A stretch of DNA of 64,000 nucleotides, from contig CM039462.1 of assembly GCA_022414725.1 (NCBI GenBank), positions 95,779,188 through 95,843,187 on the forward strand, read 5' to 3'. The notes beneath the pieces were generated by a model that was not told the DNA's origin, did no database searches, and was given only the letters and a program-made list of their open reading frames with translations. Of the stretch, positions 1-64,000 are shown one piece after another (the first letter of the stretch is position 1; each line of letters opens with the position of its first letter). The position numbers were made by a program, and so were the translations under genes. The DNA is from Microglena sp. YARC. Its lineage: Eukaryota; Chlorophyta; Chlorophyceae; Chlamydomonadales; Chlamydomonadaceae.

Positions 1-1
1 C

Positions 2-2971
2 TTAGTTCAGCGCCTCGCCGTCTCCAGCGCGGCTACCGAGGCCGCATTGGCCAATGGCGATCCTACTGAGAGGCAAGAGCTGTTAAACAGCCACTACTTC
101 CTCGGCAAGGATCTGGCCAACAGTCGCAAGGCATTGTCCGACCTCCAGGCCGCTTTCACTGGGGCTGCGGCGATCGCCAAGGCCGCCATGGATGCGTTGA
201 CCACAGAGCTCGGGGCTAAGGAGACCGCGCTCGAGGCTACCCAGGCCAACCTTCCTCAAACTCAAGCAGGTGAGCATAGTTTGACGCCTGACGAATATCG
301 AACAAACCTGCCTTTCTCGGTTTGCAATCCATTTGATCATATTGAGGACTCACCTTCCCGCTTGGGTACACCTCCCAATGTTTTGCCCGTGAATCGCACA
401 CTGTTTCCCGCTCTGCCTACGCCATTGTCTAACTTGCCACGTCTTTCCCCCCATGCAGAGCTCGCCCCCGTTCTCGCTGAGAACGCTCGCTTGACTAAGG
501 TCGTCGCGCAGCTGACTCGCGAGAACGTTGCCTACGGTAAGCGCCCAATGGCTGCTCCCGCGGCTGCCTCTTCCGCCGCCATTACCCACGCGGATGTCAT
601 GGCCATGATCGCGGCGCACCAATCTACTTTGGCGCGCAACGAGACGGTGCCGATGGACACTGAGGACCCTGGCGGTTCTTCCAGCGGCGCCCGCTACGTT
701 GGTTGTGGGAACGGCAGGACGGTCGGGCGCAAGCATGCGCTTCCTCAGGTCGCTCGTGAGGACGATGCTGCCGCTCAGGAGGCCATCGCTGCGCGCAAGC
801 GGGCGTTTCTGCGCGGGCGCGAGATCAAGGCGTCGCCCACATACGCCAAGGCTGCGAAGTCGGATGGTCTTCTCTACTACCACTCCGCGGACCACCCTGT
901 CGCGCCTTATGCCGACGCCAAGTTGGCGGTGCATATGAAAGCTTACGCTGACGGGCTCCTCCTTGAGTGCGATCCCGAGAACATCGTGGACGCAATGCAG
1001 CAGGTTGATGATCTCCGCGACAGCATGACCCGTTTGTACACGGCGTCCAAGATGCGAAAGCAAAGGTGGATGGAATGGATGCCTTTGAACATCAAAGACA
1101 TCGCCGACAAGGACGCCGCCCTCAAGGGCACTAAGCTAAAGCCCCACTACCCGGCGGCGGAGGCCAATGACGACAGGATGGATGAGACGCTGCCTCGTGC
1201 ACCTGACAGGCAGGTGCGGGTTGCGGGGAATTCAGGGTTGTTTGATAAACTAGCCGTCGCTCAGGTAGCCCCGGCGTTTGAGCCAGAACCCTTTCGCCTC
1301 CCCGACGCCTATGCCCCTTCGGGTGGCCTTACTGGCAAAATGCAACGTGGTTCGATCCCGCGGGGGGGCGCTACCCCTTCCCCGCCAACAGCACCTACCG
1401 CCGCTCACTTACCACCCGACGGCCCCTTTTCGGTCTCCGACTACTCGTCATCGGGCCACGACTTAGCCGATTCCCCAGGTTCGCCCCTCCAGGTTCCACC
1501 TGTCGACCCGACCTCTAATCGCGCTCCTCGGGCTACGCAGCACGAGCACCCAACGACGCCCGCAGTACCTACAGTGGCTTCCCCGGCCGCTGTTCGCCCT
1601 CGTGCAAAGCGCGCAGCTGCGCTGCCCGCAGACACCCCTTCTCCGACGCGACAGATTCGCGAGGGCACACACCTGGCCCCGGAAGGCCCGCCAGGTGAGC
1701 CCGTCTCGCTCCCGCCAATCACCCCTCCTCCCGATAACCGCGCCACGCGTCACTCTGATCATGACAATGGGTTCGCCAAGCGTGTTACTGAAATGAGAAA
1801 GGAACTACGTCTCATTGAACACAAACTGTCGGACAGATGCACTAGGGCTAAGTTGCGCCGATGGGTCTTCAATGTGGCCACGATCATGGAGCTCCAGTTC
1901 GCCGACGGTTACCTTGGTCCGTTCGAGCGCATTGTTCCACATCTGTCGGGGGCATTCACTGGCCAACTCCGCATCACTTACGACGAGGCGTGGGCTAGCG
2001 ATGAGTTGGACGGGTTAGATTTCATGGGAATCGTGGCATGGGCGGAGTCGCTCCTCCTGTCCGAGCTATTAACGGAATCACACGTCGCTCTCACCAAACT
2101 ACACAAAGGTGGCTTCCGCCAAGATACTCGATCCTTGCAGAATTATTACCACGCCATCAAGTCGGAATTTTGCAAAGTCCCCGATCTCACCGATCGCGAA
2201 AAGTTAAACTTGTTTCGCACGGGACTCTCCGATGAACTCCGCGCCGGTGCACACTCTCGGCGCGAGTCTGGTACTATGTTCGAAACGATGGAGGATTTGT
2301 TCCGCTATCTGCAATTGGACGGAGCGAGGAAAGTTGTCGCCGCTCGTGGCAAGTCCTTGACGGACAAGCACGATCGCCATCAGAGGGGAGGTTACGCTAA
2401 CCAGAAGTTGAGGTATCCATTTAAGCGCCCCGCGGATACTAAATACCCGGGTGAGGACCTTGCATTCAATCGCGTCCAATTTACCAACTCACCCCCCTCC
2501 GATTCTGACCCTGATTCTTTCTCTTCGCAGGGAGTAGCCACCGACGACGGCGGGGAGATGAACTCTCGCCCAACCAAGAGCCCCAAGCTGGCGGCAAACA
2601 GTAGTCGCAACCCGGCCGGTGGCCGAGGTGGTGGAGGACGTAGTGCGACGCAGCCGGCGCACAACGGCAAGCTGGGTGGATCGCCAAGGCCGCAGGTCCT
2701 CAGTTTGCAAGGTGCTGATCGCACGTTCGGGAAAGGCTCTATTAGCCGCGGCGCGGGCCGTGGTGGTCGCGGAGGATACGGACAGGGTGCGGGTCGGGGC
2801 CGTTCACAGCCAGCGGGCCGCGGACCCCCGACTTTTCGGGCCAAGACCCCCAAAACGCATGCATATGAACAAGTCGGTCAGCGTCGGGCAGACCATCTGG
2901 CTTCAGAATGGTGCTCGCTGCTTCTTCTGCTTCCGCTACATGAGGACATGTGTGCGGTCGCTGAATGCTGA
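2..2971 (+). CDS. gag: Gag polyprotein of the gypsy element, 5'-partial
   Basis: The reading frame is open from base 2, so the true start lies upstream; no in-frame ATG opens it here. The N-terminal part is Ala/Leu/Glu-rich and looks coiled-coil-like. A long Pro/Ser/Thr-rich middle follows. A capsid-like segment sits at about 2,010-2,330 (helical, with the pattern LHKGGFRQDTRSLQNYY then LFRTGLSDELRAGA) and matches the retrotransposon Gag family by character. The C-terminal part is an RGG-rich, probably RNA-binding stretch at about 2,610-2,830. A degenerate zinc knuckle (CFFCFRYMRTC) is readable only in the next frame at about 2,918-2,950, so the gag end is frameshifted and lacks the usual histidine. 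The role would be virus-like particle assembly and RNA packaging in the cytoplasm. Confidence 0.8.
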   Translation, partial: LVQRLAVSSAATEAALANGDPTERQELLNSHYFLGKDLANSRKALSDLQAAFTGAAAIAKAAMDALTTELGAKETALEATQANLPQTQAGEHSLTPDEYRTNLPFSVCNPFDHIEDSPSRLGTPPNVLPVNRTLFPALPTPLSNLPRLSPHAELAPVLAENARLTKVVAQLTRENVAYGKRPMAAPAAASSAAITHADVMAMIAAHQSTLARNETVPMDTEDPGGSSSGARYVGCGNGRTVGRKHALPQVAREDDAAAQEAIAARKRAFLRGREIKASPTYAKAAKSDGLLYYHSADHPVAPYADAKLAVHMKAYADGLLLECDPENIVDAMQQVDDLRDSMTRLYTASKMRKQRWMEWMPLNIKDIADKDAALKGTKLKPHYPAAEANDDRMDETLPRAPDRQVRVAGNSGLFDKLAVAQVAPAFEPEPFRLPDAYAPSGGLTGKMQRGSIPRGGATPSPPTAPTAAHLPPDGPFSVSDYSSSGHDLADSPGSPLQVPPVDPTSNRAPRATQHEHPTTPAVPTVASPAAVRPRAKRAAALPADTPSPTRQIREGTHLAPEGPPGEPVSLPPITPPPDNRATRHSDHDNGFAKRVTEMRKELRLIEHKLSDRCTRAKLRRWVFNVATIMELQFADGYLGPFERIVPHLSGAFTGQLRITYDEAWASDELDGLDFMGIVAWAESLLLSELLTESHVALTKLHKGGFRQDTRSLQNYYHAIKSEFCKVPDLTDREKLNLFRTGLSDELRAGAHSRRESGTMFETMEDLFRYLQLDGARKVVAARGKSLTDKHDRHQRGGYANQKLRYPFKRPADTKYPGEDLAFNRVQFTNSPPSDSDPDSFSSQGVATDDGGEMNSRPTKSPKLAANSSRNPAGGRGGGGRSATQPAHNGKLGGSPRPQVLSLQGADRTFGKGSISRGAGRGGRGGYGQGAGRGRSQPAGRGPPTFRAKTPKTHAYEQVGQRRADHLASEWCSLLLLLPLHEDMCAVAEC

Positions 2972-3229
2972 CGGACGCTGCCGCACGCGGGACTTGCCTA
3001 ACTGGCGGCCCTCAATGAGACTACGTGTCCGACAAGGCCCTTGATGGCAACGGTCCCATCCCGATTTGGGAATAGGAACCGGCCGGTCAGGTATTGACAA
3101 GCCTGGATCGTGTAATTAGCGGCGATAAAGTAGTAGTAGTCGAGCCACTTGAGCTCTTGTTACAAGTTCAAGAGGAATTATTTTCTAACTTGGGCTTAAC
3201 CCAACCATTGATGTAACTTCTACTAATGC

Positions 3230-5431
3230 TTGTCGTCCCCTTGTCCACTGAAGTTCTCTACGGAGTTTGGCATGCGTGCCTCCATCGCAAACGAGTTCAT
3301 ATACGCTCACCCCATTCCGGAAGACGTCGTGTCGGTGTTAGAACACTATTGGGAATGCAAAAACGATGCACCCTTCGACACATCCGGTATGTTCATCCTC
3401 CCAAAAAACGCAAGTAACGATAAACATGTCTCCAGTCTCCTCCAAGGTATGGAGTTATTCAAGGAGTATCAATCGTTCGATCACCATATGAAAACCCGCC
3501 CCAAGGGGTCACCTTCAAATAAAGTAGCCATCCAAGTATGGTATGACCCCCCCGACTCCGAACGGGCCGTCCAAATCAAAAAGGATTGGCATGCGATCAA
3601 CGACGTGACCAAGGCAGTAGTATACTTTGGCCCCGCACCTGTGGAGGGCATCCCCAGTCCGGTTGAAACCCGTCAAAAAAAACACTGGTGGTCGGAGGCA
3701 TTGGATCCCAAAGTTCGCGTAAAACAAATCGCTGCCAGACGGTCAACGAAGTGCATCCGTCGCAATCACGCACAACGAAATACAAATACTTCCCCCGTGC
3801 TCATGACGCGAGCCAATCGGGTATACGAAGTCAACTCCGCTGCTGCCCCCGATATGCTATTCAACGCCCGATCAGGTGCGAAGCAATTGCTCACATTGGC
3901 AGACTCAGGCGCGACAGGTTGTCTTATGGAAACGCAAACGGCTGAAGATCTCGGTTTGCACATCCGCCCTTGGGAAAACGAACGCGACGGATTCACTTGC
4001 GCTAACGACGGGATTATCAAAGTCCGCGGGACGGTCACGCTCCCTATCCACATACAACGATATGTTGGCAAAGTGTTCGTCCATGTCGTCGACAAACTTC
4101 CTGGAGGATTAGACCTAATCCTCGGGTCCGACTGGATGCGCGACGAAAAGGCCGTCCTAGACTACGATCGCATGACATTGTTGCTCAAACGGTACGGCTG
4201 CTGTTTAACACCTGTAAACAGGCAGCGGGACGAAACGGCTCATTCCTTCTTCACTATGGCGCTTTCGGGCAAGTCAACTAATGACCCGGTCATTACTGGT
4301 CGCAAGGCAGCAAAGCTTTTAAAGGCTGGCGCTAACCATGCCATGGTCAATGCCCGCGAATCCCGAGCGGATTTCCCGGCGTCTAACGTCACTGCCGATG
4401 AACGGGCAAAACTGCTGACAAAATTACTGCCGTCCGACGGGCCCTTACCTGGTCCCCCGGTGGCAAGCATGGATTTCGAAAATTGGATCCGCGACAACAT
4501 CCTTGACCACGACGATAAGACGCTCATCTCGGCCAGCGACCTGCGCGCTCTCCTATGGAAGTATCGCAAGGTCTTCAACAATTTGCCTATGGGGACTCCT
4601 AACCATCGAGTTATACCTCACGTCATCAAAACGCTAGACAATGCTTACGCGCCATATCGCAGAAATCGTCGCATGAGTCCAGCCGAGACCTTACTCTGTG
4701 AGGAATACGTCTCCGACCTGTTGCAGCAAGGATTCATCGCCCCGAGCTCGTCCCCGTACGGTGCGCCGATTATGATCATAGCGAAACCGGGTGGAACGGG
4801 ATACCGAGTGGTTTGCGATTGGCGAGCGCTCAACAACATCACGATTAAAAATAGGTATCCCCTTCCCCGTATTGATGAAACCATTGATCGTCTAGGTGGA
4901 GCTACGTTGTTCAGTTCCCTAGACCTCACGTCTGGTTATTACCAAATACGAATTTCGGACGAGGACGCGCCGAAGACTACGTTCACTACCCCGATGGGTC
5001 AGTTTGAATTTAAAGTCCTAGGGATGGGTTTGGAAAACGCGCCGGCCACATTCCAAGCGGTCATGAACCAAATATTTGCGCCATACTTGCACAAGTTCGT
5101 CGTGGTCTACTTGGACGATATCTTGGTTTACGGACGCACTCCGGCGGAGCACTTGGCCAATTTGGCCACGGTTCTCCTGGTCCTCCAGGACAACGAATTC
5201 TACGCGAAACTCTCCAAATGTTCCTTCAACAAAACAGAGGTTAGATTCCTGGGTCATTACATTGGACGCGACGGAATTAAAGTTGATCCGAGAAAAGTTA
5301 GCACAGTCCGTGACTGGCCTACTCCGAAAACTGCGAAAGAAATCGGCTCTTTCCTCGGGTTGTGCAATTATTTTCGCAAATTTATCCAAGGCTATTCGTC
5401 TCTCGCTGCCCCTTCTTCAAACCTTGTCTAA
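3230..5431 (+). CDS. pol: Pol N-terminal part: aspartic protease and reverse transcriptase
   Basis: The frame is open from 3227 after a stop; the first ATG in frame is at residue 15, so it may be made by frameshift or readthrough from gag. The protease motif LADSGATG (catalytic D at 3902) and a downstream ILGSDW flap-type motif are visible. RT follows from about 4,640: conserved blocks [34 protein letters not shown], then the catalytic YLDD at 5108-5119, then FLGHYIG and the connection [12 protein letters not shown]. This is the classic gypsy RT block order. The frame stops at 5431 just after the connection domain, where RNase H should continue; RNase H is found in another frame from about 5,410, consistent with a small indel in the CCCCTTCTTC tract. 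Confidence 0.92.
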
Positions 5432-5834
5432 CATCAAGGGTGAACTAGGCACCTTGTTCAAACAAGAACATCTCGTCTCATTCGAAGGCCTCAAGGCAGC
5501 TCTGCTATCCGCTCCAGTCCTCGCGCTGCCGGATTTTAGCAAACCTTTCGAAGTCATTACCGACGCATCTTTGCTTGGTACGGGCGCGGTGCTCTTACAA
5601 GATAAACACCCCATCGCCTTCGCCAGCAAGAAGTATATCCCAGCGGAGCTGAATTATACAACGACGGAACAAGAGATGCTAGCGATCGTCCACGCGTTAA
5701 CCGAGTGGCGATGCTACCTCGAGGGTTCCCACATGACATTGGTCACTGATCACAATCCGCTCACGTATTTTGACACCAAGGCGGTCCTTTTCGCGACGCA
5801 TGGGCCGATGGCAGGAGGACCTGGCGCCCTTTAG
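5412..5834 (+). pseudogene. pol: Pol RNase H domain in a shifted frame
   Basis: This frame continues the RT connection domain. Motifs seen are [20 protein letters not shown] (the acidic D of the RNase H core at 5562), then [20 protein letters not shown] and [11 protein letters not shown], all typical of gypsy RNase H. It degrades the RNA of the RNA:DNA hybrid in the family. The frame breaks again near 5,800 ([10 protein letters not shown] then stop), whereas the frame used by integrase carries the expected continuation [18 protein letters not shown]. The domain is therefore separated from both neighbours by frameshifts. Confidence 0.85.
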
Positions 5835-7692
5835 CTATACTTGGGAGTATCGCGCGGGTCGCAATAATATGGCAGACCCGGTCAGTCGCAATCCTAACCT
5901 CTCTGCTCCCGCCGACGTCGCGGTTGCGCACCAGCTGTTAGTTTTCTCTCTCTTGGTCAGCGAATGCCGGCCTCGATCGAGAAAGCAGCGCCCTATTGCA
6001 GTCGGTCCCGCGGTCGTGGATATCCTTCCCCGCCCACCGACTGTCCTCCCCGTACCTTCGGTTCCGGTCAAGGAAACGCGACGACGCAGTCGGCATACGC
6101 CCGCTGCGTCGACTCCCTCCTCTTCGTCCATCATGGATCGAATTTTGGCTGGATACAAAAGGGACTCGAACTTCACGCCGGGCTGCAAGCGCCTCCGCGA
6201 TAAGTTTTCCAGGAACGGTTACTGGTTCAAGAAGAACAAGTACGGACGCGAGTTTTTGTGTGTCCCCCTCGACGCAGCCCTTCGCCTGGACATTATCCGC
6301 GAAGCTCACGACCCTATGTACATGGGCCATTGCGGTCGCACCAAGACATTGGAGTTGGTCACCCGCACTTTTACTTGGGCCAAAGTCACGGCAGATGTTA
6401 CTGCCTTCGTCCAACAATGCCATAAGTGCCAAACGAACAAGCCCGGAAACGCAAAGCCTAACGGTACCATGGTTCCCGTGGAAATTCCTGAGAAATTCTG
6501 GGAGTGTGTCTCCACGGACCTCATCACGGCACTCCCGCCTACGTCTTCTGGCCATGATGCCATCGCGGTATTCGTCGACAAACTGTCGAAAATGGTTCAT
6601 GTCGAACCTTGTCATGCTACGATAAACGCAGAGGAATTCGCTTCCCTATACCTCAATCGTGTCATCCGCTATCATGGTATCCCAAAAAAACTCCTGAGTG
6701 ATCGCGATGCGCGATTCACCGGGCATTTTGGCGTGGCTCTCCATCGATTGATGGGCACGCGACAAGCGTTTTCGACTGCGTTTCATCCTCAAACTGACGG
6801 TCAGACGGAACGCATGAACCGAGTCATCGAGGACATGATTCGCCACTACGTGGGGCCATACCACGACGATTGGGATAAGTCCTTGGCGCTGGTGGAATTT
6901 GCAATCAACAATTCCTACCAAGAGTCCATTCAGAACACCCCATTTTGGGCGTACCTTGGTTACGACCCTACGACGCCGCTTAAAGCTGAGGTCGAGTCGA
7001 AATGTCCGGCTGCCAACAATTGGTGGGCCGATCATATTGAACGACAAGATCAATGCAAGGCTTGCATGCAAGCCGCTCAAGATCGGCAGAAAGCCCATTA
7101 CGATAAGCGACGAACGGAGGTTTTCTTCAATTTTGGTGATAAAGTTCTCTTGTCCACCCGCAATATGAAGTTCAAAGCAACGGTTAAACCAAAATGTATG
7201 CCTCGTTTTGTTGGCCCCTATACGATTACGGAATGCATTGGTCCACGCGACGAGGTCACCCGAGTCGTCCGGCAAGTCACGGCGTGCCGCTTGGCTTTGC
7301 CCAAGATGATGCGCATCCACCCCGTGTTTCACGTGGGTTTGATAAAGCATTGGCGCTCTGATGGCGTTGTCCATGTTGGACAACCGCTGGAGTTCGACTC
7401 CGACGGCGCTCCGATTTGGAATATCCAATGCATCATGCGCGAGAAATCGCGTGTCATAGGCACTTCCAGCAAACGACGTCTCGAATACTTGGTCCGATGG
7501 CAAGACTTCGGTATTGAGCAAGACACTTGGGAACTCGCCAAGGCGGTCAAGAAAAGTGCGCCTCACATCGTCGATGCATGGAAATCACGTGTTACGCCCG
7601 TTATGTCCCGACGTACGTCGAAGAAACGGGCCCATCACCAACCCATCGCACTCGACGCATACGACACGGCGGTTAGATTGCTTTATTTATAA
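5770..7692 (+). CDS. pol: Pol integrase with chromodomain-like C-terminus
   Basis: The useful part begins near 5,800 with the end of RNase H and runs to a stop at 7692. An HHCC zinc-binding region is present ([19 protein letters not shown], then CHKCQ). The DDE catalytic core follows: D in [10 protein letters not shown] (6517), D in [11 protein letters not shown] (about 6700) and E in [12 protein letters not shown] (6808). The C-terminal part has the FHVGLIKHW motif and then a chromodomain-like segment ending [19 protein letters not shown]. In chromoviruses that module directs integration to particular chromatin (family knowledge). No stop or frameshift is visible inside this piece. Confidence 0.92.
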
Positions 7693-7847
7693 AGTTATAT
7701 TTCCCGGAGTACTCAAAAGGGATGTTAAATGGTTCTCTCCGAAACCAACTTGATTCATCAAGTATATTTTGAGCACGGCACATACGACTACGACTGGTAT
7801 TCACATCCCACTTTCTTACGATCAGATGCGGGGTCCGCATCTCTTCT

Positions 7848-7860
7848 GGAGGGGGGGGAG
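7848..7860 (+). promoter_or_regulatory. Polypurine tract of the gypsy element
   Basis: A pure purine run (GGAGGGGGGGGAG) directly abuts the TGTAAC start of the LTR. This is where plus-strand DNA synthesis is primed in LTR elements. Confidence 0.85.
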
Positions 7861-8206
7861 TGTAACGGTACAGAACCCTTCACGGGTACTCTGGCCTTCC
7901 AGCAAGGCATACGGATACACCTTACCCGTAAGCCACGTGACGAACGCACATGATACAGTACCATACCCATGTACTGCCTCATCTCTCACAACGCACACGT
8001 TGCGTACATAGACACGAGCTACTCGGGACGAACCCTTCTACTCCTTCACGAAGACGTTCTACCCGATCAACTCTACATCCCCTACTTAGGTAACACCCTA
8101 CTGTTCTGCTAGCTTACGCATATCGACTTACACCTAAACATACATCACGTAGACTGTTCCACTAGACTAACCCCCCAGGCTGCTGAGTGCATCCTGAGCT
8201 GTTACA
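7861..8206 (+). repeat. 3' LTR of the gypsy element (346 bp)
   Basis: It starts TGTAAC directly after the polypurine tract and ends GTTACA, giving the 6-bp inverted ends and TG...CA termini of an LTR. The left LTR is outside the window, so identity between LTRs (age) cannot be judged. Confidence 0.85.
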
Positions 8207-8255
8207 CCAGAGTTGTTCAGGAAATGGACTGGGTAGGTGTTCATGTTGACATGAG

Positions 8256-9171
8256 TTAGGGGCTGATCAGGGGAGATGGAAGTAGCTGAGGGAATCCACT
8301 GGTCAAACCTAAGGGCTTGGGAGAGCTCATGCTGGGTGCAGGACCCCTGTCCATCCCATCAACAGGAAATGCATTCTCATATGTGGTTCTGGCTTGGTCT
8401 AGCAGGAGGTCCATCTCTCTTCTGGCTTGTGCTTCTGTCAGGTTACAGAGCTCATCATGGGGGACAGTGGGGAGCTGCTGGGTAGGGGCTGTGGAGTGAT
8501 CAGGGTCTGGGATGAAGTCATGGGAGGATGTGGTGTACAAGTCATCTTCCAGCAAGTCATCTATCTTGGTGTGGTGAGAATTCCCCCCCGTTGTCTGACT
8601 GGAGCAAGGAGGGTATGCTGGATTGAACAAGGTCAGGCATGTCATCCTCACCAATTGCTGGAACCAGATCTGGTAGGCTGCTGGAGCTGCTGGCACTGTC
8701 TTGTGGGATGGTGCAACTGCCAGCATAGTCATCATTGTAGTGGGTTGGCTTGATCAGCTCTGGTTGGGTGACCATCATGATGACAAAGGGAAGGGGGTTA
8801 CAGGGATTTGGGGAAGAGGGGGGGTTCTTAGAGGTGCTAGTGAAGTAGAGGCCATGCCTTTTAGGGCATAAGAGAATAGTCTTGGGACCCTTGGCTGTGG
8901 GGAGGGAGAGGGTAGCAGCAACACTGGACACATGCACTTGGAGCTTGGGGCAGAGTCTGTGTGCTGCATGCAGGCTGATGATGTTGGCCGTAGTCAGGGG
9001 TGGGGCAAGGAGCATGTCGTGGAGTTTGATCAAAGATCCAAGGTGACCCCTGATGATGGCTTTCCCTTTCTGGAGGCAGAGGAGTGGTGATGCTCCAAGG
9101 TCAGCCAGGTGGAGACTAATAGGCTGGGGGAGATCCTCTTGAGTCAGCAAACTGGAGGGGCTGTGGTTCAT
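8256..9171 (-). pseudogene. Copia-like protease and downstream pol fragment
   Basis: The first frame (8557-9171) contains LHLADLGASPLL and then MLLAPPLTTANIISLHAAH, matching the vLyvPgLs-NLiSv block downstream of the copia protease active site. The catalytic DSGA itself is not recognisable, so the active site is lost or shifted. The last part (8256-8735) is an acidic, Ser/Pro-rich linker in another frame. Confidence 0.55.
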
Positions 9172-9377
9172 CAGTTGTCAAGGCCATGAAGTTGTGCTCA
9201 TCCTCATTGTCTGTGTTGGACTGGGAGGTGGAACAGTCATCATCTGCAACATGGGCATGCCCACGTCTATCACGGCGGCTCTTTGGGTCTTTGTTAGATG
9301 CTCTGCTGTCTCTCCTAGGCGACTTGGATTTGCTGGAGGACCTCCCGGCTGCATCCTTGGGGGGTGATGGGGATCCC

Positions 9378-9839
9378 CTACGTGCAGATGTGGATGCATG
9401 ATAACGGAGGGGGCCTGTACTTCAGTTCTGTGGAGGGACTGGTGCAAGTTACGGAGTTGTGCCCAAAACCATTGCAGTTCCAGCAAGTCATCTGGCTAGA
9501 TGGGATACGGTCCTTCCTTGGGCGGCCGTGGAAAGCAGCAGCTGCCATGTGCTCAGTCTCTTCTGGGGAGATGGTAGAGTCTGAGATTTGGTTTGAGACT
9601 TGGTACCTGATGATTTGAGTCTGGAAGGAGGCAAAGTCAGGGCAGACAGAGTTGTGGAAAGAGAACCTAAATCCATTGTATTCTGGACGAGGTGCAAGTC
9701 CTTGGACAATTATGCTAAGGAATGCAGGGATGGAAGTGTTGCTGACCCCATTCACTTGGGGAAGCAAGGTATAGAGCTCATAGCTGCGAGAGAGGTAGAT
9801 TTGTAGTAACTCAGTGGGTGTCATGCTGAGGTTATACAA
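9378..9839 (-). pseudogene. Copia-like gag, zinc-knuckle segment
   Basis: The peptide contains DFASFQTQIIRYQ, resembling the copia gag helical region, and a perfect CCHC knuckle CWNCNGFGHNSVTC (C-x2-C-x4-H-x4-C) for nucleic-acid binding. It is displaced from the upstream gag piece by the inserted poly(A) tract and its 12-bp duplication. Confidence 0.65.
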
Positions 9840-9870
9840 AAAAAAAAAAAAAAAAAAATGAGGTTATACA
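9827..9870 (+). repeat. Poly(A) tract flanked by a 12-bp direct duplication
   Basis: TGAGGTTATACA occurs at 9827-9838 and again at 9859-9870, with a pure A run (9838-9858) between. This is the footprint expected when a LINE-type machinery inserts only a poly(A) tail with a target-site duplication. Confidence 0.7.
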
Positions 9871-9876
9871 TGGATC

Positions 9877-10263
9877 TCACTGCCCCTGTTTCCACCCCCT
9901 GTAGGCTTTAGCAGCAACGTTAGTGTTAGCAAGGACGGCCTGTTGGATAGGTTCGGAGCAGTGTTTGAGGATCTCATTCAGGGCAACAGCATTCTTTACC
10001 ATGTTGATGGGGTAGGTAACAGCACGAGCCGCAATAACTGCGTTATCGTGGCCCACATTCGGATAATGAGACTCCTCCAATGGGTATCCGTCGGCATCTG
10101 CTGGCTCATCGGCGGGGGCAACGGCTTTCGCTGCCTCAATAGCAACGGAGATGCACCCAGGGTGGGACCTGAGGTGACGGATGAGGAAGGGTCCAAACTT
10201 GTGCCATGGGACAGCAGGCGTGCCGTCGAAGATGAGTGCAGGGGGCTTGACTGGAGTCGCCAT
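9877..10263 (-). pseudogene. Copia-like gag, N-terminal segment
   Basis: It begins MATPVKPPALIFDGTPAVPW, the F-x-G-x-x-x-x-W start typical of copia gag, followed by helical Ala-rich sequence and QQAVLANTNVAAKAYRGW. It ends at a stop just before the poly(A) insertion. The next gag segment is at 9378-9839. Confidence 0.6.
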
Positions 10264-10300
10264 GTTGTCTGTCGCGGCGTTGGGGTCTTGGGGTCTTGGT

Positions 10301-10308
10301 CTTCACAC
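10301..10308 (+). repeat. Left target-site duplication of the hAT element
   Basis: CTTCACAC, identical to 12409-12416. Confidence 0.9.
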
Positions 10309-10349
10309 CAGTGTTTTTCCTAAGAACGATTTATCGCGCAAACTCGATA

Positions 10350-10600
10350 ATTAATGTTTCTTTCTAAATTGGTCCATCGCGCTCCCAGGTGTGGGTAATG
10401 TTTTCGGATTTCAGATCTCTTGGTGGAGCATCGCGCGTGCCATATACTTAATGTTTCCGTCTGTCAGATGCCTGGCTGGAGCATCGCGCGTGCCATATAC
10501 TTAATGTTTATGGCTTGCGGATGCTTGAGTGGAGCATCGCGCTGCCAGATACTTAATGTTTATGGGTTGTAGGTACCTTGCTGGAGCATCGCGCAGGTCA
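10350..10600 (+). repeat. Left subterminal repeat array of the hAT element
   Basis: About four units of roughly 57-60 bp share the core GGAGCATCGCGC followed by CCATATACTTAATGTTT. The same core recurs in the same orientation at the right end (12195-12385). Subterminal motifs are typical transposase-binding sites in hAT elements (family knowledge). Confidence 0.8.
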
Positions 10601-10767
10601 CCACCAGGGTGAACTGGTGACGTGGGCATCTGGGTGACATGGTCACATGGACGGTCGAAATTCAAAAAGCTCACAGGTCGACCACGAAGTTCAAAATAAT
10701 AACCTGAGCCCGCCTGAGCCCCGGTTCCTAGGGCTGTCGGATGTTAGAGGTTACAGCAGCCCGGGCG

Positions 10768-10773
10768 TATAAA
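10768..10773 (+). promoter_or_regulatory. TATA box of the gene inside the hAT element
   Basis: TATAAA lies 47 bp upstream of the ATG at 10815, a fitting distance for a short 5' UTR. Confidence 0.5.
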
Positions 10774-10814
10774 TTGTCACCCCACGTCGGTCTCACACAC
10801 CCCAAGTCCCCAAG

Positions 10815-11146
10815 ATGCTCAAAAAGCATAAGAAGCAGAAGACTGGTCGCCCGTCCAATGCGCAGTCCTTGGGACTTCCCCCAGGCTACTGGAAAACCAT
10901 TTTTGGTGCTCCAACGACCGTTGCAGCGCCTGTCCGAGGCCGCCCGAGCAAGTTGAAGCCGACCAACGAAGGTGCGCAACTGCTAGTATCTCGACGTGCC
11001 CTAATCTCTCCGCTTCTGCCTGGGTTGTGTGTGCTTCAAGTTATTATGTTGACTGAGCCCTACTCCCCACTTCTCCCTCCCAGGTGTCATCGCAGATTCA
11101 TCCGTTCGGTCAGCCCTCGGCTCTGGAACTCCAAATCTGGGCACAG
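10815..11146 (+). CDS. Candidate 5' exons of a gene carried by the hAT element
   Basis: ATG at 10815 opens a basic peptide beginning MLKKHKKQKTGRPSNAQSLG with a second basic block RGRPSKLK. Exon 1 would be 10815-10971 (donor GTGCGC) and exon 2 11084-11146 (acceptor CCCAG, donor GTAAGC); both junctions are phase 1, so the frame is kept. A TATA box precedes it. The basic, AT-hook-like character suggests a nuclear DNA-binding protein, perhaps the start of a transposase whose body is deleted. The gene has no recognisable family and no clear end. Confidence 0.4.
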
Positions 11147-11649
11147 GTAAGCTAGTAACAATTATTGCCGGACTACTGATTCCATTTTAGTGGCTTCACG
11201 ACTAGCGCGCCCCCTGCCTTTCTTGCCTGCGACCAGCGCGTCTTGCTTGCTTAATTGTCAGACTTAGGATGCAATGCATCTTGGAAGCTTGCTCGCGATT
11301 ATTCGCTAATCGTATCAATGCTATTGGCCCCGATCTACGATTTGGGCTGTGAGCCCTCTATCTGCCTTTCCCATGGATATACTTCCAGCCCTTAGATTCT
11401 ACTGAGTGGCTGCGACCAGAGCGCCCCTTGTGCTCGCTTCTTACGAGCAGCTCGCATTTGGATGCTTTGCCTAGTGCTGTGACATATCCCGAGTGGATCA
11501 GATTGCAGGAGCACCACCTGAACTGCACTGTCAGGGCCTTCACAATGCGAGGCCTTTTCCCTGCCCGTGCCTTTTCATTCGAGGAGGCTTTCAAGCACTG
11601 GTCTGACAAGTGCCCCCGCCGCCAAGTGATCAAGCCTTGAGCTTCTCGG

Positions 11650-11825
11650 ATCATGAGCAGCTTGGACCTGCCAGAGCTGCTAGCTGCAAGGAGCTGCCTG
11701 GACCTGCCAGAGCTGCAAGAAGCTGCAAGGATGCTAGCTGCAGGGAGCTGCCTGGACCTGCCAGAGCTGCAAGAAGCTGCAAGGATGCTAGCTGCAAGGA
11801 GCTGCCTGGAGCTGCCAGTGTTGGA
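11650..11825 (+). repeat. Short GCTGCA-rich tandem repeat inside the hAT element
   Basis: Imperfect units of about 60 bp built from CTGCCAGAGCTGCAAGAAGC and TGCAAGGATGCTAGCTGC, about 2.5 copies. Several frames stay open only because of the repeat. Confidence 0.7.
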
Positions 11826-12194
11826 CAAGCTTGGAGCTACCCTAAACTGCCAAAGACTTGAACTGATGTTTATGAGTTGTAGCTTGAATTTGCCACAAGG
11901 GCTACTAGGATTTGTTACCATGGTTTGCCCCACTGGTAACCTGAATTTCTGACTGAGATTATTTATTTATTTATTTTCTTTTTATCTTGTGACAACCACG
12001 TTTGTTGCCAGTATTTTCCATAGATGCTACTAGAATTTGTTACCATGGTTTTCAGTGGTAGTACATTCCACAAGGACTATTAGTATAGGTTGCCATGATT
12101 TGTCTCAAAATCGCAACTAGGGCCATCGAATGGAATAGTTTATAGGGCAACCAGATATGTATACGGCTTGAAACTTTGTTAACCATCTGTAAGC

Positions 12195-12386
12195 AAAATC
12201 GCGCGTGTCAGATACTTAATGTTTATGGATTTCCAAATTTACACCTGGGCATCGCGCTGCCATATACTTAATGTTTCCGTCCGCCAAAGTCTACACCTGG
12301 GCATCGCGCTGCCATATACTTAATGTTTCTGTCCCACAAAAGTCTACACCTGGGAATCGGGCTGCCATATACCTAATGTTTATGGC
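12195..12386 (+). repeat. Right subterminal repeat array of the hAT element
   Basis: Four units carry GGGCATCGCGCTGCCATATA and CTTAATGTTT. They are direct, not inverted, relative to the left array. Confidence 0.8.
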
Positions 12387-12408
12387 CAAAACCTTAGGAA
12401 AAACACTG

Positions 12409-12416
12409 CTTCACAC
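12409..12416 (+). repeat. Right target-site duplication of the hAT element
   Basis: CTTCACAC, identical to 10301-10308. Confidence 0.9.
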
Positions 12417-12575
12417 CGGGTTAATAAACCGGCCTGTGGGTAATCCGGGTGTGAAGCTTGTCGGGCTTCAGTCTTGGGTGTGCGGTTCGGAGGGAGTGGT
12501 GAGGGAGTGTTGACAACAAAGGGGGAACCAAATGGGTCCTGTTGGTCTGTAATGGTGGAGATAGTAGCAGGGAAA

Positions 12576-12608
<33 letters not shown>

Positions 12609-13400
12609 ACGAGGGTGTGCAGGGTTGGTACTCCGTGGCACAAGCAATCTTTAGGGGATTGCGCAACGCTGTGTGTGATCTGATGAGTGTGCAACTCACG
12701 TCGAAGATCTACTCAGACTCCTGGACTGCGTCTACGTTTCGTCTGTGGCGGATGGTAGAGACAACGGGAGAGTTGTGTGGGCAGTAGGCGAGGCAGCGCA
12801 GGTTAGATTTCTCACGTGAATACGTAGACAATCCAGGACCAAAAGCAGTACTCAAGCCGTCGAGCTAGTCTGAGGGAAAACTGTCACCTTGTGCAGGGCT
12901 GAAGATCCACCACTCGGGGAAGTGACAATTTCGCTAAATGTAGGCGAAAGACACGATTTGCAGCGGAACTACAGATAAATGTAGGCGTACAATGGACGAA
13001 ATGTCTCGGCTCACCGCAAACCAGCGATCCCGACAGATACCCAGAACTTTTCGTAGACTGAAGCGTGACCAATAACTCCTCAATCGCACGTTAACTACTG
13101 AGTTGTAATACGCGAAGGGGTATGCAGCTTTCTGTCGCTCGAGGGTCTGTTAGCAACCTTTTCGAGGGGTCATTCTTGCGAACCTGCGAAGCTCTGCCAG
13201 CGATTCCGAGATAGGGTGAACAATTAGGCAACGAAGTACTAGCGCGAACTTCTTGTTGGCGAATAGCTTTCATTCGGGAAAAGGTCACCCGAAGTCACCG
13301 ATGTGCTTTCGCTGCATGCGTCGAAAATGGCGCTGTTGTAGGGCGAAACCAGGACGATTTTAATCACTGTGATGAAAGCCTAAGTCACACTGAAATATTA
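12409..13400. other. Leader/LTR remnant and unassigned DNA
   Basis: Next to the hAT element is an imperfect inverted repeat (CTTCACACC ... GGTGTGAAG, 12409-12457) that may be the copia leader or LTR. A run of 32 G lies at 12576-12607. Beyond it no gene is supported; the motif TAAATGTAGGCG occurs twice (about 12,933 and 12,975) and again near 18,303. Confidence 0.4.
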
Positions 13401-13510
13401 TTGTGACTTGCGATGACCTGTCAGTGCTCTTACTAATTTTGATAGATGTTTTCGCAGGGTGTCCTTTCACGAGCCTTTCACGTACGGCGGATTGGACGCG
13501 GCATGGCAAA

Positions 13511-13766
13511 ATGGCCGTACGATTAGAGCCTTTGCAATATGGCCAAGGTAAGCCACGCCAACCTTCATTCTACCTCTCGTACTCCTACATGATATTCTTC
13601 CCTCCCTCGCCCAACGCATGTGTTCGTTGCTACTTGATATTTTTGGCGTCCTGCTTTGTTACCTCCTTTCTTTCCAGCTTTATTTTCAGATTACTGCGCA
13701 ACGCCCTCTGCCGCCTTCCGCATGGACAAGCGCGGGGTAGTGCGTCAGATTGTTTTTGAAATTTGA
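13511..13766 (+). CDS. Candidate two-exon short gene (37 aa)
   Basis: Exon 13511-13547 begins MAVRLEPLQYGQ and ends at a good donor GTAAGC in phase 1. Exon 13690-13766 follows the acceptor ATTTTCAG and closes at TGA in the matching phase, with a basic stretch MDKRGVVRQIV. The pyrimidine-rich intron (142 bp) supports splicing. No family is recognised, and it could be part of a longer transcript or chance. Confidence 0.3.
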
Positions 13767-13787
13767 CCAATGCTCTCGTCCTATCTC

Positions 13788-14548
13788 CTACACAAATTCC
13801 CTTACATCGGTTCCGCTAATTCTCGCAACCGATCCGTCTATGCTAGACCTGTGTAGGTTGTCAGTGCATCTGCTGGATGCATGGTATCTTGCAGCCAGCG
13901 GCCCTTTCGTCGTCGACTCCTCAACCAGAAAGCCCGGTCGGCGCTGCTGTACTGCCACCGCATGAATAAGCTGCATAAATTGCAGCATCTCGGCAGCCCA
14001 CCCGACGTTGCTCTGGACACGGTCAAATATGGTGGTATGTGGAGTGTACTGTCCCAGGAGCATGGCTTCAGCTTGGGGTGGCAGCATGATTAGTTGGCTC
14101 TGTGCAAAGTAGGATGCTGGGACAACTTGCTCCCAACTCTTATGTGAGTCATACTTCCACCTGTTCTCTCCTGGGCCTGAGTAGAGCTTGCAAGCACATG
14201 GGGCCTTACACTCTAGTGGGATCATGCACTGCCCCGGCTGCATGGTGCCCTTGAGCATTGTATCAGGAGATCATGCGTGGCAGTTATCCCTTGAGACCCT
14301 GCATGGTAGATGGTGGCAGCACTGTGTATATTTGGCTGACGCACTAGACCCATGTCCATGACATGCATCTTCACATTGGGTTCACTCGTAGTGGTTGTGG
14401 TAGTCTTGGAACGTTGCCTCTTGCGTTGTGGTGGAGACTGGTTCTCCTTGCTTTGCTGGGTGTTGGGTGATAGTCCAACCTTGTCTTTATGCGAGGGTCT
14501 TTCGGATCCATTCTGCATGGTAAACTCAGGCAAGTGTGGACAATGCAA
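13788..14548 (-). pseudogene. Unrecognised coding-like region in two frames
   Basis: Two overlapping minus-strand frames (14222-14548 and 13788-14258) read as one longer protein if a frameshift lies near 14,240. The first has a basic block PPQRKRQRSKTTTTTT; the second is moderately hydrophobic with CKAPCACKLYSG. No domain is recognised. It may be a decayed gene or transposon fragment. Confidence 0.25.
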
Positions 14549-15104
14549 GGCTGGGGTAGGACCTGAGGTTCAGGTACCTAAGCTTGAGGCAGGTTGTACT
14601 TCCAGGGGGATCTCCCTACCAATACGCAAAAACAACACAAAGGGTGTCAATATATGTAACTATGCCCGCCCTTCTTTTTTGCAGGGACCCATGCTATGTG
14701 TGGAAGCGGTCTGAAGTTTGCTTGTAGGTAGGGTTTCACAACAATGTGGCCTAGGGAATTCTGACTTGATCACATGCCTAAATAGTGTCCACCTGCTTGC
14801 ATGCCTCCTTTCGTGCATGCCTGTCTGTATGCCTGCCTTTTTATCTTCCTCCCTAGTGACTGATTGGCTGACTATCTGGATGGTGACTTCTGCTTGGAGG
14901 TGCTAGGCATAGAGTGTTCAGCCCATGGAAAAGTGGCTTGGTTGCCTGCCTGCGTGCCTGTCTGTTGCACGCATGTTTACTTGCTTGTCTGTCTGCTTGA
15001 GCGCTTGGCCATTGTTGACACAGGAGAAGAGGGTTTAACCTATCATCAAAAACGAAGTAAAGGGTGCTACATAATTTAACTATGCCTGCATTCTGTATTT
15101 GCAG

Positions 15105-17730
15105 GGACCATTGCTCTGTCTTCCCTCCCAGTTCTGATGTTCCACTGTCACATGAGGCTGCTAGACAACAACGTAAGTGATAACTGAAGCTTGGTTGTAG
15201 GTGCGGTTTTGCAACAGTAGTGTGGCATAGGGAATTGTGTCTTGATTCATGCATAGGTAATGCCCACGTGCATCTGTCTATGTTTGTGTCATTGTCTCTG
15301 TCATCGTCTCTGTAACTGCATCTGTAATATGCTTCTGTCTATGTCCTGCCCTCCATTGATCTCTAGCGCATACCCTGCTCTGCACGTCACTGTCCTGCTC
15401 CTTGCCGTCCTCCCTGCCCTTCATTGCTCTGTAACGCAGGCCATGCTCTGCTGATCACCATCCTGCCCCTATCCGTGCTCCCTGCCCTTCATTGCTCTCT
15501 AACGCCTGCCCTGCTCTGCCCATTACTGTCGTCCTGTCCTTTCTCATTATCCCTGCCCCTCTTTGCTCTCAAACGCCTGCCCTGCTCTGCTCATCACTGT
15601 CGTCCTGCCCCTTGCCATTATCCCTGCCCCTCTTTGCTCTCTAACACCTGCCCTGCTCTGCTCATCACTGTCATCCTGCCCCTTGCCATTATCCCTGCCC
15701 CTCTTGGCTCTCTATCGCATGCCCTGCCTTGTTCATCACTGTCATCCTGCCCTTGCTATTATCCCTGCCCCTCTTTGATCTCTATCGCATGCCCTGCCTT
15801 GTTCATCACTGCCGTCTTGCCTCTTGCCATTATCCCTGCCCCTCCTTACTCCCTAACACCTACCCTGCTCTGCTCATCACTGTCGTCTTGCCCCTTGCCA
15901 TTGTCCCTTCCTCTATTTGCTCTCTAACGCCTGCCCTCCCTTATTCATCACTGTCGTCCTTCCCCTTGCCATTATCCCTGCCCCTCCTTACTCCCTAACA
16001 CCTACCCTGCTCTGCTCATCACTGTCGTCTTGCCCCTTGCCATTATTCCTGCCCCTTTTTGCTCTCTAACGCCTGCCCTCCCTTGTTCATCACTGTCGTC
16101 TTGCCCCTTGCCATTATCCCTGCCCCTCTTTGCTCTCTATCGCATTCCCTGCCTTGTTGATCACTGATGTCTTGCCTCTTGCCATTATCCCTGCCCCTCC
16201 TTACTCCCTAACGCCTACCGTGCTCTGCTCATCACTGTCGTCTTGCCCCTTGCCATTGTCCCTGCCCCTCTGTGCTCTCTAACGCCTGCCCTGCTGCTCT
16301 GCTCATCACTGTCGTCCTGCCCCTTGCCATTATCCCTGCCCCTCTTCGCTCTCTAACGCCTGCGCTCCCTTGTTCATCACCATCATCCTGCCCTTGCCTT
16401 TATCCCTGCCCCTCCTTACTCCCTAACACTTACCCTGCTCTGCTCATCACTGTCGTCTTTTGCCCCTTGCCATTATCCCTGCCCCTCTTTGCTCTCTAAC
16501 ACCTGCCCTCCCTTGTTCACCAATGTTGCCTGGGCCTTGCCATTATCCCTGCCTCTCTTTGCTCTCTATTGCATGCCCTGCCTTGTTCATCACTGCCGTC
16601 TTGCCTATTGCCATTATCCCTGTCCCTCCTTACTCCCTAACGCCTACCCTGCTGTGCTCATCACTGTCGTCTTGCCCCTTGCCATTGTCCCTGCCCCTCT
16701 GTGCTCTCTAACGCCTGCCCTGCTCTGCTCAACACTGTCCTCCTGCCCCTTGCCATTATCCCTGCCCCTCTTCGCTTTCTAACGCCTGCTCTGCCTTGTT
16801 CATCACCATCGTCCTGCCCTTGCCATTATCCCTGCCCCTCCTTACTCCCAAACACCTACCCTGCTCTGCTCATCTCTGTCGTCTTTTGCCCCTTGCCATT
16901 ATCCCTGCTCCTCTTTGCTCTCTAACGCCTGCCCTCCCTTGTTCATCAATGCCGTCCTGCCCCTTGCCATTATCCCTGCCTCTCTTTGCTCTCTATTGCA
17001 TGCCCTGCCTTGTTCATCACTGCCGCTTTGCCTCTTGCCATTATCCCTGTCCCTCCTTACTCCTTAACACCTACCTGCTCTGCTCATCACTGTCGTCTTG
17101 CCCCTTGCCATTACCCCAGCCCCTCCTTACTCCCTAACACCTACCCTGCTCTGCTCATCACTGTCGTCTTGCCCCTTGCCATTGTCCCTGCCCCTCCTCG
17201 CTCTCTATTGCATGCCCTGCCTTGTTGATCACTGATGTCTTGCCTCTTGCCATTATCCCTGCCCCTCTCTACTCCCTAACGCCTACCGTGCTATGCTCAT
17301 CACTGTCGTCTTTCCCCTTGCCATTGTCCCTGCCCCTCTGTGCTCTCTAACGCCTGCCCTGCTCTTCTCATCACTGTCCTCCTGCCTCTTGCCATTATCC
17401 CTGCCCATCTTCGCTCTCTAACGCCTGCGCTCCCTTGTTCATCACCGTCGTCCTTCCTCTTGCCATTATCCCTGTCCCTCCTTACTCCCTAACACCTACC
17501 CTGCCCTCCCTTGTTCATCACTGTCGTCTTGCCCCTTGCCATTATCCCTGCCCCTCTCTGCTCTCTATCGCTTGCCCTGCTCTGCTCATCACTGTCGTCC
17601 TGCCCCTTGCCATTATCCCTGCCCCTCTTTTCTCTTTAACGCCTGCCTTGCTCTGCATGTCTTGCAGGGCAAGAGGATGGATGGACATGCTACAAGAGCG
17701 ATGAAGATTGCTGCCACGAAGGAACTATAA
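15105..17730 (+). CDS. Last two exons of an unidentified gene with an array-filled intron
   Basis: Exon 15105-15172 has a textbook acceptor (TTTGCAG) and donor (GTAAGTGA). Exon 17668-17730 follows CTTGCAG and ends in TAA. One frame joins without a stop across the junction in phase 0 (end of exon 1 MRLLDNN, then GKRMDGHATRAMKIAATKEL, stop). A second frame is also open (CYKSDEDCCHEGT). An incomplete duplicate of the first exon and its flanks lies at about 14,684. Upstream exons and function are unknown. The 2.5-kb intron is almost entirely a 71-bp tandem array. Confidence 0.4.
15345..17660 (+). repeat. 71-bp pyrimidine-rich tandem array (about 32 copies)
   Basis: The unit starts TCATCACTGTCGTCCTGCCC and includes CTCTAACGCCTGCCCTGCTC; unit starts at 15591, 15662 and 15733 give a 71-bp period. 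Copies differ by scattered substitutions. The strand is strongly C/T-rich, and the last unit grades into the 3' splice site at 17667, so the array looks like an expanded polypyrimidine tract. Proteins read from it are artefacts. Confidence 0.9.
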
Positions 17731-18990
17731 ATGCCGAAGATGGAAATATATAATAGAAGCAGCGAAGATATATAGATGTATAGCTTTGCTTGGACGTTTC
17801 TACTTAGTGGATATATGGGCGTATGTCTTCATGAGTAGACAAATGGATAGCTGCCTGCAGGCTGCCTATATACTTGTACTTGAACTTAATTAGCTACATG
17901 GCTCCAGCCAGCAATTTGGCTGCCCGTCGTCTTTTGCTCGCTGTCTATCTATGGTTAATGGGTATAGAGGCAATATATGGGATGTAGCGGATGTACATGT
18001 GTAAGGATGCTTACATAGATATATAGGTAGATCAATAAGTTAATGGATGCATACGGTAGGCATTATGTATGTAATCTATCTTCTCGAATCCTGAAGTAAT
18101 TGAGAAATGCTCCTGGAAAATATTCCTGAAAATATGACCTCTCCGACCACCGTGCCCAAACCGCCCTGCAAGCGAAGTACAGGCGAAAAGTCTCAGAAGA
18201 CCGAACATTTCGCCTCATTACCGTGCACAAGCCGCCGTGCGTGGCAAGATGCCGTCGAAATATCTCAGAAGTCTGAGACATTTCGACGACAATCCGCCTA
18301 GGCTAAATGTAGGCGAAATGTCTCAGGATTCTGAGCTACACGCGACGCGGGTATAGGGCTTACCGCTAGAGTCAGAAGTGCCAGGTCATTAAAGGACTAT
18401 GACTAATCGCGGACCCCGCGTGCGTTCCGCGTGCATTCCGCTGCGCTCGTACGCATTTAGCGATCTGTCGACTTCCCCGAGTGCACTTGGCACGGGCGCA
18501 GGGGCGCTGTCTGCGGGTAGCGGTCGGGCCGATAACCTTTCAATCGATAGAGTAGTTACACAGTGAAGACTGAAGAGCAGATCGCTTATCATCGCAGCTC
18601 GTGCGGCTATATAGAAAAGGAAGTCTCCAGGAAGATTCTGAAGACACGTGCAGGCCATAGCTAGCCTATGGCCTGGCGGCAGGCAACCCGGGTCCTGGAG
18701 CCACAGGACCACGCGTGCGCTATGCCAACTCAGTGTCCGACGCAACGGACAATAACAATGGTCGGTATGCCGGAGCCCAAATAAAATTCCCAATGTCGGT
18801 TTGCCCGGAACTTTCTCGGGAGTCCGTTCCGGTATGCACCGACCAATTCTGAGGGCGAGTTCCGGTCAGACCGACAGAAATTCGACCAGGGTTTCCGGTA
18901 TCCGACAATTGGGTAGAAGAATGCTTCGACTCAGCTTTGTAGCTGAGTAGCTGTGTAGCTTTCATGGTGAGTGGTGCCCATGAGATTCTG
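17731..18990. other. Region without a supported gene
   Basis: A/T-rich sequence with ATAGATATATAG-like microrepeats to about 18,060, then GC-richer DNA with no convincing gene. It holds a 34-bp hairpin at 18254-18287 and short repeats of CCGGTATGC/GTTCCGGT type near 18,830. Confidence 0.4.
18254..18287. repeat. Short perfect-stem hairpin
   Basis: GTCGAAATATCTCAGA pairs with CTGAGACATTTCGAC across a small centre, with one mismatch. The half-site motif AAATGTCTCAG recurs at about 18,313 in direct orientation. Confidence 0.6.
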
Positions 18991-19036
18991 GACAGTTGAA
19001 ACTTCGTCTTCCTTGACCTTCCCAACACCTGCCCTT

Positions 19037-19122
19037 ATGGAAGAGGAAGATGAAAGCTCTTCCCTCCCTCGTAAACTTGCCCTGCCAGGGCTCCACTCGC
19101 CACAGAAATTTGAACCGAAACC
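19037..19122 (+). CDS. Candidate first exon
   Basis: ATG at 19037 opens MEEEDESSSLPRKLALPG and reaches a strong donor GTGAGT at 19123. The next exon was not identified, so this is only a candidate. Confidence 0.25.
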
Positions 19123-19454
19123 GTGAGTATTTAATAGCCTGCACACTCCATTGCGCACTCGAGCTTCTCTGGAACCTCGCGTTTGTTGAAGCTACTTGGT
19201 GGTGTCGTTACCCCGCTGCAGCCTCTTGCAGCAGCTTCTCCTCGGCCTTGATCCTTGAGTCTTTGACTGGCTCGTCGTATTTGTTGAAGCGAGACCTCAT
19301 CGCATCAGACGTTCGGCTCACCGGCTCCTCGGCTCCTCCCCTCCTCATCGCTTCTCCCCCTCCCCCCTTCTCCCCTCCTCCTCCTCCTCCTCGGCTCCTC
19401 GGCTCTTCCCCTCCTCCTCGCTCCTACCCCTCCCTCTTCCCCCCCTCCCCCTAC

Positions 19455-19506
19455 CCTTCTGCTGCTGCCCTTGCGGACTTCTGAGCGCAAGGAACTGCAG
19501 GGCGTT
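19455..19506 (+). repeat. 52-bp direct repeat, copy 1
   Basis: Identical over 52 bp to 23521-23572; starts CCTTCTGCTGCTGCCCTTGC. In this copy it is followed by a 28-G run (19509-19536). Confidence 0.75.
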
Positions 19507-19539
19507 GTGGGGGGGGGGGGGGGGGGGGGGGGGGGGAGC

Positions 19540-21380
19540 GCTTTGGCGGGCTGAAGCCCTTCATCGTGGTATCTTCCACTTTGGATAAATTAGGCATGGG
19601 TTTTGTAGGGATGATATGGAAATTTGCTTATCTAGGACCTGCCAAGCTCCGGGTGTAGAGTTCAAGGGGATTGGAGAGTGATTAAATGAATCCATCCAGT
19701 ACCACACATTATGGTATTGCTCGAGACAGCCGGCATGTCTGTGGGCAGCTGGAAGGGGGATGGTTAAGTGCAGGATACATTTATTATTTTCCTTGCAGGC
19801 GATGTAGGATTTAGTTTTTGCTGCTACCAGGTAAGATCTCAAAGTTGTAGGATTCGTCACAGGTCATCGCTTCACTCCCTTGACACGCTTCATATAGAAG
19901 TTATAATAGGATGGTGTTTAAACTTAAATTGTATTACCGGTATTAAATTACCACTGACCACGGTTTCCGGGCTCCCTGCTTGGGCCCCACGGCAATTGAT
20001 TAAAGCCTATTCGGCACACCCCAAGACTGGAACACCATACACACATCACCAAGAAGATGTTAAGCGTGACCAGTACTAAAGATTTGTGAGCCATAAATTC
20101 CACCTGAGATTGGAACAACCGAAACGTGGCCTGTGGTCTGTTAGTAACTGCAAAACCTTGACTCATATCTGCAACCAGCTTTATCCTGGAAAACTCGAGA
20201 AGTTCGAGCTGTGACTTCAGCAGCACATTTTACTGATTTTAGGCATATTTTCTCGTTGAATAGCAAGCCAAGGTAATATACCGGATATGCAGGCTGAGCA
20301 TTAATCGTTCCCTATTCCGAAACTTGATTACCACTATAAGAACGAAGACTAGTCCCTAATGTCCCCTACATGACTTTGGTCATCAACCTGACTACTCGCT
20401 GTCTCAGGCAGTCACATACATTACTAGGGATCAATTTGTCGTTGTCATACATGCTCTAGTGTTACAAGCTGCTTGGTAACCAGACCTTGGTTACACAAAT
20501 GAATTAGGGTTCCCCTCATCTCCGGCATTACCAATATTAACAGGAGCATGTATTTCCTTACAAAGGAATAAAAAGTACCAGAAGTATCATACTTACCAGG
20601 TGATGCAGACTGGTTCTATTAGCATTCAAGGCTGATTGCCTTTTCCGACACTTACATAACCAAAGCATTGTCAATTTGTCACCAAAATATATCCAATCTC
20701 TTTGGCTACTTGCCCTCATCAGCAGTGAAAACAATATCGTATAGGTATATTGTAGTCCTTGATCTAGGCAACTAAGCTACCCCCCAAAATCCAGCAGCTC
20801 TGTTAACGTCAACGTGCACTAGGTCGCATTAGCTTTGGCTCAAAGGCCAGTCAGGGGAGCTAGCTAGAAGCTGCTGGTCGTAGCTGCGGGCTCCCGGGAT
20901 CGCTGCCTCGCCTAATTATAGCACGGACATGGAATGCAGCCTCCTTCTGCTCGAAGATGCGGAGAAGCAGGGTTATAAACAAGCTATATCTGTGGCGAAG
21001 TGCATTCATGCGCGCAAGTCTCACGCCGCTGAGCTGGCACACGGGGCTGTAACCGCAGTGCTGATGTCGGTTGCGGTGGTTACCGCGGTGGAAGCGCTGG
21101 CTGTAACTTCAAGCTCCTGGATGGGTCAAAGCCTTCTCATCGTTCGCCTGCCATTGCGATATAACAACTGCTCGATTTCCAGCCACAATCGTTGCATTGG
21201 AACCATGCTACCTGATTTACCCTGTTCATTGCTTCGATCAATTAACACCTAGACGGGCGACCAGGTAATGTTGTGCATCCAGCCGAACAAATCGAGAGTT
21301 GCGATGATCTCGGCGTTATCAGGAACGGGAGTCCGAGATCAAAGCCAACGTATGAACAACGCGCAGAGCGAGCCTCGCTA
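19540..21380. other. Region without a supported gene
   Basis: No exon pair with matching phase and no known domain was found on either strand. Frames here are short and lack coding character. Confidence 0.4.
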
Positions 21381-21540
21381 CGGATGTAGGGTTTGACGGG
21401 TGCTTGTATTGCTCCATGCTCATGGAGCCATGCGATTGCCCCCAAACTGCTGCTGCTCCCCACCCTTCATTTCTCTCTTACGCATGCCCTACTCTGCTCT
21501 ATTCACCGCCCTGCCGCCCCTCGCGCTGCTCCCTGGCAGG

Positions 21541-21625
21541 TTACTTCAGGAGGACCCCCAGCTCTTCTACCTGAGACGCAACCAATTTCAGAGCCTGCTT
21601 CCTGCGACGCAACGGACCCTGCATT
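21541..21625 (+). repeat. Dispersed repeat, copy 1 (inverted copy at about 25,630-25,730)
   Basis: Shared blocks include TACTTCAGGAGGACCCC and CCTGCGACGCAACGGACCCT; the other copy is on the opposite strand at about 80% identity by eye. The origin is unknown, probably an old mobile element. Confidence 0.5.
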
Positions 21626-21804
21626 CGCATATCTGACGGCTTTCTGCCAGCCGCTAGTTATGGTTCGTGCCTCCAATCCCCGGCATATGTTCCTTCACCG
21701 CGGGGCATCTGTCTTGCAGACGCAGATCATGTGTCGACCTCGATTGGTGCGTTGTATGAGCTAAACAAAACATGCCCTGACTGTGACGTTATTGGCTCCA
21801 TGTG

Positions 21805-22860
21805 CTATCCTGTTTAAACCTGTGTTGGTTGCTTTCATGGTTTGGTTCTATGCTTATGGAGCCATCAAATTGCCTCGCATCTGCTGTCATGGATAGCAGC
21901 GCATGGATGTGGGCTCCTACTGCACTGGTGGAAGCTGGACAACACAGCATGCCAGGCAGAGAGCAGCAGAGGGAGGACTGGAGGAGCCACTCTATGTACT
22001 CACATGTGATGCCTTTTTTTTGCATGTATGGTATGTGTGGCCGTGTTGCACATGTGCAAACGAGAGAACACAACATGCTGAGAGGGGAGCAGGAGGAGAA
22101 GGCTCAGCCTTAGCCCTATGCTGCTCCCTGCTCAGCATGTTTTGCTGAAGGGGCAGGGGGGGTTAAGATGCATTTATATGAGCGGGCTAGGGTACTCCTG
22201 TCATGTACCAGCCTGTGTTTGTGTTGCATGTTCTTCGAGACACTTGTCCTCCATCTGCTGTCATGGATGTGGGGGCGCATGGATGGGGGTTTCTGTTGCA
22301 CAGGTGGAAACAGGACTACAAGGCATGCCAAGCGGAGATCAGCAGCATGAGTCACTCAGCGTATTTACATGTCATGCCTTATTTAGTGTGCATGTATGGT
22401 GGTATGTGTGCTTGTGTTGTGCAGGTGGTTATAAAAAATATCTTAGGGTGGGCCTTCTTCTGCTGCTCCCCGCTCAGCATGTTGTGCTGAAGGGGTAGGG
22501 GGAGTTAAGATGCATTTATGAGTGGGCCGGGGTACTCCTGTCATGTACCAGCCTGTGTTGTATGTTCTTGGAAACATGTGTTGCCCCCCATCTGCTTTCA
22601 TGGATTGGGGCACATGGATGTGGGTTTCTGTTGCACAGGTGGAAGCAGGACTACAAGGCATGTCAAGCGGAGAGCAGCAGCAACAGGATTTATTCGACGT
22701 ATTCACATTTTGTGTTCGTGTGTGGTAGGTGTGCTTGTGTTGCGCAGGTGGAATCAACAGAGCACTACAGCGAGGAGCAGCAAAAGAAGCCATGTTGTGC
22801 CTTAGGGGCAGGGGATTTAAGGGGGGGGGGGGGGGGGGGGGAGGTGTATGTCTATGAATG
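21805..22860 (+). repeat. About 342-bp tandem repeat, three copies
   Basis: The second and third units share GTTAAGATGCATTTAT at 22162 and 22504, CTCCTGTCATGTACCAGCCT, TTCTGTTGCACAGGTGGAA and CAGGACTACAAGGCATG. The first unit is more diverged. The last copy ends in a G run at about 22,819-22,841. No protein is supported. Confidence 0.75.
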
Positions 22861-23100
22861 GACCTTCTAATGAAGTTATAATATTTTCGTTGACTGCATC
22901 TTGTAAGCTTCTATCAATTGACTCGTCGCACCGAGCACTACTTGTCATGATACCTATATGTATATGTTTGTAAACGTCCCTCCCAGGGCAGTGTAAAAAA
23001 TTAAAGCAGCTGCGCCCCATTTCCCCCCAATTCAAAGACCTGGTTACTAACGGATTTCGGGCCTGGTAACACAAGATCTACACATGGTTTACACACCCAG

Positions 23101-23284
23101 CTACAGGGGGTTTACACACCTAGTTACATAGGGTGTACCGACCACGTTACAGAGGGTTTACACACCTAGTTACGGAGCGTGTACAGCCATACTTACAGAG
23201 GGTGTACACACCTCGTTACGGAGGGTTTACAGCCATACTTACATAGGGTTTACAGCCATACTTACAGAAGGTTTACAGAGGTCT
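23101..23284. repeat. 23-bp tandem array, eight units
   Basis: Eight consecutive 23-bp units follow the pattern TTACRGAGGGTKTACA plus a variable 7-bp tail. To the right (23,285-23,500) the same words continue irregularly in inverted form (TGTAAAC, TCTGTAA), so the whole block is roughly palindromic at the kilobase-fraction scale. Confidence 0.8.
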
Positions 23285-23520
23285 GTAAACCAGAGTCTGT
23301 AACTACTACGTAACAAAGTATGTAAGCATTTACAGGCCGTTTGCAGCCTGCGCGTTTTAGCTCGTTTCTACCGTACCCCAACAGTGTGTTAACGGTCTGT
23401 AACCAAAGTCTGTAAATGGAGTAGAGTGCAGGTTTACAGAGCGTTTACAGCGTTTATCCCTGTAAACCCACTGTAAAACCTCTGTAATGGGGTCGGTAAA
23501 GGGCCCGAATATTGATAGTG

Positions 23521-23572
23521 CCTTCTGCTGCTGCCCTTGCGGACTTCTGAGCGCAAGGAACTGCAGGGCGTT
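23521..23572 (+). repeat. 52-bp direct repeat, copy 2
   Basis: Identical to 19455-19506. It lies 24 bp upstream of the ATG of the small acidic gene. Confidence 0.75.
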
Positions 23573-23595
23573 ATTGCTCTTGGCGCCTGATTGTC

Positions 23596-23872
23596 ATGGA
23601 CTCAACTCGTACCAAGGGTGGTCAGCAAACAATTCTGAGCTGTAAGTCATGTAGCCTGGTACCGTCGAGTGCATTCGCCAACCCCAACTGCATTGCCGGC
23701 CACTTGACCCCCTGCTGGTGTAGATGAGGATGATGATGATGAGCTGAGTGAGCTCAGCAGTGAGAGTGATGAGTCTGATAGGGACCCCGTCTCCGATGAC
23801 GATGAAGACATTGCTGGCATGCCTCCCCTGATGAATGACAACGAAGTGGACCCTTTCCTTGAGGGACTGTAG
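23596..23872 (+). CDS. Small two-exon gene for a 64-aa acidic protein
   Basis: Exon 1 (23596-23641) starts MDSTRTKGGQQTILS and ends at a perfect donor GTAAGT in phase 1. After an 82-bp intron ending GTGTAG, exon 2 (23724-23872) restores the phase and reads a run of D/E/S (DESDRDPVSDDDEDIAG) to MNDNEVDPFLEGL and a TAG stop. AATAAA at 23922-23927 could be a polyadenylation signal. Basic N-terminus with an acidic tail resembles the two ends of pogo/Tigger-type transposases with the catalytic middle missing, but that is inference; it may also be a genuine small acidic protein. Confidence 0.5.
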
Positions 23873-25080
23873 ATGCTGCAGCTTATTCCAAGTAGTAGCT
23901 GTCTAGGAATTATTTTGTCCAAATAAATAAACTTCTGTTGTGAATGCCAGATCTATTCCCAAGCTGGTGACATGTACATGACCAGGTTTTTCAGCTCTGC
24001 TTTATGAAAGTTGACTGCAATGTGGCATGCCAGTTAAGTTAAATTAAGGTGAAGAAGTAGCTTAGCTATATATGGATTGGGGCTGTTGTCAGGCACATTT
24101 TACTGTTTGGCTATAAATGGATAGTTACAGGGTTTGCACCCAAACCAAGCCTCCAAGTTGCTGATTTAAGTGATCTTCATGCCTCATATGTATTACAACT
24201 CTCAACTTCGTTTTTTGTAAAAATGCCCCCAAACTGTGACCTGGAAGTGGGAAAAAAACCGGAAGGTAAAAAACCGAAATGCTGTCAAAACCGGAGGTTT
24301 TTTGAAAAAAGAAACAAAAAGTGCGGTATTAAAAAATGGCCTAAAGAGTGGGCCGGAAGGGTAAAAAGAGAGTTTCGGTATGGCCAGCCAATCTCAGGAA
24401 GGCCATTGTCCTACCCTGCATACCCATCCGATACTTACGCGAATTCGTAAAATAGGAAAATCCTAAAATCTTCAAACATTCCCAAGAAAGCCGGTCAAAT
24501 CAGCCGGTTAATCTGACTGGCCTGAAATCTAAGCGACCCATGTTCGATTCCCGTCGGGGGCGGATTACCTCGGAGGGCACTTTTTAGCGTACGTATCTCA
24601 GGGTTGCGGACTGTGGACGCGGCGTTTTCATTTGTCGTTTCCCTACTGTCTTGTGGACTCAATCTAGGGACCTGGAGCATGTCTACGATTTCCCCTTCAA
24701 AATTCGCTTCTTCGTGCCTCTCATTGCTCATTGCATCAGCTCATTGTGCCTGACAAGGAAATCTACCATTTCGCACTAGTTCCTGCAGGTTGCGCACTAG
24801 CAACTGTAGCCTCGGGAGTTGCTGCACCTGCCTCCAGGGAACTTCGGGAAGTCAGTGAGCTAATAAGTTTATTAGCCTTGCAGGCCACCAAGTTGAATAA
24901 TAATGCCATGCCATGCTACATTGATTCTTGACCCCCCCCCAAATTAAATTGTACGGATAAGTAAGCAACTGCTTGTGCATCCATCACCAAGGAGGCTGCC
25001 ACTGCTGCTTGACGAACATTACATCACCCATGGGGCCGAACTCCAGGGGACACGCGTCGGCCCCCTTCTATTTGCTGCTA
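23723..25080. other. Mostly non-coding stretch after the acidic gene
   Basis: Apart from exon 2 above, no gene is supported. A possible tRNA-derived fragment with a good B-box (GTTCGATTCCC, about 24,543) lies in the middle but cannot be folded as a tRNA. Confidence 0.35.
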
Positions 25081-25084
25081 TGGT

Positions 25085-25158
25085 GCCCTGTTAGCTCGGT
25101 TGGTCATAGCGTGGTGCTAATAACGCCAAGGTCACCGGTACGAGACCGGCACGTGGCA
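25085..25158 (+). tRNA. tRNA-Ile(AAU)-like gene, possibly a pseudogene or SINE head
   Basis: It folds as a cloverleaf. The acceptor stem (GCCCTGT with ACGTGGC) has one mismatch. The A-box is TTAGCTCGGTTGG. The anticodon stem-loop is TGGTG-CTAATAA-CGCCA, giving anticodon AAT. The T-arm is CCGG-TACGAGA-CCGG. A T5 run at 25159-25163 would stop Pol III. The T-loop lacks the canonical TTCGA and several arms have one mismatch, so it may be decayed or tRNA-derived rather than a working tRNA. Confidence 0.5.
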
Positions 25159-25629
25159 TTTTTGATCTCATTTACCCTGCCATATATCCTGTTTGCATGT
25201 ATCGTATCAAACAGCACACGATAAAACTCTATACCAGCACAATGTATCCCGGTAAACACGATATATCGTACGATAACCCCGAAAATATGGTATGATGCAA
25301 GTTTAATATCCGATCCGGTACACGATATAATACATATCGTTTGATACAAAGCTTGGCAGCCCTATGTATAGCGCGCTATACACACCACGCATGTAGAACA
25401 ACCTTGTTTGGGGCTACTTGCCACCTTCCTATAGCCTATTTGGCCTACCCCATATACATTCATACAATACAAAATATATTTATCCTATTTGGCCCATCCC
25501 TGGACTGTAACATAACACAACATGAGGTGCCAATTTTTAGCCATTAGGATAGCTTATATTGCAACCAGGGTTGTTCAGGACGCTGCGTCCTCCGTCGCAG
25601 TCGCAACGTCGAAGGCTCCGTTGCAGCGT

Positions 25630-25735
25630 GGGGAGGGTCCGTTGCGTCGCAGGACGCAGGGTATACAATTGGTTGTGTCTCAGGCAGCAGAGCTTGGGGT
25701 CCTCCTGAAGTACCCTGCTTGCCACCTCCGGTAGT
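25630..25735 (-). repeat. Dispersed repeat, copy 2 (inverted relative to 21,541)
   Basis: The reverse complement carries TACTTCAGGAGGACCCC and TGCGACGCAACGGACCCT as at 21,541-21,625. The sequence to its left (GGTTGTTCAGGACGCTGCGT, about 25,568) resembles an inverted motif at 29,500-29,516. Confidence 0.5.
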
Positions 25736-25740
25736 AACAA

Positions 25741-26300
25741 AACAACAACAGCAGCAGCGTCTGCGACTACTTGGCTGTCCCAGACTGCCTTACCCTACTG
25801 GCTGAGGCCATGCCTGCAGACTGGAACCAAGAACAAAATGATTCCTATACATTACTTGACATGCTTTCCAGAGTTGGCAGGCTGTGAGAAGTTGCCTCTG
25901 TTGTATCAATGATAGGGTCAAGTGTATTTTAACATAATGTTTTAAATGTCGATGCTACTGCGGAAGATGGCCAACAGCCTTACAGGCCATGTGACCAGGG
26001 TACAGAGTTCAAGAAGAGTGGGGCAGTGCAAATCTAGAGGGCTTCATGCATCTCTTAACTCACCTGGAGACTGACAAATGAATCAACAATTCGACAGCCA
26101 CAATCACCAGTCCGTCATGTTTTTTGTAGAGCAGATGTTCGGACAGCATGGTTGATGCAGGTTGCCAGTACGCAGACCTGGTCCTTTTTGAACTGGTAGA
26201 TGAAATAGGGTCATACAACATATCACCATGGCATGCAATCCACAGCCAAGGAAGGGAAGGTGGTGGCCTGCCAAGGTGGATATATGTGTCAAGTTCAGAA
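25741..26300. other. Spacer before the histone pair
   Basis: No supported gene or repeat seen. Confidence 0.4.
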
Positions 26301-26305
26301 GTAGT

Positions 26306-26321
26306 GGTGTTGAAAAACACC
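26306..26321 (-). terminator. Histone 3' stem-loop of H2B
   Basis: On the minus strand GGTGTT-TTTC-AACACC forms a 6-bp stem with a 4-nt loop 50 nt after the stop codon. This is the SLBP-type element that ends replication-dependent histone mRNAs in animals and green algae. Confidence 0.88.
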
Positions 26322-26370
26322 GGTTTGTTCGTAGCGAAATGAAATGACTGAAATGTAGCCCAGTCAGCGC

Positions 26371-26739
26371 TTAAGCGGAAGTGAACTTGGTGACGGCCTT
26401 TGTGCCCTCGGACACAGCGTGCTTGGCGAGCTCTCCAGGCAGCACCAGACGCACAGCAGTCTGAATCTCGCGAGAAGTCACGGTGGGCTTCTTATTGTAG
26501 CGAGCCAGACGGGCGGCCTCGGAGGCGATTTTATCGAAGATATCGTTGATGAAGGAGTTGAGGATGCCCATGGCCTTGGAGCTGATGCCAGTGTCGGGGT
26601 GGACCTGCTTCAGCACCTTGTAGATGTAGATCTTGTAGGTCTCGGCCTTGGCCATCTTCTTGGCCTTTTTCTTGCCCTCCGCAGTCTTGGCGGGGGCGGC
26701 CTTCTTGGCGGGAGCCTTCTCAGCAGCTTTGGGTGCCAT
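26371..26739 (-). CDS. H2B: Histone H2B
   Basis: 122 aa from the ATG at 26739; the frame is open further upstream but the start [13 protein letters not shown] fits H2B. A short Lys/Ala-rich tail leads into the histone fold ([20 protein letters not shown], then [20 protein letters not shown]) and the family signature [20 protein letters not shown]. The C-terminal AVTKFTSA holds the conserved ubiquitination lysine. It pairs with H2A in the nucleosome core. It has no intron, a shorter N-tail than many algal H2Bs, and a stem-loop 3' end. It is divergently paired with H2A over a 294-bp shared promoter, the usual arrangement for S-phase histones. Confidence 0.98.
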
Positions 26740-27033
26740 AATTGCAAATTGGGAATTGAGGTAAGAGGTATCGTTCTGGGGTTCTATGACGCTGATGCGA
26801 AGATTATGTAGTCGTTCAGTCAAGGCCAGGGCCAGCGCGAACAGCGGATCAGCAGGACATGACCGAACCGGGGCGAATTGAAAGGGTCTAGATGGGTCTA
26901 GAGCGGCCTCGGATCAGCAGGACCCGTCGCGGGAGTATGTATTCGCCCTCGAAGCATTATATAGCTCGCCTTTCCCTTCGCTCGCTTATTGCTACTCTCG
27001 CCTATCACTTCAAAATCAACCAAACACTACATA
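26740..27033. promoter_or_regulatory. Bidirectional H2B/H2A promoter
   Basis: The 294-bp spacer separates the two start codons. TATATA at 26958-26963 serves H2A, 71 bp before its ATG. A 14-bp direct repeat CGGATCAGCAGGAC occurs at 26845-26858 and 26910-26923, and GGGTCTAGA is duplicated between them; these are candidate shared histone-gene control elements. No clear TATA box is seen facing H2B. Confidence 0.7.
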
Positions 27034-27423
27034 ATGGCAGGCAAAACTGGAAGCCGTGGAGGCAAGAAGTCTGTTTCTCGCAGCTCCAAGGCTGGACTTC
27101 AGTTCCCTGTGGGCCGTGTTGCCCGCTACCTGAAGAAGGGCAAATTCGCCGAGCGCGTTGGCGCTGGTGCCCCTGTGTACCTGGCTGCCGTTCTCGAGTA
27201 CTTGTGTGCTGAGGTCCTGGAGCTTGCTGGCAACGCTGCCCGCGACAACAAGAAGACCAGGATCGTCCCCCGCCACGTCCAGCTGGCAATCCGTAACGAC
27301 GAGGAGCTGTCCAAGCTGCTGGGCTCCGTCACCATCGCCAATGGTGGAGTTCTGCCCAACATACACTCTGTGCTGCTCCCCAAGAAGTCGTCCAAGAAGG
27401 ACGTGGAATCCGCCTCTGTTTAA
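27034..27423 (+). CDS. H2A: Histone H2A
   Basis: 129 aa from the ATG at 27034, beginning [20 protein letters not shown]. The signature [20 protein letters not shown] opens the fold, followed by the acidic-patch region [20 protein letters not shown] and the docking domain [20 protein letters not shown]. The C-terminus KKDVESASV lacks an SQ(E/D) motif, so it is a canonical H2A rather than H2A.X, and the M6/loop features of H2A.Z are absent. It has no intron, it is expressed with H2B from the shared promoter, and its stem-loop is 33 nt after the stop. Confidence 0.98.
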
Positions 27424-27456
27424 ACCGTCACGAACTTTCGTTCAAATCAACCAACC

Positions 27457-27472
27457 GGTGTTTTTAAACACC
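27457..27472 (+). terminator. Histone 3' stem-loop of H2A
   Basis: GGTGTT-TTTA-AACACC: a 6-bp stem and 4-nt loop, with the same stem as in the H2B copy, followed by ACCAAAC. Confidence 0.9.
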
Positions 27473-27990
27473 ACCAAACCCGAACATGCATAATGGACAT
27501 TTAGTGATCAGACCGAACATCGACATGTATGAAGAGCTACCTGTAGACCCCACCGTACTGTCGAGTACCTCCTCAGGATGAGACCTGGAGGCCAGTTGGC
27601 AGAACCTCACTTTATCTGTGTAACATTTCCCTGTGACATGTTCTTCGGGTACAAACTCAGCGACCCTATCGGTAAAACGATTGTTGGGTGTTCAGTGTTT
27701 TTCCGTTCTATCTCCAGATTACATTACATTACATGTTAAAGTCTACTTGACACCGCGAGGGTGTATGAGACTCTGTGCTTTAAACAAAAAGAAAAAGCAC
27801 CCACAAAGCAAAAAACCCCATTACATCAGGGGTGTGTCGAGGACAAACAAACCAAACTCCCAACCACCGTTTTGGTGGCGTAGGTATTAAACCCCATAGA
27901 GCCGGACCCAGATCTCAACCACTTACAGTGGCGGAGGTAAGAAGCTAACAAATGAGAAGTCACAAGAAGAAGAAAAAAAGGGATGATAAA
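27473..27990. other. Spacer after H2A
   Basis: No gene is supported; A-rich DNA toward 27,800 and the 3' flank of a LINE fragment. Confidence 0.4.
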
Positions 27991-28422
27991 TTACGGTGCC
28001 ACTAAGCAGTCCAGGGCTTCCTGTCTTGCTCTTCTACAAGTAGAAAGATAGTCGGCTAGGTTGCTCCAAAAAGACTTAGTGCCATTTCCATTCATAAAGG
28101 TTCTGAATGTGGAATCGCAGAATTCCACATTCCATACGGTTAAGTTGGTATCCTCATGGACATGCCTATAAATATCTGTAAACAGCTTCTGGTAGCGGAG
28201 GCGAATATCATTATAAAAAGGGCACTCAAACATATGCATTTCATCCTCAGGTTTTTGGAACCCACACATTTGACAGTGTCTCATTGAGCGAGGGATGTGT
28301 GCTCTATCCACCACCCTCATTCTTTCTGTGTTCAGCCAATGGGATAAAACAGATAAAACAGATAAAACAGATAAAACATGGTTGGGCAAGTTCCCACATA
28401 ATGGCATCCTCGGAATTTCCAC
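27991..28422 (-). pseudogene. LINE reverse transcriptase C-terminal fragment
   Basis: The peptide contains CQMCGFQKPEDEMHMFECPF (C-x2-C, H, C), the zinc-binding motif found at the C-terminus of many LINE reverse transcriptases, followed by RLRYQKLFTDIY. Upstream the frame runs into a 9-bp AGATAAAAC microrepeat (28341-28377), so only the 3' end of an element remains. The palm domain is absent here. Confidence 0.6.
28341..28377 (+). repeat. 9-bp microrepeat (AGATAAAAC)4
   Basis: Four consecutive copies, splitting the LINE fragment. Confidence 0.85.
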
Positions 28423-28485
28423 ACAGGGATTGTCTGATAGTCAAAATTCAGTGTTTCAACCCCTTTCACCCTACAACCCACCCAC

Positions 28486-28815
28486 CCAAGAGGTAGATAC
28501 TTATTGCATAAGGTCCAAAGTGGTGCCAATGGACTGCTCTTGCCTAGGTCTACTCATGGGTGGTCTCAGAATGTCATTTGGAGGTCTGAGTAAAAAGTTA
28601 GAAAACAACTGAGGAAGGCTAACCCCATTCACCCACCCACCCAAGGGGTAGATACTTATTGCATTCACCCACCCAAGGGGTAGATACTTATTGCACAAGG
28701 TCCAAAGTGGTACCAATGGACTGCCCTTACCAAGGCCTACTCAAGGGTGGTCTCAAAATGTCATTTGGAGGTCCGACTAAAAAGTTAGAAAAAAACCTGA
28801 GGAGGGTTGCCCCCC
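28486..28815 (+). repeat. Tandem duplication of about 170-185 bp
   Basis: Two copies share GGTAGATACTTATTGCA, AAGGTCCAAAGTGGT and GTCATTTGGAGGTC. A short 5' segment with CACCCACCCAAGGGGTAGAT is present once more between them. Confidence 0.75.
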
Positions 28816-29151
28816 CCCCCTTATATGAGGTGCCCAGAATGACCTGAAAAATGTCTCATAATATCGCAATGATACATGCGATTACAGCCCCATTATCAGA
28901 AAAAATCAATCGGGAGAATGAAATTGTTGGAGGCTTTGACACCTCATGACCCGTTGTATAATTAAATGCTTACAGGGCACCCGTCCGTAAATATATTATG
29001 TGGGGTTCACTTCATCAATGTTTTTGTTAAGTCCTTCTAATCACGGTTGGGAAAGTCCCTTAAACCTATTTGGCCTACCCCTGGACTGTAATGTACACAC
29101 GTACAACCTCAGTGGGTATCACACGGGGGGACTTGGAACAGGAGGACGGTG

Positions 29152-29311
29152 CAAGGTACTACAAAGCGCTCGTTATCGCGATTTCGCGCAAGCTTTTTGA
29201 GCCCCACTGCGCGAAACGCACAGTTTCTTCAACTCCCTGTGGGCGCAGCGAGCAGTTTGTGCGCTCTTTGCACTAAAAGCGCTGACCATTTTTACAAAAT
29301 GTTGTACCCTG
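29152..29311 (-). mobile_element. CAGGG-ended MITE, copy 1 (160 bp)
   Basis: Flanked by a perfect 8-bp duplication GGACGGTG (29144-29151 and 29312-29319). The reverse complement starts CAGGGTACAAC and the left end reads CAAGGTACTAC, giving imperfect inverted ends. The internal core CTGTGGGCGCAGCG and TTTTTGAGCC-like words are shared with copies at 34,119, 49,536 and 62,323. The 8-bp duplication points to the hAT superfamily. Confidence 0.8.
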
Positions 29312-29529
29312 GGACGGTGAGCAGCCTAGAGTTGGCCGACACACCGTGTAATAATCCAATCTTGAGAAGCAACTGTTTACATAATCTTTGTCGCATGGTA
29401 CTACGTGAAGACGTTTCACTGCGTCTCACTGCGTCCGACCTACTGGATCTGCGCCTGAGACGCACGGACCCTCACGAACCTGCGAATGAGACGAAAGACG
29501 CAGTGTCTTGAACAACCCCAGTGCCAATC

Positions 29530-30115
29530 TCTATCGTCCATGTGGAATGGGGGGTCCTATCGTCCACCTAGTATGGGGGGTCTACCTGGTATGGGGGGCC
29601 CTATCGTCCACCTAGTATGGGGGGTCCACCTGGTATGGGGGGTCCTATCGTCCACCTAGTACGGGGGGTCCACCTGGTATGGGGGTTCCTATCGTCCACC
29701 TAGTATGGGAGGTCCACCTGGTATGGGGGGTCCTATCGTCCACCTAGTATGGGGGGTCCACCTTGTATGGGGGTCCTATCGTCCACCTAGTATGGGGGTC
29801 CACCTGGTATGGGGGGCTCTATCGTCCACCTGGTATGGGGGTCCTATCGTCCACCTAGTATGGGGGTCCTATCGTCCACCTAGTATGGGGGGTGAACCTG
29901 GTATGGGGGTCCTATCGTCCACCTAGTATTGGGGGTCCACCTGGTATGGGGGGTCCTATCGTTCACCTATTATGGGGGGTCCACCTGGTATGGGGGGTCC
30001 TATCGTTCACCTAGTATGGGGGGTCCACCTGGTATGGGGGGTCCTATCGTCCACCTAGTATGGGGGGTCCACCTGGTATGGGGGGTCCTATCGTCCACCT
30101 AGTATGGGGGGTCAA
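29530..30115 (+). repeat. 44-bp G-rich minisatellite
   Basis: The unit combines TCCTATCGTCCACCTAGTAT and GGTCCACCTGGTAT with G runs, about 13 copies. Reading frames such as GGPIVHLVWG are repeat artefacts. Confidence 0.88.
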
Positions 30116-30149
30116 ACCCCTGCCTCCTTTCCTCATCCACCACCTTGAC

Positions 30150-31680
30150 CTGACCAGGAGGCTTCTGCTGGTCTCTGGACAGTGATGTGGCTGCTACCTT
30201 ACTCACTTGGCTGCTACCTTATAAATAGAGGGTGACTTCAAAACTCTCCACCCTTCATCCACCCTCTTTACTTGATTAGGTGGCTTGTGCTGATCTCTGG
30301 AAAGTCACTTGGCTGCAACCTTCTATATATATATATATAGCTATATATATAGCTATATATATATATATACCTTCTTTACATACATAGTGAGTGCTACACC
30401 AAAGCCCCCTAGAGGAATGGGCAGTGGGGTTGCATGCTCCCTTTCTTACCAGGTTACTTGTGCTGGTCTCTGGACAGTCACTAAGCTATCACCTTATAAT
30501 TGAAAGCCCCCCGCCCTTAATCTTGAGGAATGGACTGTGGGGTCGCATGCTCACTTTCTTGCGAGGATGCTTGTGCTGGTCTCTGGACAGTCACTTGGCT
30601 GCTACCTTCTAATGGAAAACAGGCAATCCCCTCTTCCTCCAGGGGAATGGCACGCTGGGCTGCAGCTTGCCATCGACCTGACCAAAAACCCTCGACCTGA
30701 CCAGGTGGCTTGTGCTGCTCTCTGGACAGTCACTTGGATGCAACCTTCTAATTATAGGGCTATACCCAAGCCCTCCAACCTTCCTCCAGGTGATTGGCAC
30801 GTTGGGCTGTATCTCCCCTTCCGTTCCTGTCGTCCACCAGCACATTCCTCCTCCACCCCCTCGACCTGACCAGGTGGCTTGTGCTGCTCTCTGGCTGGAC
30901 TGTCTTGTTTTGTGCTGGCTAGACCGACTGGCTTGTGCTGCTGGGCGGTCTGGCTGCTGGGCGGTCTGGCTGGACTGGCTTGTGCTGCTCTCTGGCTGGA
31001 CAGTCACTTGGCTGCTGCCTTCACATCGAACCCCCTTCACTCTTCCCTCTTTTTCTAGGGGAATGGCATGTTGGGCTGTATCTTCCCTCTCTTACGCGGA
31101 TGCTTGTGCTGGTCTCTGGACAGTCACTTGGCCGCTACCTAATAATTGAAATCCCTTCACTCTTCCTCCAGGGGATTGGTGCATTGAGCTGTTTCTGCCC
31201 ACTCTTACTAGGTTGCTTGTGCTGGTCTCTGGACAGTCACTTGGCTATTACCTTCACATTGATCCCCCTTCACTATTTTCCCAGAGGAATGGCGCCTTAT
31301 GCTGTATCTTCTCTCTCTTACGTGGTTGCTTGTGCTGCTCTATAGACAGTCACTTGGCTGCTACCTTATAATAGAAATCCCTTCACTCTTCCTCCAGGGG
31401 AATGGCACATCGAGATGTATCTTCAATCTCTTACGTGCTTGCTTGTGCTGGTTTCTGGACACTCACTTGGCTATCACCTTATAATTGAAAACAGGCAATC
31501 CACTCTTCCTCCAGGTGATTGGCACGTTGGGCTGCAGCTTCCCCTCTGTTCCTGTCGTCCACCAGCACATTCCTATGTTGCCTGTGCTGGTCTCTGGAAA
31601 CTCACTTGGCTGCCACCTTATAATTGAATCCCTTCACTCTCATTCCAGGGGAATGGCACGCTGGGCTGTACCTTCCAAAA
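30150..31680 (-). repeat. 113-bp array carrying the 3' edge of gene A exon 4 and its donor
   Basis: About 13 units. On the minus strand most contain AGCCAAGTGACTGTCCAGAG encoding SQVTVQRP, then a GTAAGAG donor. The peptide matches the 3' end of gene A exon 4 (SSQVTVQRP), and the donor occupies the equivalent position. On the plus strand each unit also has a polypyrimidine-(C/T)AG-GGGAATGG word. The copies lie downstream (in transcription sense) of the intact exon. Confidence 0.75.
30323..30370. repeat. AT dinucleotide microsatellite
   Basis: (TA)n interrupted by two GC steps. Confidence 0.9.
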
Positions 31681-31689
31681 TGTTCCTCC

Positions 31690-32360
31690 CGCCCACCTGG
31701 GCTAGCGGCTCACCCCTCCCCACCCACCGCCACCTCGGCGAGGTGGAGGAGCTTCTTCACCCCCACTGCTATCCCCCGAACCATTGGATTCGCTACTAGG
31801 TGGTGCCCGCGTCGACCGTCCAGATGGGGGACTTTCCCTTGGCTTCCTACCTCCCAGCTGGTCTAGCGGATCGCCCCCCCCCCCCACACACACACACCTT
31901 CCCCCCCGCCCTCCCCTTAACGTGGTGGAAGAGCTTCTTCACCGCCACTGCTATCCCCCGAACCATTGGATTCGCTACTAGGTGGTGCCCGCGTCGACAG
32001 TCCAGTTGGGGGGACTTTCCCTTGGCTTCCTACCTCCCAGCTGGTCTAGCGGATCGCCCCCCCCCCCCCCACCACCACCACCACCTTCCCCCCCGCCCTC
32101 CCCTTAACGTGGTGGAGGAGCTTCTTCACCCCCACTGCTATCCCCTGAGCCACTGATTCGCTTCTAGGTGGTGCCCGCGTCGACTGTCCAGTTGGGGGGC
32201 TTACCCTTAAGTTCCTACCGCCCAGCTGGTCTAGCGGATCGACTCCCTCGCCCCCCCCCACCTCGACGAGGTGGAGGAGCTTCTTCACCCCCACTGCTAT
32301 CCCCCGAACCACTGGATTCGCTGCTGGGTGGTGCCCGCGTCGACCGTCCAGCTGGGGGGG
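31690..32360 (-). repeat. About 180-bp array with RSTRAPPSSES-coding core
   Basis: Four units start at about 31,799, 31,982, 32,168 and 32,330 with GTGGTGCCCGCGTCGA. On the minus strand one frame reads GRSTRAPPSSESSGSGD and EEAPPPRRGGG. C runs break the frame in two units. Whether this is exon or intron of gene A is undecided. Confidence 0.6.
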
Positions 32361-32419
32361 GTCCCCTCCCTTGGCCCCTGCCTCCGGCCCCTGCTCCTCG
32401 ACCACCAGATCGACCTGAC

Positions 32420-32564
32420 GGGGTGGGTTGTGGGGGCCTCTGGACTGTGACTTGGCTACTACCGCCACTGCCAGAGGCGTCAGAGCCAGAGTCGTCGTCA
32501 GTGTCATTCTGCCTGGCTGCGGGGGCTCGGCCAGGGGGTCGCTTTGGAGGTGCTCCATTGGCAC
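32420..32564 (-). CDS. Gene A exon 4 (disordered acidic/Ser-rich tail)
   Basis: The acceptor is a clear polypyrimidine tract (CAACCTTTTTCAG); the donor homologous to the array copies is GTCAGG. In phase 1, as delivered by exon 3, it reads GANGAPPKRPPGRAPAARQN, then DTDDDSGSDASGSGGSSQVT and VQRPPQPT. The 145-nt exon ends in phase 2. The low-complexity D/S/G-rich sequence suggests a disordered, possibly phosphorylated cytosolic segment. A second full copy (32735-32878, 144 nt, acceptor TTTTCTCAG) and a 5' partial copy (about 32,620-32,655) lie upstream in transcription sense. Confidence 0.6.
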
Positions 32565-32734
32565 CTGAAAAAGGTTGGTTGAAAGTTGGTAGGAGTTTGG
32601 TGGGAGGAGATTGAGAGAAGTCGCTTCGGGGGAGCTTCTTTGGCACCTGGGAAAGGTTGGTTGGAAGTTGGTCGAAGGAGATTGAGAGAGGTTGGTTGAT
32701 GATTTGCATCTGTATTGTGTCTTAATTTTTTCAC

Positions 32735-32878
32735 GTGGTTGTGGAGGGGGCCTCTGGACTGTGACTTGGCTACTACTGCCACTGCCAGAGGCATCAGAGC
32801 CAGAGTCATTGTCGGTGTCATTCTGCCTGGCTGCGGGGGCCCAACTAGGGGGGCGCTTTGGGGGAGCTCCATTGGCAC
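32735..32878 (-). CDS. Duplicate of gene A exon 4
   Basis: 144 nt with acceptor CTTTTCTCAG and donor GTGAAA; reads GANGAPPKRPPSWAPAARQN and DNDSGSDASGSGSSSQVTVQ in the same phase 1 as exon 4, and its length is a multiple of three. It could be included or skipped without changing the frame. Confidence 0.5.
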
Positions 32879-33194
32879 CTGAGAAAAGGGATTGAGAGAT
32901 TGGCTGATTTTTTGCATTTGCATTTTGTATGTTGTATTTTTATTATTTATTGAGAGAGATTGGTTGATGCTTTGCATTTGCATTTTGTACGTTGTATTGA
33001 TTTTATTGATTGATAGAGATTGGCTGATGTTTTGCATTTGCATTTTGTATGTTGTATTGATTTTATATATGTATATATTTTAAATTGATAGATATTGGCT
33101 GATGTTTTGCATTTTTATGTTGTATGTGTATTTTGCATTTGTATTTTGCACTTGTATTTGGCTGATGTTTTGCATTTGTATTTGTTTCATTTAT

Positions 33195-34470
33195 TTATGT
33201 ACCTGGTCGTTGGTTAGTTGGTGCAGGTGCAATTGCAGGAGCTCGACGAGCGTAGTCGTTGGTTGGGCTCTCGCTGCCATTATCACCATGTAATCAAACC
33301 AAACCAAACCTTACTGAACCATAGACCATGTAATCAAACCAAGTCAACCCAAGTCAAATCAAACAAAACGTACCAGGTCGTTGGTTGGTTGGCGCAGGTT
33401 CAATTTCAGGAGCTTTACACGCATAGTTGTTGGACAAGCCAATTGGGCTCTCAGTTCCACTGTCACCGTGCAATCAAACCAAACCAAACATAACTTACCT
33501 GGTCGTTGGTTAGTTGGTGCAGGTGCAATTGCAGGAGCTCGGCGAGAGTAGTCGTTGGTAGGGCTCTCTCTGTCACTGTCACCATGTAATCAAACCAAAC
33601 TTTACCATAGACCATGTAATCGAAACAGTCAAACCAAACCAAGTCAAACCAAACATAACTGACAATTACAGGAGCTCGGCGAGCGTAGTCGTTGGTTGGG
33701 CTCTCACTGTCACTGTCACCATGTAATCAAACCAAACTTTACCATATACCATGTAATCGAACCAAGTCAAACCAAACATAACTGACAATTGCAGGAGCTC
33801 GGCGTGCGCAGTCGTTGGTTAGGCTCTCACTGTCACAGTCACTATGAAGTCAAACCAAACCAAACCATAGACCATGTAATCAAACCAAACCACACTGAAC
33901 CATAGACCATGTAATCAAACATAACATACCAGGTCTTTGGCTGGTTGGTGCAGGTGAAATTTCAGGAGCATGACGAGCGTAGTCGTTGGTTGGGCTCTCG
34001 CTGCTATTATCACCATGTAATCAAACCAAACCAAACCACACTGAACCATAGACCATGTAATCAAACCAAGTCAAATCATACAAAACGTACCAGGTCGTTG
34101 GTTAGTTTGTGTAGGTTGCAGGGTACTTTCATTGACCAAATTGGCCAGCGCTTTAGCGCACTTGAAAACAAAAAAACTGCGCTTTGTACTGCAAACAGCG
34201 CAAAAATTGCTTGCTGTGCCCACAGGGGGTTGCAAAAAACTGTGCAAAACGCGCAGTGGGGCTCAAAAAGGCAGCGCGCCAGCGCGCAAAAGCGCGCGCT
34301 TGGAAGCGCCCTGGTTGGTTGGTGCAGGAGAAATTTCAGGAGCTTGACACGCTTAGTCGTTGGACAAGCCAGTTGGGCTCTCATTTCCACTGTCACCATG
34401 TAATCAAACCAAACTTTACCATAGACCATGTAATCGAACCAAGTCAAACCAAACCAAGTCAAACCAAACA
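33195..34470 (-). repeat. Array carrying the 3' edge of gene A exon 3 and its donor
   Basis: About eight units of 120-165 bp. On the minus strand several have CACCAACTAACCAACGACCA followed by GTAAGT or GTACGT, encoding ARRAPAIAPAPTNQRPG. Introns between units are made of GGTTTGATTACATGG words. One unit was hit by a MITE (34119-34313). This lies downstream of exon 3 in transcription sense. Confidence 0.75.
34119..34313 (+). mobile_element. CAGGG-ended MITE, copy 2 (195 bp)
   Basis: Starts CAGGGTACTTTC and ends GGAAGCGCCCTG, so the ends are inverted repeats (CAGGG...). The flanks GTAGGTTG (34111-34118) and GTTGGTTG (34314-34321) match at 7 of 8 positions. It is inserted in the exon-3 array of gene A. 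Confidence 0.78.
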
Positions 34471-34478
34471 TAACTGAC

Positions 34479-34607
34479 CTGGTCGTTGGTTAGTTGGTGC
34501 AGGTGCAATTGCAGGAGCACGACGTGTGTAGTCGCCTGTTGGGCTCTCGCTGCCACTGTCACCACCTGAGCTTCCGTCAGGATCTTCCTGAGGGGCACGC
34601 CCACCTG
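34479..34607 (-). CDS. Gene A exon 3
   Basis: 129 nt (43 codons) after the acceptor CCCGACCCCAAG, ending at the donor GTCAGT. In phase 1 it reads AGGRAPQEDPDGSSGGDSGS, then ESPTGDYTRRAPAIAPAPTN and QRPG; both ends are phase 1, so the exon is symmetric. It is the only place where the 5' part (copied upstream) and the 3' part (copied downstream) occur together. The sequence is disordered and lacks a known domain; it belongs to the tail of a membrane protein. Confidence 0.6.
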
Positions 34608-34639
34608 CTTGGGGTCGGGCGGGGTGGTGAAGGGGGTGG

Positions 34640-34649
34640 GTGGGTGGTG

Positions 34650-34680
<31 letters not shown>

Positions 34681-35690
34681 GAGAGGGGGGAGAGGAGGGG
34701 GGAGGGGGGGACAGTGAGAGAGGGGGGGGTGGAGGGTGGAGGGTGGAGGGACAGTGAGAGGGGGGGAGAGAGGGGGGGGGGGGGGGGTCGTTGGACAAGC
34801 TAGATGGGCTCTTGCTGCCTCTGTCACCACCTGGGCTTCTGTCAGGGTCTTCCTGAGGGGCACGCCCACCTGCTTGGGGTCGGGCGGGGTGGTGAAGGGG
34901 GTGGTGGGGTGGTGGAGGAGAGGGGGGAGTGAGAGAGGGGGTAGAGGAGGGGGGAGGGGGGGGGGGGACAGTGAGAGAGGGGGTGGGGGAGGGGGGAGGG
35001 GGAGGGGAGGGGGGAGGGGGAGGGACAGTGAGAGAGGGGGGGGAGAGAGGGGGGGGTCGTTGGACAAGCCAGGTGGGCTCTTGCTGCCTCTGTCACCACC
35101 TGGGCTTTCTGTCAGGGTCTTCCTGAGGGGCACGCCCACCTGCTTGGGGTCGGGCGGGTGGTGAAGGGGGTGGTGGAGGAGAGGGGGGGAGTGAGAGAGG
35201 GGGTAGAGGAGGGGGGAGGGGGGGGAGGGGGGGGGGGACAGTGAGAGAGGGGGTGGGGAGGGGGAGGGGACAGTGAGAGAGGGGGGGGTGAGAGAGGGGG
35301 GGGGGGGGGGGGGGGGGTCGTTGGACAAGCCAGGTGGGCTCTTGCTGCCACTGTCATCTCCTGGGCTTCCGTCTGGGTCTTCCTGTGGGGCATGCCACCT
35401 GCTTGGGGTCGGGGGGGGGGGGGGGGGAGGGGGGGGGGGGGCAGTGAGAGAGGGTGGGGGAGGGGAGGGGGGGGGGGGGGTGGGGGTGGTGGGGGGGTCG
35501 TTGGACAAGCCAGATGGGCTCTTGCTACCACTGTCACCTCCTGGGCTTCTGGCAGGGTCTTCCTGAGGGGCATGCCCACCTGCTTGGGGTCGGGCAGAGG
35601 GGTGGAGGGGTGGGGGGTGTGTGTGGGGTGGGGTGGCGGGGTGGGGGGGGGTGGGGTGAGGGGGGGGGTGGGGGGGGGGGGGATTTAATT
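34640..35690 (-). repeat. Array carrying the 5' edge of gene A exon 3
   Basis: Four units of about 255 bp at 34,800, 35,065, 35,330 and 35,505 contain the reverse complement of GCAGGTGGGCGTGCCCCTCA (exon 3 start) separated by long G-rich (C-rich on the coding strand) tracts. The pro-rich reading frame across them is an artefact of the tracts. Confidence 0.75.
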
Positions 35691-35779
35691 GAATTTTCCC
35701 CCCACACCCCTCCCCCCCCTCCCCCCACACACACGCACTCATAGCTTGCCACGGCCATATCAAGTACTTTTAATTTTCA

Positions 35780-36720
35780 CTCCTCATCTGCTCTCTGACC
35801 AAAAGGAGGGTTGGCACTGGGTTCTTTACAGCGGCAATTTGGGCCAAACGGGGTCAACATGAATTCATGATGGTTAGTTGGTTGATCATTCGGCTAGACC
35901 AAATAAGGTACTGGGTATGAATCCCAACGGGTGCGCTTTAGTGTTCCCGGTCGCTGTTAACCGCCATGGAAGCTTGGTCCAGGTAAAGCAGCAGCCCGTT
36001 ACCTACCCCCGCAAGACGGGGCTGCCTCAAAACCATGACCCACCAGGCGTTATCATTATTTTTGCCAAAGAAGGTGCTGGGTTTGAATCCCAACGATGTT
36101 GCCCTCCTTGCCTGCTCTCCGACCAAAAGGAGGGTTGGCACTGAGCTGAGTCTGATTGAGTGGTTCTTAGCGGCGATTTGGACCAAAACGGGGTCAGAAA
36201 TTGCGAGCGCTATATATAGCGGGAAAAAATACCAGGCGCTGTCATTAATTTTGGGGTAGCCCTAAACCCTGCCCCACCTGCCCCACACACCCTCTTCATG
36301 ACGGTTTGTTAAAATAAATAACTGTTAACCTCCTCACCTGCTCTCCGTCCAAAAGGAGGGTTGGCACTGAGCTGGGTCTGATTGGGTGGTTCACCAGACT
36401 TGCCAAACTCCAGGCATTGTTTTTGCATCTGAAACGGGGTAAAAAGTAGCGATCTCGATATATAGCAGGAACAAATCCCTGTTGCCTTCCTCACCTGCTC
36501 TCCGACCAAAAAGGAGGGTTGGCACTGAGCTGGGTCTGATTGGGTGGTTCCCCTGACTTGCCTAACTGCAGGCATCGTTTTTGCATCTGAAACGGGGTAA
36601 AAAGTAGCGATCTCGATATATAGCAGGAACAAATCCCTGTTGCCCTCCTCACCTGCTCTCCGACCAAAAAGGAGGGTTGGCACTGAGCTGGGTATGATTC
36701 GGTTGTTCCCCTGACTTGCC
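35780..36720 (-). repeat. About 156-bp array carrying the 3' edge of gene A exon 2 and its donor
   Basis: On the minus strand units contain CTCAGTGCCAACCCTCCTTT, then GGAGAGCAG before GTGAGG, encoding QLSANPPFGRRAG, at donor positions about 36,336, 36,492 and 36,648, with diverged copies near 36,105 and 35,790. The intron part of the unit has AAACGGGGTAAAAAGTAGCG. These are downstream of exon 2 in transcription sense. Confidence 0.75.
35868..36066 (+). mobile_element. tRNA-derived SINE, copy 1
   Basis: Pol III-like A-box region (GGTTAGTTGGTTGA) and B-box GGGTATGAATCCC (35913-35925), then a body with CAGGTAAAGCAGCAGCCCGT and CCACCAGGCGTTATCAT ending near a T run. The same head and body occur at 59,281-59,480. 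A third B-box-like piece (GGGTTTGAATCCC) follows at about 36,079. Confidence 0.7.
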
Positions 36721-36779
36721 AAACTTAAGGGATTGTTTTGGCATCTGAAACAATCTGAAAGTGGGTTTTTTCTAGCTTA

Positions 36780-36961
36780 TAGCAATTCAGGGGATGATTT
36801 GGGAAGCACAATTTGTACTTCGGACTTGGTTCTCCGAATCTCAGGCCAAATATCGAGAATTCTCGCGAGAATTCTCAGATTTCCAGGCCAAATTCTCGAT
36901 TTCATGTACGAAGTCCGGGTTTTTCAGAAACCTTGAACCCAAATCATCCGCTGAATTGCTA
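36780..36961. mobile_element. Foldback MITE with TA target duplication (182 bp)
   Basis: Ends TAGCAATTCAG and CTGAATTGCTA are perfect inverted repeats, the arms stay complementary over much of their length, and the centre is a 22-bp perfect palindrome (36855-36876). TA flanks both sides. A related sequence at 38,020-38,110 (opposite strand) is uninterrupted at the same point (TA at 38081-38082), showing the empty site. A TA duplication fits Tc1/mariner (Stowaway-like) elements. Confidence 0.82.
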
Positions 36962-37336
36962 TAATGGTTTTAGGCCTCCTCCAGGGAGAGCGTTTTCTAG
37001 CTTTGTATAGCTTTTTAGGGCCACAGATTTGGGTTCTTTATAGCGGCAATTGGGGCCAAAACGGGGTCAAAAGTAGCGATCGCTACATATAGCGGGACAA
37101 GTTCAAGGCTGCGTCGCAAGCGACGTCAAAAATTGGCGGAGAGCGTTTCCGACAGAGCGACAGGTGGCAACGGAAGCGAGTTAGCTACGAGACCGTTGGC
37201 TGACGTGTCAGGCTTCGTCTTGGTCAGACGGATGGTCGGATGGTCGGTCAGTCGGACGGAAAAATGGATAACCCTGGGGGCTCTCGCCCCCTTCAAGAGG
37301 GGGCTCCGCCAAAAAAATCCCTGTTGCCCTCCTCAC

Positions 37337-37453
37337 CTGCTCTCCGTCCAAAAGGAGGGTTGGCACTGAGCTGGGTCTGATTGAGTGGCTCCCCTGACTT
37401 GCCAAACTTTCCGAAGAGGGGGTTCCCAGTCTTGCTGAAGAATTTACTGCTGC
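37337..37453 (-). CDS. Gene A exon 2
   Basis: 117 nt (39 codons), acceptor TGCCCTCCCCACCAGCAG, donor GTGAGG, both phase 1. It reads GSSKFFSKTGNPLFGKFGKS, then GEPLNQTQLSANPPFGRRAG. The 5' edge is copied upstream in transcription sense (37,510-37,600) and the 3' edge with donor downstream (35.8-36.7 kb); only this copy has both. It is a basic, polar segment of the cytosolic tail with no known domain. Confidence 0.6.
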
Positions 37454-37509
37454 CTGCTGGTGGGGAGGGCAGTGTGTATGTGTCGGGGTTTAGAGGATGT
37501 GAAGGACTG

Positions 37510-37605
37510 GTTGAGTCTGATAGGGTGGCTCGCCTGACTTGCCAAACTTTTCTAAGATGGGGTTCCCTGTCTTGCTGAAGAAGTGACTACTGCCTGCTGG
37601 TGGTG
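37510..37605 (-). repeat. Partial copy of gene A exon 2 (5' part)
   Basis: Minus strand reads GSSHFFSKTGNPILEKFGKS, then GEPPYQTQ before meeting a stop; the 3' part and donor are missing. Confidence 0.65.
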
Positions 37606-37750
37606 GTGGTGGTGGGGGGGGGGCAGGGGGGGGGGGATGGGTGCGGGTGAGTGGGGGGCAGTGTGAGTGAGTGTGAGTGGGGGGGGGCAGTGGGGGGGGG
37701 GGCGGGTGAGTGAGTGTGAGTGGGGGGGGGGGGGGGTAGTGGGGGGGGTG
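37605..37750. repeat. G-rich low-complexity tract
   Basis: GTGGGGGG and GTGAGTGAGTGTGAGTG words; no gene. Confidence 0.8.
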
Positions 37751-37919
37751 CAGCGTACTCTGGTGCAGTGATATAACCTTGGATATAAGTATATTACCTT
37801 GGACTGCACCACCTACGTACTCTGGTGCAGTCAGAGACCCTGCGTACTTATCTAGGCGGGGCTGGACGCATAAGTACGCACGGTCTCGGATTGCACCAGC
37901 TCCTAAGGGCAGCAGGGAT

Positions 37920-38110
37920 TTTTATTTCCGCTATATATGGGGATCGCTAGTTTTGACCCCGTTTTAGCAAAATATCGCTATAAAAAAACAAAAAACATAA
38001 TTGCCCTCAATTACCCTAAAAAGCTACAAAAAGCTACAGAAAGCACTAAAACGCTGTCCCTGGAGGAGCCCTGAAACCATTAAGCTAGAAGAAACCCACT
38101 TTCAGATTTG
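37920..38110 (-). repeat. Inverted duplicate of 36,755-37,100, without the foldback MITE
   Basis: The reverse complement matches AAAGTGGGTTT-CTAGCTTA, then ATGGTTT, CTCCTCCAGGGA-AGCGTTTT and ACGGGGTCAAAA-TAGCGATC. It is the empty-site reference for the MITE at 36,780. Confidence 0.75.
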
Positions 38111-38389
38111 AAAAAATAATCACTGCCTCTCACCATTTGATATGCTTATTTTTGACCCTGTCACAAGCTAGGGTGGTTAGTTCAATAAGGGTGCTATGAG
38201 TATAACAAATTCCAACAGATTGTAAAAGAGGTTGGCAACTCACCATTTGATATGCCTTTGTTTGACCCTGTCACAAGCTAGGGTGGTTAGGGTGGTTAGG
38301 GTGATACCATTCTTACAAAAAATAATCTCCAGAGGGCGGACGCTCAGCTTGATGACAAACCTTCAATTCTACGAAAAGCCATGGGCCAG

Positions 38390-41110
38390 CGGCACCAAGG
38401 ACGCACCTTTTGATTTCTTTGGCGAGCTTGGCCGCCCTGTTTCCACACCTTCTTTCCCCTAACACACCAAGCCCCAACCTCGCCTGGTGACAGCGGCACC
38501 AAGGACGCACCTTTTGCATTCCTTGACAAGCTTGGCCGCCCTGTTTCCACACCTCCTTTCCCCTAACACACCAAGCCCCAACCACGCCTGGTGACAGCGG
38601 CACCAAGGACGCACCTTTTGCATTCCTTGACAAGCTTGGCCGCCCTGTTTCCACACCTCCTTTCCCTAACACACCAAGCCCCAACCACGCCTGGTGACAG
38701 CGGCACCAAGGACGCACCTTTTGCATTCCTTGACAAGCTTGGCCGCCCTGTTTCCACACCTCCTTTCCCCTAACACACCAAGCCCCAACCACGCCTGGTG
38801 ACAGCGGCACCAAGGACGCACCTTTTGCATTCCTTGACAAGCTTGGCCGCCCTGTTTCCACACCTCCTTTCCCTAACACACCAAGCCCCAACCACGCCTG
38901 GTGACAGCGGCACCAAGGACGCACCTTTTGCATTCCTTGACAAGCTTGGCCGCCCTGTTTCCACACCTCCTTTTCCCCTAACACACCAAGCCCCAACCAC
39001 GCCTGGTGACAGCGGCACCAAGGACGCACCTTTTGCATTCCTTGACAAGCTTGGCCGCCCTGTTTCCACACCTCCTTTCCCCTAACACACCAAGCCCCAA
39101 CCACGCCTGGTGACAGCGGCACCAAGGACGCACCTTTTGCATTCCTTGACAAGCTTGGCCGCCCTGTTTCCACACCTTCCTTTCCCCTAAACACACCAAG
39201 CCCCAACCACGCCTGGTGACAGCGGCACCAAGGACGCACCTTTTGCATTCCTTGACAAGCTTGGCCGCCCTGTTTCCACACCTCCTTTCCCCGAACACAC
39301 CAAGCCCCAACCACGCCTGGTGACAGCGGCACCAAAGGACGCACCTTTTGCATTTCTTCGACAAGCCTTGGCCGCCCTGTTTTTATATGTCCTTTCCCCT
39401 AACACACCAAGCCCCAACCACGCCTGGTGACAGCGGCACCAAGGACGCACCTTTTGATTTCTTCGACAAGCTTGCTTTCCATCCTTTCGCCCAGGACACC
39501 AAGCCCCCAACGTATGGGGCACCAAGGACGCACCTTTTGCATTCCTTGACAAGCTTGGCCGCCCTGTTTCCACACCACCTTTCCCCTAACACACCAAGCC
39601 CCAACCACGCCTGGTGACAGCGGCACCAAGGACGCACCTTTTGCATTCCTTGACAAGCTTGGCCGCCCTGTTTCCACACCTCCTTTCCCCTAACACACCA
39701 AGCCCCAACCACGCCTGGTGACAGCGGCACCAAGGACGCACCTTTTGCATTCCTTGACAAGCTTGGCCGCCCTGTTTCCACACCTCCTTTCCCCTAACAC
39801 ACCAAGCCCCAACCACGCCTGGTGACAGCGGCACCAAGGACGCACCCTTTGCATTCCTTGACAAGCTTGGCCGCCCTGTTTCCACACCTCCTTTCCCCTA
39901 ACACACCAAACCCCAACCACGCCTGGTGACAGCGGCACCAAGGACGCACCTTTTGCATTCCTTGACAAGCTTGGCCGCCCTGTCCCCGAAACACACCCAA
40001 GCCCCAACCACGCCTGGTGACAGCGGCACCAAGGACGCACCTTTTGATTTCTTCGACAAGCTTGGCCGCCCTGCCTTTGGTGACACACCAAGGACGCACC
40101 TTTTGATTTCCGACAAGCTGGTGACAGCTTCTATATCTCGGCACCAAGGACGCACCTTTTGATTTCTTCGACAAGCTTGACCACCCAGCTTCTATATCTC
40201 CATTCCCCCAGGACACCAAGCCCCCACCACGTATGGTAACACCGGCACCAAGGACGCACCTTTTTGATTTCTTCGAAAGCTTGACCACCCAGCTTCTATA
40301 TTCTCCATTCCCCCAGGACACCAAGCCCCCACCACGTACGGTAACACCGGCACCAAGGACGCACCTTTTGATTTCTTCGACAAGCTTGACCACCCAGCTT
40401 CTATATCTCCATTCCCCCAGGACACCAAGCCCCCACCACGTATGGTAACACCGGCACCAAGGACGCACCTTTTGATTTCTTCGACAAGCTTGACCACCCA
40501 GCTTCTATATCTCCATTCCCCCAGGACACCAAGCCCCCACCAAGTATGGTAACACCGGCACCAAGGACGCACCTTTTGATTTCTTCGACAAGCTTGACCA
40601 CCCAGCTTCTATATCTCCATTCCCCCAGGACACCAAGCCCCCACCACGTATGGTAACACCGGCACCAAGGACGCACCTTTTGATTTCTTCGACAAGCTTG
40701 ACCACCCAGCTTCTATATCTCCATTCCCCCAGGACACCAAGCCCCCACCACGTATGGTAACACCGGCACCAAGGACGCACCTTTTGATTTCTTCGACAAG
40801 CTTGACCACCCAGCTTCTATATCTCCATTCCCCCAGGACACCAAGCCCCCACCACGTATGGTACCACCGGCACCAAGGACGCACCTTTTGATTTCTTCGA
40901 CAAGCTTGACCACCCAGCTTCTATATCTCCATTCCCCCAGGACACCAAGCCCCCACCACGTATGGCACCACCGGCACCAAGGACGCACCTTTTGATTTCT
41001 TCGACAAGCTTGGCCGCCCTGTTTTTAAATCTCCTTCCCCCTTACACACCAAGCCCCAACCACGTCTGGTGACAGCGGCACCAAGGACACACCTTTTGAT
41101 TTCTTCGACG
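38390..41110 (-). repeat. 104-bp array carrying the 3' edge of gene A exon 1 and its donor (about 28 copies)
   Basis: On the minus strand each unit has AAGCTTGTCRARGAAWKCAA AAG before GTGCGTCC, and a 71-74 bp intron-like remainder with CACCAGGCGTGGTTGGGGC. Two subtypes exist: near exon 1 (40.2-41.1 kb) with ATATAGAAGCTGGGTGG, and distal (38.4-39.9 kb) with GTGTGGAAACAGGGCGGC. If the AACAG is used as acceptor, each unit is a 30-nt exon encoding GRPSLSRNAK-type decapeptides that keep phase 1. Spacing is almost perfectly regular except near 39.5 and 40.1 kb. Confidence 0.9.
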
Positions 41111-41925
41111 AGCTTGGCCCCCCGGCTTCTATATCCCCTTTCCCCCAGGACATCAAACCGCCGCCGCGTCTGGTGCCATTAGTGGCCGCAGCGGAAGCAG
41201 GGTCTAATCCACTCCCGTACAGCGATCCTCGCTTGTGGAGCAGCCAGATGATGTAGCTGATGCCAGCTATGCATATCAACTCAAAGGGGATAAGCAGTCC
41301 CAGAATAGCTGAAAGCATGGCCTCTAGGTTGGAGGGGACGTAGGGGTAGGGCGGCAAGGGAGGGCATTGGAGGGGAGGGTTGGGGCTGTGGTGCCGGAGG
41401 GGGGGGTGGAGGAGGGTGCGGTGACGGGGGGGGGGATGGAGGGGGGCGCGGGACGGGGGGGGGGTGGAGGGGGGGGGGGTGACGGGGGGTGGGGGGTGAC
41501 GGGGGGGGGGATGGTGGTAGAGGGGGGGACGGTGGGGGGGATGGGGGGCAGGAGGGGATGGGGGGGCAGGAGGACTGGTTCGGAGGGTGGCAGGGGAGGG
41601 GAGGCGATGGCGGCTGTGGGGGTTGAAGAGACAGAAGAGGGTGGAGGCGGGGCTGGTGGCTGGGTGGGCGGTTTCGAAAGTGAAAGCAGGAACGGGGGGG
41701 GTGTAGGGGAGGGGAGGGGAGGAAGGGGGGGGACGGGGGAAGGGGGGGGTCAGGAGTGTATGGAACGTAGGGGAAGTACGGAGGTATAGGACTAACGATG
41801 GGTGGGTAGTCATCAAACGGTGGGTATTCTGGGGTGATTGGTGGTGGGGGGGGCCTCTTTTGGGCGTGGGCTGGCCACGGGTGCAGAAGTAAAACGGTGG
41901 CAAAGATGACCAGTCGGAGGGGCAT
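41093..41925 (-). CDS. Gene A exon 1: signal peptide, proline-rich ectodomain, transmembrane helix
   Basis: ATG at 41925 starts [17 protein letters not shown], a signal peptide with likely cleavage after AHA. A proline-rich region follows ([29 protein letters not shown] motifs), like hydroxyproline-rich surface proteins of green algae. The 3' part encodes a membrane helix ([19 protein letters not shown] then ISYIIWLL) and a basic stop-transfer HKRG, then a tail ending PSSSKKSK at donor GTGTGT, phase 1. The signal-peptide frame and the helix frame differ, so one indel lies in the C-homopolymer-rich region (about 41,390-41,750); sequencing error or real decay cannot be told apart. I infer a type I single-pass surface protein. 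Confidence 0.6.
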
Positions 41926-42027
41926 GGCTGCCTTGTAAGCGCCTTGTGGTGTACAGCAGCAAGGCAATCTATCGGAGCTGTTTCTGTAGGTGGATGGGGA
42001 GGGGAGGGGGCCGAGGGTGAGTGGGGA

Positions 42028-42565
42028 AACATTACAATGGTGGGTGGGTGGGTGGGTGGATGGGTGGGTGGGTGGGTGGGTGGGTGGATGGATGGATGGA
42101 TGGATGGATGGGTGGGTGTGGGGGGGGGGGGGGATAGGTGAGTGGGGGGATGGGTGAGTGGGGGGGTGGGGGTGAATGGGGTGGGTGAATGGGTGGTGGG
42201 TGGGTGGGTGGGTGGATGGATGGATGGATGGATGGATGGATGGATGGATAGGTGGATGGATGGATGGATGGATGGATGGATGGATGGATGGATGGATGGA
42301 TGGATGGATGGATGGATGGATGGATGGATGGATGGATGGATGGATGGATGGATGGATAGGTGGATAGGTGGATGGATGGATGGATGGATGGATGGATGGA
42401 TGGATGGATGGATGGATGGATGGATGGATGGATGGATGGATAGGTAGGTGGATGGATGGATGGATGGATGGATGGATGGATGGATGGATGGATGGATGGA
42501 TGGATGGATGGATGGATGGATGGATGGATGGATAGGTAGGTGGATGGATGGATTGGTGGATGCAT
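42028..42565. repeat. (ATGG)n tetranucleotide microsatellite
   Basis: More than 100 nearly uninterrupted units with occasional GGTGG or AGGT steps, upstream of gene A. Reading frames such as SIHPSIHP come from it. A related weaker stretch with TGCCTGCCTGCC continues to about 42,870. Confidence 0.95.
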
Positions 42566-42997
42566 GAATGCATGTACAGGTAGGTGGATGGATGGATGGG
42601 TGTATGCATTTATGGATGCCTATCTGCCTGCCTGCCTGCCTGCAAGGATGGATGGATGGTTGGATAGAAGGGGGATGCATGCATGCATGGATAGGTAGGT
42701 GGACGGATGGGTGGATGCATGCATGCATGGGTGGGTGGGTGGATGGATGGATGGGTGTATGCATGTATGGATGCCTGCCTGCCTGCCTGCAAGGATGGAT
42801 GGATGGTTGGATAGATGTTTGGATGCGTGCATGGATGGATGGATGGATGCCTGCCCGAATGCATGGAAAAGAAAAGTAGAACGCCAAGTCGGCGTGATTA
42901 AGGAAGCTGTCCAAAGGGGGTCCTCGGACAGCACATAAGGGAAGTATACAAGGGTGGCATATAAGGAACAAAGCTGCAGTTGGAATGTATCGTCTTT

Positions 42998-43020
42998 GAA
43001 TGTAGCACTCACCTCATGCC
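42998..43020 (-). promoter_or_regulatory. Possible 5' leader donor of gene A
   Basis: On the minus strand GGCATGAG is followed by GTGAGTGC, a good donor, upstream of the gene A start. It may end a non-coding first exon. Confidence 0.25.
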
Positions 43021-43870
43021 TAGCATTTAGCAGAGTTTGACAGACCGCTGAAGTTAAACGTGCTGGACGTCAATGATGTACGAGAGTGTGTGCGTAAGAC
43101 CTCCAGCATTTGCTATACAGGCAGACATTTCACCGACAATGTGGCGCCATGCGACGGTCGGATAGGTGCAGGGTAGTTGGAGTTTGGCGCCTGTTCTAAA
43201 ATGATAGCAAATGAGCTGTCTGCTGCTGGCAGTCACAATACTTGGATTCGTTCGCGCAGGTCTCACTAACGCCTAAGAACCTCCACGAATATTTTCAAAT
43301 TTGGGGGATGCTTGGCAGGAGTATTTAACAGCAAGAGTGCTGGAAGAAGGGAAGAGCAGAAAGGTAGCTGTCAGCAGGTCGGCGAAATGGGAAATTGCCA
43401 GTAAGTTCGGAGCGGCATATTGGGCAGTCGAAACAAGAGGAGGGACTTGTCTGAGGACTTTTCCCGGTGGCGTGGCTTCGAAGCGCTTCGTCCATGCGGC
43501 ACGTGGGCAGGCGGTCAAAAACAACTTCCGTGTAACCGTCTTTACCGGCCAACGCGGAAACGAGGTGGGAGGAGCCCGTCATCTCAGAGGCGAAGAATAA
43601 ACCCTGATTTGCAATAGCCTCTCTTTCTCCATTAACCACGAGGCATGGACACTCGCGACGCTATGGCGGGAGTTGAATGCCCTCGAGAAGTGTTGAGGAC
43701 CAGATTTTAAAGTGCCTAATCATATAATCATATAGTGATATAGCCCCGTATAGCCCCTCCTAAAAGTCTAGATCTGTATTATCTGAGGTTGGGCCAGGCC
43801 CTCTAGCCTTATTGGCTACCCCTAGAATGAACCATACAAACAGTCATACACTAGCCCCTCAGACGCGCAT
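43021..43870. other. Unassigned segment
   Basis: Both strands carry open frames over 43,300-43,640, one with CPICRSELTGNFPF (minus) that faintly recalls a zinc-binding pattern. Nothing is conclusive. Confidence 0.3.
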
Positions 43871-43882
43871 AACGCAGTTAAG

Positions 43883-44349
43883 ATGGACTTATTACAGCCT
43901 GATCCTGGCGCTGCTCTTCAGGAAAATCATAACCGAGAAACCTCTCATCCTCAACTAACAGAGCCACCCACCATAGTTAAAGCGCCCTTGGCCAACTTGA
44001 CACACTCAGGGAAACGGGGTACACACACGGGTACCCCCAGTCCTTACAGGTGCTACCACAGCCTGCTAGTGACAGAGGGGCCAGTTTAGAGCTGGGTGCC
44101 TCCAGCCCTGACCACAGCATTCCCATACTGGGCCATGATCGCATCAAACAGTCAGAGGCAATAGTGACATCCGTCACAGATGCTTCTGCCTGCCTCACCA
44201 ACCTGATTAGCAATGTTTTCATCAGCTTCCCCGATGCCCACTGGCTTGGGCTGCCCATAGTAACCAGACTGTGCAAACAAAAAACTGCTCCGAAACCCAC
44301 TTCGAGGCCAATATCTCCTCCCACACTAATAATTAGGGGTTCAAAGTAG
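43883..44349 (+). pseudogene. Unrecognised coding-like region, two frames
   Basis: A frame starting MDLLQPDPGAALQENHNRET (43883) is continued in another frame from about 44,050 by GHDRIKQSEAIVTSVTDASA and CLTNLISNVFISFPD. Composition looks protein-like, and the pair may be a frameshifted gene or retroelement gag. No family is recognised. Confidence 0.3.
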
Positions 44350-44571
44350 GGTGCATTTGTATATCGGTAGCTTGAAAAGGCCTTTCTACTGGTGCTGCTC
44401 CCATCAGCCCATGACCATGCATCATATGTGGAGCAACAAAAGCAAACCAGACAATACTACCAGGGTATGTGGGCATACGGACGAAGTACCATACTACCCT
44501 CGTCACCATCAATGTTACATGAGAGGTTTTCCTGACTGGGCAAAAAATAAAAAATAAATATCCTTCATCCC

Positions 44572-45009
44572 TCAACAAGCTCTACATGTTTGGGGCATGA
44601 GGTCACACATTGTTTTCTGCATCCTCGCCCGGTCGCCCCCCACCACCTGAGTTGTTTTATGCTTGGCGGTTCCCTTGTCAAACAAATTGCGGAATTGTCG
44701 CGATTGCTTTTGTTTTACGTATCTCAGGAGCATCGGCTCCAAAACAAGACAGGTCATTCTGCCTCTGCCGCTCGTTTGCAGCAGCAACTTCGGCTTGCTT
44801 CCAGTCAGCTCGTGCTTCTTGACGCAATCAAGCTTCGAGTCCATGGGTTTCTTGCAAGCAGAGCATGTCGCCTTGTAGCGCTCCTGGGTAGAGTCATAGC
44901 CCGCATCTGCGAGCCAGCCTTTGCGTCCTTTTAACGTAACTGTTTGGCCACGATCCTCTTTAGTCAGATCCCTGGCTGGGCCTGCTGGGCTGGCCAGATC
45001 TAGCTGCAT
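44572..45009 (-). CDS. Putative zinc-finger (BED-like) protein fragment
   Basis: 145 aa from ATG at 45009. The segment YKATCSACKKPMDSKLDCVK then KHELTG has C-x2-C and a downstream H, as in the BED-type finger at the N-terminus of many hAT transposases. The rest is basic and lacks a recognisable catalytic part. It may be a transposase start or a domesticated DNA-binding protein. Confidence 0.35.
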   Translation of the reverse strand: MQLDLASPAGPARDLTKEDRGQTVTLKGRKGWLADAGYDSTQERYKATCSACKKPMDSKLDCVKKHELTGSKPKLLLQTSGRGRMTCLVLEPMLLRYVKQKQSRQFRNLFDKGTAKHKTTQVVGGDRARMQKTMCDLMPQTCRAC

Positions 45010-45912
45010 CGCTTAAATAGCTTACATCTCTATGCCAATCTCGATAGAGCTGGGTTTTATCGCTAAAAGCAATATATCGCTCAAAAGAAGAACCTTCACC
45101 TGTGGTATGGCCGTATGGGTGGGTGAGTCTGGATGGGCATACCTTCCTCGTAACGTCGAACGTCCAAATCAGAGGGCCCTCTGGTCCAAATCTCGGGGGC
45201 AACGATCAGGCAGGCCCCCTGGGCAGCCCCCCCGTGCCTGCCCCCTGCCCAAACTATTCTTGGCTGCTCTTCATTCGAGGTCTTCCACTCCATGTTTCCG
45301 ACTCCCGTGTTCGAATTTCCTCCAATTCTCAAATCCCGTTTCGTCGCGTAGCTTCTGAGTTGCCACCATTGAACTGCACATCTGTTTCTAGATTGCGACT
45401 TCGCGTATTGCCTTCCGTGTAGAGGAGGGAGGAGCTCAGTAGGAATTGCACAGTGCATCGAATTTAATGGTACTAAAGTTCAGCTGCGGCACGTTGCATG
45501 GGAAATGCGCCCATCCCATAGTAGAGGTTTTGCCCGTAGGTGAGTCTGGAGAAACTGCATGCGTGGCGTGCCCTGTTCTCCTTCACAAGACCCACTTTCT
45601 AGCACCTAAGCCAATTGCATGCCTTAGCCTGCGCATCGAGTAGATATGGCTCGATGGTCTAGCAAGGACCACCACTCGTCTTTCAAATTACCGGTTAATG
45701 CTCAAAACAGTTCCGTTTCGGGCACAATCTGTTCCTCGCTCTCGTCTATGTTTCGAGCCCACAGCTGAAGAACAGCTTTCGGTCGGGACAAGGAGCATTA
45801 GCATACCTGTGGGAGGCTGGGGCAGTAAGGAACAGTGTAACATGGCCTGTTGGTCTCACCTCTGAACTTGGAGTTGAACTTGGTTACATGGCTCCAGCCT
45901 TGAAGGCTGCTC
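45010..45912. other. Unassigned segment
   Basis: No gene with support on either strand. It ends at a 30-C run (45914-45943). Confidence 0.35.
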
Positions 45913-45913
45913 G

Positions 45914-45914
45914 C

Positions 45915-45943
<29 letters not shown>
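45914..45943 (+). repeat. Poly(C) run
   Basis: About 30 consecutive C. Confidence 0.9.
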
Positions 45944-45945
<2 letters not shown>

Positions 45946-46169
45946 GCCCACCTTCACCACCACACCACCACACCACCTCCAATCCCTGTCCTAGTCTTCG
46001 ACGGAAGCATCAACGTTTAAAACATTGTCTCCTCAACGCTGATGCGAACTAAGGCATCTCCATTGCATTCCCACTTGTTGAAGCCTCGGCCTTGCTTTAG
46101 GCACGAAAGCTACTTTAAGGTCGAATGTAGGCCTTTCAGGTCGAATTGTAGGTCAAATTGTGGGTAATT

Positions 46170-47440
46170 TCAGGTGATTTTATGCCAATTAAGTTTATTT
46201 AGGTTGAATTCGAGGTCAAATTTTGGGCATACAATGTCATTTCGGTCTACATATGTGCATCACATCTGCACATCTTCTTGCCTCAGCCATGTGCTGGGCA
46301 TGAAAGCTGCTTTCCGGTCAAAATTTAGGTCATTTAGGTCATCTAGGTCATTTTTTTTGCATCACAATCACACTTCTTCTTCCCTCAGCCATGTGTTGGT
46401 CATGAAGGCTGCATTAAGGTCATTTAGGTCATGTAGGTAATTTAGGTCATGTAGGTCATGTAGGTAACAAAGGTCATTTAGATCATGTAGGTATAAACAC
46501 TGTGCATCACAACCGCAATTCTTCTTGTCTAATCCTTAGCCATGTTTTGGGCATTTAGGTTATTTAGGTCAAATTTGTGTGCATCACTATTACACTTCTT
46601 CTTGCCTCAGCCATACGTTGGGCATGAAAGCTGCCTCCTGGTTCCAAATTAGTGCATCACAATCGCACTTCGTCTTGTCAAACCTGCATTCATGTGTTGG
46701 GCATGAAAGCTGCTTTCTGGTTTTGTTTTGTGCATCAAGATTGCAATTCTTCTTGTCTTATTCTTAGCTATGTGTAAGTCTTGAAAGCTGCATCCAGCTC
46801 CACGTTTAGTGCATCACAATCGCGCTTCGTCTTGTCAAACCTGCAATTATGCTTTGGGCATGAAAGCTGCTTTCCGATCCACGTTTAGTGCATCACAATC
46901 ACACTCGCAGCTCTGAAAGGATAGCCCTCCACGGCTTATCCCACACCGGTACTATGACAATGGAGTCAATACTTGTCAAACCTGCAATTATGCTTTGGGC
47001 ATAAAAGCTGCATCCAGCTCCAAGTTTTTTGCATATCACATTCACTCTCACAGCTCTGAAAGGATAGCCCTCCACAGCGTAGGCCACACTGGTACGATGA
47101 CTATGCTGTCAATACTTGTCAAACCTGCAATTATGCTTTGGGCATGAAAGCTGCATCTAGCTCCACGTTTAGTGCATCACAATCACACGCATAGTTGTCA
47201 AACCTGCAATCATGTGTTGGGCATAAAAGCTGCATCCAGCTCCACGTTTAGTGCATCACAATCGCTCTTCTTCTTGTCAAACCTGCAATCATGTGTTGGG
47301 CGTGAAAGCTGCTTTCTGGTCCAAGTTGTGTGCTTCACTATCACACTTATACTTGTCAAACCTGGAATAATGCTTTGCCAGTGAAAGCTGCATCCAGCTC
47401 CACGATTAGTGCATCAAAACAGCATATTTGGTGCATATAG
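46170..47440 (+). repeat. Diverged array with CTTGTCAAACCTGCAAT core
   Basis: Units of about 100-140 bp share GTGCATCACAATCGCAC, CTTGTCAAACCTGCAAT, TGGGCATGAAAGCTGC and CAGCTCCACGTTTAG. Two units (46,911 and 47,049) also carry a shared insert with CTCTGAAAGGATAGCCCTCC. AGGTCATTT/AGGTCATGT microrepeats occupy 46,320-46,490. It may be an intron upstream of gene B. Confidence 0.75.
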
Positions 47441-47629
47441 TTGTGCTGATGGTAGGGCTGTGCTGTATGCTGTGCTGTGTAGGGCTGTGCTGCATGCTGT
47501 GCTTTGCTGTAGTAGTGCCGATGGTAGTGCACACACTCGCAGTTTAGAACAACTCCACACTCACACAATTAACACAAACTCCACACACACACACACACAC
47601 ATGCCTGCACATAACACAGCACAACCTCC

Positions 47630-47692
47630 CCCCTCCCCTCCCCTCCCCTCCCCTCCCCTCCCCTCCCTCCCCTCCCCCTCCCCCCCCCCCCC
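47630..47692 (+). repeat. (CCCCT)n low-complexity tract
   Basis: Pyrimidine-only, directly before the first recognised exon of gene B, where it may also serve as a polypyrimidine tract. Confidence 0.85.
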
Positions 47693-47694
47693 AC

Positions 47695-49816
47695 GCATGC
47701 ATCACACACGCTCATTCACATACTGAACTATTGTATTTCGACCCAATTTCCACCCACCTACGCTCATGCGTCAGCATCAAGACAGAGTGTGCGAGCTGCT
47801 GTCACCACCAGCGGTCGCGGGGATCATGGAAATCATCGCTATGGGTCCAGGGGCAGGGTGAGTTTGTTTTTGGTTGGTTGGTCTGGGGTCGGTCGGTTTG
47901 GGTGGAGCAGGGTTGGTTGGTCGGGTTTGGGTTGGGATAGGGTGTGGTGGGTTGGATTGGTTTAGTGGGATAGAGTGTGTGAGCTGCTGTCACCACCAGC
48001 GGCTGCGGAGATCATGGAAATCATCGCTATGGGTCCAGGGGCAGGGTGAGTTTGGTTTTGGTTGGTTGGGCTGGGGTCGGTCGGTTTGGTTGGTCGGGTT
48101 GGTTGGGATAGAGTGTGGTGGGTTGGATTGGTTTAGTGGGATAGAGTGTGTGAGCTGCTGTCACCACCAGCGGCTGCGGGGATCATGGAAATCATCGCTA
48201 TAGATCCAGGGACAGGGTGAGTTTGTTTATTTAGTTATTTGGAGTGGGGTCGGTCGGGATGGTTTGGCTTGGGTTGGTTGGGATAGGACAGGGAGGGTTG
48301 GATTGGTTTAGTGGGACACACAGTGTGTGAGCTGCTTTCACCACCAGCAGCTGCGGGTTTCATGGAAATCATCGTCATGGCTCGAGGGGCAGGGTGAGTT
48401 ATGGTTTGGTTATGTTTGGGTGGGGTGGGGTGTAAATCGTCCTCATGGAAATCATCCGAATGGAAATGATCGTCATGGCTTGAGGGGCAGGGTGAGTTAT
48501 AGTTAGGTTTTGGATTGGTTGGGGTTTGGTGGGGTGGGGGTGGAAATCATCCTCATGGCAATCATCCTAATGGATCCAGTGTGAGTAACGCGGATCAATG
48601 TATGCTGGAGACCTGTTTATAACCCTGATCACCTGTTGAAAACCCTGATCACCTGTTTAAAACCCTGATCACCTGTTAAACTGGGTCTGAGCACCTATGT
48701 AGCTGGGTTCTCCCAGGGTCTTAATGCCTTTAATGCCTCAAAAACCTCTCATACTGTTCACCCCTGCACACACAAACGCCTCCTTCCCCCCCCCTCCACA
48801 CAAACACCCCCCCACACACAAACACCCCCATCCCCCATCCCCCCCAAACCAAACCAAACCAAACCAACCCTACCCCCTACCCTTTGCCCAAGCAGGATCC
48901 TTGGAGGGAGGATTCATGGTACAGTCATGACAACACGCCTATAGCCTCTAGCAGTAACAGCCCCGTCATCCCTGACCCAGTAGTTCCCCCGCCCCCAACA
49001 CCACCCGGTGAGTTGCTTATCCACATTTGTAATTGAAATGGACCCAGAAGTCTTCCCCCGGACCCTGTAGTCGTAGGAGTAGTAGTCGTAGTAGTAGCAG
49101 CAGAAGCAGTAGTAGCAGTAGGAGTAGTAGTAGCAGCAGCAGGATCTTTGCAGGGAGGATTCATGGCACGGTCATGACAACACGCCTAGAGCCTCTAGCA
49201 GTAACAGCCCCGTCATCCCTGACCCAGTAGTTCCCCCGCCCCCAACACCACCCGGTGAGTTGCTTATCCACATTTGTAATTGAAATGGACCCAGAAGTCT
49301 CCCCCCGGACCCTGTAGTCGTAGGAGTAGTAGTCGTAGTACTAGCAGCAGAAGCAGAAGCAGTAGTAGCAGCAGGAGTAGTAGTAGCAGCAGCAGGATCT
49401 TTGGAGGGAGGATTCATGGCACAATCATGACAACACGCCTATGGCCTCTAGCAGTAACAACCCCGTCATCCCTGACCCAGTAGTGCCCCCGCCCCCAACA
49501 CCACCCGGTGAGTTGCCTATCCGCTGTGTTTATATCGAGGTAATACTAAGCGCGCACGGCAGCGTGGTGCCACGCTGCCTTTTTGAGCCTCTCTGCGCGT
49601 TTCGCGCAGTTTTTAACCTCCTGTGGGCGCAGCGCGCAGTTTTTGCGCTTTTTGCACTAAAAAGCGCTACTCAATTTGATGTTTGTGCGCTTTAAGCGCT
49701 GGCCAATTTGGCAAGAAGTAGTACCCTACTTATACTTATATTTCCTATGAACATGTGTTCTTTCTTCCCCCTGTGTGTTCTTCCTTTCTTGTACCTATTT
49801 ATTATCAGGATTATAC

Positions 49817-49847
<31 letters not shown>

Positions 49848-50157
49848 CAACGTGTGTTCTTTCTCCCCCCTGTCCAGTTTCCTTGGAATCTGTCGAAAGT
49901 CCCACCCGTGTCTCTCCGTCTGCCCTGTCGCTGAATTTTCTTTCTTTCTTTTATCTATTCATTATCGGGATTATTACCCCCCCCCCCCCCCCCCCCCCCC
50001 CTCCCCTCCCCTCACCGCACACACCAACGTGTGTTCCTCCTCCCCCCTGACCAGTTTCCTTGGAATCCGACGACAGTCCCACCATGTCCTTCTGTCTACC
50101 CTACTGCTGCGGCTTTGGCCACCACCTAGCAGTAGTTGGCACTGGCTATACCCCCCC

Positions 50158-50188
<31 letters not shown>

Positions 50189-50312
50189 CAACGTGTGTTC
50201 CTCCTCCCCCCTGACCAGTTTCCTTGGAATCCGTCGACAGTCCCACCGTTTCCTTCCGTCTGCCCTACCGCTGCGGCTACGGCCACCACTAGCAGTAGTT
50301 GGCACTGGCTAT

Positions 50313-50357
<45 letters not shown>

Positions 50358-53300
50358 ACATGTGTTCCTCCTCCCCCCTGTCCAGTTTCCTTGGAATCCG
50401 TCGACAGTCCCACCGTTTCCTTCCGTCTGCCCTACCGCTGCGGCTATGGCCACCACCTAGCAGTAGTTGGCACCGGCTACAGCCTCGGGAATTGGGATCC
50501 TCAGAATCGGGTTTCACTCACGTGGAGTGAAGGGGACCTGTGGACAGCTAGCACCGCTTTGAGTCCTGAGTGAGTGGTTGTGTGAATTGAGGTCCTCAGA
50601 ACTCCAAGAGATGATCGTGCAGATTATCGTATTCTGTACTGAACTCTAATGCCAGCCCAACCAACCCAACCCAACCCAACCCAACCCAACCCTACCCAAC
50701 CCAACCCAACCCAACCCAACCCAACCCAACCCTACCCAACCCAACCCAGCCCAGCCCAGCCCAGCCCAGCCCAACCTGACCCGACCGACCCGACCCGACC
50801 CGACCCGACCCGACCCAACCCAACCCAACCCAGCCCGACCCAACCCAACCCAACCCAACCCAACCCAGCCCAGCCAGCCCAGCCCAGCCCGACCCGACCC
50901 GACCCGACCCAACCCAACCCAACTCGACCCAACCCAACCCAACCCAACCCAACCCAACCCAACCCAACCCAGCCCAGCCCAACCAGCCCAACCCAACCCA
51001 ACCCAACCCAACCCAACCCAACCCAACTCGACCCAACTCGACCCAACCCAACCCAACCAACCCAACCCAACCCAACCCAACCCAACCCAACCCAACCAGC
51101 CCTACCCTAACCAACCCAACCCAACCCAACCAACCCAACCCAACCCAACCCGACCCGACCCGACCCAACCCAACCCAACCCAACCTTACCCAACCCAACC
51201 CAACCCAACCCATCCTAACTCCAAACCAAGCCAAACCAAAACCACCCAACCTATCTCCAATCCTTCATGTCTCCAGGACTTCCTCTCTAGAGTATAAGTT
51301 CATAATCTGCGACGACAACGGTAACCCCGTTAAATGGCAGCCAGGCGACAACATCAAAGTGGCGATGCCTACTGGAGCCCTAGAAATGATCGTGCAGAAC
51401 GCATGGGACGTGGGGATGAGGGAGGAGCGAAGCACAGCCAAAGTGATCCGCTGGGCCGATAAGAGGAATGTGTCGAAGTCTCAACGCCAGGTACTGCAAC
51501 TTGGTTACATGGCTCATCCCCACGCACTCCCACACCCACACCCCACCCCACCCATCCCCACCCACCTACCCAACCCCCCACACCCACCACCCCACATCTA
51601 TCCTCACCCCCACACCCACACCCACCAGCCAGCAGCACAGCCAAAGTGGTTCACTGGGCTGATCAGAGGAATGTGTTGAAGTCTACCCGCCAGGCACTTG
51701 AACTTGATTATATGGCTCATCCCCACGCACTCCCACACCCCACACCCCACCCCACCCATCCCCACCCACCTAACCATCCCCACACACCCACCACCACACC
51801 CACACCCACACCCACCCACCAGCCAGCAGCCAGCAGCACCGCCAAAGTAGTCTGCCGGGCCGATCAGAGGAATGTGTCGAAGTCTCAACGCCAGGTACTG
51901 CAACTTGGTTACATGGCTCATCCCCACGCACTCCCCCCCCCACACACACCACCACCACCACCACCACCACATCCGTCCCCACCAACTCCCACACCAACAC
52001 CCACCAGGCAGCAGCACAGCACAGCACAGCAACACCCACACTCCCACACCAACACCCACCAGGCAGCAGCACAGCACAGCAACACCCACACCAAGCAGCA
52101 CAGCACAGCACAGCACAGCAACACCCACACTCCCACACCAACACCCACCAGGCAGCAGCACAGCACAGCAACACCCACACCAAGCAGCACAGCACAGCAC
52201 AACAAAAAAGTACCTGGTGTCAGAGTCTTGAAACCAGTTCCTTGAACTTGGTTACATGGCTCATCCCCACGCACTCCCACTCCCACACCCATCCTCATCT
52301 CCACTCCCACATCCACTAGCCAGCAGCACAGCTAAAGTGGTCCGCATCCCCTCCACCCCCACCCCCATCCCCACCCACTCCCAACCCCCTCTACCCCCAC
52401 CCCCATCCCCACCCACTCCCAACCCCCTCTACCTCCATCCCCACCAACTCCCACACCCACACCCACCCCACACCCACCACCCCACACCCACACCCACCCC
52501 ACACACCCACCAGCCAGCAGCTCAGCCAAAGTTGTTCGCTGGGCCGATAAGAGAAATGTGTAAAAGTCTCAACGCCAGGTACTGCAACTTTGTCACATGG
52601 CTTCTGCCAGCCCCACCCACTCCCCACCCACCCCCACTCCCATCCTCACACCCCCACCACCCCACCCTCACCCCCATCCTCACCCCCATCCTTAACTCCC
52701 GAACCCACACCCACCAGCCAGAAGCACCGCCAAAGTGGTTCACTGGGCTGATAAGAGGAATGTGTCAAAGTCTCAACGCCAGGTACTTGAACTTGGTTAC
52801 ATGGCTCATCCCCACGCACTCCCCCCCCCCATCCCCACTCCCCCCCCCCATCCCCGCACCCATCCTTAAACCTACCCCTACTTCTACCCCTGCCCGACAG
52901 GTTTTGCCACTTAAGGACCTGAAAAGGGCCTTGCACTCTCACCATTCATTGACCCCCCCCCCCCCCACCCCCCACCCACCCATCCCCACTCACCCATCCC
53001 CCCCCACCCCCCACACACACACACCCATCCTTGCACCATCCTTAAACCTACCCCTACTTCTACCCCTGCCCGATAGGTGTTGCCACTTAAGGACCTGAAA
53101 AGGGCCTTGAACTCTCACCATTCATTGACACCCTCACCCACACCCTCACACATCCCCCCCCAAACACCCCCACACCCCCATCCTTGCACCATCCTTAAAA
53201 GCTATCCCTACTTCTACCCCTAGTCCACAGGTGTTGCCACTTAAGGACCTGAAAAGGGCCTTGAACTCTCACCATTCATTGACCCCCACACCCCCACCCT

Positions 53301-56300
53301 CACCCATCCCCCCCCCCCACCCCCCACCCCATCCCCGCACCCATCCTTAACCCTACCCCTACTTCTACCCCTATCCGACAGGTGTTGCCACTGAAGGACC
53401 TGAAAAGGGCCTTGAACTCTCACCACTCAGTGACCCCCACACCCACACCCACACCCACACCCATCCCCACTCACCCATCCCCCCCCCCCCCCCCCCCCCA
53501 TCCCCGCACCCATCCTTAACCCCCCCCTACTTCTACCCCTGCCCGACAGGTGTTGCCACTTAAGGACCTGAAAAGGTCCTTGAACTCTCACCACTCAGTG
53601 ATGCGCAAGTCCGCTGACCCAACATCGCTGGATGCCATTCTGGCGGATCGCAAGTTGGCAGAAGCCCTAGTAGGCGTGGTGGCTGAGATCCGAAAGCAGG
53701 TGAGGATGTGTGTGTGTGTTGGGGAGTGGTGGTGTGGGTGGGGTGGGTGAGCATGGGGTGGTTGGGTGAGGAAGGTGGTGTGGGAGTGGGTGGGGATGGT
53801 GGTGGTGGTGGGTGAGCATGGGGGTGAGTCGACGTGGTGGCTGAGATCCGAAAGCAGGTGAGGATGTGTGTGTGTGTTGGGGAGTGGTCGTGTGGGGTTG
53901 GGTGGGGGTGGGGTGGGTGAGCATGAGGGGGAGGATGGTGGTGTGGGAGTGGGTGGGGATGGTGGGGTGGTGGGTGAGCATGGGGTTGAGTCGACGTGGT
54001 GGCTGAGATCCGAAAGCAGGTGAGGATGGGTGTGTGTGTTAGGGAGTGGTCGTGTGGGGTTGGGTAGGGGTGGGGTGGGTGAGCATGAGGGGGAGGATGG
54101 TGGTGTGGGAGTGGGTGGGGATGGTGGGGGTGGTGGGTGAGCATGGGGGTGAGTCGACGTGGTGGCTGAGATCTGAAAGCAGGTGAGGATGGGTGTGTGT
54201 GTGGGGGGGGTTGGTCGTGTGGGGTTGGGTGGGGGTGGGGTGGGTGAGCATTAGGGGAGGATGGTGGTGTGGGAGTGGGTGGGGATGGTGGTGGTGGTGG
54301 GTGAGCATGGGGGTGAGTTGATGTGGTGGCTGAGATCTGAAAGCAGGTGAGGATGGGTGTGTGTGGGGGGGGTTGGTCGTGTGGGTTGGGTGGGGGTGTG
54401 GTGGGTGAGCATGGAGTGGGTGGGTGAGGATGGTGGTGTAGGAGTAGGTGGGGATGGGTGTGTGTGTAGGGGGTTGGTCGTTTGGGGTTGGGTGGGCTGG
54501 GGTGGGTAAGCATGGGTGGGTGGGGGAGGATGGTGGTGGGTGGGTGTGGGGAGGGTGGGAGTAGGTGGGGATGGTGGTGGTGGTGGGTGAGGATGGGGGT
54601 GAGTCAGCGTGGTGGCTGAAATCCGAAAGCAGGTGAGGATGGGTGTGTGTGTGTAAACCCAAGGATGCCCACCCCACCCTACCCCACAGCATGCCCACCC
54701 CACCCCACCCTACCTCACAGCATGCCCACCCCACCCCCACCACACCACACCCCCAGCATGCCCACCCCACCCCACCCTACCTCACCCCACCCCCCAGCAT
54801 GCCCACCCCACCCCACCCCACCCCACCCCACCCTACCCCCCAGCATGCCCACCCCACCCAACCCAACCCACAGCATGCCCACCCCACCCCCACCACACTC
54901 CACCCCCCAGCATGCCCACCCCACCCTACCCCACAGCATGCCCACCCCACCCTACCCCACCCTACCTCACAGCATGCCCACCCCACCCCCACCACACTAC
55001 ATCCCCCAGCATGCCCACCCCACCCCACCCTACCTCACAGCATGCCCACCCCACCCCACCCCCACTCCACCCTACCTCACAGCATGCCCACCCCACCCCA
55101 CCCCACCCTAACTCACAGCATGCCCACCCCACCCCACCCCACCCTACCCCACAGCATGCCCACCCTACCCCACCCCCACCCCACCCCACCCTACCTAACA
55201 GCATGCCCACCCCACCCCACCCTAACTCACAGCACGCCCACCCCACCCCACCCCCACCCCACCCTACCTCGCAGCATGCCCACCCCACCCCCACCACACT
55301 CCACCCCCAGCATGCCCACCCCACCCCACCATACCTCACAGCATGCCCACCCCACCCCCACCACACCCTACCCCACAGCACGCCCATCCCACCCCACCCC
55401 ACCCTACCCACAGCATGCCCACCCCACCCCCACCACACCCCACCCTACCTCACAGCATGCCCACCCCACCCCACCCCACCCTACCCCACAGCATGCCCAC
55501 CTCACCCCCACCACACTACACCCCCAGCATGCCCACCCCACCCCCACCACACCCAACCCTACATCACAGCATGCCCACCCCACCCCACCCCACCCCACCC
55601 TACCCCACAGCATGCCCACCCCACCCCCACCCCCACCCTACCTCACAGCATGCCCACCCCACCCCACCCCACCTCACCCCACCCTACCCACAGCATGCCC
55701 ACCCCACCCCACCACACTACACCCCCCAGCATGCTCACCCCACCCCCACCACACCACACCCTACCTCACAGCATGCCCATCCCACCCCACCCCACCCTAC
55801 CCCACAGCATGCCCACCCCACCCCCACCACACTCCACCCCCAGCATGCCCACCCCACCCCACCCCCACCACACCCCACCCTACCCCACAGCATGCCCACC
55901 CCACCCCCACCACACTCCACCCCCCAGCATGCTCACCCCACCCCCACCCCACCCCACCCTACCCCACAGCATGCCCACCCCACCCCCACCACACTCCACC
56001 CCCCAGCATGCCCACCCCACCCCCACCACACTACACCCTCAGCATGCACACCCCACCCCAACCCACCCTACCCCACAGCATGCCCACCCCACCCCCACCA
56101 CACTACACCCCCCAGCATGCCCACCCCACCCCATCCCACCCCACCCTACCCCACAGCATGCCCACCCCACCCCACCCTACCCTACCCCACAGCATGCCCA
56201 CCCCACCCCCACCACACTCCACCCCCTAGCATGCCCACCCCACCCCACCCCACCCCACCCTACCTCACAGCATGCCCACCCCACCCCACCCTACCTCACA

Positions 56301-57032
56301 GCATGCCCACCCCACCCCACCCTACCTCAACAGCATGCCCACCCCACCCCACCCAACCCTACCTCACAGCATGCCCACCCCACCCCCACCCCACCCTACC
56401 TCACAGCATGCCCACCCCACCCCAGCACCCCACCCCACACTGCCCCCACCCCAGCACCCCACCCCACCCCACCCTACCCTACCCCCACCCCACCCTACCC
56501 CCACCCCAGCAGCCCACCCCACCCCCAAAAACTACTCACCCCGCCCTCCCCACATGCATGTGTGTAGGATGCCCTCACCCGCCCCCCCCCCCCCAAACAC
56601 ACACACACACACACACACCAGCACCATACTCCCCATATGTGTAGGATGCCCTCACCCTAGCCCTATCACTTGGCATTGACGATCCACCCTCACCAAGCCA
56701 AGCCGCTAATGCCCACTGTGTGTAGGATGCCCTCACCCTAGCCAACCCTACCCCACTGCACCCTACAGCATACCCACCCCACTCTAACGTCAGAACTACT
56801 AGGCTGTGGGAGCATTCATGTGTACTACTAGGAACTACTACTAGGATGCATCTAACGTCACTTTACTAGGATGCATTCAGGACATCTTGCAAGATGTCTA
56901 TAGAGCTCCCGCAGCCTAGTAGTTCTGACACCCCACCCCACCCCACCCCCACCCCACCCCAGCCCAGCACCCCCACCCCACCCTCAGAACTACTCACCCC
57001 GCCCTCCCCATACGCATGTGTGTAGGATGCCC

Positions 57033-57089
<57 letters not shown>

Positions 57090-60000
57090 AGCACCAGCAC
57101 CAGCACCATACTCCCCATGTGTGTAGGATGCCCTCACCCTAGCCCTATCATCCGGCATCGACGACCCACCCTCCCTAAGCCAAGCCATGAATTCGCATAG
57201 CATGATGTCAACAGCGGAGCCTAGTCAACAAAGTCAACAAAGCCAACAAGGCCAGCAGGAGAGACGCGATGAGCACGCGAGCATCAGCCTGAGCGTCCCA
57301 TACACGTGTGCTTTTGGAGAACATTTAGCGGTTGTCGGCAAAGGAGAGCTGCTTGGTGATTGGAACATACACAAGCGCATCCAGATGACTTGGAACGAGG
57401 GGGATGTGTGGCAAGCCCTGGTGCCAGTAGACCCAAGGTAAGGGATGGGGTGAGGCCTGGGATCCCTGGCTAATTTAGTATGTGTGGGTGGTGGTGGTGT
57501 GTGGGTGGTGTGGGAAGGTGTGTGTGTGGGGGGGGGGGGGATGGGATGGAAGGTGGGTGGGTGGAGGGGGGCTGATGGAATGAGGGGGATGTGTGGCAAG
57601 CTCTGGTTCCAGTAGATCCAAGGTAGGGGATGGGGTGAGGCCTGACATCCCTGGCTAATTTAGGGTGTGTGTGGTGTGGTGTGCGTGCGTGTGGCGTGAC
57701 CCACGCGAGTATCAGCTTGAGCGTCCCATACACGTGTGCTTTTGGGGATCATTTAGCGGTCGTTGGCAAAGGAGAGCTACTTGGTGATTGGAACATACAC
57801 AAGCGCATCCAGATGACTTGGAACGAGGGGGATGTGTGGCAAGCCCTGGTACCAGTAGATCCAAGGTAGGAGACAAACTGAGTGTGTGTGTGTGTGGTGG
57901 TGGTGGTGGGGGGGGGAGGGCGGGGGGCTGATGCTAGCATGTGTGGGGTGGGTACAAGTACGTCATTTGTGTGCACCCTAAACCACATACACAAGCCCAT
58001 CCAGATGACGTGGAACAAGGGGGATGTGTGGCAAGCTTTAGTGCCAGTAGATCCAAAGTAGGTGAGATACTGAGTGTGTTTGTGTGGTGGTGGTGGGTGG
58101 TGGTGGTGGTGGGGGGGGGCTGATGCAATGATGGGTGTTTGGGGCAAGCTCTGGTGCCAGGAAATCCAAGGTAGAGGACGGGGTGAGGCCTGGGATCCCT
58201 GGTTAAAGTAGGATGTGTGTGTGTGGGGGGGGGGGATTAATGTGTGTGGGTGTGTGTGTGTGGGGGGGTATGATCTGGTGCCAGTAGACTCAATGTATGG
58301 GACGGGGTGATGCCTGGGATCCCTGGCTGAAGTAGGGTGTTTTGGGGTGCGTGTGTGTGGTGGTGGTGGTAGTGGTGGGTAAGCTCTGGTGCCAGTAGAC
58401 TCAATGTATGGGGCGGGGTGATGCCTGGGATCCCTGGCTAAAGTTGTGTGTGGGGTGTGTGTGGTTGGGGGGGGAGGGGGGGGGGGGTAAGCTCTGGTGC
58501 CAGTAGACTCAATGTGTGGGGCGGGGTGATGCCTGGGATCCCTGGCTAAAGTTGTGTGTGTGTGGGGTGTGTGTGTGGGGTGGTGGTGGTGGTGGTGGGT
58601 AAGCTCTGGTGCCAGTAGACTCAATGTATGGGGCGGGGTGATGCCTGGGATCCCTGGCTGAAGTAGGGTGTGTATGGGGTGTGTGTGCGTGGGTGGTGGT
58701 GGTGGTGGTGGGTAAGCTCTGGTGCCAGTAGACTCAATGTATGGGGCGGGGTGATGCCTGGGATCCCTGGCTGAAGTAGGGTGTGTATGGGGTGTGTGTG
58801 GTGGTGGTGGTGGTGGTGGGTAAGCTCTGGTGCCAGTAGACTCAATGTATGGGGCGGGGTGATGCCTGGGATCCCTGGCTAAAGTTGTGTGTGGGGTGTG
58901 TGTTGGTTGGGGGGGGGGGAGGGGGGGGGTAAGCTCTGGTGCAAGTAGACTCAATGTATGGGGCGGGGTGATGCCTGGGATCCCTGGCTGAAGTAGGGTG
59001 TGGTGTGTGTGTGGTTGGGGGGGGGGGGGGAGGGGGGGGGGGGGTAAGCTCTGGTGCCAGTAGGCCCAAGGTATGAAGTCAAGCCTGGGAATCCAGACTA
59101 AAGTAGAGTGTGTGGGGTGGTGTGTGGGTGGGGTGGTGTGTGTGTCTGTGTGTGCGGGGGGGGGGGGGGGGGGGGGGAGGGTTAAGATCTGGTGCTAGTA
59201 GACCCAAGGAATGAGGTGAACTCACGCCTGGGATTGAAGGGTATGTCGCTAAAGTAGAGAGTGTGTGTCCCTGTTCCGACAAATGGATCAATGGTTGAGC
59301 TCCCAGAAAGAACGAAGGAGTTTCTGGGTTTGAATCCCCATGGGTGCGATTTAGTGTTGCGGTCGCTGTGAACCGCCATGGTAGCTTTGTCCAGGTAAAG
59401 CAGCAGCCCGTTCCCTACCGCCGTAAGATAGGGCTCCCATAATACCACGACCCACCAGGCGTTATCATAACCTTTTTTATAGTATATGTGTGTGTGTGTG
59501 GGGGGGGGGGGGGGGGGGGAGTACAAGTATACCAATGTGGTGAGGCAGAGTCATTAGTGCCCACCCTAGACCCTAAACCATGTACACAGGTCATGCTACC
59601 TGGAGTACAAGTACACCATGTGTGGTGAGGGCGGAGTCATTCGTGTTCACGCTAAACCCTAATCCCCCAGCAACATGCCCTAATCCCCCAGCAATATGCG
59701 CAGGTCACGCCATGTGAAATACAAGTACGCCATTGTGGAAAGGGCAGAGTCATTAGTGCTCACCCTAAACCCTAAGCCATATACACGGGTCACGCCACTT
59801 GGAGTACAAGTACGTCGTTTGTGGTGAGGTTGGGAGAGTCGTCCAGTGGCAACCTGGCGGAAACCGACAGATCCGAGTGCCTTGCCTGCGACCCCAACTC
59901 CACCCTAAACACTTAACCCTTTACAATGTGCATAGGTCACGCCACCTACAGTACAAGTACGCCGATTGTGGTGAGGGTGGGAGAGTAGTTCAGTGGCAGC

Positions 60001-61267
60001 CGGTCGCATACCGAGAGATCCGTGTGCCAAGTAGCCTCGCCTGCCACCCCAACTCCACCCTAAACCCTGAGTTTGTGTGCACCTGGATAACACGTACTGC
60101 ATGTGAGCTCACACTACACCCCAAACCCCTAATAACATGCATAGGTCACGCCACCTGGAGTACAAGTGCGCCAATTGTGGTGAGGGTTGGAGAGTCGTTC
60201 AGTGGCAGCCGGTCGCATACCGAGAGATCCGTGTGCCTAGTGGCCTTGCCTGCAACCCCAACTCCAGCCTAAACCCTTAACCCTGTACAACATGCATAGG
60301 TCACGCCACTTGGAGGACAAGTACGCCATTTTTGGTTAGGGTGGGAGAGTTGTTCAGTGGCAACCTGGTGGAAACCGACAGATCCGTGTGCCTTGCCTTG
60401 ACCCACAATTCCACCTTCCTAAATCCTAAACCCTAAACCCACAATTCCAACTTCCTAAATCCTAAACCCTAAACCCTGTACAACATGCATAGGTCACGCC
60501 ACCTGGAGTACAAGTACGTCGTTTGTGGTGAGGGTGGGAGAGTAGTTCAGTGGCAGCCGGGCGGCAATCGACAGATCCGGGTGCCTAGTAGCCTCGCCTG
60601 CGACCCCAATTTCACAATGGATCTCTGTGAGAGCTTTGAGAGACCCCAAATTGTGGCGCGGCCAAGGCCTTCCACCTCAAGAATGATTGGGGACCTCCCT
60701 CGGAAAAGATCTTGGTAAGCTGTGTGAGAGCTTTGAGAGACCCCAAATCGTGGCGCAGCCAAGGCCTTCCACCTCAAGAATGATTGGGGACCTCCCTTGG
60801 AAAAGATCTTGGTTAGCTGTGTGAGATCTTTGGAAGACCCCAAGTTGTGGCTTGGCTTGGATTCTTCCATCGTTTTCCAGCCAACTCATCAAGCAAGTAC
60901 TAACATTGGATTGGATTGGATTGTTACGCGGTTGTCCAGCCAACTCATCAAGCAAGTACTAACATTGGCTTGGCTTGGATTCTTCCATCGTTTTCCAGCC
61001 AACTCATCAAGCAAGTACTAACATTGGATTGGATTGGATTCTTCCATCGTTTTCCAGCCAACTCATCAAGCAAGTACTAGCATTGGATTGGATTGGATTG
61101 TTACGTGGTTGTCCAGCCAACTCATCAAGCAAGTACTAACATTGGATTGGATTGGATTGTTACTTGATTTTCTAGCCAAATCTGGGCTGCTCATCTTGAT
61201 TATGCTGCACATACTTGTGTTATTTTTTGTCGTTCGTATTGTTGTCCACTTGTTTGTTAAACCCTAA
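47695..61267 (+). CDS. Gene B: membrane-anchored protein with two CBM20 starch-binding domains
   Basis: Exons in order: (about 47,695)-47857, 48896-49007, 50386-50569, 51277-51490, 53550-53699, 57127-57437, 60493-60714, 61117-61267. End phases are 0, 1, 2, 0, 0, 2, 2 and stop; every acceptor and donor is AG/GT and all phases match. From exon 2 the product is 447 aa. Domain order: acidic/Pro linker, CBM20-1, helical linker, Q-rich linker, CBM20-2, basic linker, C-terminal membrane helix. CBM20 binds starch or glycogen. No catalytic domain is seen, so a tether between glucan and a membrane is inferred, as with animal STBD1. DPE2 and PWD also carry CBM20 but have large enzymes attached, which are missing here. 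The 5' start was not found. Confidence 0.78.
47793..48393 (+). repeat. Gene B exon 1 end plus three downstream copies with donors
   Basis: A 65-nt core from GAGCTGCTGTCACCACCAGC to the donor GTGAGT occurs at 47793-47857, 47981-48045, 48152-48216 and 48329-48393. The first copy is open in the phase (0) required by exon 2; copies 2-4 have TGTGTGA giving a stop in that frame, so they are 3'-edge duplicates. More decayed donors follow at about 48,500. Confidence 0.75.
48600..48690 (+). repeat. Short tandem repeat AACCCTGATCACCTGTT
   Basis: Four units of about 22 bp in the intron of gene B. Confidence 0.85.
48896..49507 (+). repeat. Gene B exon 2 in three copies (112 nt each)
   Basis: Copies at 48896-49007, 49143-49254 and 49396-49507, all ending CCACCCG before GTGAGTTGC. 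They read DPWREDSWYSHDNTP, DLCREDSWHGHDNTP and DLWREDSWHNHDNTP, each then VIPDPVVPPPPTPPG. The first has a pyrimidine-rich acceptor (CCCTTTGCCCAAGCAG); copies 2 and 3 follow (AGTAGC)n tracts, poor acceptors. Each copy is 112 nt, so using more than one would change the frame; probably one is spliced. Confidence 0.8.
49536..49728 (-). mobile_element. CAGGG-type MITE, copy 3 (about 193 bp)
   Basis: Shares CTGTGGGCGCAGCGCGCAGT and GCTGGCCAATTTGG with the other copies. The ends (AGGTAATACTAAGCGC and AAGTAGTACCCTA) are degraded and the duplication is unclear (TTTATATC versus CTTATACT). It lies 28 bp after the exon 2 copy-3 donor. Confidence 0.65.
49830..50385 (+). repeat. Array of gene B exon 3 5' edges (three incomplete copies)
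   Basis: TTTCCTTGGAATCYGWCGA copies start at 49878, 50055 and 50219, each after a CCAG acceptor, and break off after the LAVVGTGY codons into poly(C) and (CA)n. The intact exon starts at 50386. Confidence 0.85.
50386..50569 (+). CDS. Gene B exon 3: first half of CBM20-1
   Basis: Acceptor CCCTGTCCAG, donor GTGAGT, phase 1 to 2. Reads SPTVSFRLPYRCGYGHHLAV, VGTGYSLGNWDPQN and then SLTWSEGDLWTA, matching CBM20: the V-x-F strand, the G-x-x-L-x-x-V-G...LGNW motif containing the binding-site tryptophan, and the L-x-W-x-x-G-D-x-W strand. Confidence 0.88.
50640..51235 (+). repeat. (CCAAC)n-type pentanucleotide tract
   Basis: CCAAC, CCGAC and CCAGC variants fill the intron between exons 3 and 4. Frames such as GWVGLGWVGL are artefacts. 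Confidence 0.95.
51277..51490 (+). CDS. Gene B exon 4: second half of CBM20-1 and linker
   Basis: Acceptor TCATGTCTCCAG, donor GTACTG, phase 2 to 0. Reads SLEYKFIICDDNGNPVKWQP, GDNIKVAMP (CBM20 Y-K-F...W-x-x-G-x-N strands with the second binding-site tryptophan) and then a helical linker with RSTAKVIRWADKRNVSKSQR. Confidence 0.88.
51620..52790 (+). repeat. Array of gene B exon 4 3' edges with donors
   Basis: Units of about 200 bp repeat CCAAAGTGGTTCACTGGGCT to AACGCCAG plus GTACTG (donors about 51,691, 51,893, 52,579, 52,781; a degraded one near 52,219). Peptide variants include WADQRNVLKSTRQ and WADKRNVSKSQRQ. Intervening DNA is CCCACAC-rich, with a GCAGCACAGCAACACC sub-array at 52,005-52,200. 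Confidence 0.85.
52885..53545 (+). repeat. Array of gene B exon 5 5' edges
   Basis: Four copies of the acceptor CCGAYAG with GTGTTGCCACTTAAGGACCT (starts about 52,901, 53,078, 53,232 and 53,383) precede the intact exon at 53550; each stops after CTCTCACCAYTCA and dissolves into C-rich DNA. Period is about 150-177 bp. Confidence 0.88.
53550..53699 (+). CDS. Gene B exon 5: helical linker
   Basis: 150 nt, phase 0 at both ends, acceptor CTGCCCGACAG, donor GTGAGG. Reads VLPLKDLKRSLNSHHSVMRK, then DAILADRKLAEALVGVVAEI and RKQ, an amphipathic helical linker between the CBM20 domains. Confidence 0.75.
53700..54640 (+). repeat. About 160-bp array of gene B exon 5 3' edges with donors
   Basis: GTGGTGGCTGAGATCYGAAA GCAG followed by GTGAGGATG recurs after the intact exon at about 53,857, 54,020, 54,182, 54,347 and 54,631. 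The rest of the unit is GT-rich. Confidence 0.88.
54650..56540 (+). repeat. C-rich array with repeated CCCTACCCCACAGCATGCCC
   Basis: Dozens of short units (mostly 25-45 bp) built from CAGCATGCCCACCCCACC. Each has a pyrimidine-rich run ending CACAG, which resembles a 3' splice site. Frames such as HAHPTPPPP come from it. It sits in the intron before exon 6. Confidence 0.92.
56555..57126 (+). repeat. Copies of gene B exon 6 5' edge
   Basis: TGTGTAGGATGCCCTCACCC occurs near 56,562, 56,638, 56,720 and, altered, 57,019 before the intact exon start at 57127. The 56,638 copy extends through CTAGCCCTATCACTTGGCAT. (CA)n and C-runs separate them. Confidence 0.75.
56789..56929. mobile_element. Inverted-repeat insertion (141 bp) in gene B intron
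   Basis: Arms of 25 bp (GTCAGAACTACTAGGCTGTG... and its complement at 56905-56929) match at 24 of 25 positions; the interior includes an 18-bp perfect palindrome GACATCTTGCAAGATGTC (56881-56898). No clear target duplication was seen. It is probably a small MITE. Confidence 0.55.
57127..57437 (+). CDS. Gene B exon 6: linker and first half of CBM20-2
   Basis: Acceptor ATGTGTGTAG, donor GTAAGG; phase 0 to 2 over 311 nt. Reads DALTLALSSGI, then a Gln-rich spacer (QQSQQSQQGQQ) and CBM20 sequence: SISLSVPYTCAFGEHLAVVG, KGELLGDWNIHKRIQ, MTWNEGDVWQAL. The ATG at 57187 inside the exon could also start a shorter product, but the upstream phase-0 acceptor is consistent with exon 5. Confidence 0.82.
57700..59230 (+). 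repeat. Array of gene B exon 6 3' edges
   Basis: A long copy of the CBM20 half (57702-57865, donor GTAGGA) is followed by about 12 short units of about 115 bp carrying AAGCTCTGGTGCCAGTAGAC and a decayed donor (GTAGGG or GTATGG), with GT-rich fillers, up to about 59,210. Confidence 0.85.
59281..59480 (+). mobile_element. tRNA-derived SINE, copy 2
   Basis: B-box GGGTTTGAATCCC (59325-59337), then GGTGCGATTTAGTGTTGCGG, CAGGTAAAGCAGCAGCCCGT and CCACCAGGCGTTATCAT, ending CCTTTTTTATAG. Collinear with 35,868-36,066. Confidence 0.7.
59583..60492 (+). repeat. Copies of gene B exon 7 5' part (CBM20-2 second half)
   Basis: Six copies starting GTCACGCCAC-type after TAG or CAG acceptors at about 59,588, 59,704, 59,790, 59,936, 60,146 and 60,299 precede the intact exon. 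Longer ones read YKYADCGEGGRVVQWQPVA or YKYVVCGEVGRVVQWQPGG. Spacers hold TAAACCCTAAACCC words like plant-type telomere repeats. Confidence 0.85.
60493..60714 (+). CDS. Gene B exon 7: second half of CBM20-2 and basic linker
   Basis: 222 nt, phase 2 at both ends, acceptor ACATGCATAG, donor GTAAGC. Reads HLEYKYVVCGEGGRVVQWQP then GGNRQIRVPSS, the CBM20 strands with W and the N-R pair, then a basic linker ARPRPSTSRMIGDLPRKRSW. The intron position relative to the domain equals that between exons 3 and 4. Confidence 0.85.
60715..60825 (+). repeat. Copy of gene B exon 7 3' edge
   Basis: One about 107-bp duplicate with GAGAGCTTTGAGAGACCCCA and AAAGATCTTG, followed by a GTTAGC donor. Confidence 0.8.
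60870..61116 (+). repeat. 59-bp array of the last exon's 5' edge (four copies)
   Basis: Acceptor TTTTCCAG or TTGTCCAG followed by CCAACTCATCAAGCAAGTAC starts at 60881, 60940, 60999 and 61058, before the intact copy at 61117. Each carries the branch-point-like TACTAAC. Confidence 0.88.
61117..61267 (+). CDS. Gene B last exon: C-terminal membrane helix
   Basis: Acceptor GGTTGTCCAG, phase 2, read straight to TAA at 61265-61267: QLIKQVLTLDWIGLLLDFLA, then LLILIMLHILVLFFVVRIV and HLFVKP. The long hydrophobic run followed by a few polar residues is a tail anchor. An alternative 3' site at 61175 would put the codons out of this frame. Confidence 0.75.
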
Positions 61268-61480
61268 ACCATTCCGGGTTTGAAGAAGATGTGCATTTCA
61301 ATTGCCTATATTAATATTCTTATGAAATTGAAATTGAAGTATAATAATTGCCAATATTAAGTTGAACAGGATCATTATTTATGTATTTATATGAGGTACT
61401 TGGCGGATGATTAACAATATCATTGTGTATGTATTTATATAAGGTACTTGGCGGATGTTAAAAAGGATCATTTTGTGGCT
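61268..61480 (+). other. Probable 3' UTR and flank of gene B
   Basis: A/T-rich; a 40-bp stretch with TTATGTATTTATATGAGGTA is duplicated (about 61,372 and 61,422). Confidence 0.4.
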
Positions 61481-61484
61481 ATAA

Positions 61485-61735
61485 CATCACAAGCCAAAAT
61501 AAGCACACTGTCTGCACGTTTGGGCAGTTGCCCACACGTACACATCGCAAGCCTATATAAGCACAATGTGTGTACATGTGGGCATATACAAGCACATGTG
61601 TGTACATGTACACACATGTGGGCAGTTGCCCACATGTACACGTCACAAGCCTATATAAGCACAAAGTGTGTACATGTGGGCAGTTGCCCACATGGACACA
61701 TCACAAGCCTATATAAGCTCAATGTTTGTACATAA
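61485..61735 (+). repeat. Short tandem repeat with CACAAGCCTATATAAGC
   Basis: Units of about 60 bp combine CACAAGCCTATATAAGCACA and TGTGGGCAGTTGCCCACA (a palindrome). Confidence 0.75.
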
Positions 61736-61903
61736 TCTATATAGCTTAAAGGATTGGCTTGTTTTTGTACATGGTATGTCAGGTGGCCTCTCCCGGTGCC
61801 ATTCCCCCTTGGTTGCATTGTTGCCTGCCTGCACTTCACTGGGGGGGAGACAGATAACAATTCCGCCGAGCAGGGAATGGCACCAGCAGATGCCACTTAG
61901 CCA

Positions 61904-62322
61904 TAGTTTAGTTGGTATAGTTGCATGCAGGGTACTTTCATTGACCAACATGGGCCAGCTAGCACCAACGTGGTCCAAGCAGCTGTTTAGTTGGTATAGT
62001 TGCATGCAGGGTACTTCCATTGACCAACATGGGCCAGCTAGCACCAACGTGGTCCAAGCAGCTGTTTAGTTGGTATAGTAGCATGCAGGGTACTTCCATG
62101 GACTAACATGGGCCAGCTAGCACCAACGTGGTCCAAGCAGCTGTTTAGTTGGTATAGCTGCATGCAGGGTACTTCCATTGACCAACATGGGCCAGCTAGC
62201 ACCAACGTGGTCCAAGCAGCTGTTTAGTTGGTATAGTAGCATGCAGGGTACTTCCATTGACCAACATGGGCAAGCTAGCACCAACGTGGTCCAAGCAGCT
62301 GTTTAGTTGGTATAGCTGCATG
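61904..62322 (+). repeat. 79-bp array containing a MITE end
   Basis: CAGGGTACTT occurs at 61928, 62007, 62086, 62165, 62244 and 62323, exactly 79 bp apart. Each unit is flank (TTAGTTGGTATAG, GCATG) plus about 34 bp of the MITE left end. Only the last occurrence continues into a complete MITE. Confidence 0.9.
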
Positions 62323-62489
62323 CAGGGTACTTCCATTGACCAAATTGGCCAGCGCTTAAACGCACTTGAAAAAAACAAAACTGCGCTTCGTAGTGCAAAA
62401 AGCGCAAAAATTGCTTGCTGCGCCTACAGGGGGTTGCAAAAAACTGCGCGAAACGCGCAGTGGGCCTACGCGCGCTTGGAAGTGCCCTG
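62323..62489 (+). mobile_element. CAGGG-ended MITE, copy 4 (167 bp)
   Basis: Starts CAGGGTACTTCC and ends GGAAGTGCCCTG; flanks GCTGCATG (62315-62322) and GTTGCATG (62490-62497) agree at 7 of 8 positions. The interior matches copy 2 closely (AAGCGCAAAAATTGCTTGCT). Confidence 0.8.
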
Positions 62490-62709
62490 GTTGCATGTCG
62501 CCATAGCTAATTCTATGTAGTTACATTTGTATAGGTATATTTTTCGAATATAGGGTCAGTAATAAATATAAATAGGTGCAGAAAGTTGAAAGACATGACC
62601 AGGACCAATTGTTCGCAATGGTTCTGAAGAGGCCTTGAGAGATTCAGGCTGGTAGAATTTGATTTTTTCCGAAAGATACCCACGGAACCAGGGGGTACTT
62701 TAGCTACTC

Positions 62710-63260
62710 TTTTTGTAGGAGTATCAACGCCATTCGAACTGAATCCTCGGTGCCGCCGGTTTGTGTAGTGAGACCCACCTCCTGGGGTGAAATACCCTTT
62801 CACAACTTCAAAAAAATGGGCTTATAGCTGGAGGTTCTGAACAGGATTCATGTGTTGGAATGTATCGTTTGATTTTTTGAAAAACGTGTCATTTGGGGAT
62901 TTGAATTTAATCCAGAAACAGGAGCGGTACCCTTCAACCTATGTTTATCTTCATACACCGGGAGCGGTGCCTTTGTACAACAAGAGCGGTACAACAGGAG
63001 CGGTACCTTTCAACCTATGTTTATCTTGAAATTGAAATTGTTACATCCGAGTAACCCGCCACTCTCAGGACGTGAAGTTAAGGACACCACTGCGTATGTT
63101 TATCTTGATACAACTTGTAGGAGTTGCAACACCATTCGAACTGAATCCTCGTTGCTGCTGTTTGTGTCGGGGGACCCGCCTCCTGGGGTGAAAACAGGGG
63201 CAGTTGGCTTGGCACCAGGCCTGGGTCGCTGGTTTGTGTTAGGGGACCCACCTCCTCTGG
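62710..63260 (+). repeat. Direct repeats with ATTCGAACTGAATCCTCG
   Basis: A segment of about 75 bp at 62,718 and again at 63,118 shares CCATTCGAACTGAATCCTCG and CCTCCTGGGGTGAAA; GGAGCGGTACC-TTCAACCTAT words recur between. No gene supported. Confidence 0.65.
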
Positions 63261-63369
63261 ACAAATTCCTTTCAAAAAAAAAATCAGGCTGCCAGACAAA
63301 ATATACAAGTCTACTGTGCTTGCATAGATTGTAGTGAAGCTTGTGACACTCCAAACATAGAGGATGTCC

Positions 63370-63990
63370 CTTGAGCTCAATTATATTCTCACTACCGGTA
63401 TTTGTGAATTATGTTCCCAATGCTTCCCCAACGGAGGAGGTGCGCGGGTTAAATGAACACGCTAGTATTTCACGAAGGATGTATGCAGATGACCTTACTA
63501 TTTTAGCCTATACGGTAATGCAAGGGATCTCCAGAAGATGCTGGACAAGTTGGCCGTGTATGCTAAGGACACGGGCCTCAAAGTTATTGTCAACACATTT
63601 CAGGTTATGGTTTCAAACTTCAACCTCTGAGATGAACATTCTTGTGACTGTCGTCTGAACGATCGAAAGCTGGAAAGGGTTTCTGAGTCACAAGACCTTG
63701 GTGTGGTATTCAATGGTCTGTCGATGACAATGGAATGTACTACGTATTCAATGACACGGAACTTCTGAAGACGCAGCTCGGCCTTTTTGAGCCGGGAATC
63801 CCGGGATAAAGCGTTTTACAGATGTGGGTGAAGAGTATGCAGATAAGGGTAGACCACACGCCATGCTGTGGTTGCTCCAGTCCTATCTGCTGGAATGCAT
63901 GGCTCTCAAATCTGGAGTACTGGTCTCACTCAACATCTTCTTGGGGCTACCAGCAGAGACCAAGTAGCATACACAGATATTCACATGAGG
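63370..63990 (+). pseudogene. LINE reverse transcriptase fragment
   Basis: The RT catalytic box RMYADDLTILAYT is present at about 63,477-63,516, then after a frameshift DLQKMLDKLAVYAKDTGLKV and NTFQVMVSN, the typical region after the YADD box in LINE RTs. Further downstream short frames (DLGVVFNG) continue the similarity with more frame changes. It is a dead fragment that runs toward the window end. Confidence 0.72.
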
Positions 63991-64000
63991 CATGCTGGAT

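What the first reader, a model, noticed from the sequence alone, without database searches (positions are those of the whole stretch)
29530..61267. Introns inflated by tandem arrays built from exon edges and their splice sites, in two neighbouring genes
In gene A (minus) and gene B (plus) almost every intact exon is surrounded by truncated tandem copies. Copies of its 5' edge with acceptor lie upstream, and copies of its 3' edge with donor lie downstream. This was seen for gene A exons 1-4 and gene B exons 1, 3, 4, 5, 6, 7 and 8. Only one copy per set has both edges, and those single copies join in compatible reading phase. It looks like repeated tandem duplication across splice junctions, which lengthens introns without harming the coding frame and leaves many decoy splice sites.
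Basis: partly seen in the sequence, partly recalled or inferred. Interest (0 to 1): 0.92.

Follow-up and report, generated by a model that had tools for sequence, protein, structure and literature searches.

The report
Exon-edge minisatellites filling two genes' introns
Two neighbouring genes of an unidentified eukaryote, possibly a green alga, have introns made mostly of tandem copies of the exon borders, splice sites included; amphioxus has the same kind of repeat, called mirages, and here the copies look like tolerated by-products of repeated local duplication that splicing must ignore.

Summary
I rebuilt two spliced genes: A (minus; transmembrane segment, low-complexity tail) and B (plus; two CBM20 starch-binding domains). 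Of 18 splice edges, 16 have tandem copies; only B3 donor and B4 acceptor lack them. Of 91 spanning copies plus one stray found in the whole window on both strands, all but the stray lie in the edge's own intron. Six of seven internal exons have one copy with both edges; exon B2 is a whole-exon triplicate. Junction-anchored arrays fill about 74% of intron length (14,676 of 19,949 bp). Decoys look non-coding: no significant codon-position bias, and 1 of 229 decoy donor/acceptor pairings keeps the frame open.

The structure matches a published kind, "mirages" of amphioxus genes (PMC3087553), on a larger scale. Tandem duplication across junctions is supported. A special tendency of exon edges to duplicate is not: 76-85% of positions in these genes lie in repeats; a rotation control gives P 0.59 for any repeat, 0.037 for complex repeats. 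That splicing ignores the decoys is inferred; no RNA was available. Organism and genome-wide extent could not be tested.

The parts
41093..41318 (-). Gene A exon A1, part after the ATG of the transmembrane segment; donor AAAAG|GTGTGT. A signal-peptide/proline-rich frame starts at 41925 but is out of frame with this part
38387..41092 (-). 27 decoy copies of the A1 3' edge with donor, mostly about 104 bp apart, all 27 with GT
37454..37639 (-). One decoy copy of the A2 5' edge with acceptor
37337..37453 (-). Gene A exon A2 (only copy with both edges)
35780..36779 (-). 5 decoy copies of the A2 3' edge (3 with GT)
34605..35682 (-). 4 decoy copies of the A3 5' edge, all with AG
34479..34604 (-). Gene A exon A3
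33201..34478 (-). A3 3'-edge array: 4 decoy donors with GT plus rearranged copies
32565..32911 (-). 2 decoy copies of the A4 5' edge with AG
32215..32564 (-). Gene A last exon A4, ends in stop codon
31682..32214 (-). Tandem copies of the coding end (stop codon) of A4, TRF period 182 bp; no splice site
47767..47857 (+). Putative exon B1 (frame to B2 not resolved)
   Evidence: sequence
47858..48544 (+). 4 decoy copies of the B1 3' edge with donor
48891..49522 (+). Exon B2 (48896-49007) and two further whole-exon copies (49143, 49396), each with AG and GT and open in the same frame
49816..50385 (+). 3 decoy copies of the B3 5' edge with AG
50386..50569 (+). Exon B3, first half of CBM20 domain 1; no donor copies
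51277..51490 (+). Exon B4, second half of CBM20 domain 1; no acceptor copies
51491..52865 (+). 5 decoy copies of the B4 3' edge (3 with GT)
52807..53549 (+). 4 decoy copies of the B5 5' edge, all with AG, each holding 52 nt of exon
53550..53699 (+). Exon B5
53700..54652 (+). About 6 decoy copies of the B5 3' edge, five of them holding 31 nt of exon, one doubtful
56557..57126 (+). 4 decoy copies of the B6 5' edge with AG
57127..57437 (+). Exon B6, first half of CBM20 domain 2
57438..59234 (+). 13 decoy copies of the B6 3' edge (12 with GT)
59563..60492 (+). 6 decoy copies of the B7 5' edge (5 with AG)
60493..60718 (+). Exon B7, second half of CBM20 domain 2, ends in TAA
60719..61086 (+). Tandem copy of the coding end of B7; no splice site

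Best explanation
These are mirage-type minisatellites: non-coding tandem arrays whose unit (roughly 80-270 bp) happens to include an exon border. The locus has a high rate of local tandem duplication. In a short ancestral intron most duplications long enough to make a minisatellite cross one junction; those leave one copy with both edges, so the message is unchanged and they survive. Duplications that cut an exon elsewhere break the protein and are lost. Each intron thus grew from both ends, a donor array from the upstream exon and an acceptor array from the downstream exon. Splicing then has to join the outermost donor to the outermost acceptor and skip the decoys, most simply by exon definition, since only the intact copy has an acceptor and a donor a short exon apart. 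Shown here: anatomy, phases, non-coding behaviour of decoys, and local stepwise duplication in two of four arrays examined. Inferred: ancestral short introns, neutrality, exon definition.
For: Copies on 16 of 18 splice edges, 91 of 92 spanning matches in the edge's own intron, with near-constant exon share in several arrays. Open reading frame through the intact copies and CBM20 domains continuous across the B3-B4 and B6-B7 joins. Singleton decoy changes by codon position 38/31/48 (P 0.16) and shared ones 14/15/21 (P 0.42). 1 of 229 decoy pairings keeps frame without stop (B1-B2 intron not included, only AG/GT decoys used). Copy spacings that are multiples of 3: 21 of 86 by my sum over the rows, no excess. 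Identity declines with distance between copies in the A1 and B6 donor arrays. Arrays at stop codons and in flanking DNA show that no splice site is needed. Innermost decoy pairs are 118-1935 bp apart, median 404 over 9 introns, against 707-3639 bp for the whole introns (B3-B4 has no decoys). A rough geometric model gives 97, 74 and 52% of admissible duplications crossing a junction for ancestral introns of 118, 250 and 400 bp.
Against: No RNA data. Splice dinucleotides of copies are kept somewhat more than average neighbouring pairs (85 of 91 rows against 68.8 expected; mean rank 0.64 over 15 arrays), which could hint at use of some decoys, though copies are not independent and two B5 rows are out of register by my reading. 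Complex repeats are mildly enriched at edges (P 0.037). The three B2 copies all keep both edges and an open frame. Identity does not fall with distance in the B5 donor array and hardly in the B7 array. The geometric model rests on unit lengths and an exon cap that I chose, and gives only 29% for ancestral introns of 814 bp.
Confidence: 0.8

Rival explanations
1. The copies are used: they are alternative donors and acceptors, giving regulated isoforms or a poison-splicing switch.
For: AG or GT kept in 80 of 86 counted decoys, somewhat above the array average. Exon B2 exists as three whole, open copies.
Against: 1 of 229 decoy pairings gives an open frame; changes in decoys show no significant codon-position bias; stop-codon edges are duplicated as well. 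A poison-splicing role is not excluded by these tests.
Confidence: 0.1
2. Exon edges are true hot spots: something about splice junctions (for example R-loops or transcription-coupled breaks) directs duplication there.
For: 8 of 11 complex arrays found by TRF inside the two genes hold a real or counted decoy edge and a ninth holds donor sequence; complex-repeat rotation test P 0.037.
Against: For any repeat the rotation test gives P 0.59; 15 of the 28 complex arrays of the window lie outside the genes and their ends (my count); short ancestral introns plus selection give the same pattern.
Confidence: 0.07
3. Assembly artefact: reads over repeats were stitched wrongly.
For: Long C or G runs (14-30 bases) lie in and around the arrays and gene A has a frame break in its proline-rich 5' part.
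Against: Copies are diverged (65-95% identity) and of varied spacing, which stuttering would hardly produce. Exact copy numbers could still be wrong.
Confidence: 0.03

Closest known systems
[quoted passage not shown] globin genes BflGb6 and BflGb9). PMC3087553: passages and section 16 whole; the original Adh3 paper (PMC117041) is not held and was not read
   Same: Tandem units span an exon-intron boundary; both 5' and 3' boundaries affected; unit 150-160 bp in BflGb6; copies 81-100% alike there; many but not all copies keep AG/GT; one authentic copy
   Different: Here two whole genes and 16 of 18 edges are affected, with up to 27 decoys in one array, in an unidentified organism (possibly a green alga); the amphioxus cases had RT-PCR and haplotype data, this one has none
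Intron creation by tandem duplication of AG/GT proto-splice sites (Rogers 1989; Gao and Lynch 2009), as cited in PMC3087553; the primary papers were not read (not held)
   Same: Internal tandem duplication produces new splice-site copies
   Different: No new intron is seen; existing introns are lengthened
Tandem exon duplication with mutually exclusive exons (recalled)
   Same: Exon B2 is three whole copies
   Different: The other exons' copies are truncated and lack one edge
Introner elements (recalled)
   Same: Repeated sequence makes up introns
   Different: Units belong to their own intron: 91 of 92 spanning matches of the 18 edges in the whole window

Membership tests
Mirage minisatellites | Tandem repeats of minisatellite size | tested here: met
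   TRF periods 104-247 bp for arrays holding a splice edge; spacings
Mirage minisatellites | Unit spans an exon-intron boundary | tested here: met
   16 of 18 splice edges
Mirage minisatellites | Many copies keep AG/GT signals | tested here: met
   80 of 86 counted decoys
Mirage minisatellites | Regular splicing is not disturbed | not testable with these tools
   No RNA data held; indirect support from the open frame
Mirage minisatellites | Copy-number instability between haplotypes | not testable with these tools
   Only one sequence available
Mutually exclusive or alternative whole exons | Each copy has both splice sites | tested here: not met
   Met only for exon B2; the other 6 of 7 internal exons have one two-edged copy
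Intron gain by tandem duplication | A new intron inside an old exon | not tested
   No homologous gene structure could be fetched
Introners | One sequence family in many introns | tested here: not met
   Within this window: 91 of 92 spanning matches lie in the edge's own intron

The most novel reading that the evidence does not exclude
In this lineage junction-crossing tandem duplication is the main engine of intron growth, so that most long introns are paired mirages, and the spliceosome tolerates dozens of intact-looking decoys because it recognises exons rather than introns, choosing the outermost donor and acceptor against the proximity rule.
Probability: 0.35. Interest if true: 0.75.

Novelty: new member of a known kind. 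Interest (0 to 1): 0.5.

Why it matters
If general, it shows a simple route by which introns become long without transposons, and supplies natural genes with many near-identical competing splice sites of which presumably one is right: a direct test of how a spliceosome tells real from decoy sites. It also warns that gene prediction and short-read mapping are likely to fail in such genes.

Tried and rejected
Rejected: decoys as in-frame repeat-domain exons; decoys as coding exons under selection; a repeat family shared between introns of this window; strong edge specificity (only a weak signal for complex repeats). Of the Haematococcus genome paper PMC10400597 only passages were seen; those say nothing on exon-edge arrays. 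Pfam scans of 7.7-26 kb to find an intron-bearing control gene were empty (the minus strand of 7.7-16.85 kb was not scanned). Histone searches against the PDB did not settle the organism; the green-alga guess rests on recall and general features.

Full report
What is there. Two genes lie head to head in the window. Gene A (minus) has four coding exons and encodes a transmembrane segment (my reading of the sequence) followed by a low-complexity tail without Pfam match; gene B (plus) has exons B2-B7 (and a doubtful B1) and encodes two CBM20 starch-binding domains. The intact exons join in compatible phase: gene A in phase 1 at each junction; gene B in phases 1, 2, 0, 0, 2 from B2 on. The two CBM20 domains run without a break across the B3-B4 and B6-B7 joins (profile 4-90 and 4-91 of 97), so these choices of intact copy do not rest on frame alone.

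The arrays. Each splice edge (60 exon and 50 intron bases) was aligned to its gene region and to the whole window on both strands; each exon with 250 bp flanks was aligned to its gene region. Sixteen of 18 splice edges have spanning copies; B3 donor and B4 acceptor, which flank a (CCAAC)n intron, have none. Of 92 spanning matches besides the edges themselves, 91 lie in the edge's own intron and one, weak, elsewhere (my sum). Acceptor-edge copies lie upstream and donor-edge copies downstream, as tandem duplication across one junction must give. In several arrays the exon share is constant (52 nt for the B5 acceptor, 31 nt for the five full B5 donor copies, 60-62 nt for four of five B4 donor copies). 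One search counted 86 decoys (B1 and the B2 acceptor left out), 80 with AG or GT. The arrays fill 14,676 of 19,949 intron bases, measured by hand-set limits from first to last copy, short gaps and the extra B2 copies included. B2 is three whole copies, each with AG and GT and an open frame. The coding ends of A4 and B7 are duplicated as well although no splice site is there.

What the copies are. Differences unique to one decoy fall on codon positions 38/31/48 (P 0.16), differences shared by decoys 14/15/21 (P 0.42), while differences of the intact copy from all decoys avoid the second position (7/0/6, P 0.04; small numbers) (two out-of-register B5 rows, B1, the B2 copies and arrays with fewer than two copies were left out). 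A cruder count without polarising, over all rows, shows a third-position excess (12.8, 10.3 and 16.8% mismatches), as expected if the intact copy is constrained; it mixes both lineages. Of 229 pairings that use at least one AG/GT decoy, one keeps the frame without a stop (the B1-B2 intron was not included). By my sum over the rows, 21 of 86 spacings are multiples of three. So the decoys are best seen as non-coding. Splice dinucleotides are kept in 85 of 91 rows against 68.8 expected from neighbouring pairs, mean rank 0.64 over 15 arrays; the copies are related, so this is weak, but it leans against full neutrality.

How they arose. Identity between copies falls with their distance apart in the A1 and B6 donor arrays (0.97 to 0.85 and 0.91 to 0.73), hardly in B7 and not in B5 (four arrays examined): local stepwise duplication in the first two. 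TRF, filtered to periods of 45 bp or more and non-simple units, lists 28 arrays in the window; 11 lie inside the two genes, 8 of them hold a real or counted decoy edge, a ninth holds donor sequence with a rearranged exon side, two hold none. Two more hold the stop-codon ends, and 15 lie outside (my count). In a rotation control the edges are no more often inside repeats than random gene positions (15 against 14.7, P 0.59); for complex repeats, which cover 68% of gene A and 56% of gene B positions, there is a mild excess (15 against 10.8, P 0.037) (the B2 acceptor fails its stricter criterion, hence 15 and not 16). Short ancestral introns explain edge dominance: the innermost decoy pairs are 118-1935 bp apart, median 404, and a rough model with unit lengths and limits that I set gives 97, 74, 52 and 29% of admissible duplications crossing a junction for introns of 118, 250, 400 and 814 bp.

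How splicing would cope. The frame requires the outermost donor with the outermost acceptor. Choice of the nearest pair would take the innermost decoys and, almost always give a broken product. Exon definition would pick the intact copy, as it alone has both edges a short exon apart. This is inference; no RNA was available.

What is known. PMC3087553 (section 16 read) describes the same structure in amphioxus globin genes and, citing earlier work, in Adh3, under the name mirages, with RT-PCR evidence that regular splicing is not disturbed and with copy-number differences between haplotypes. The present case meets the anatomical features that could be tested. It differs in scale and perhaps in lineage. 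I could not establish the organism, nor whether other genes of the genome look the same, nor whether algal cases are in print.

Noticed in passing
48891-49522: Exon B2 exists as three whole copies of 112 nt, each with AG and GT and open in the same frame; 112 is not a multiple of 3, so joining two of them in one message would shift the frame.
   Followed up: partly
30996-31697: A further array (113-134 bp unit) downstream of gene A, on the minus strand with donor-like GTAAG after CACAAGCAACCTG; may be a mirage of an unseen exon or of a 3' untranslated region.
   Followed up: no
41093-41925: Gene A's signal-peptide and proline-rich frame and its transmembrane frame are offset, with poly-C tracts between; perhaps a sequencing error or a wrong start.
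   Followed up: partly
54660-56560: Intron B5-B6 holds about 1.9 kb of CATGCCCACCCC repeats, many ending in CACAG, perhaps a degenerate form of the B6 acceptor edge (65% matches).
   Followed up: no
15345-17656: Array of 32 copies of a 71-bp unit outside any recognised gene; tandem duplication is common in this window generally.
   Followed up: no
3227-7692: Gypsy-like retrotransposon frames, judged by eye, without nearby repeats in the sliding scan; the H2B and H2A genes at 26.4-27.4 kb also lack them.
   Followed up: no
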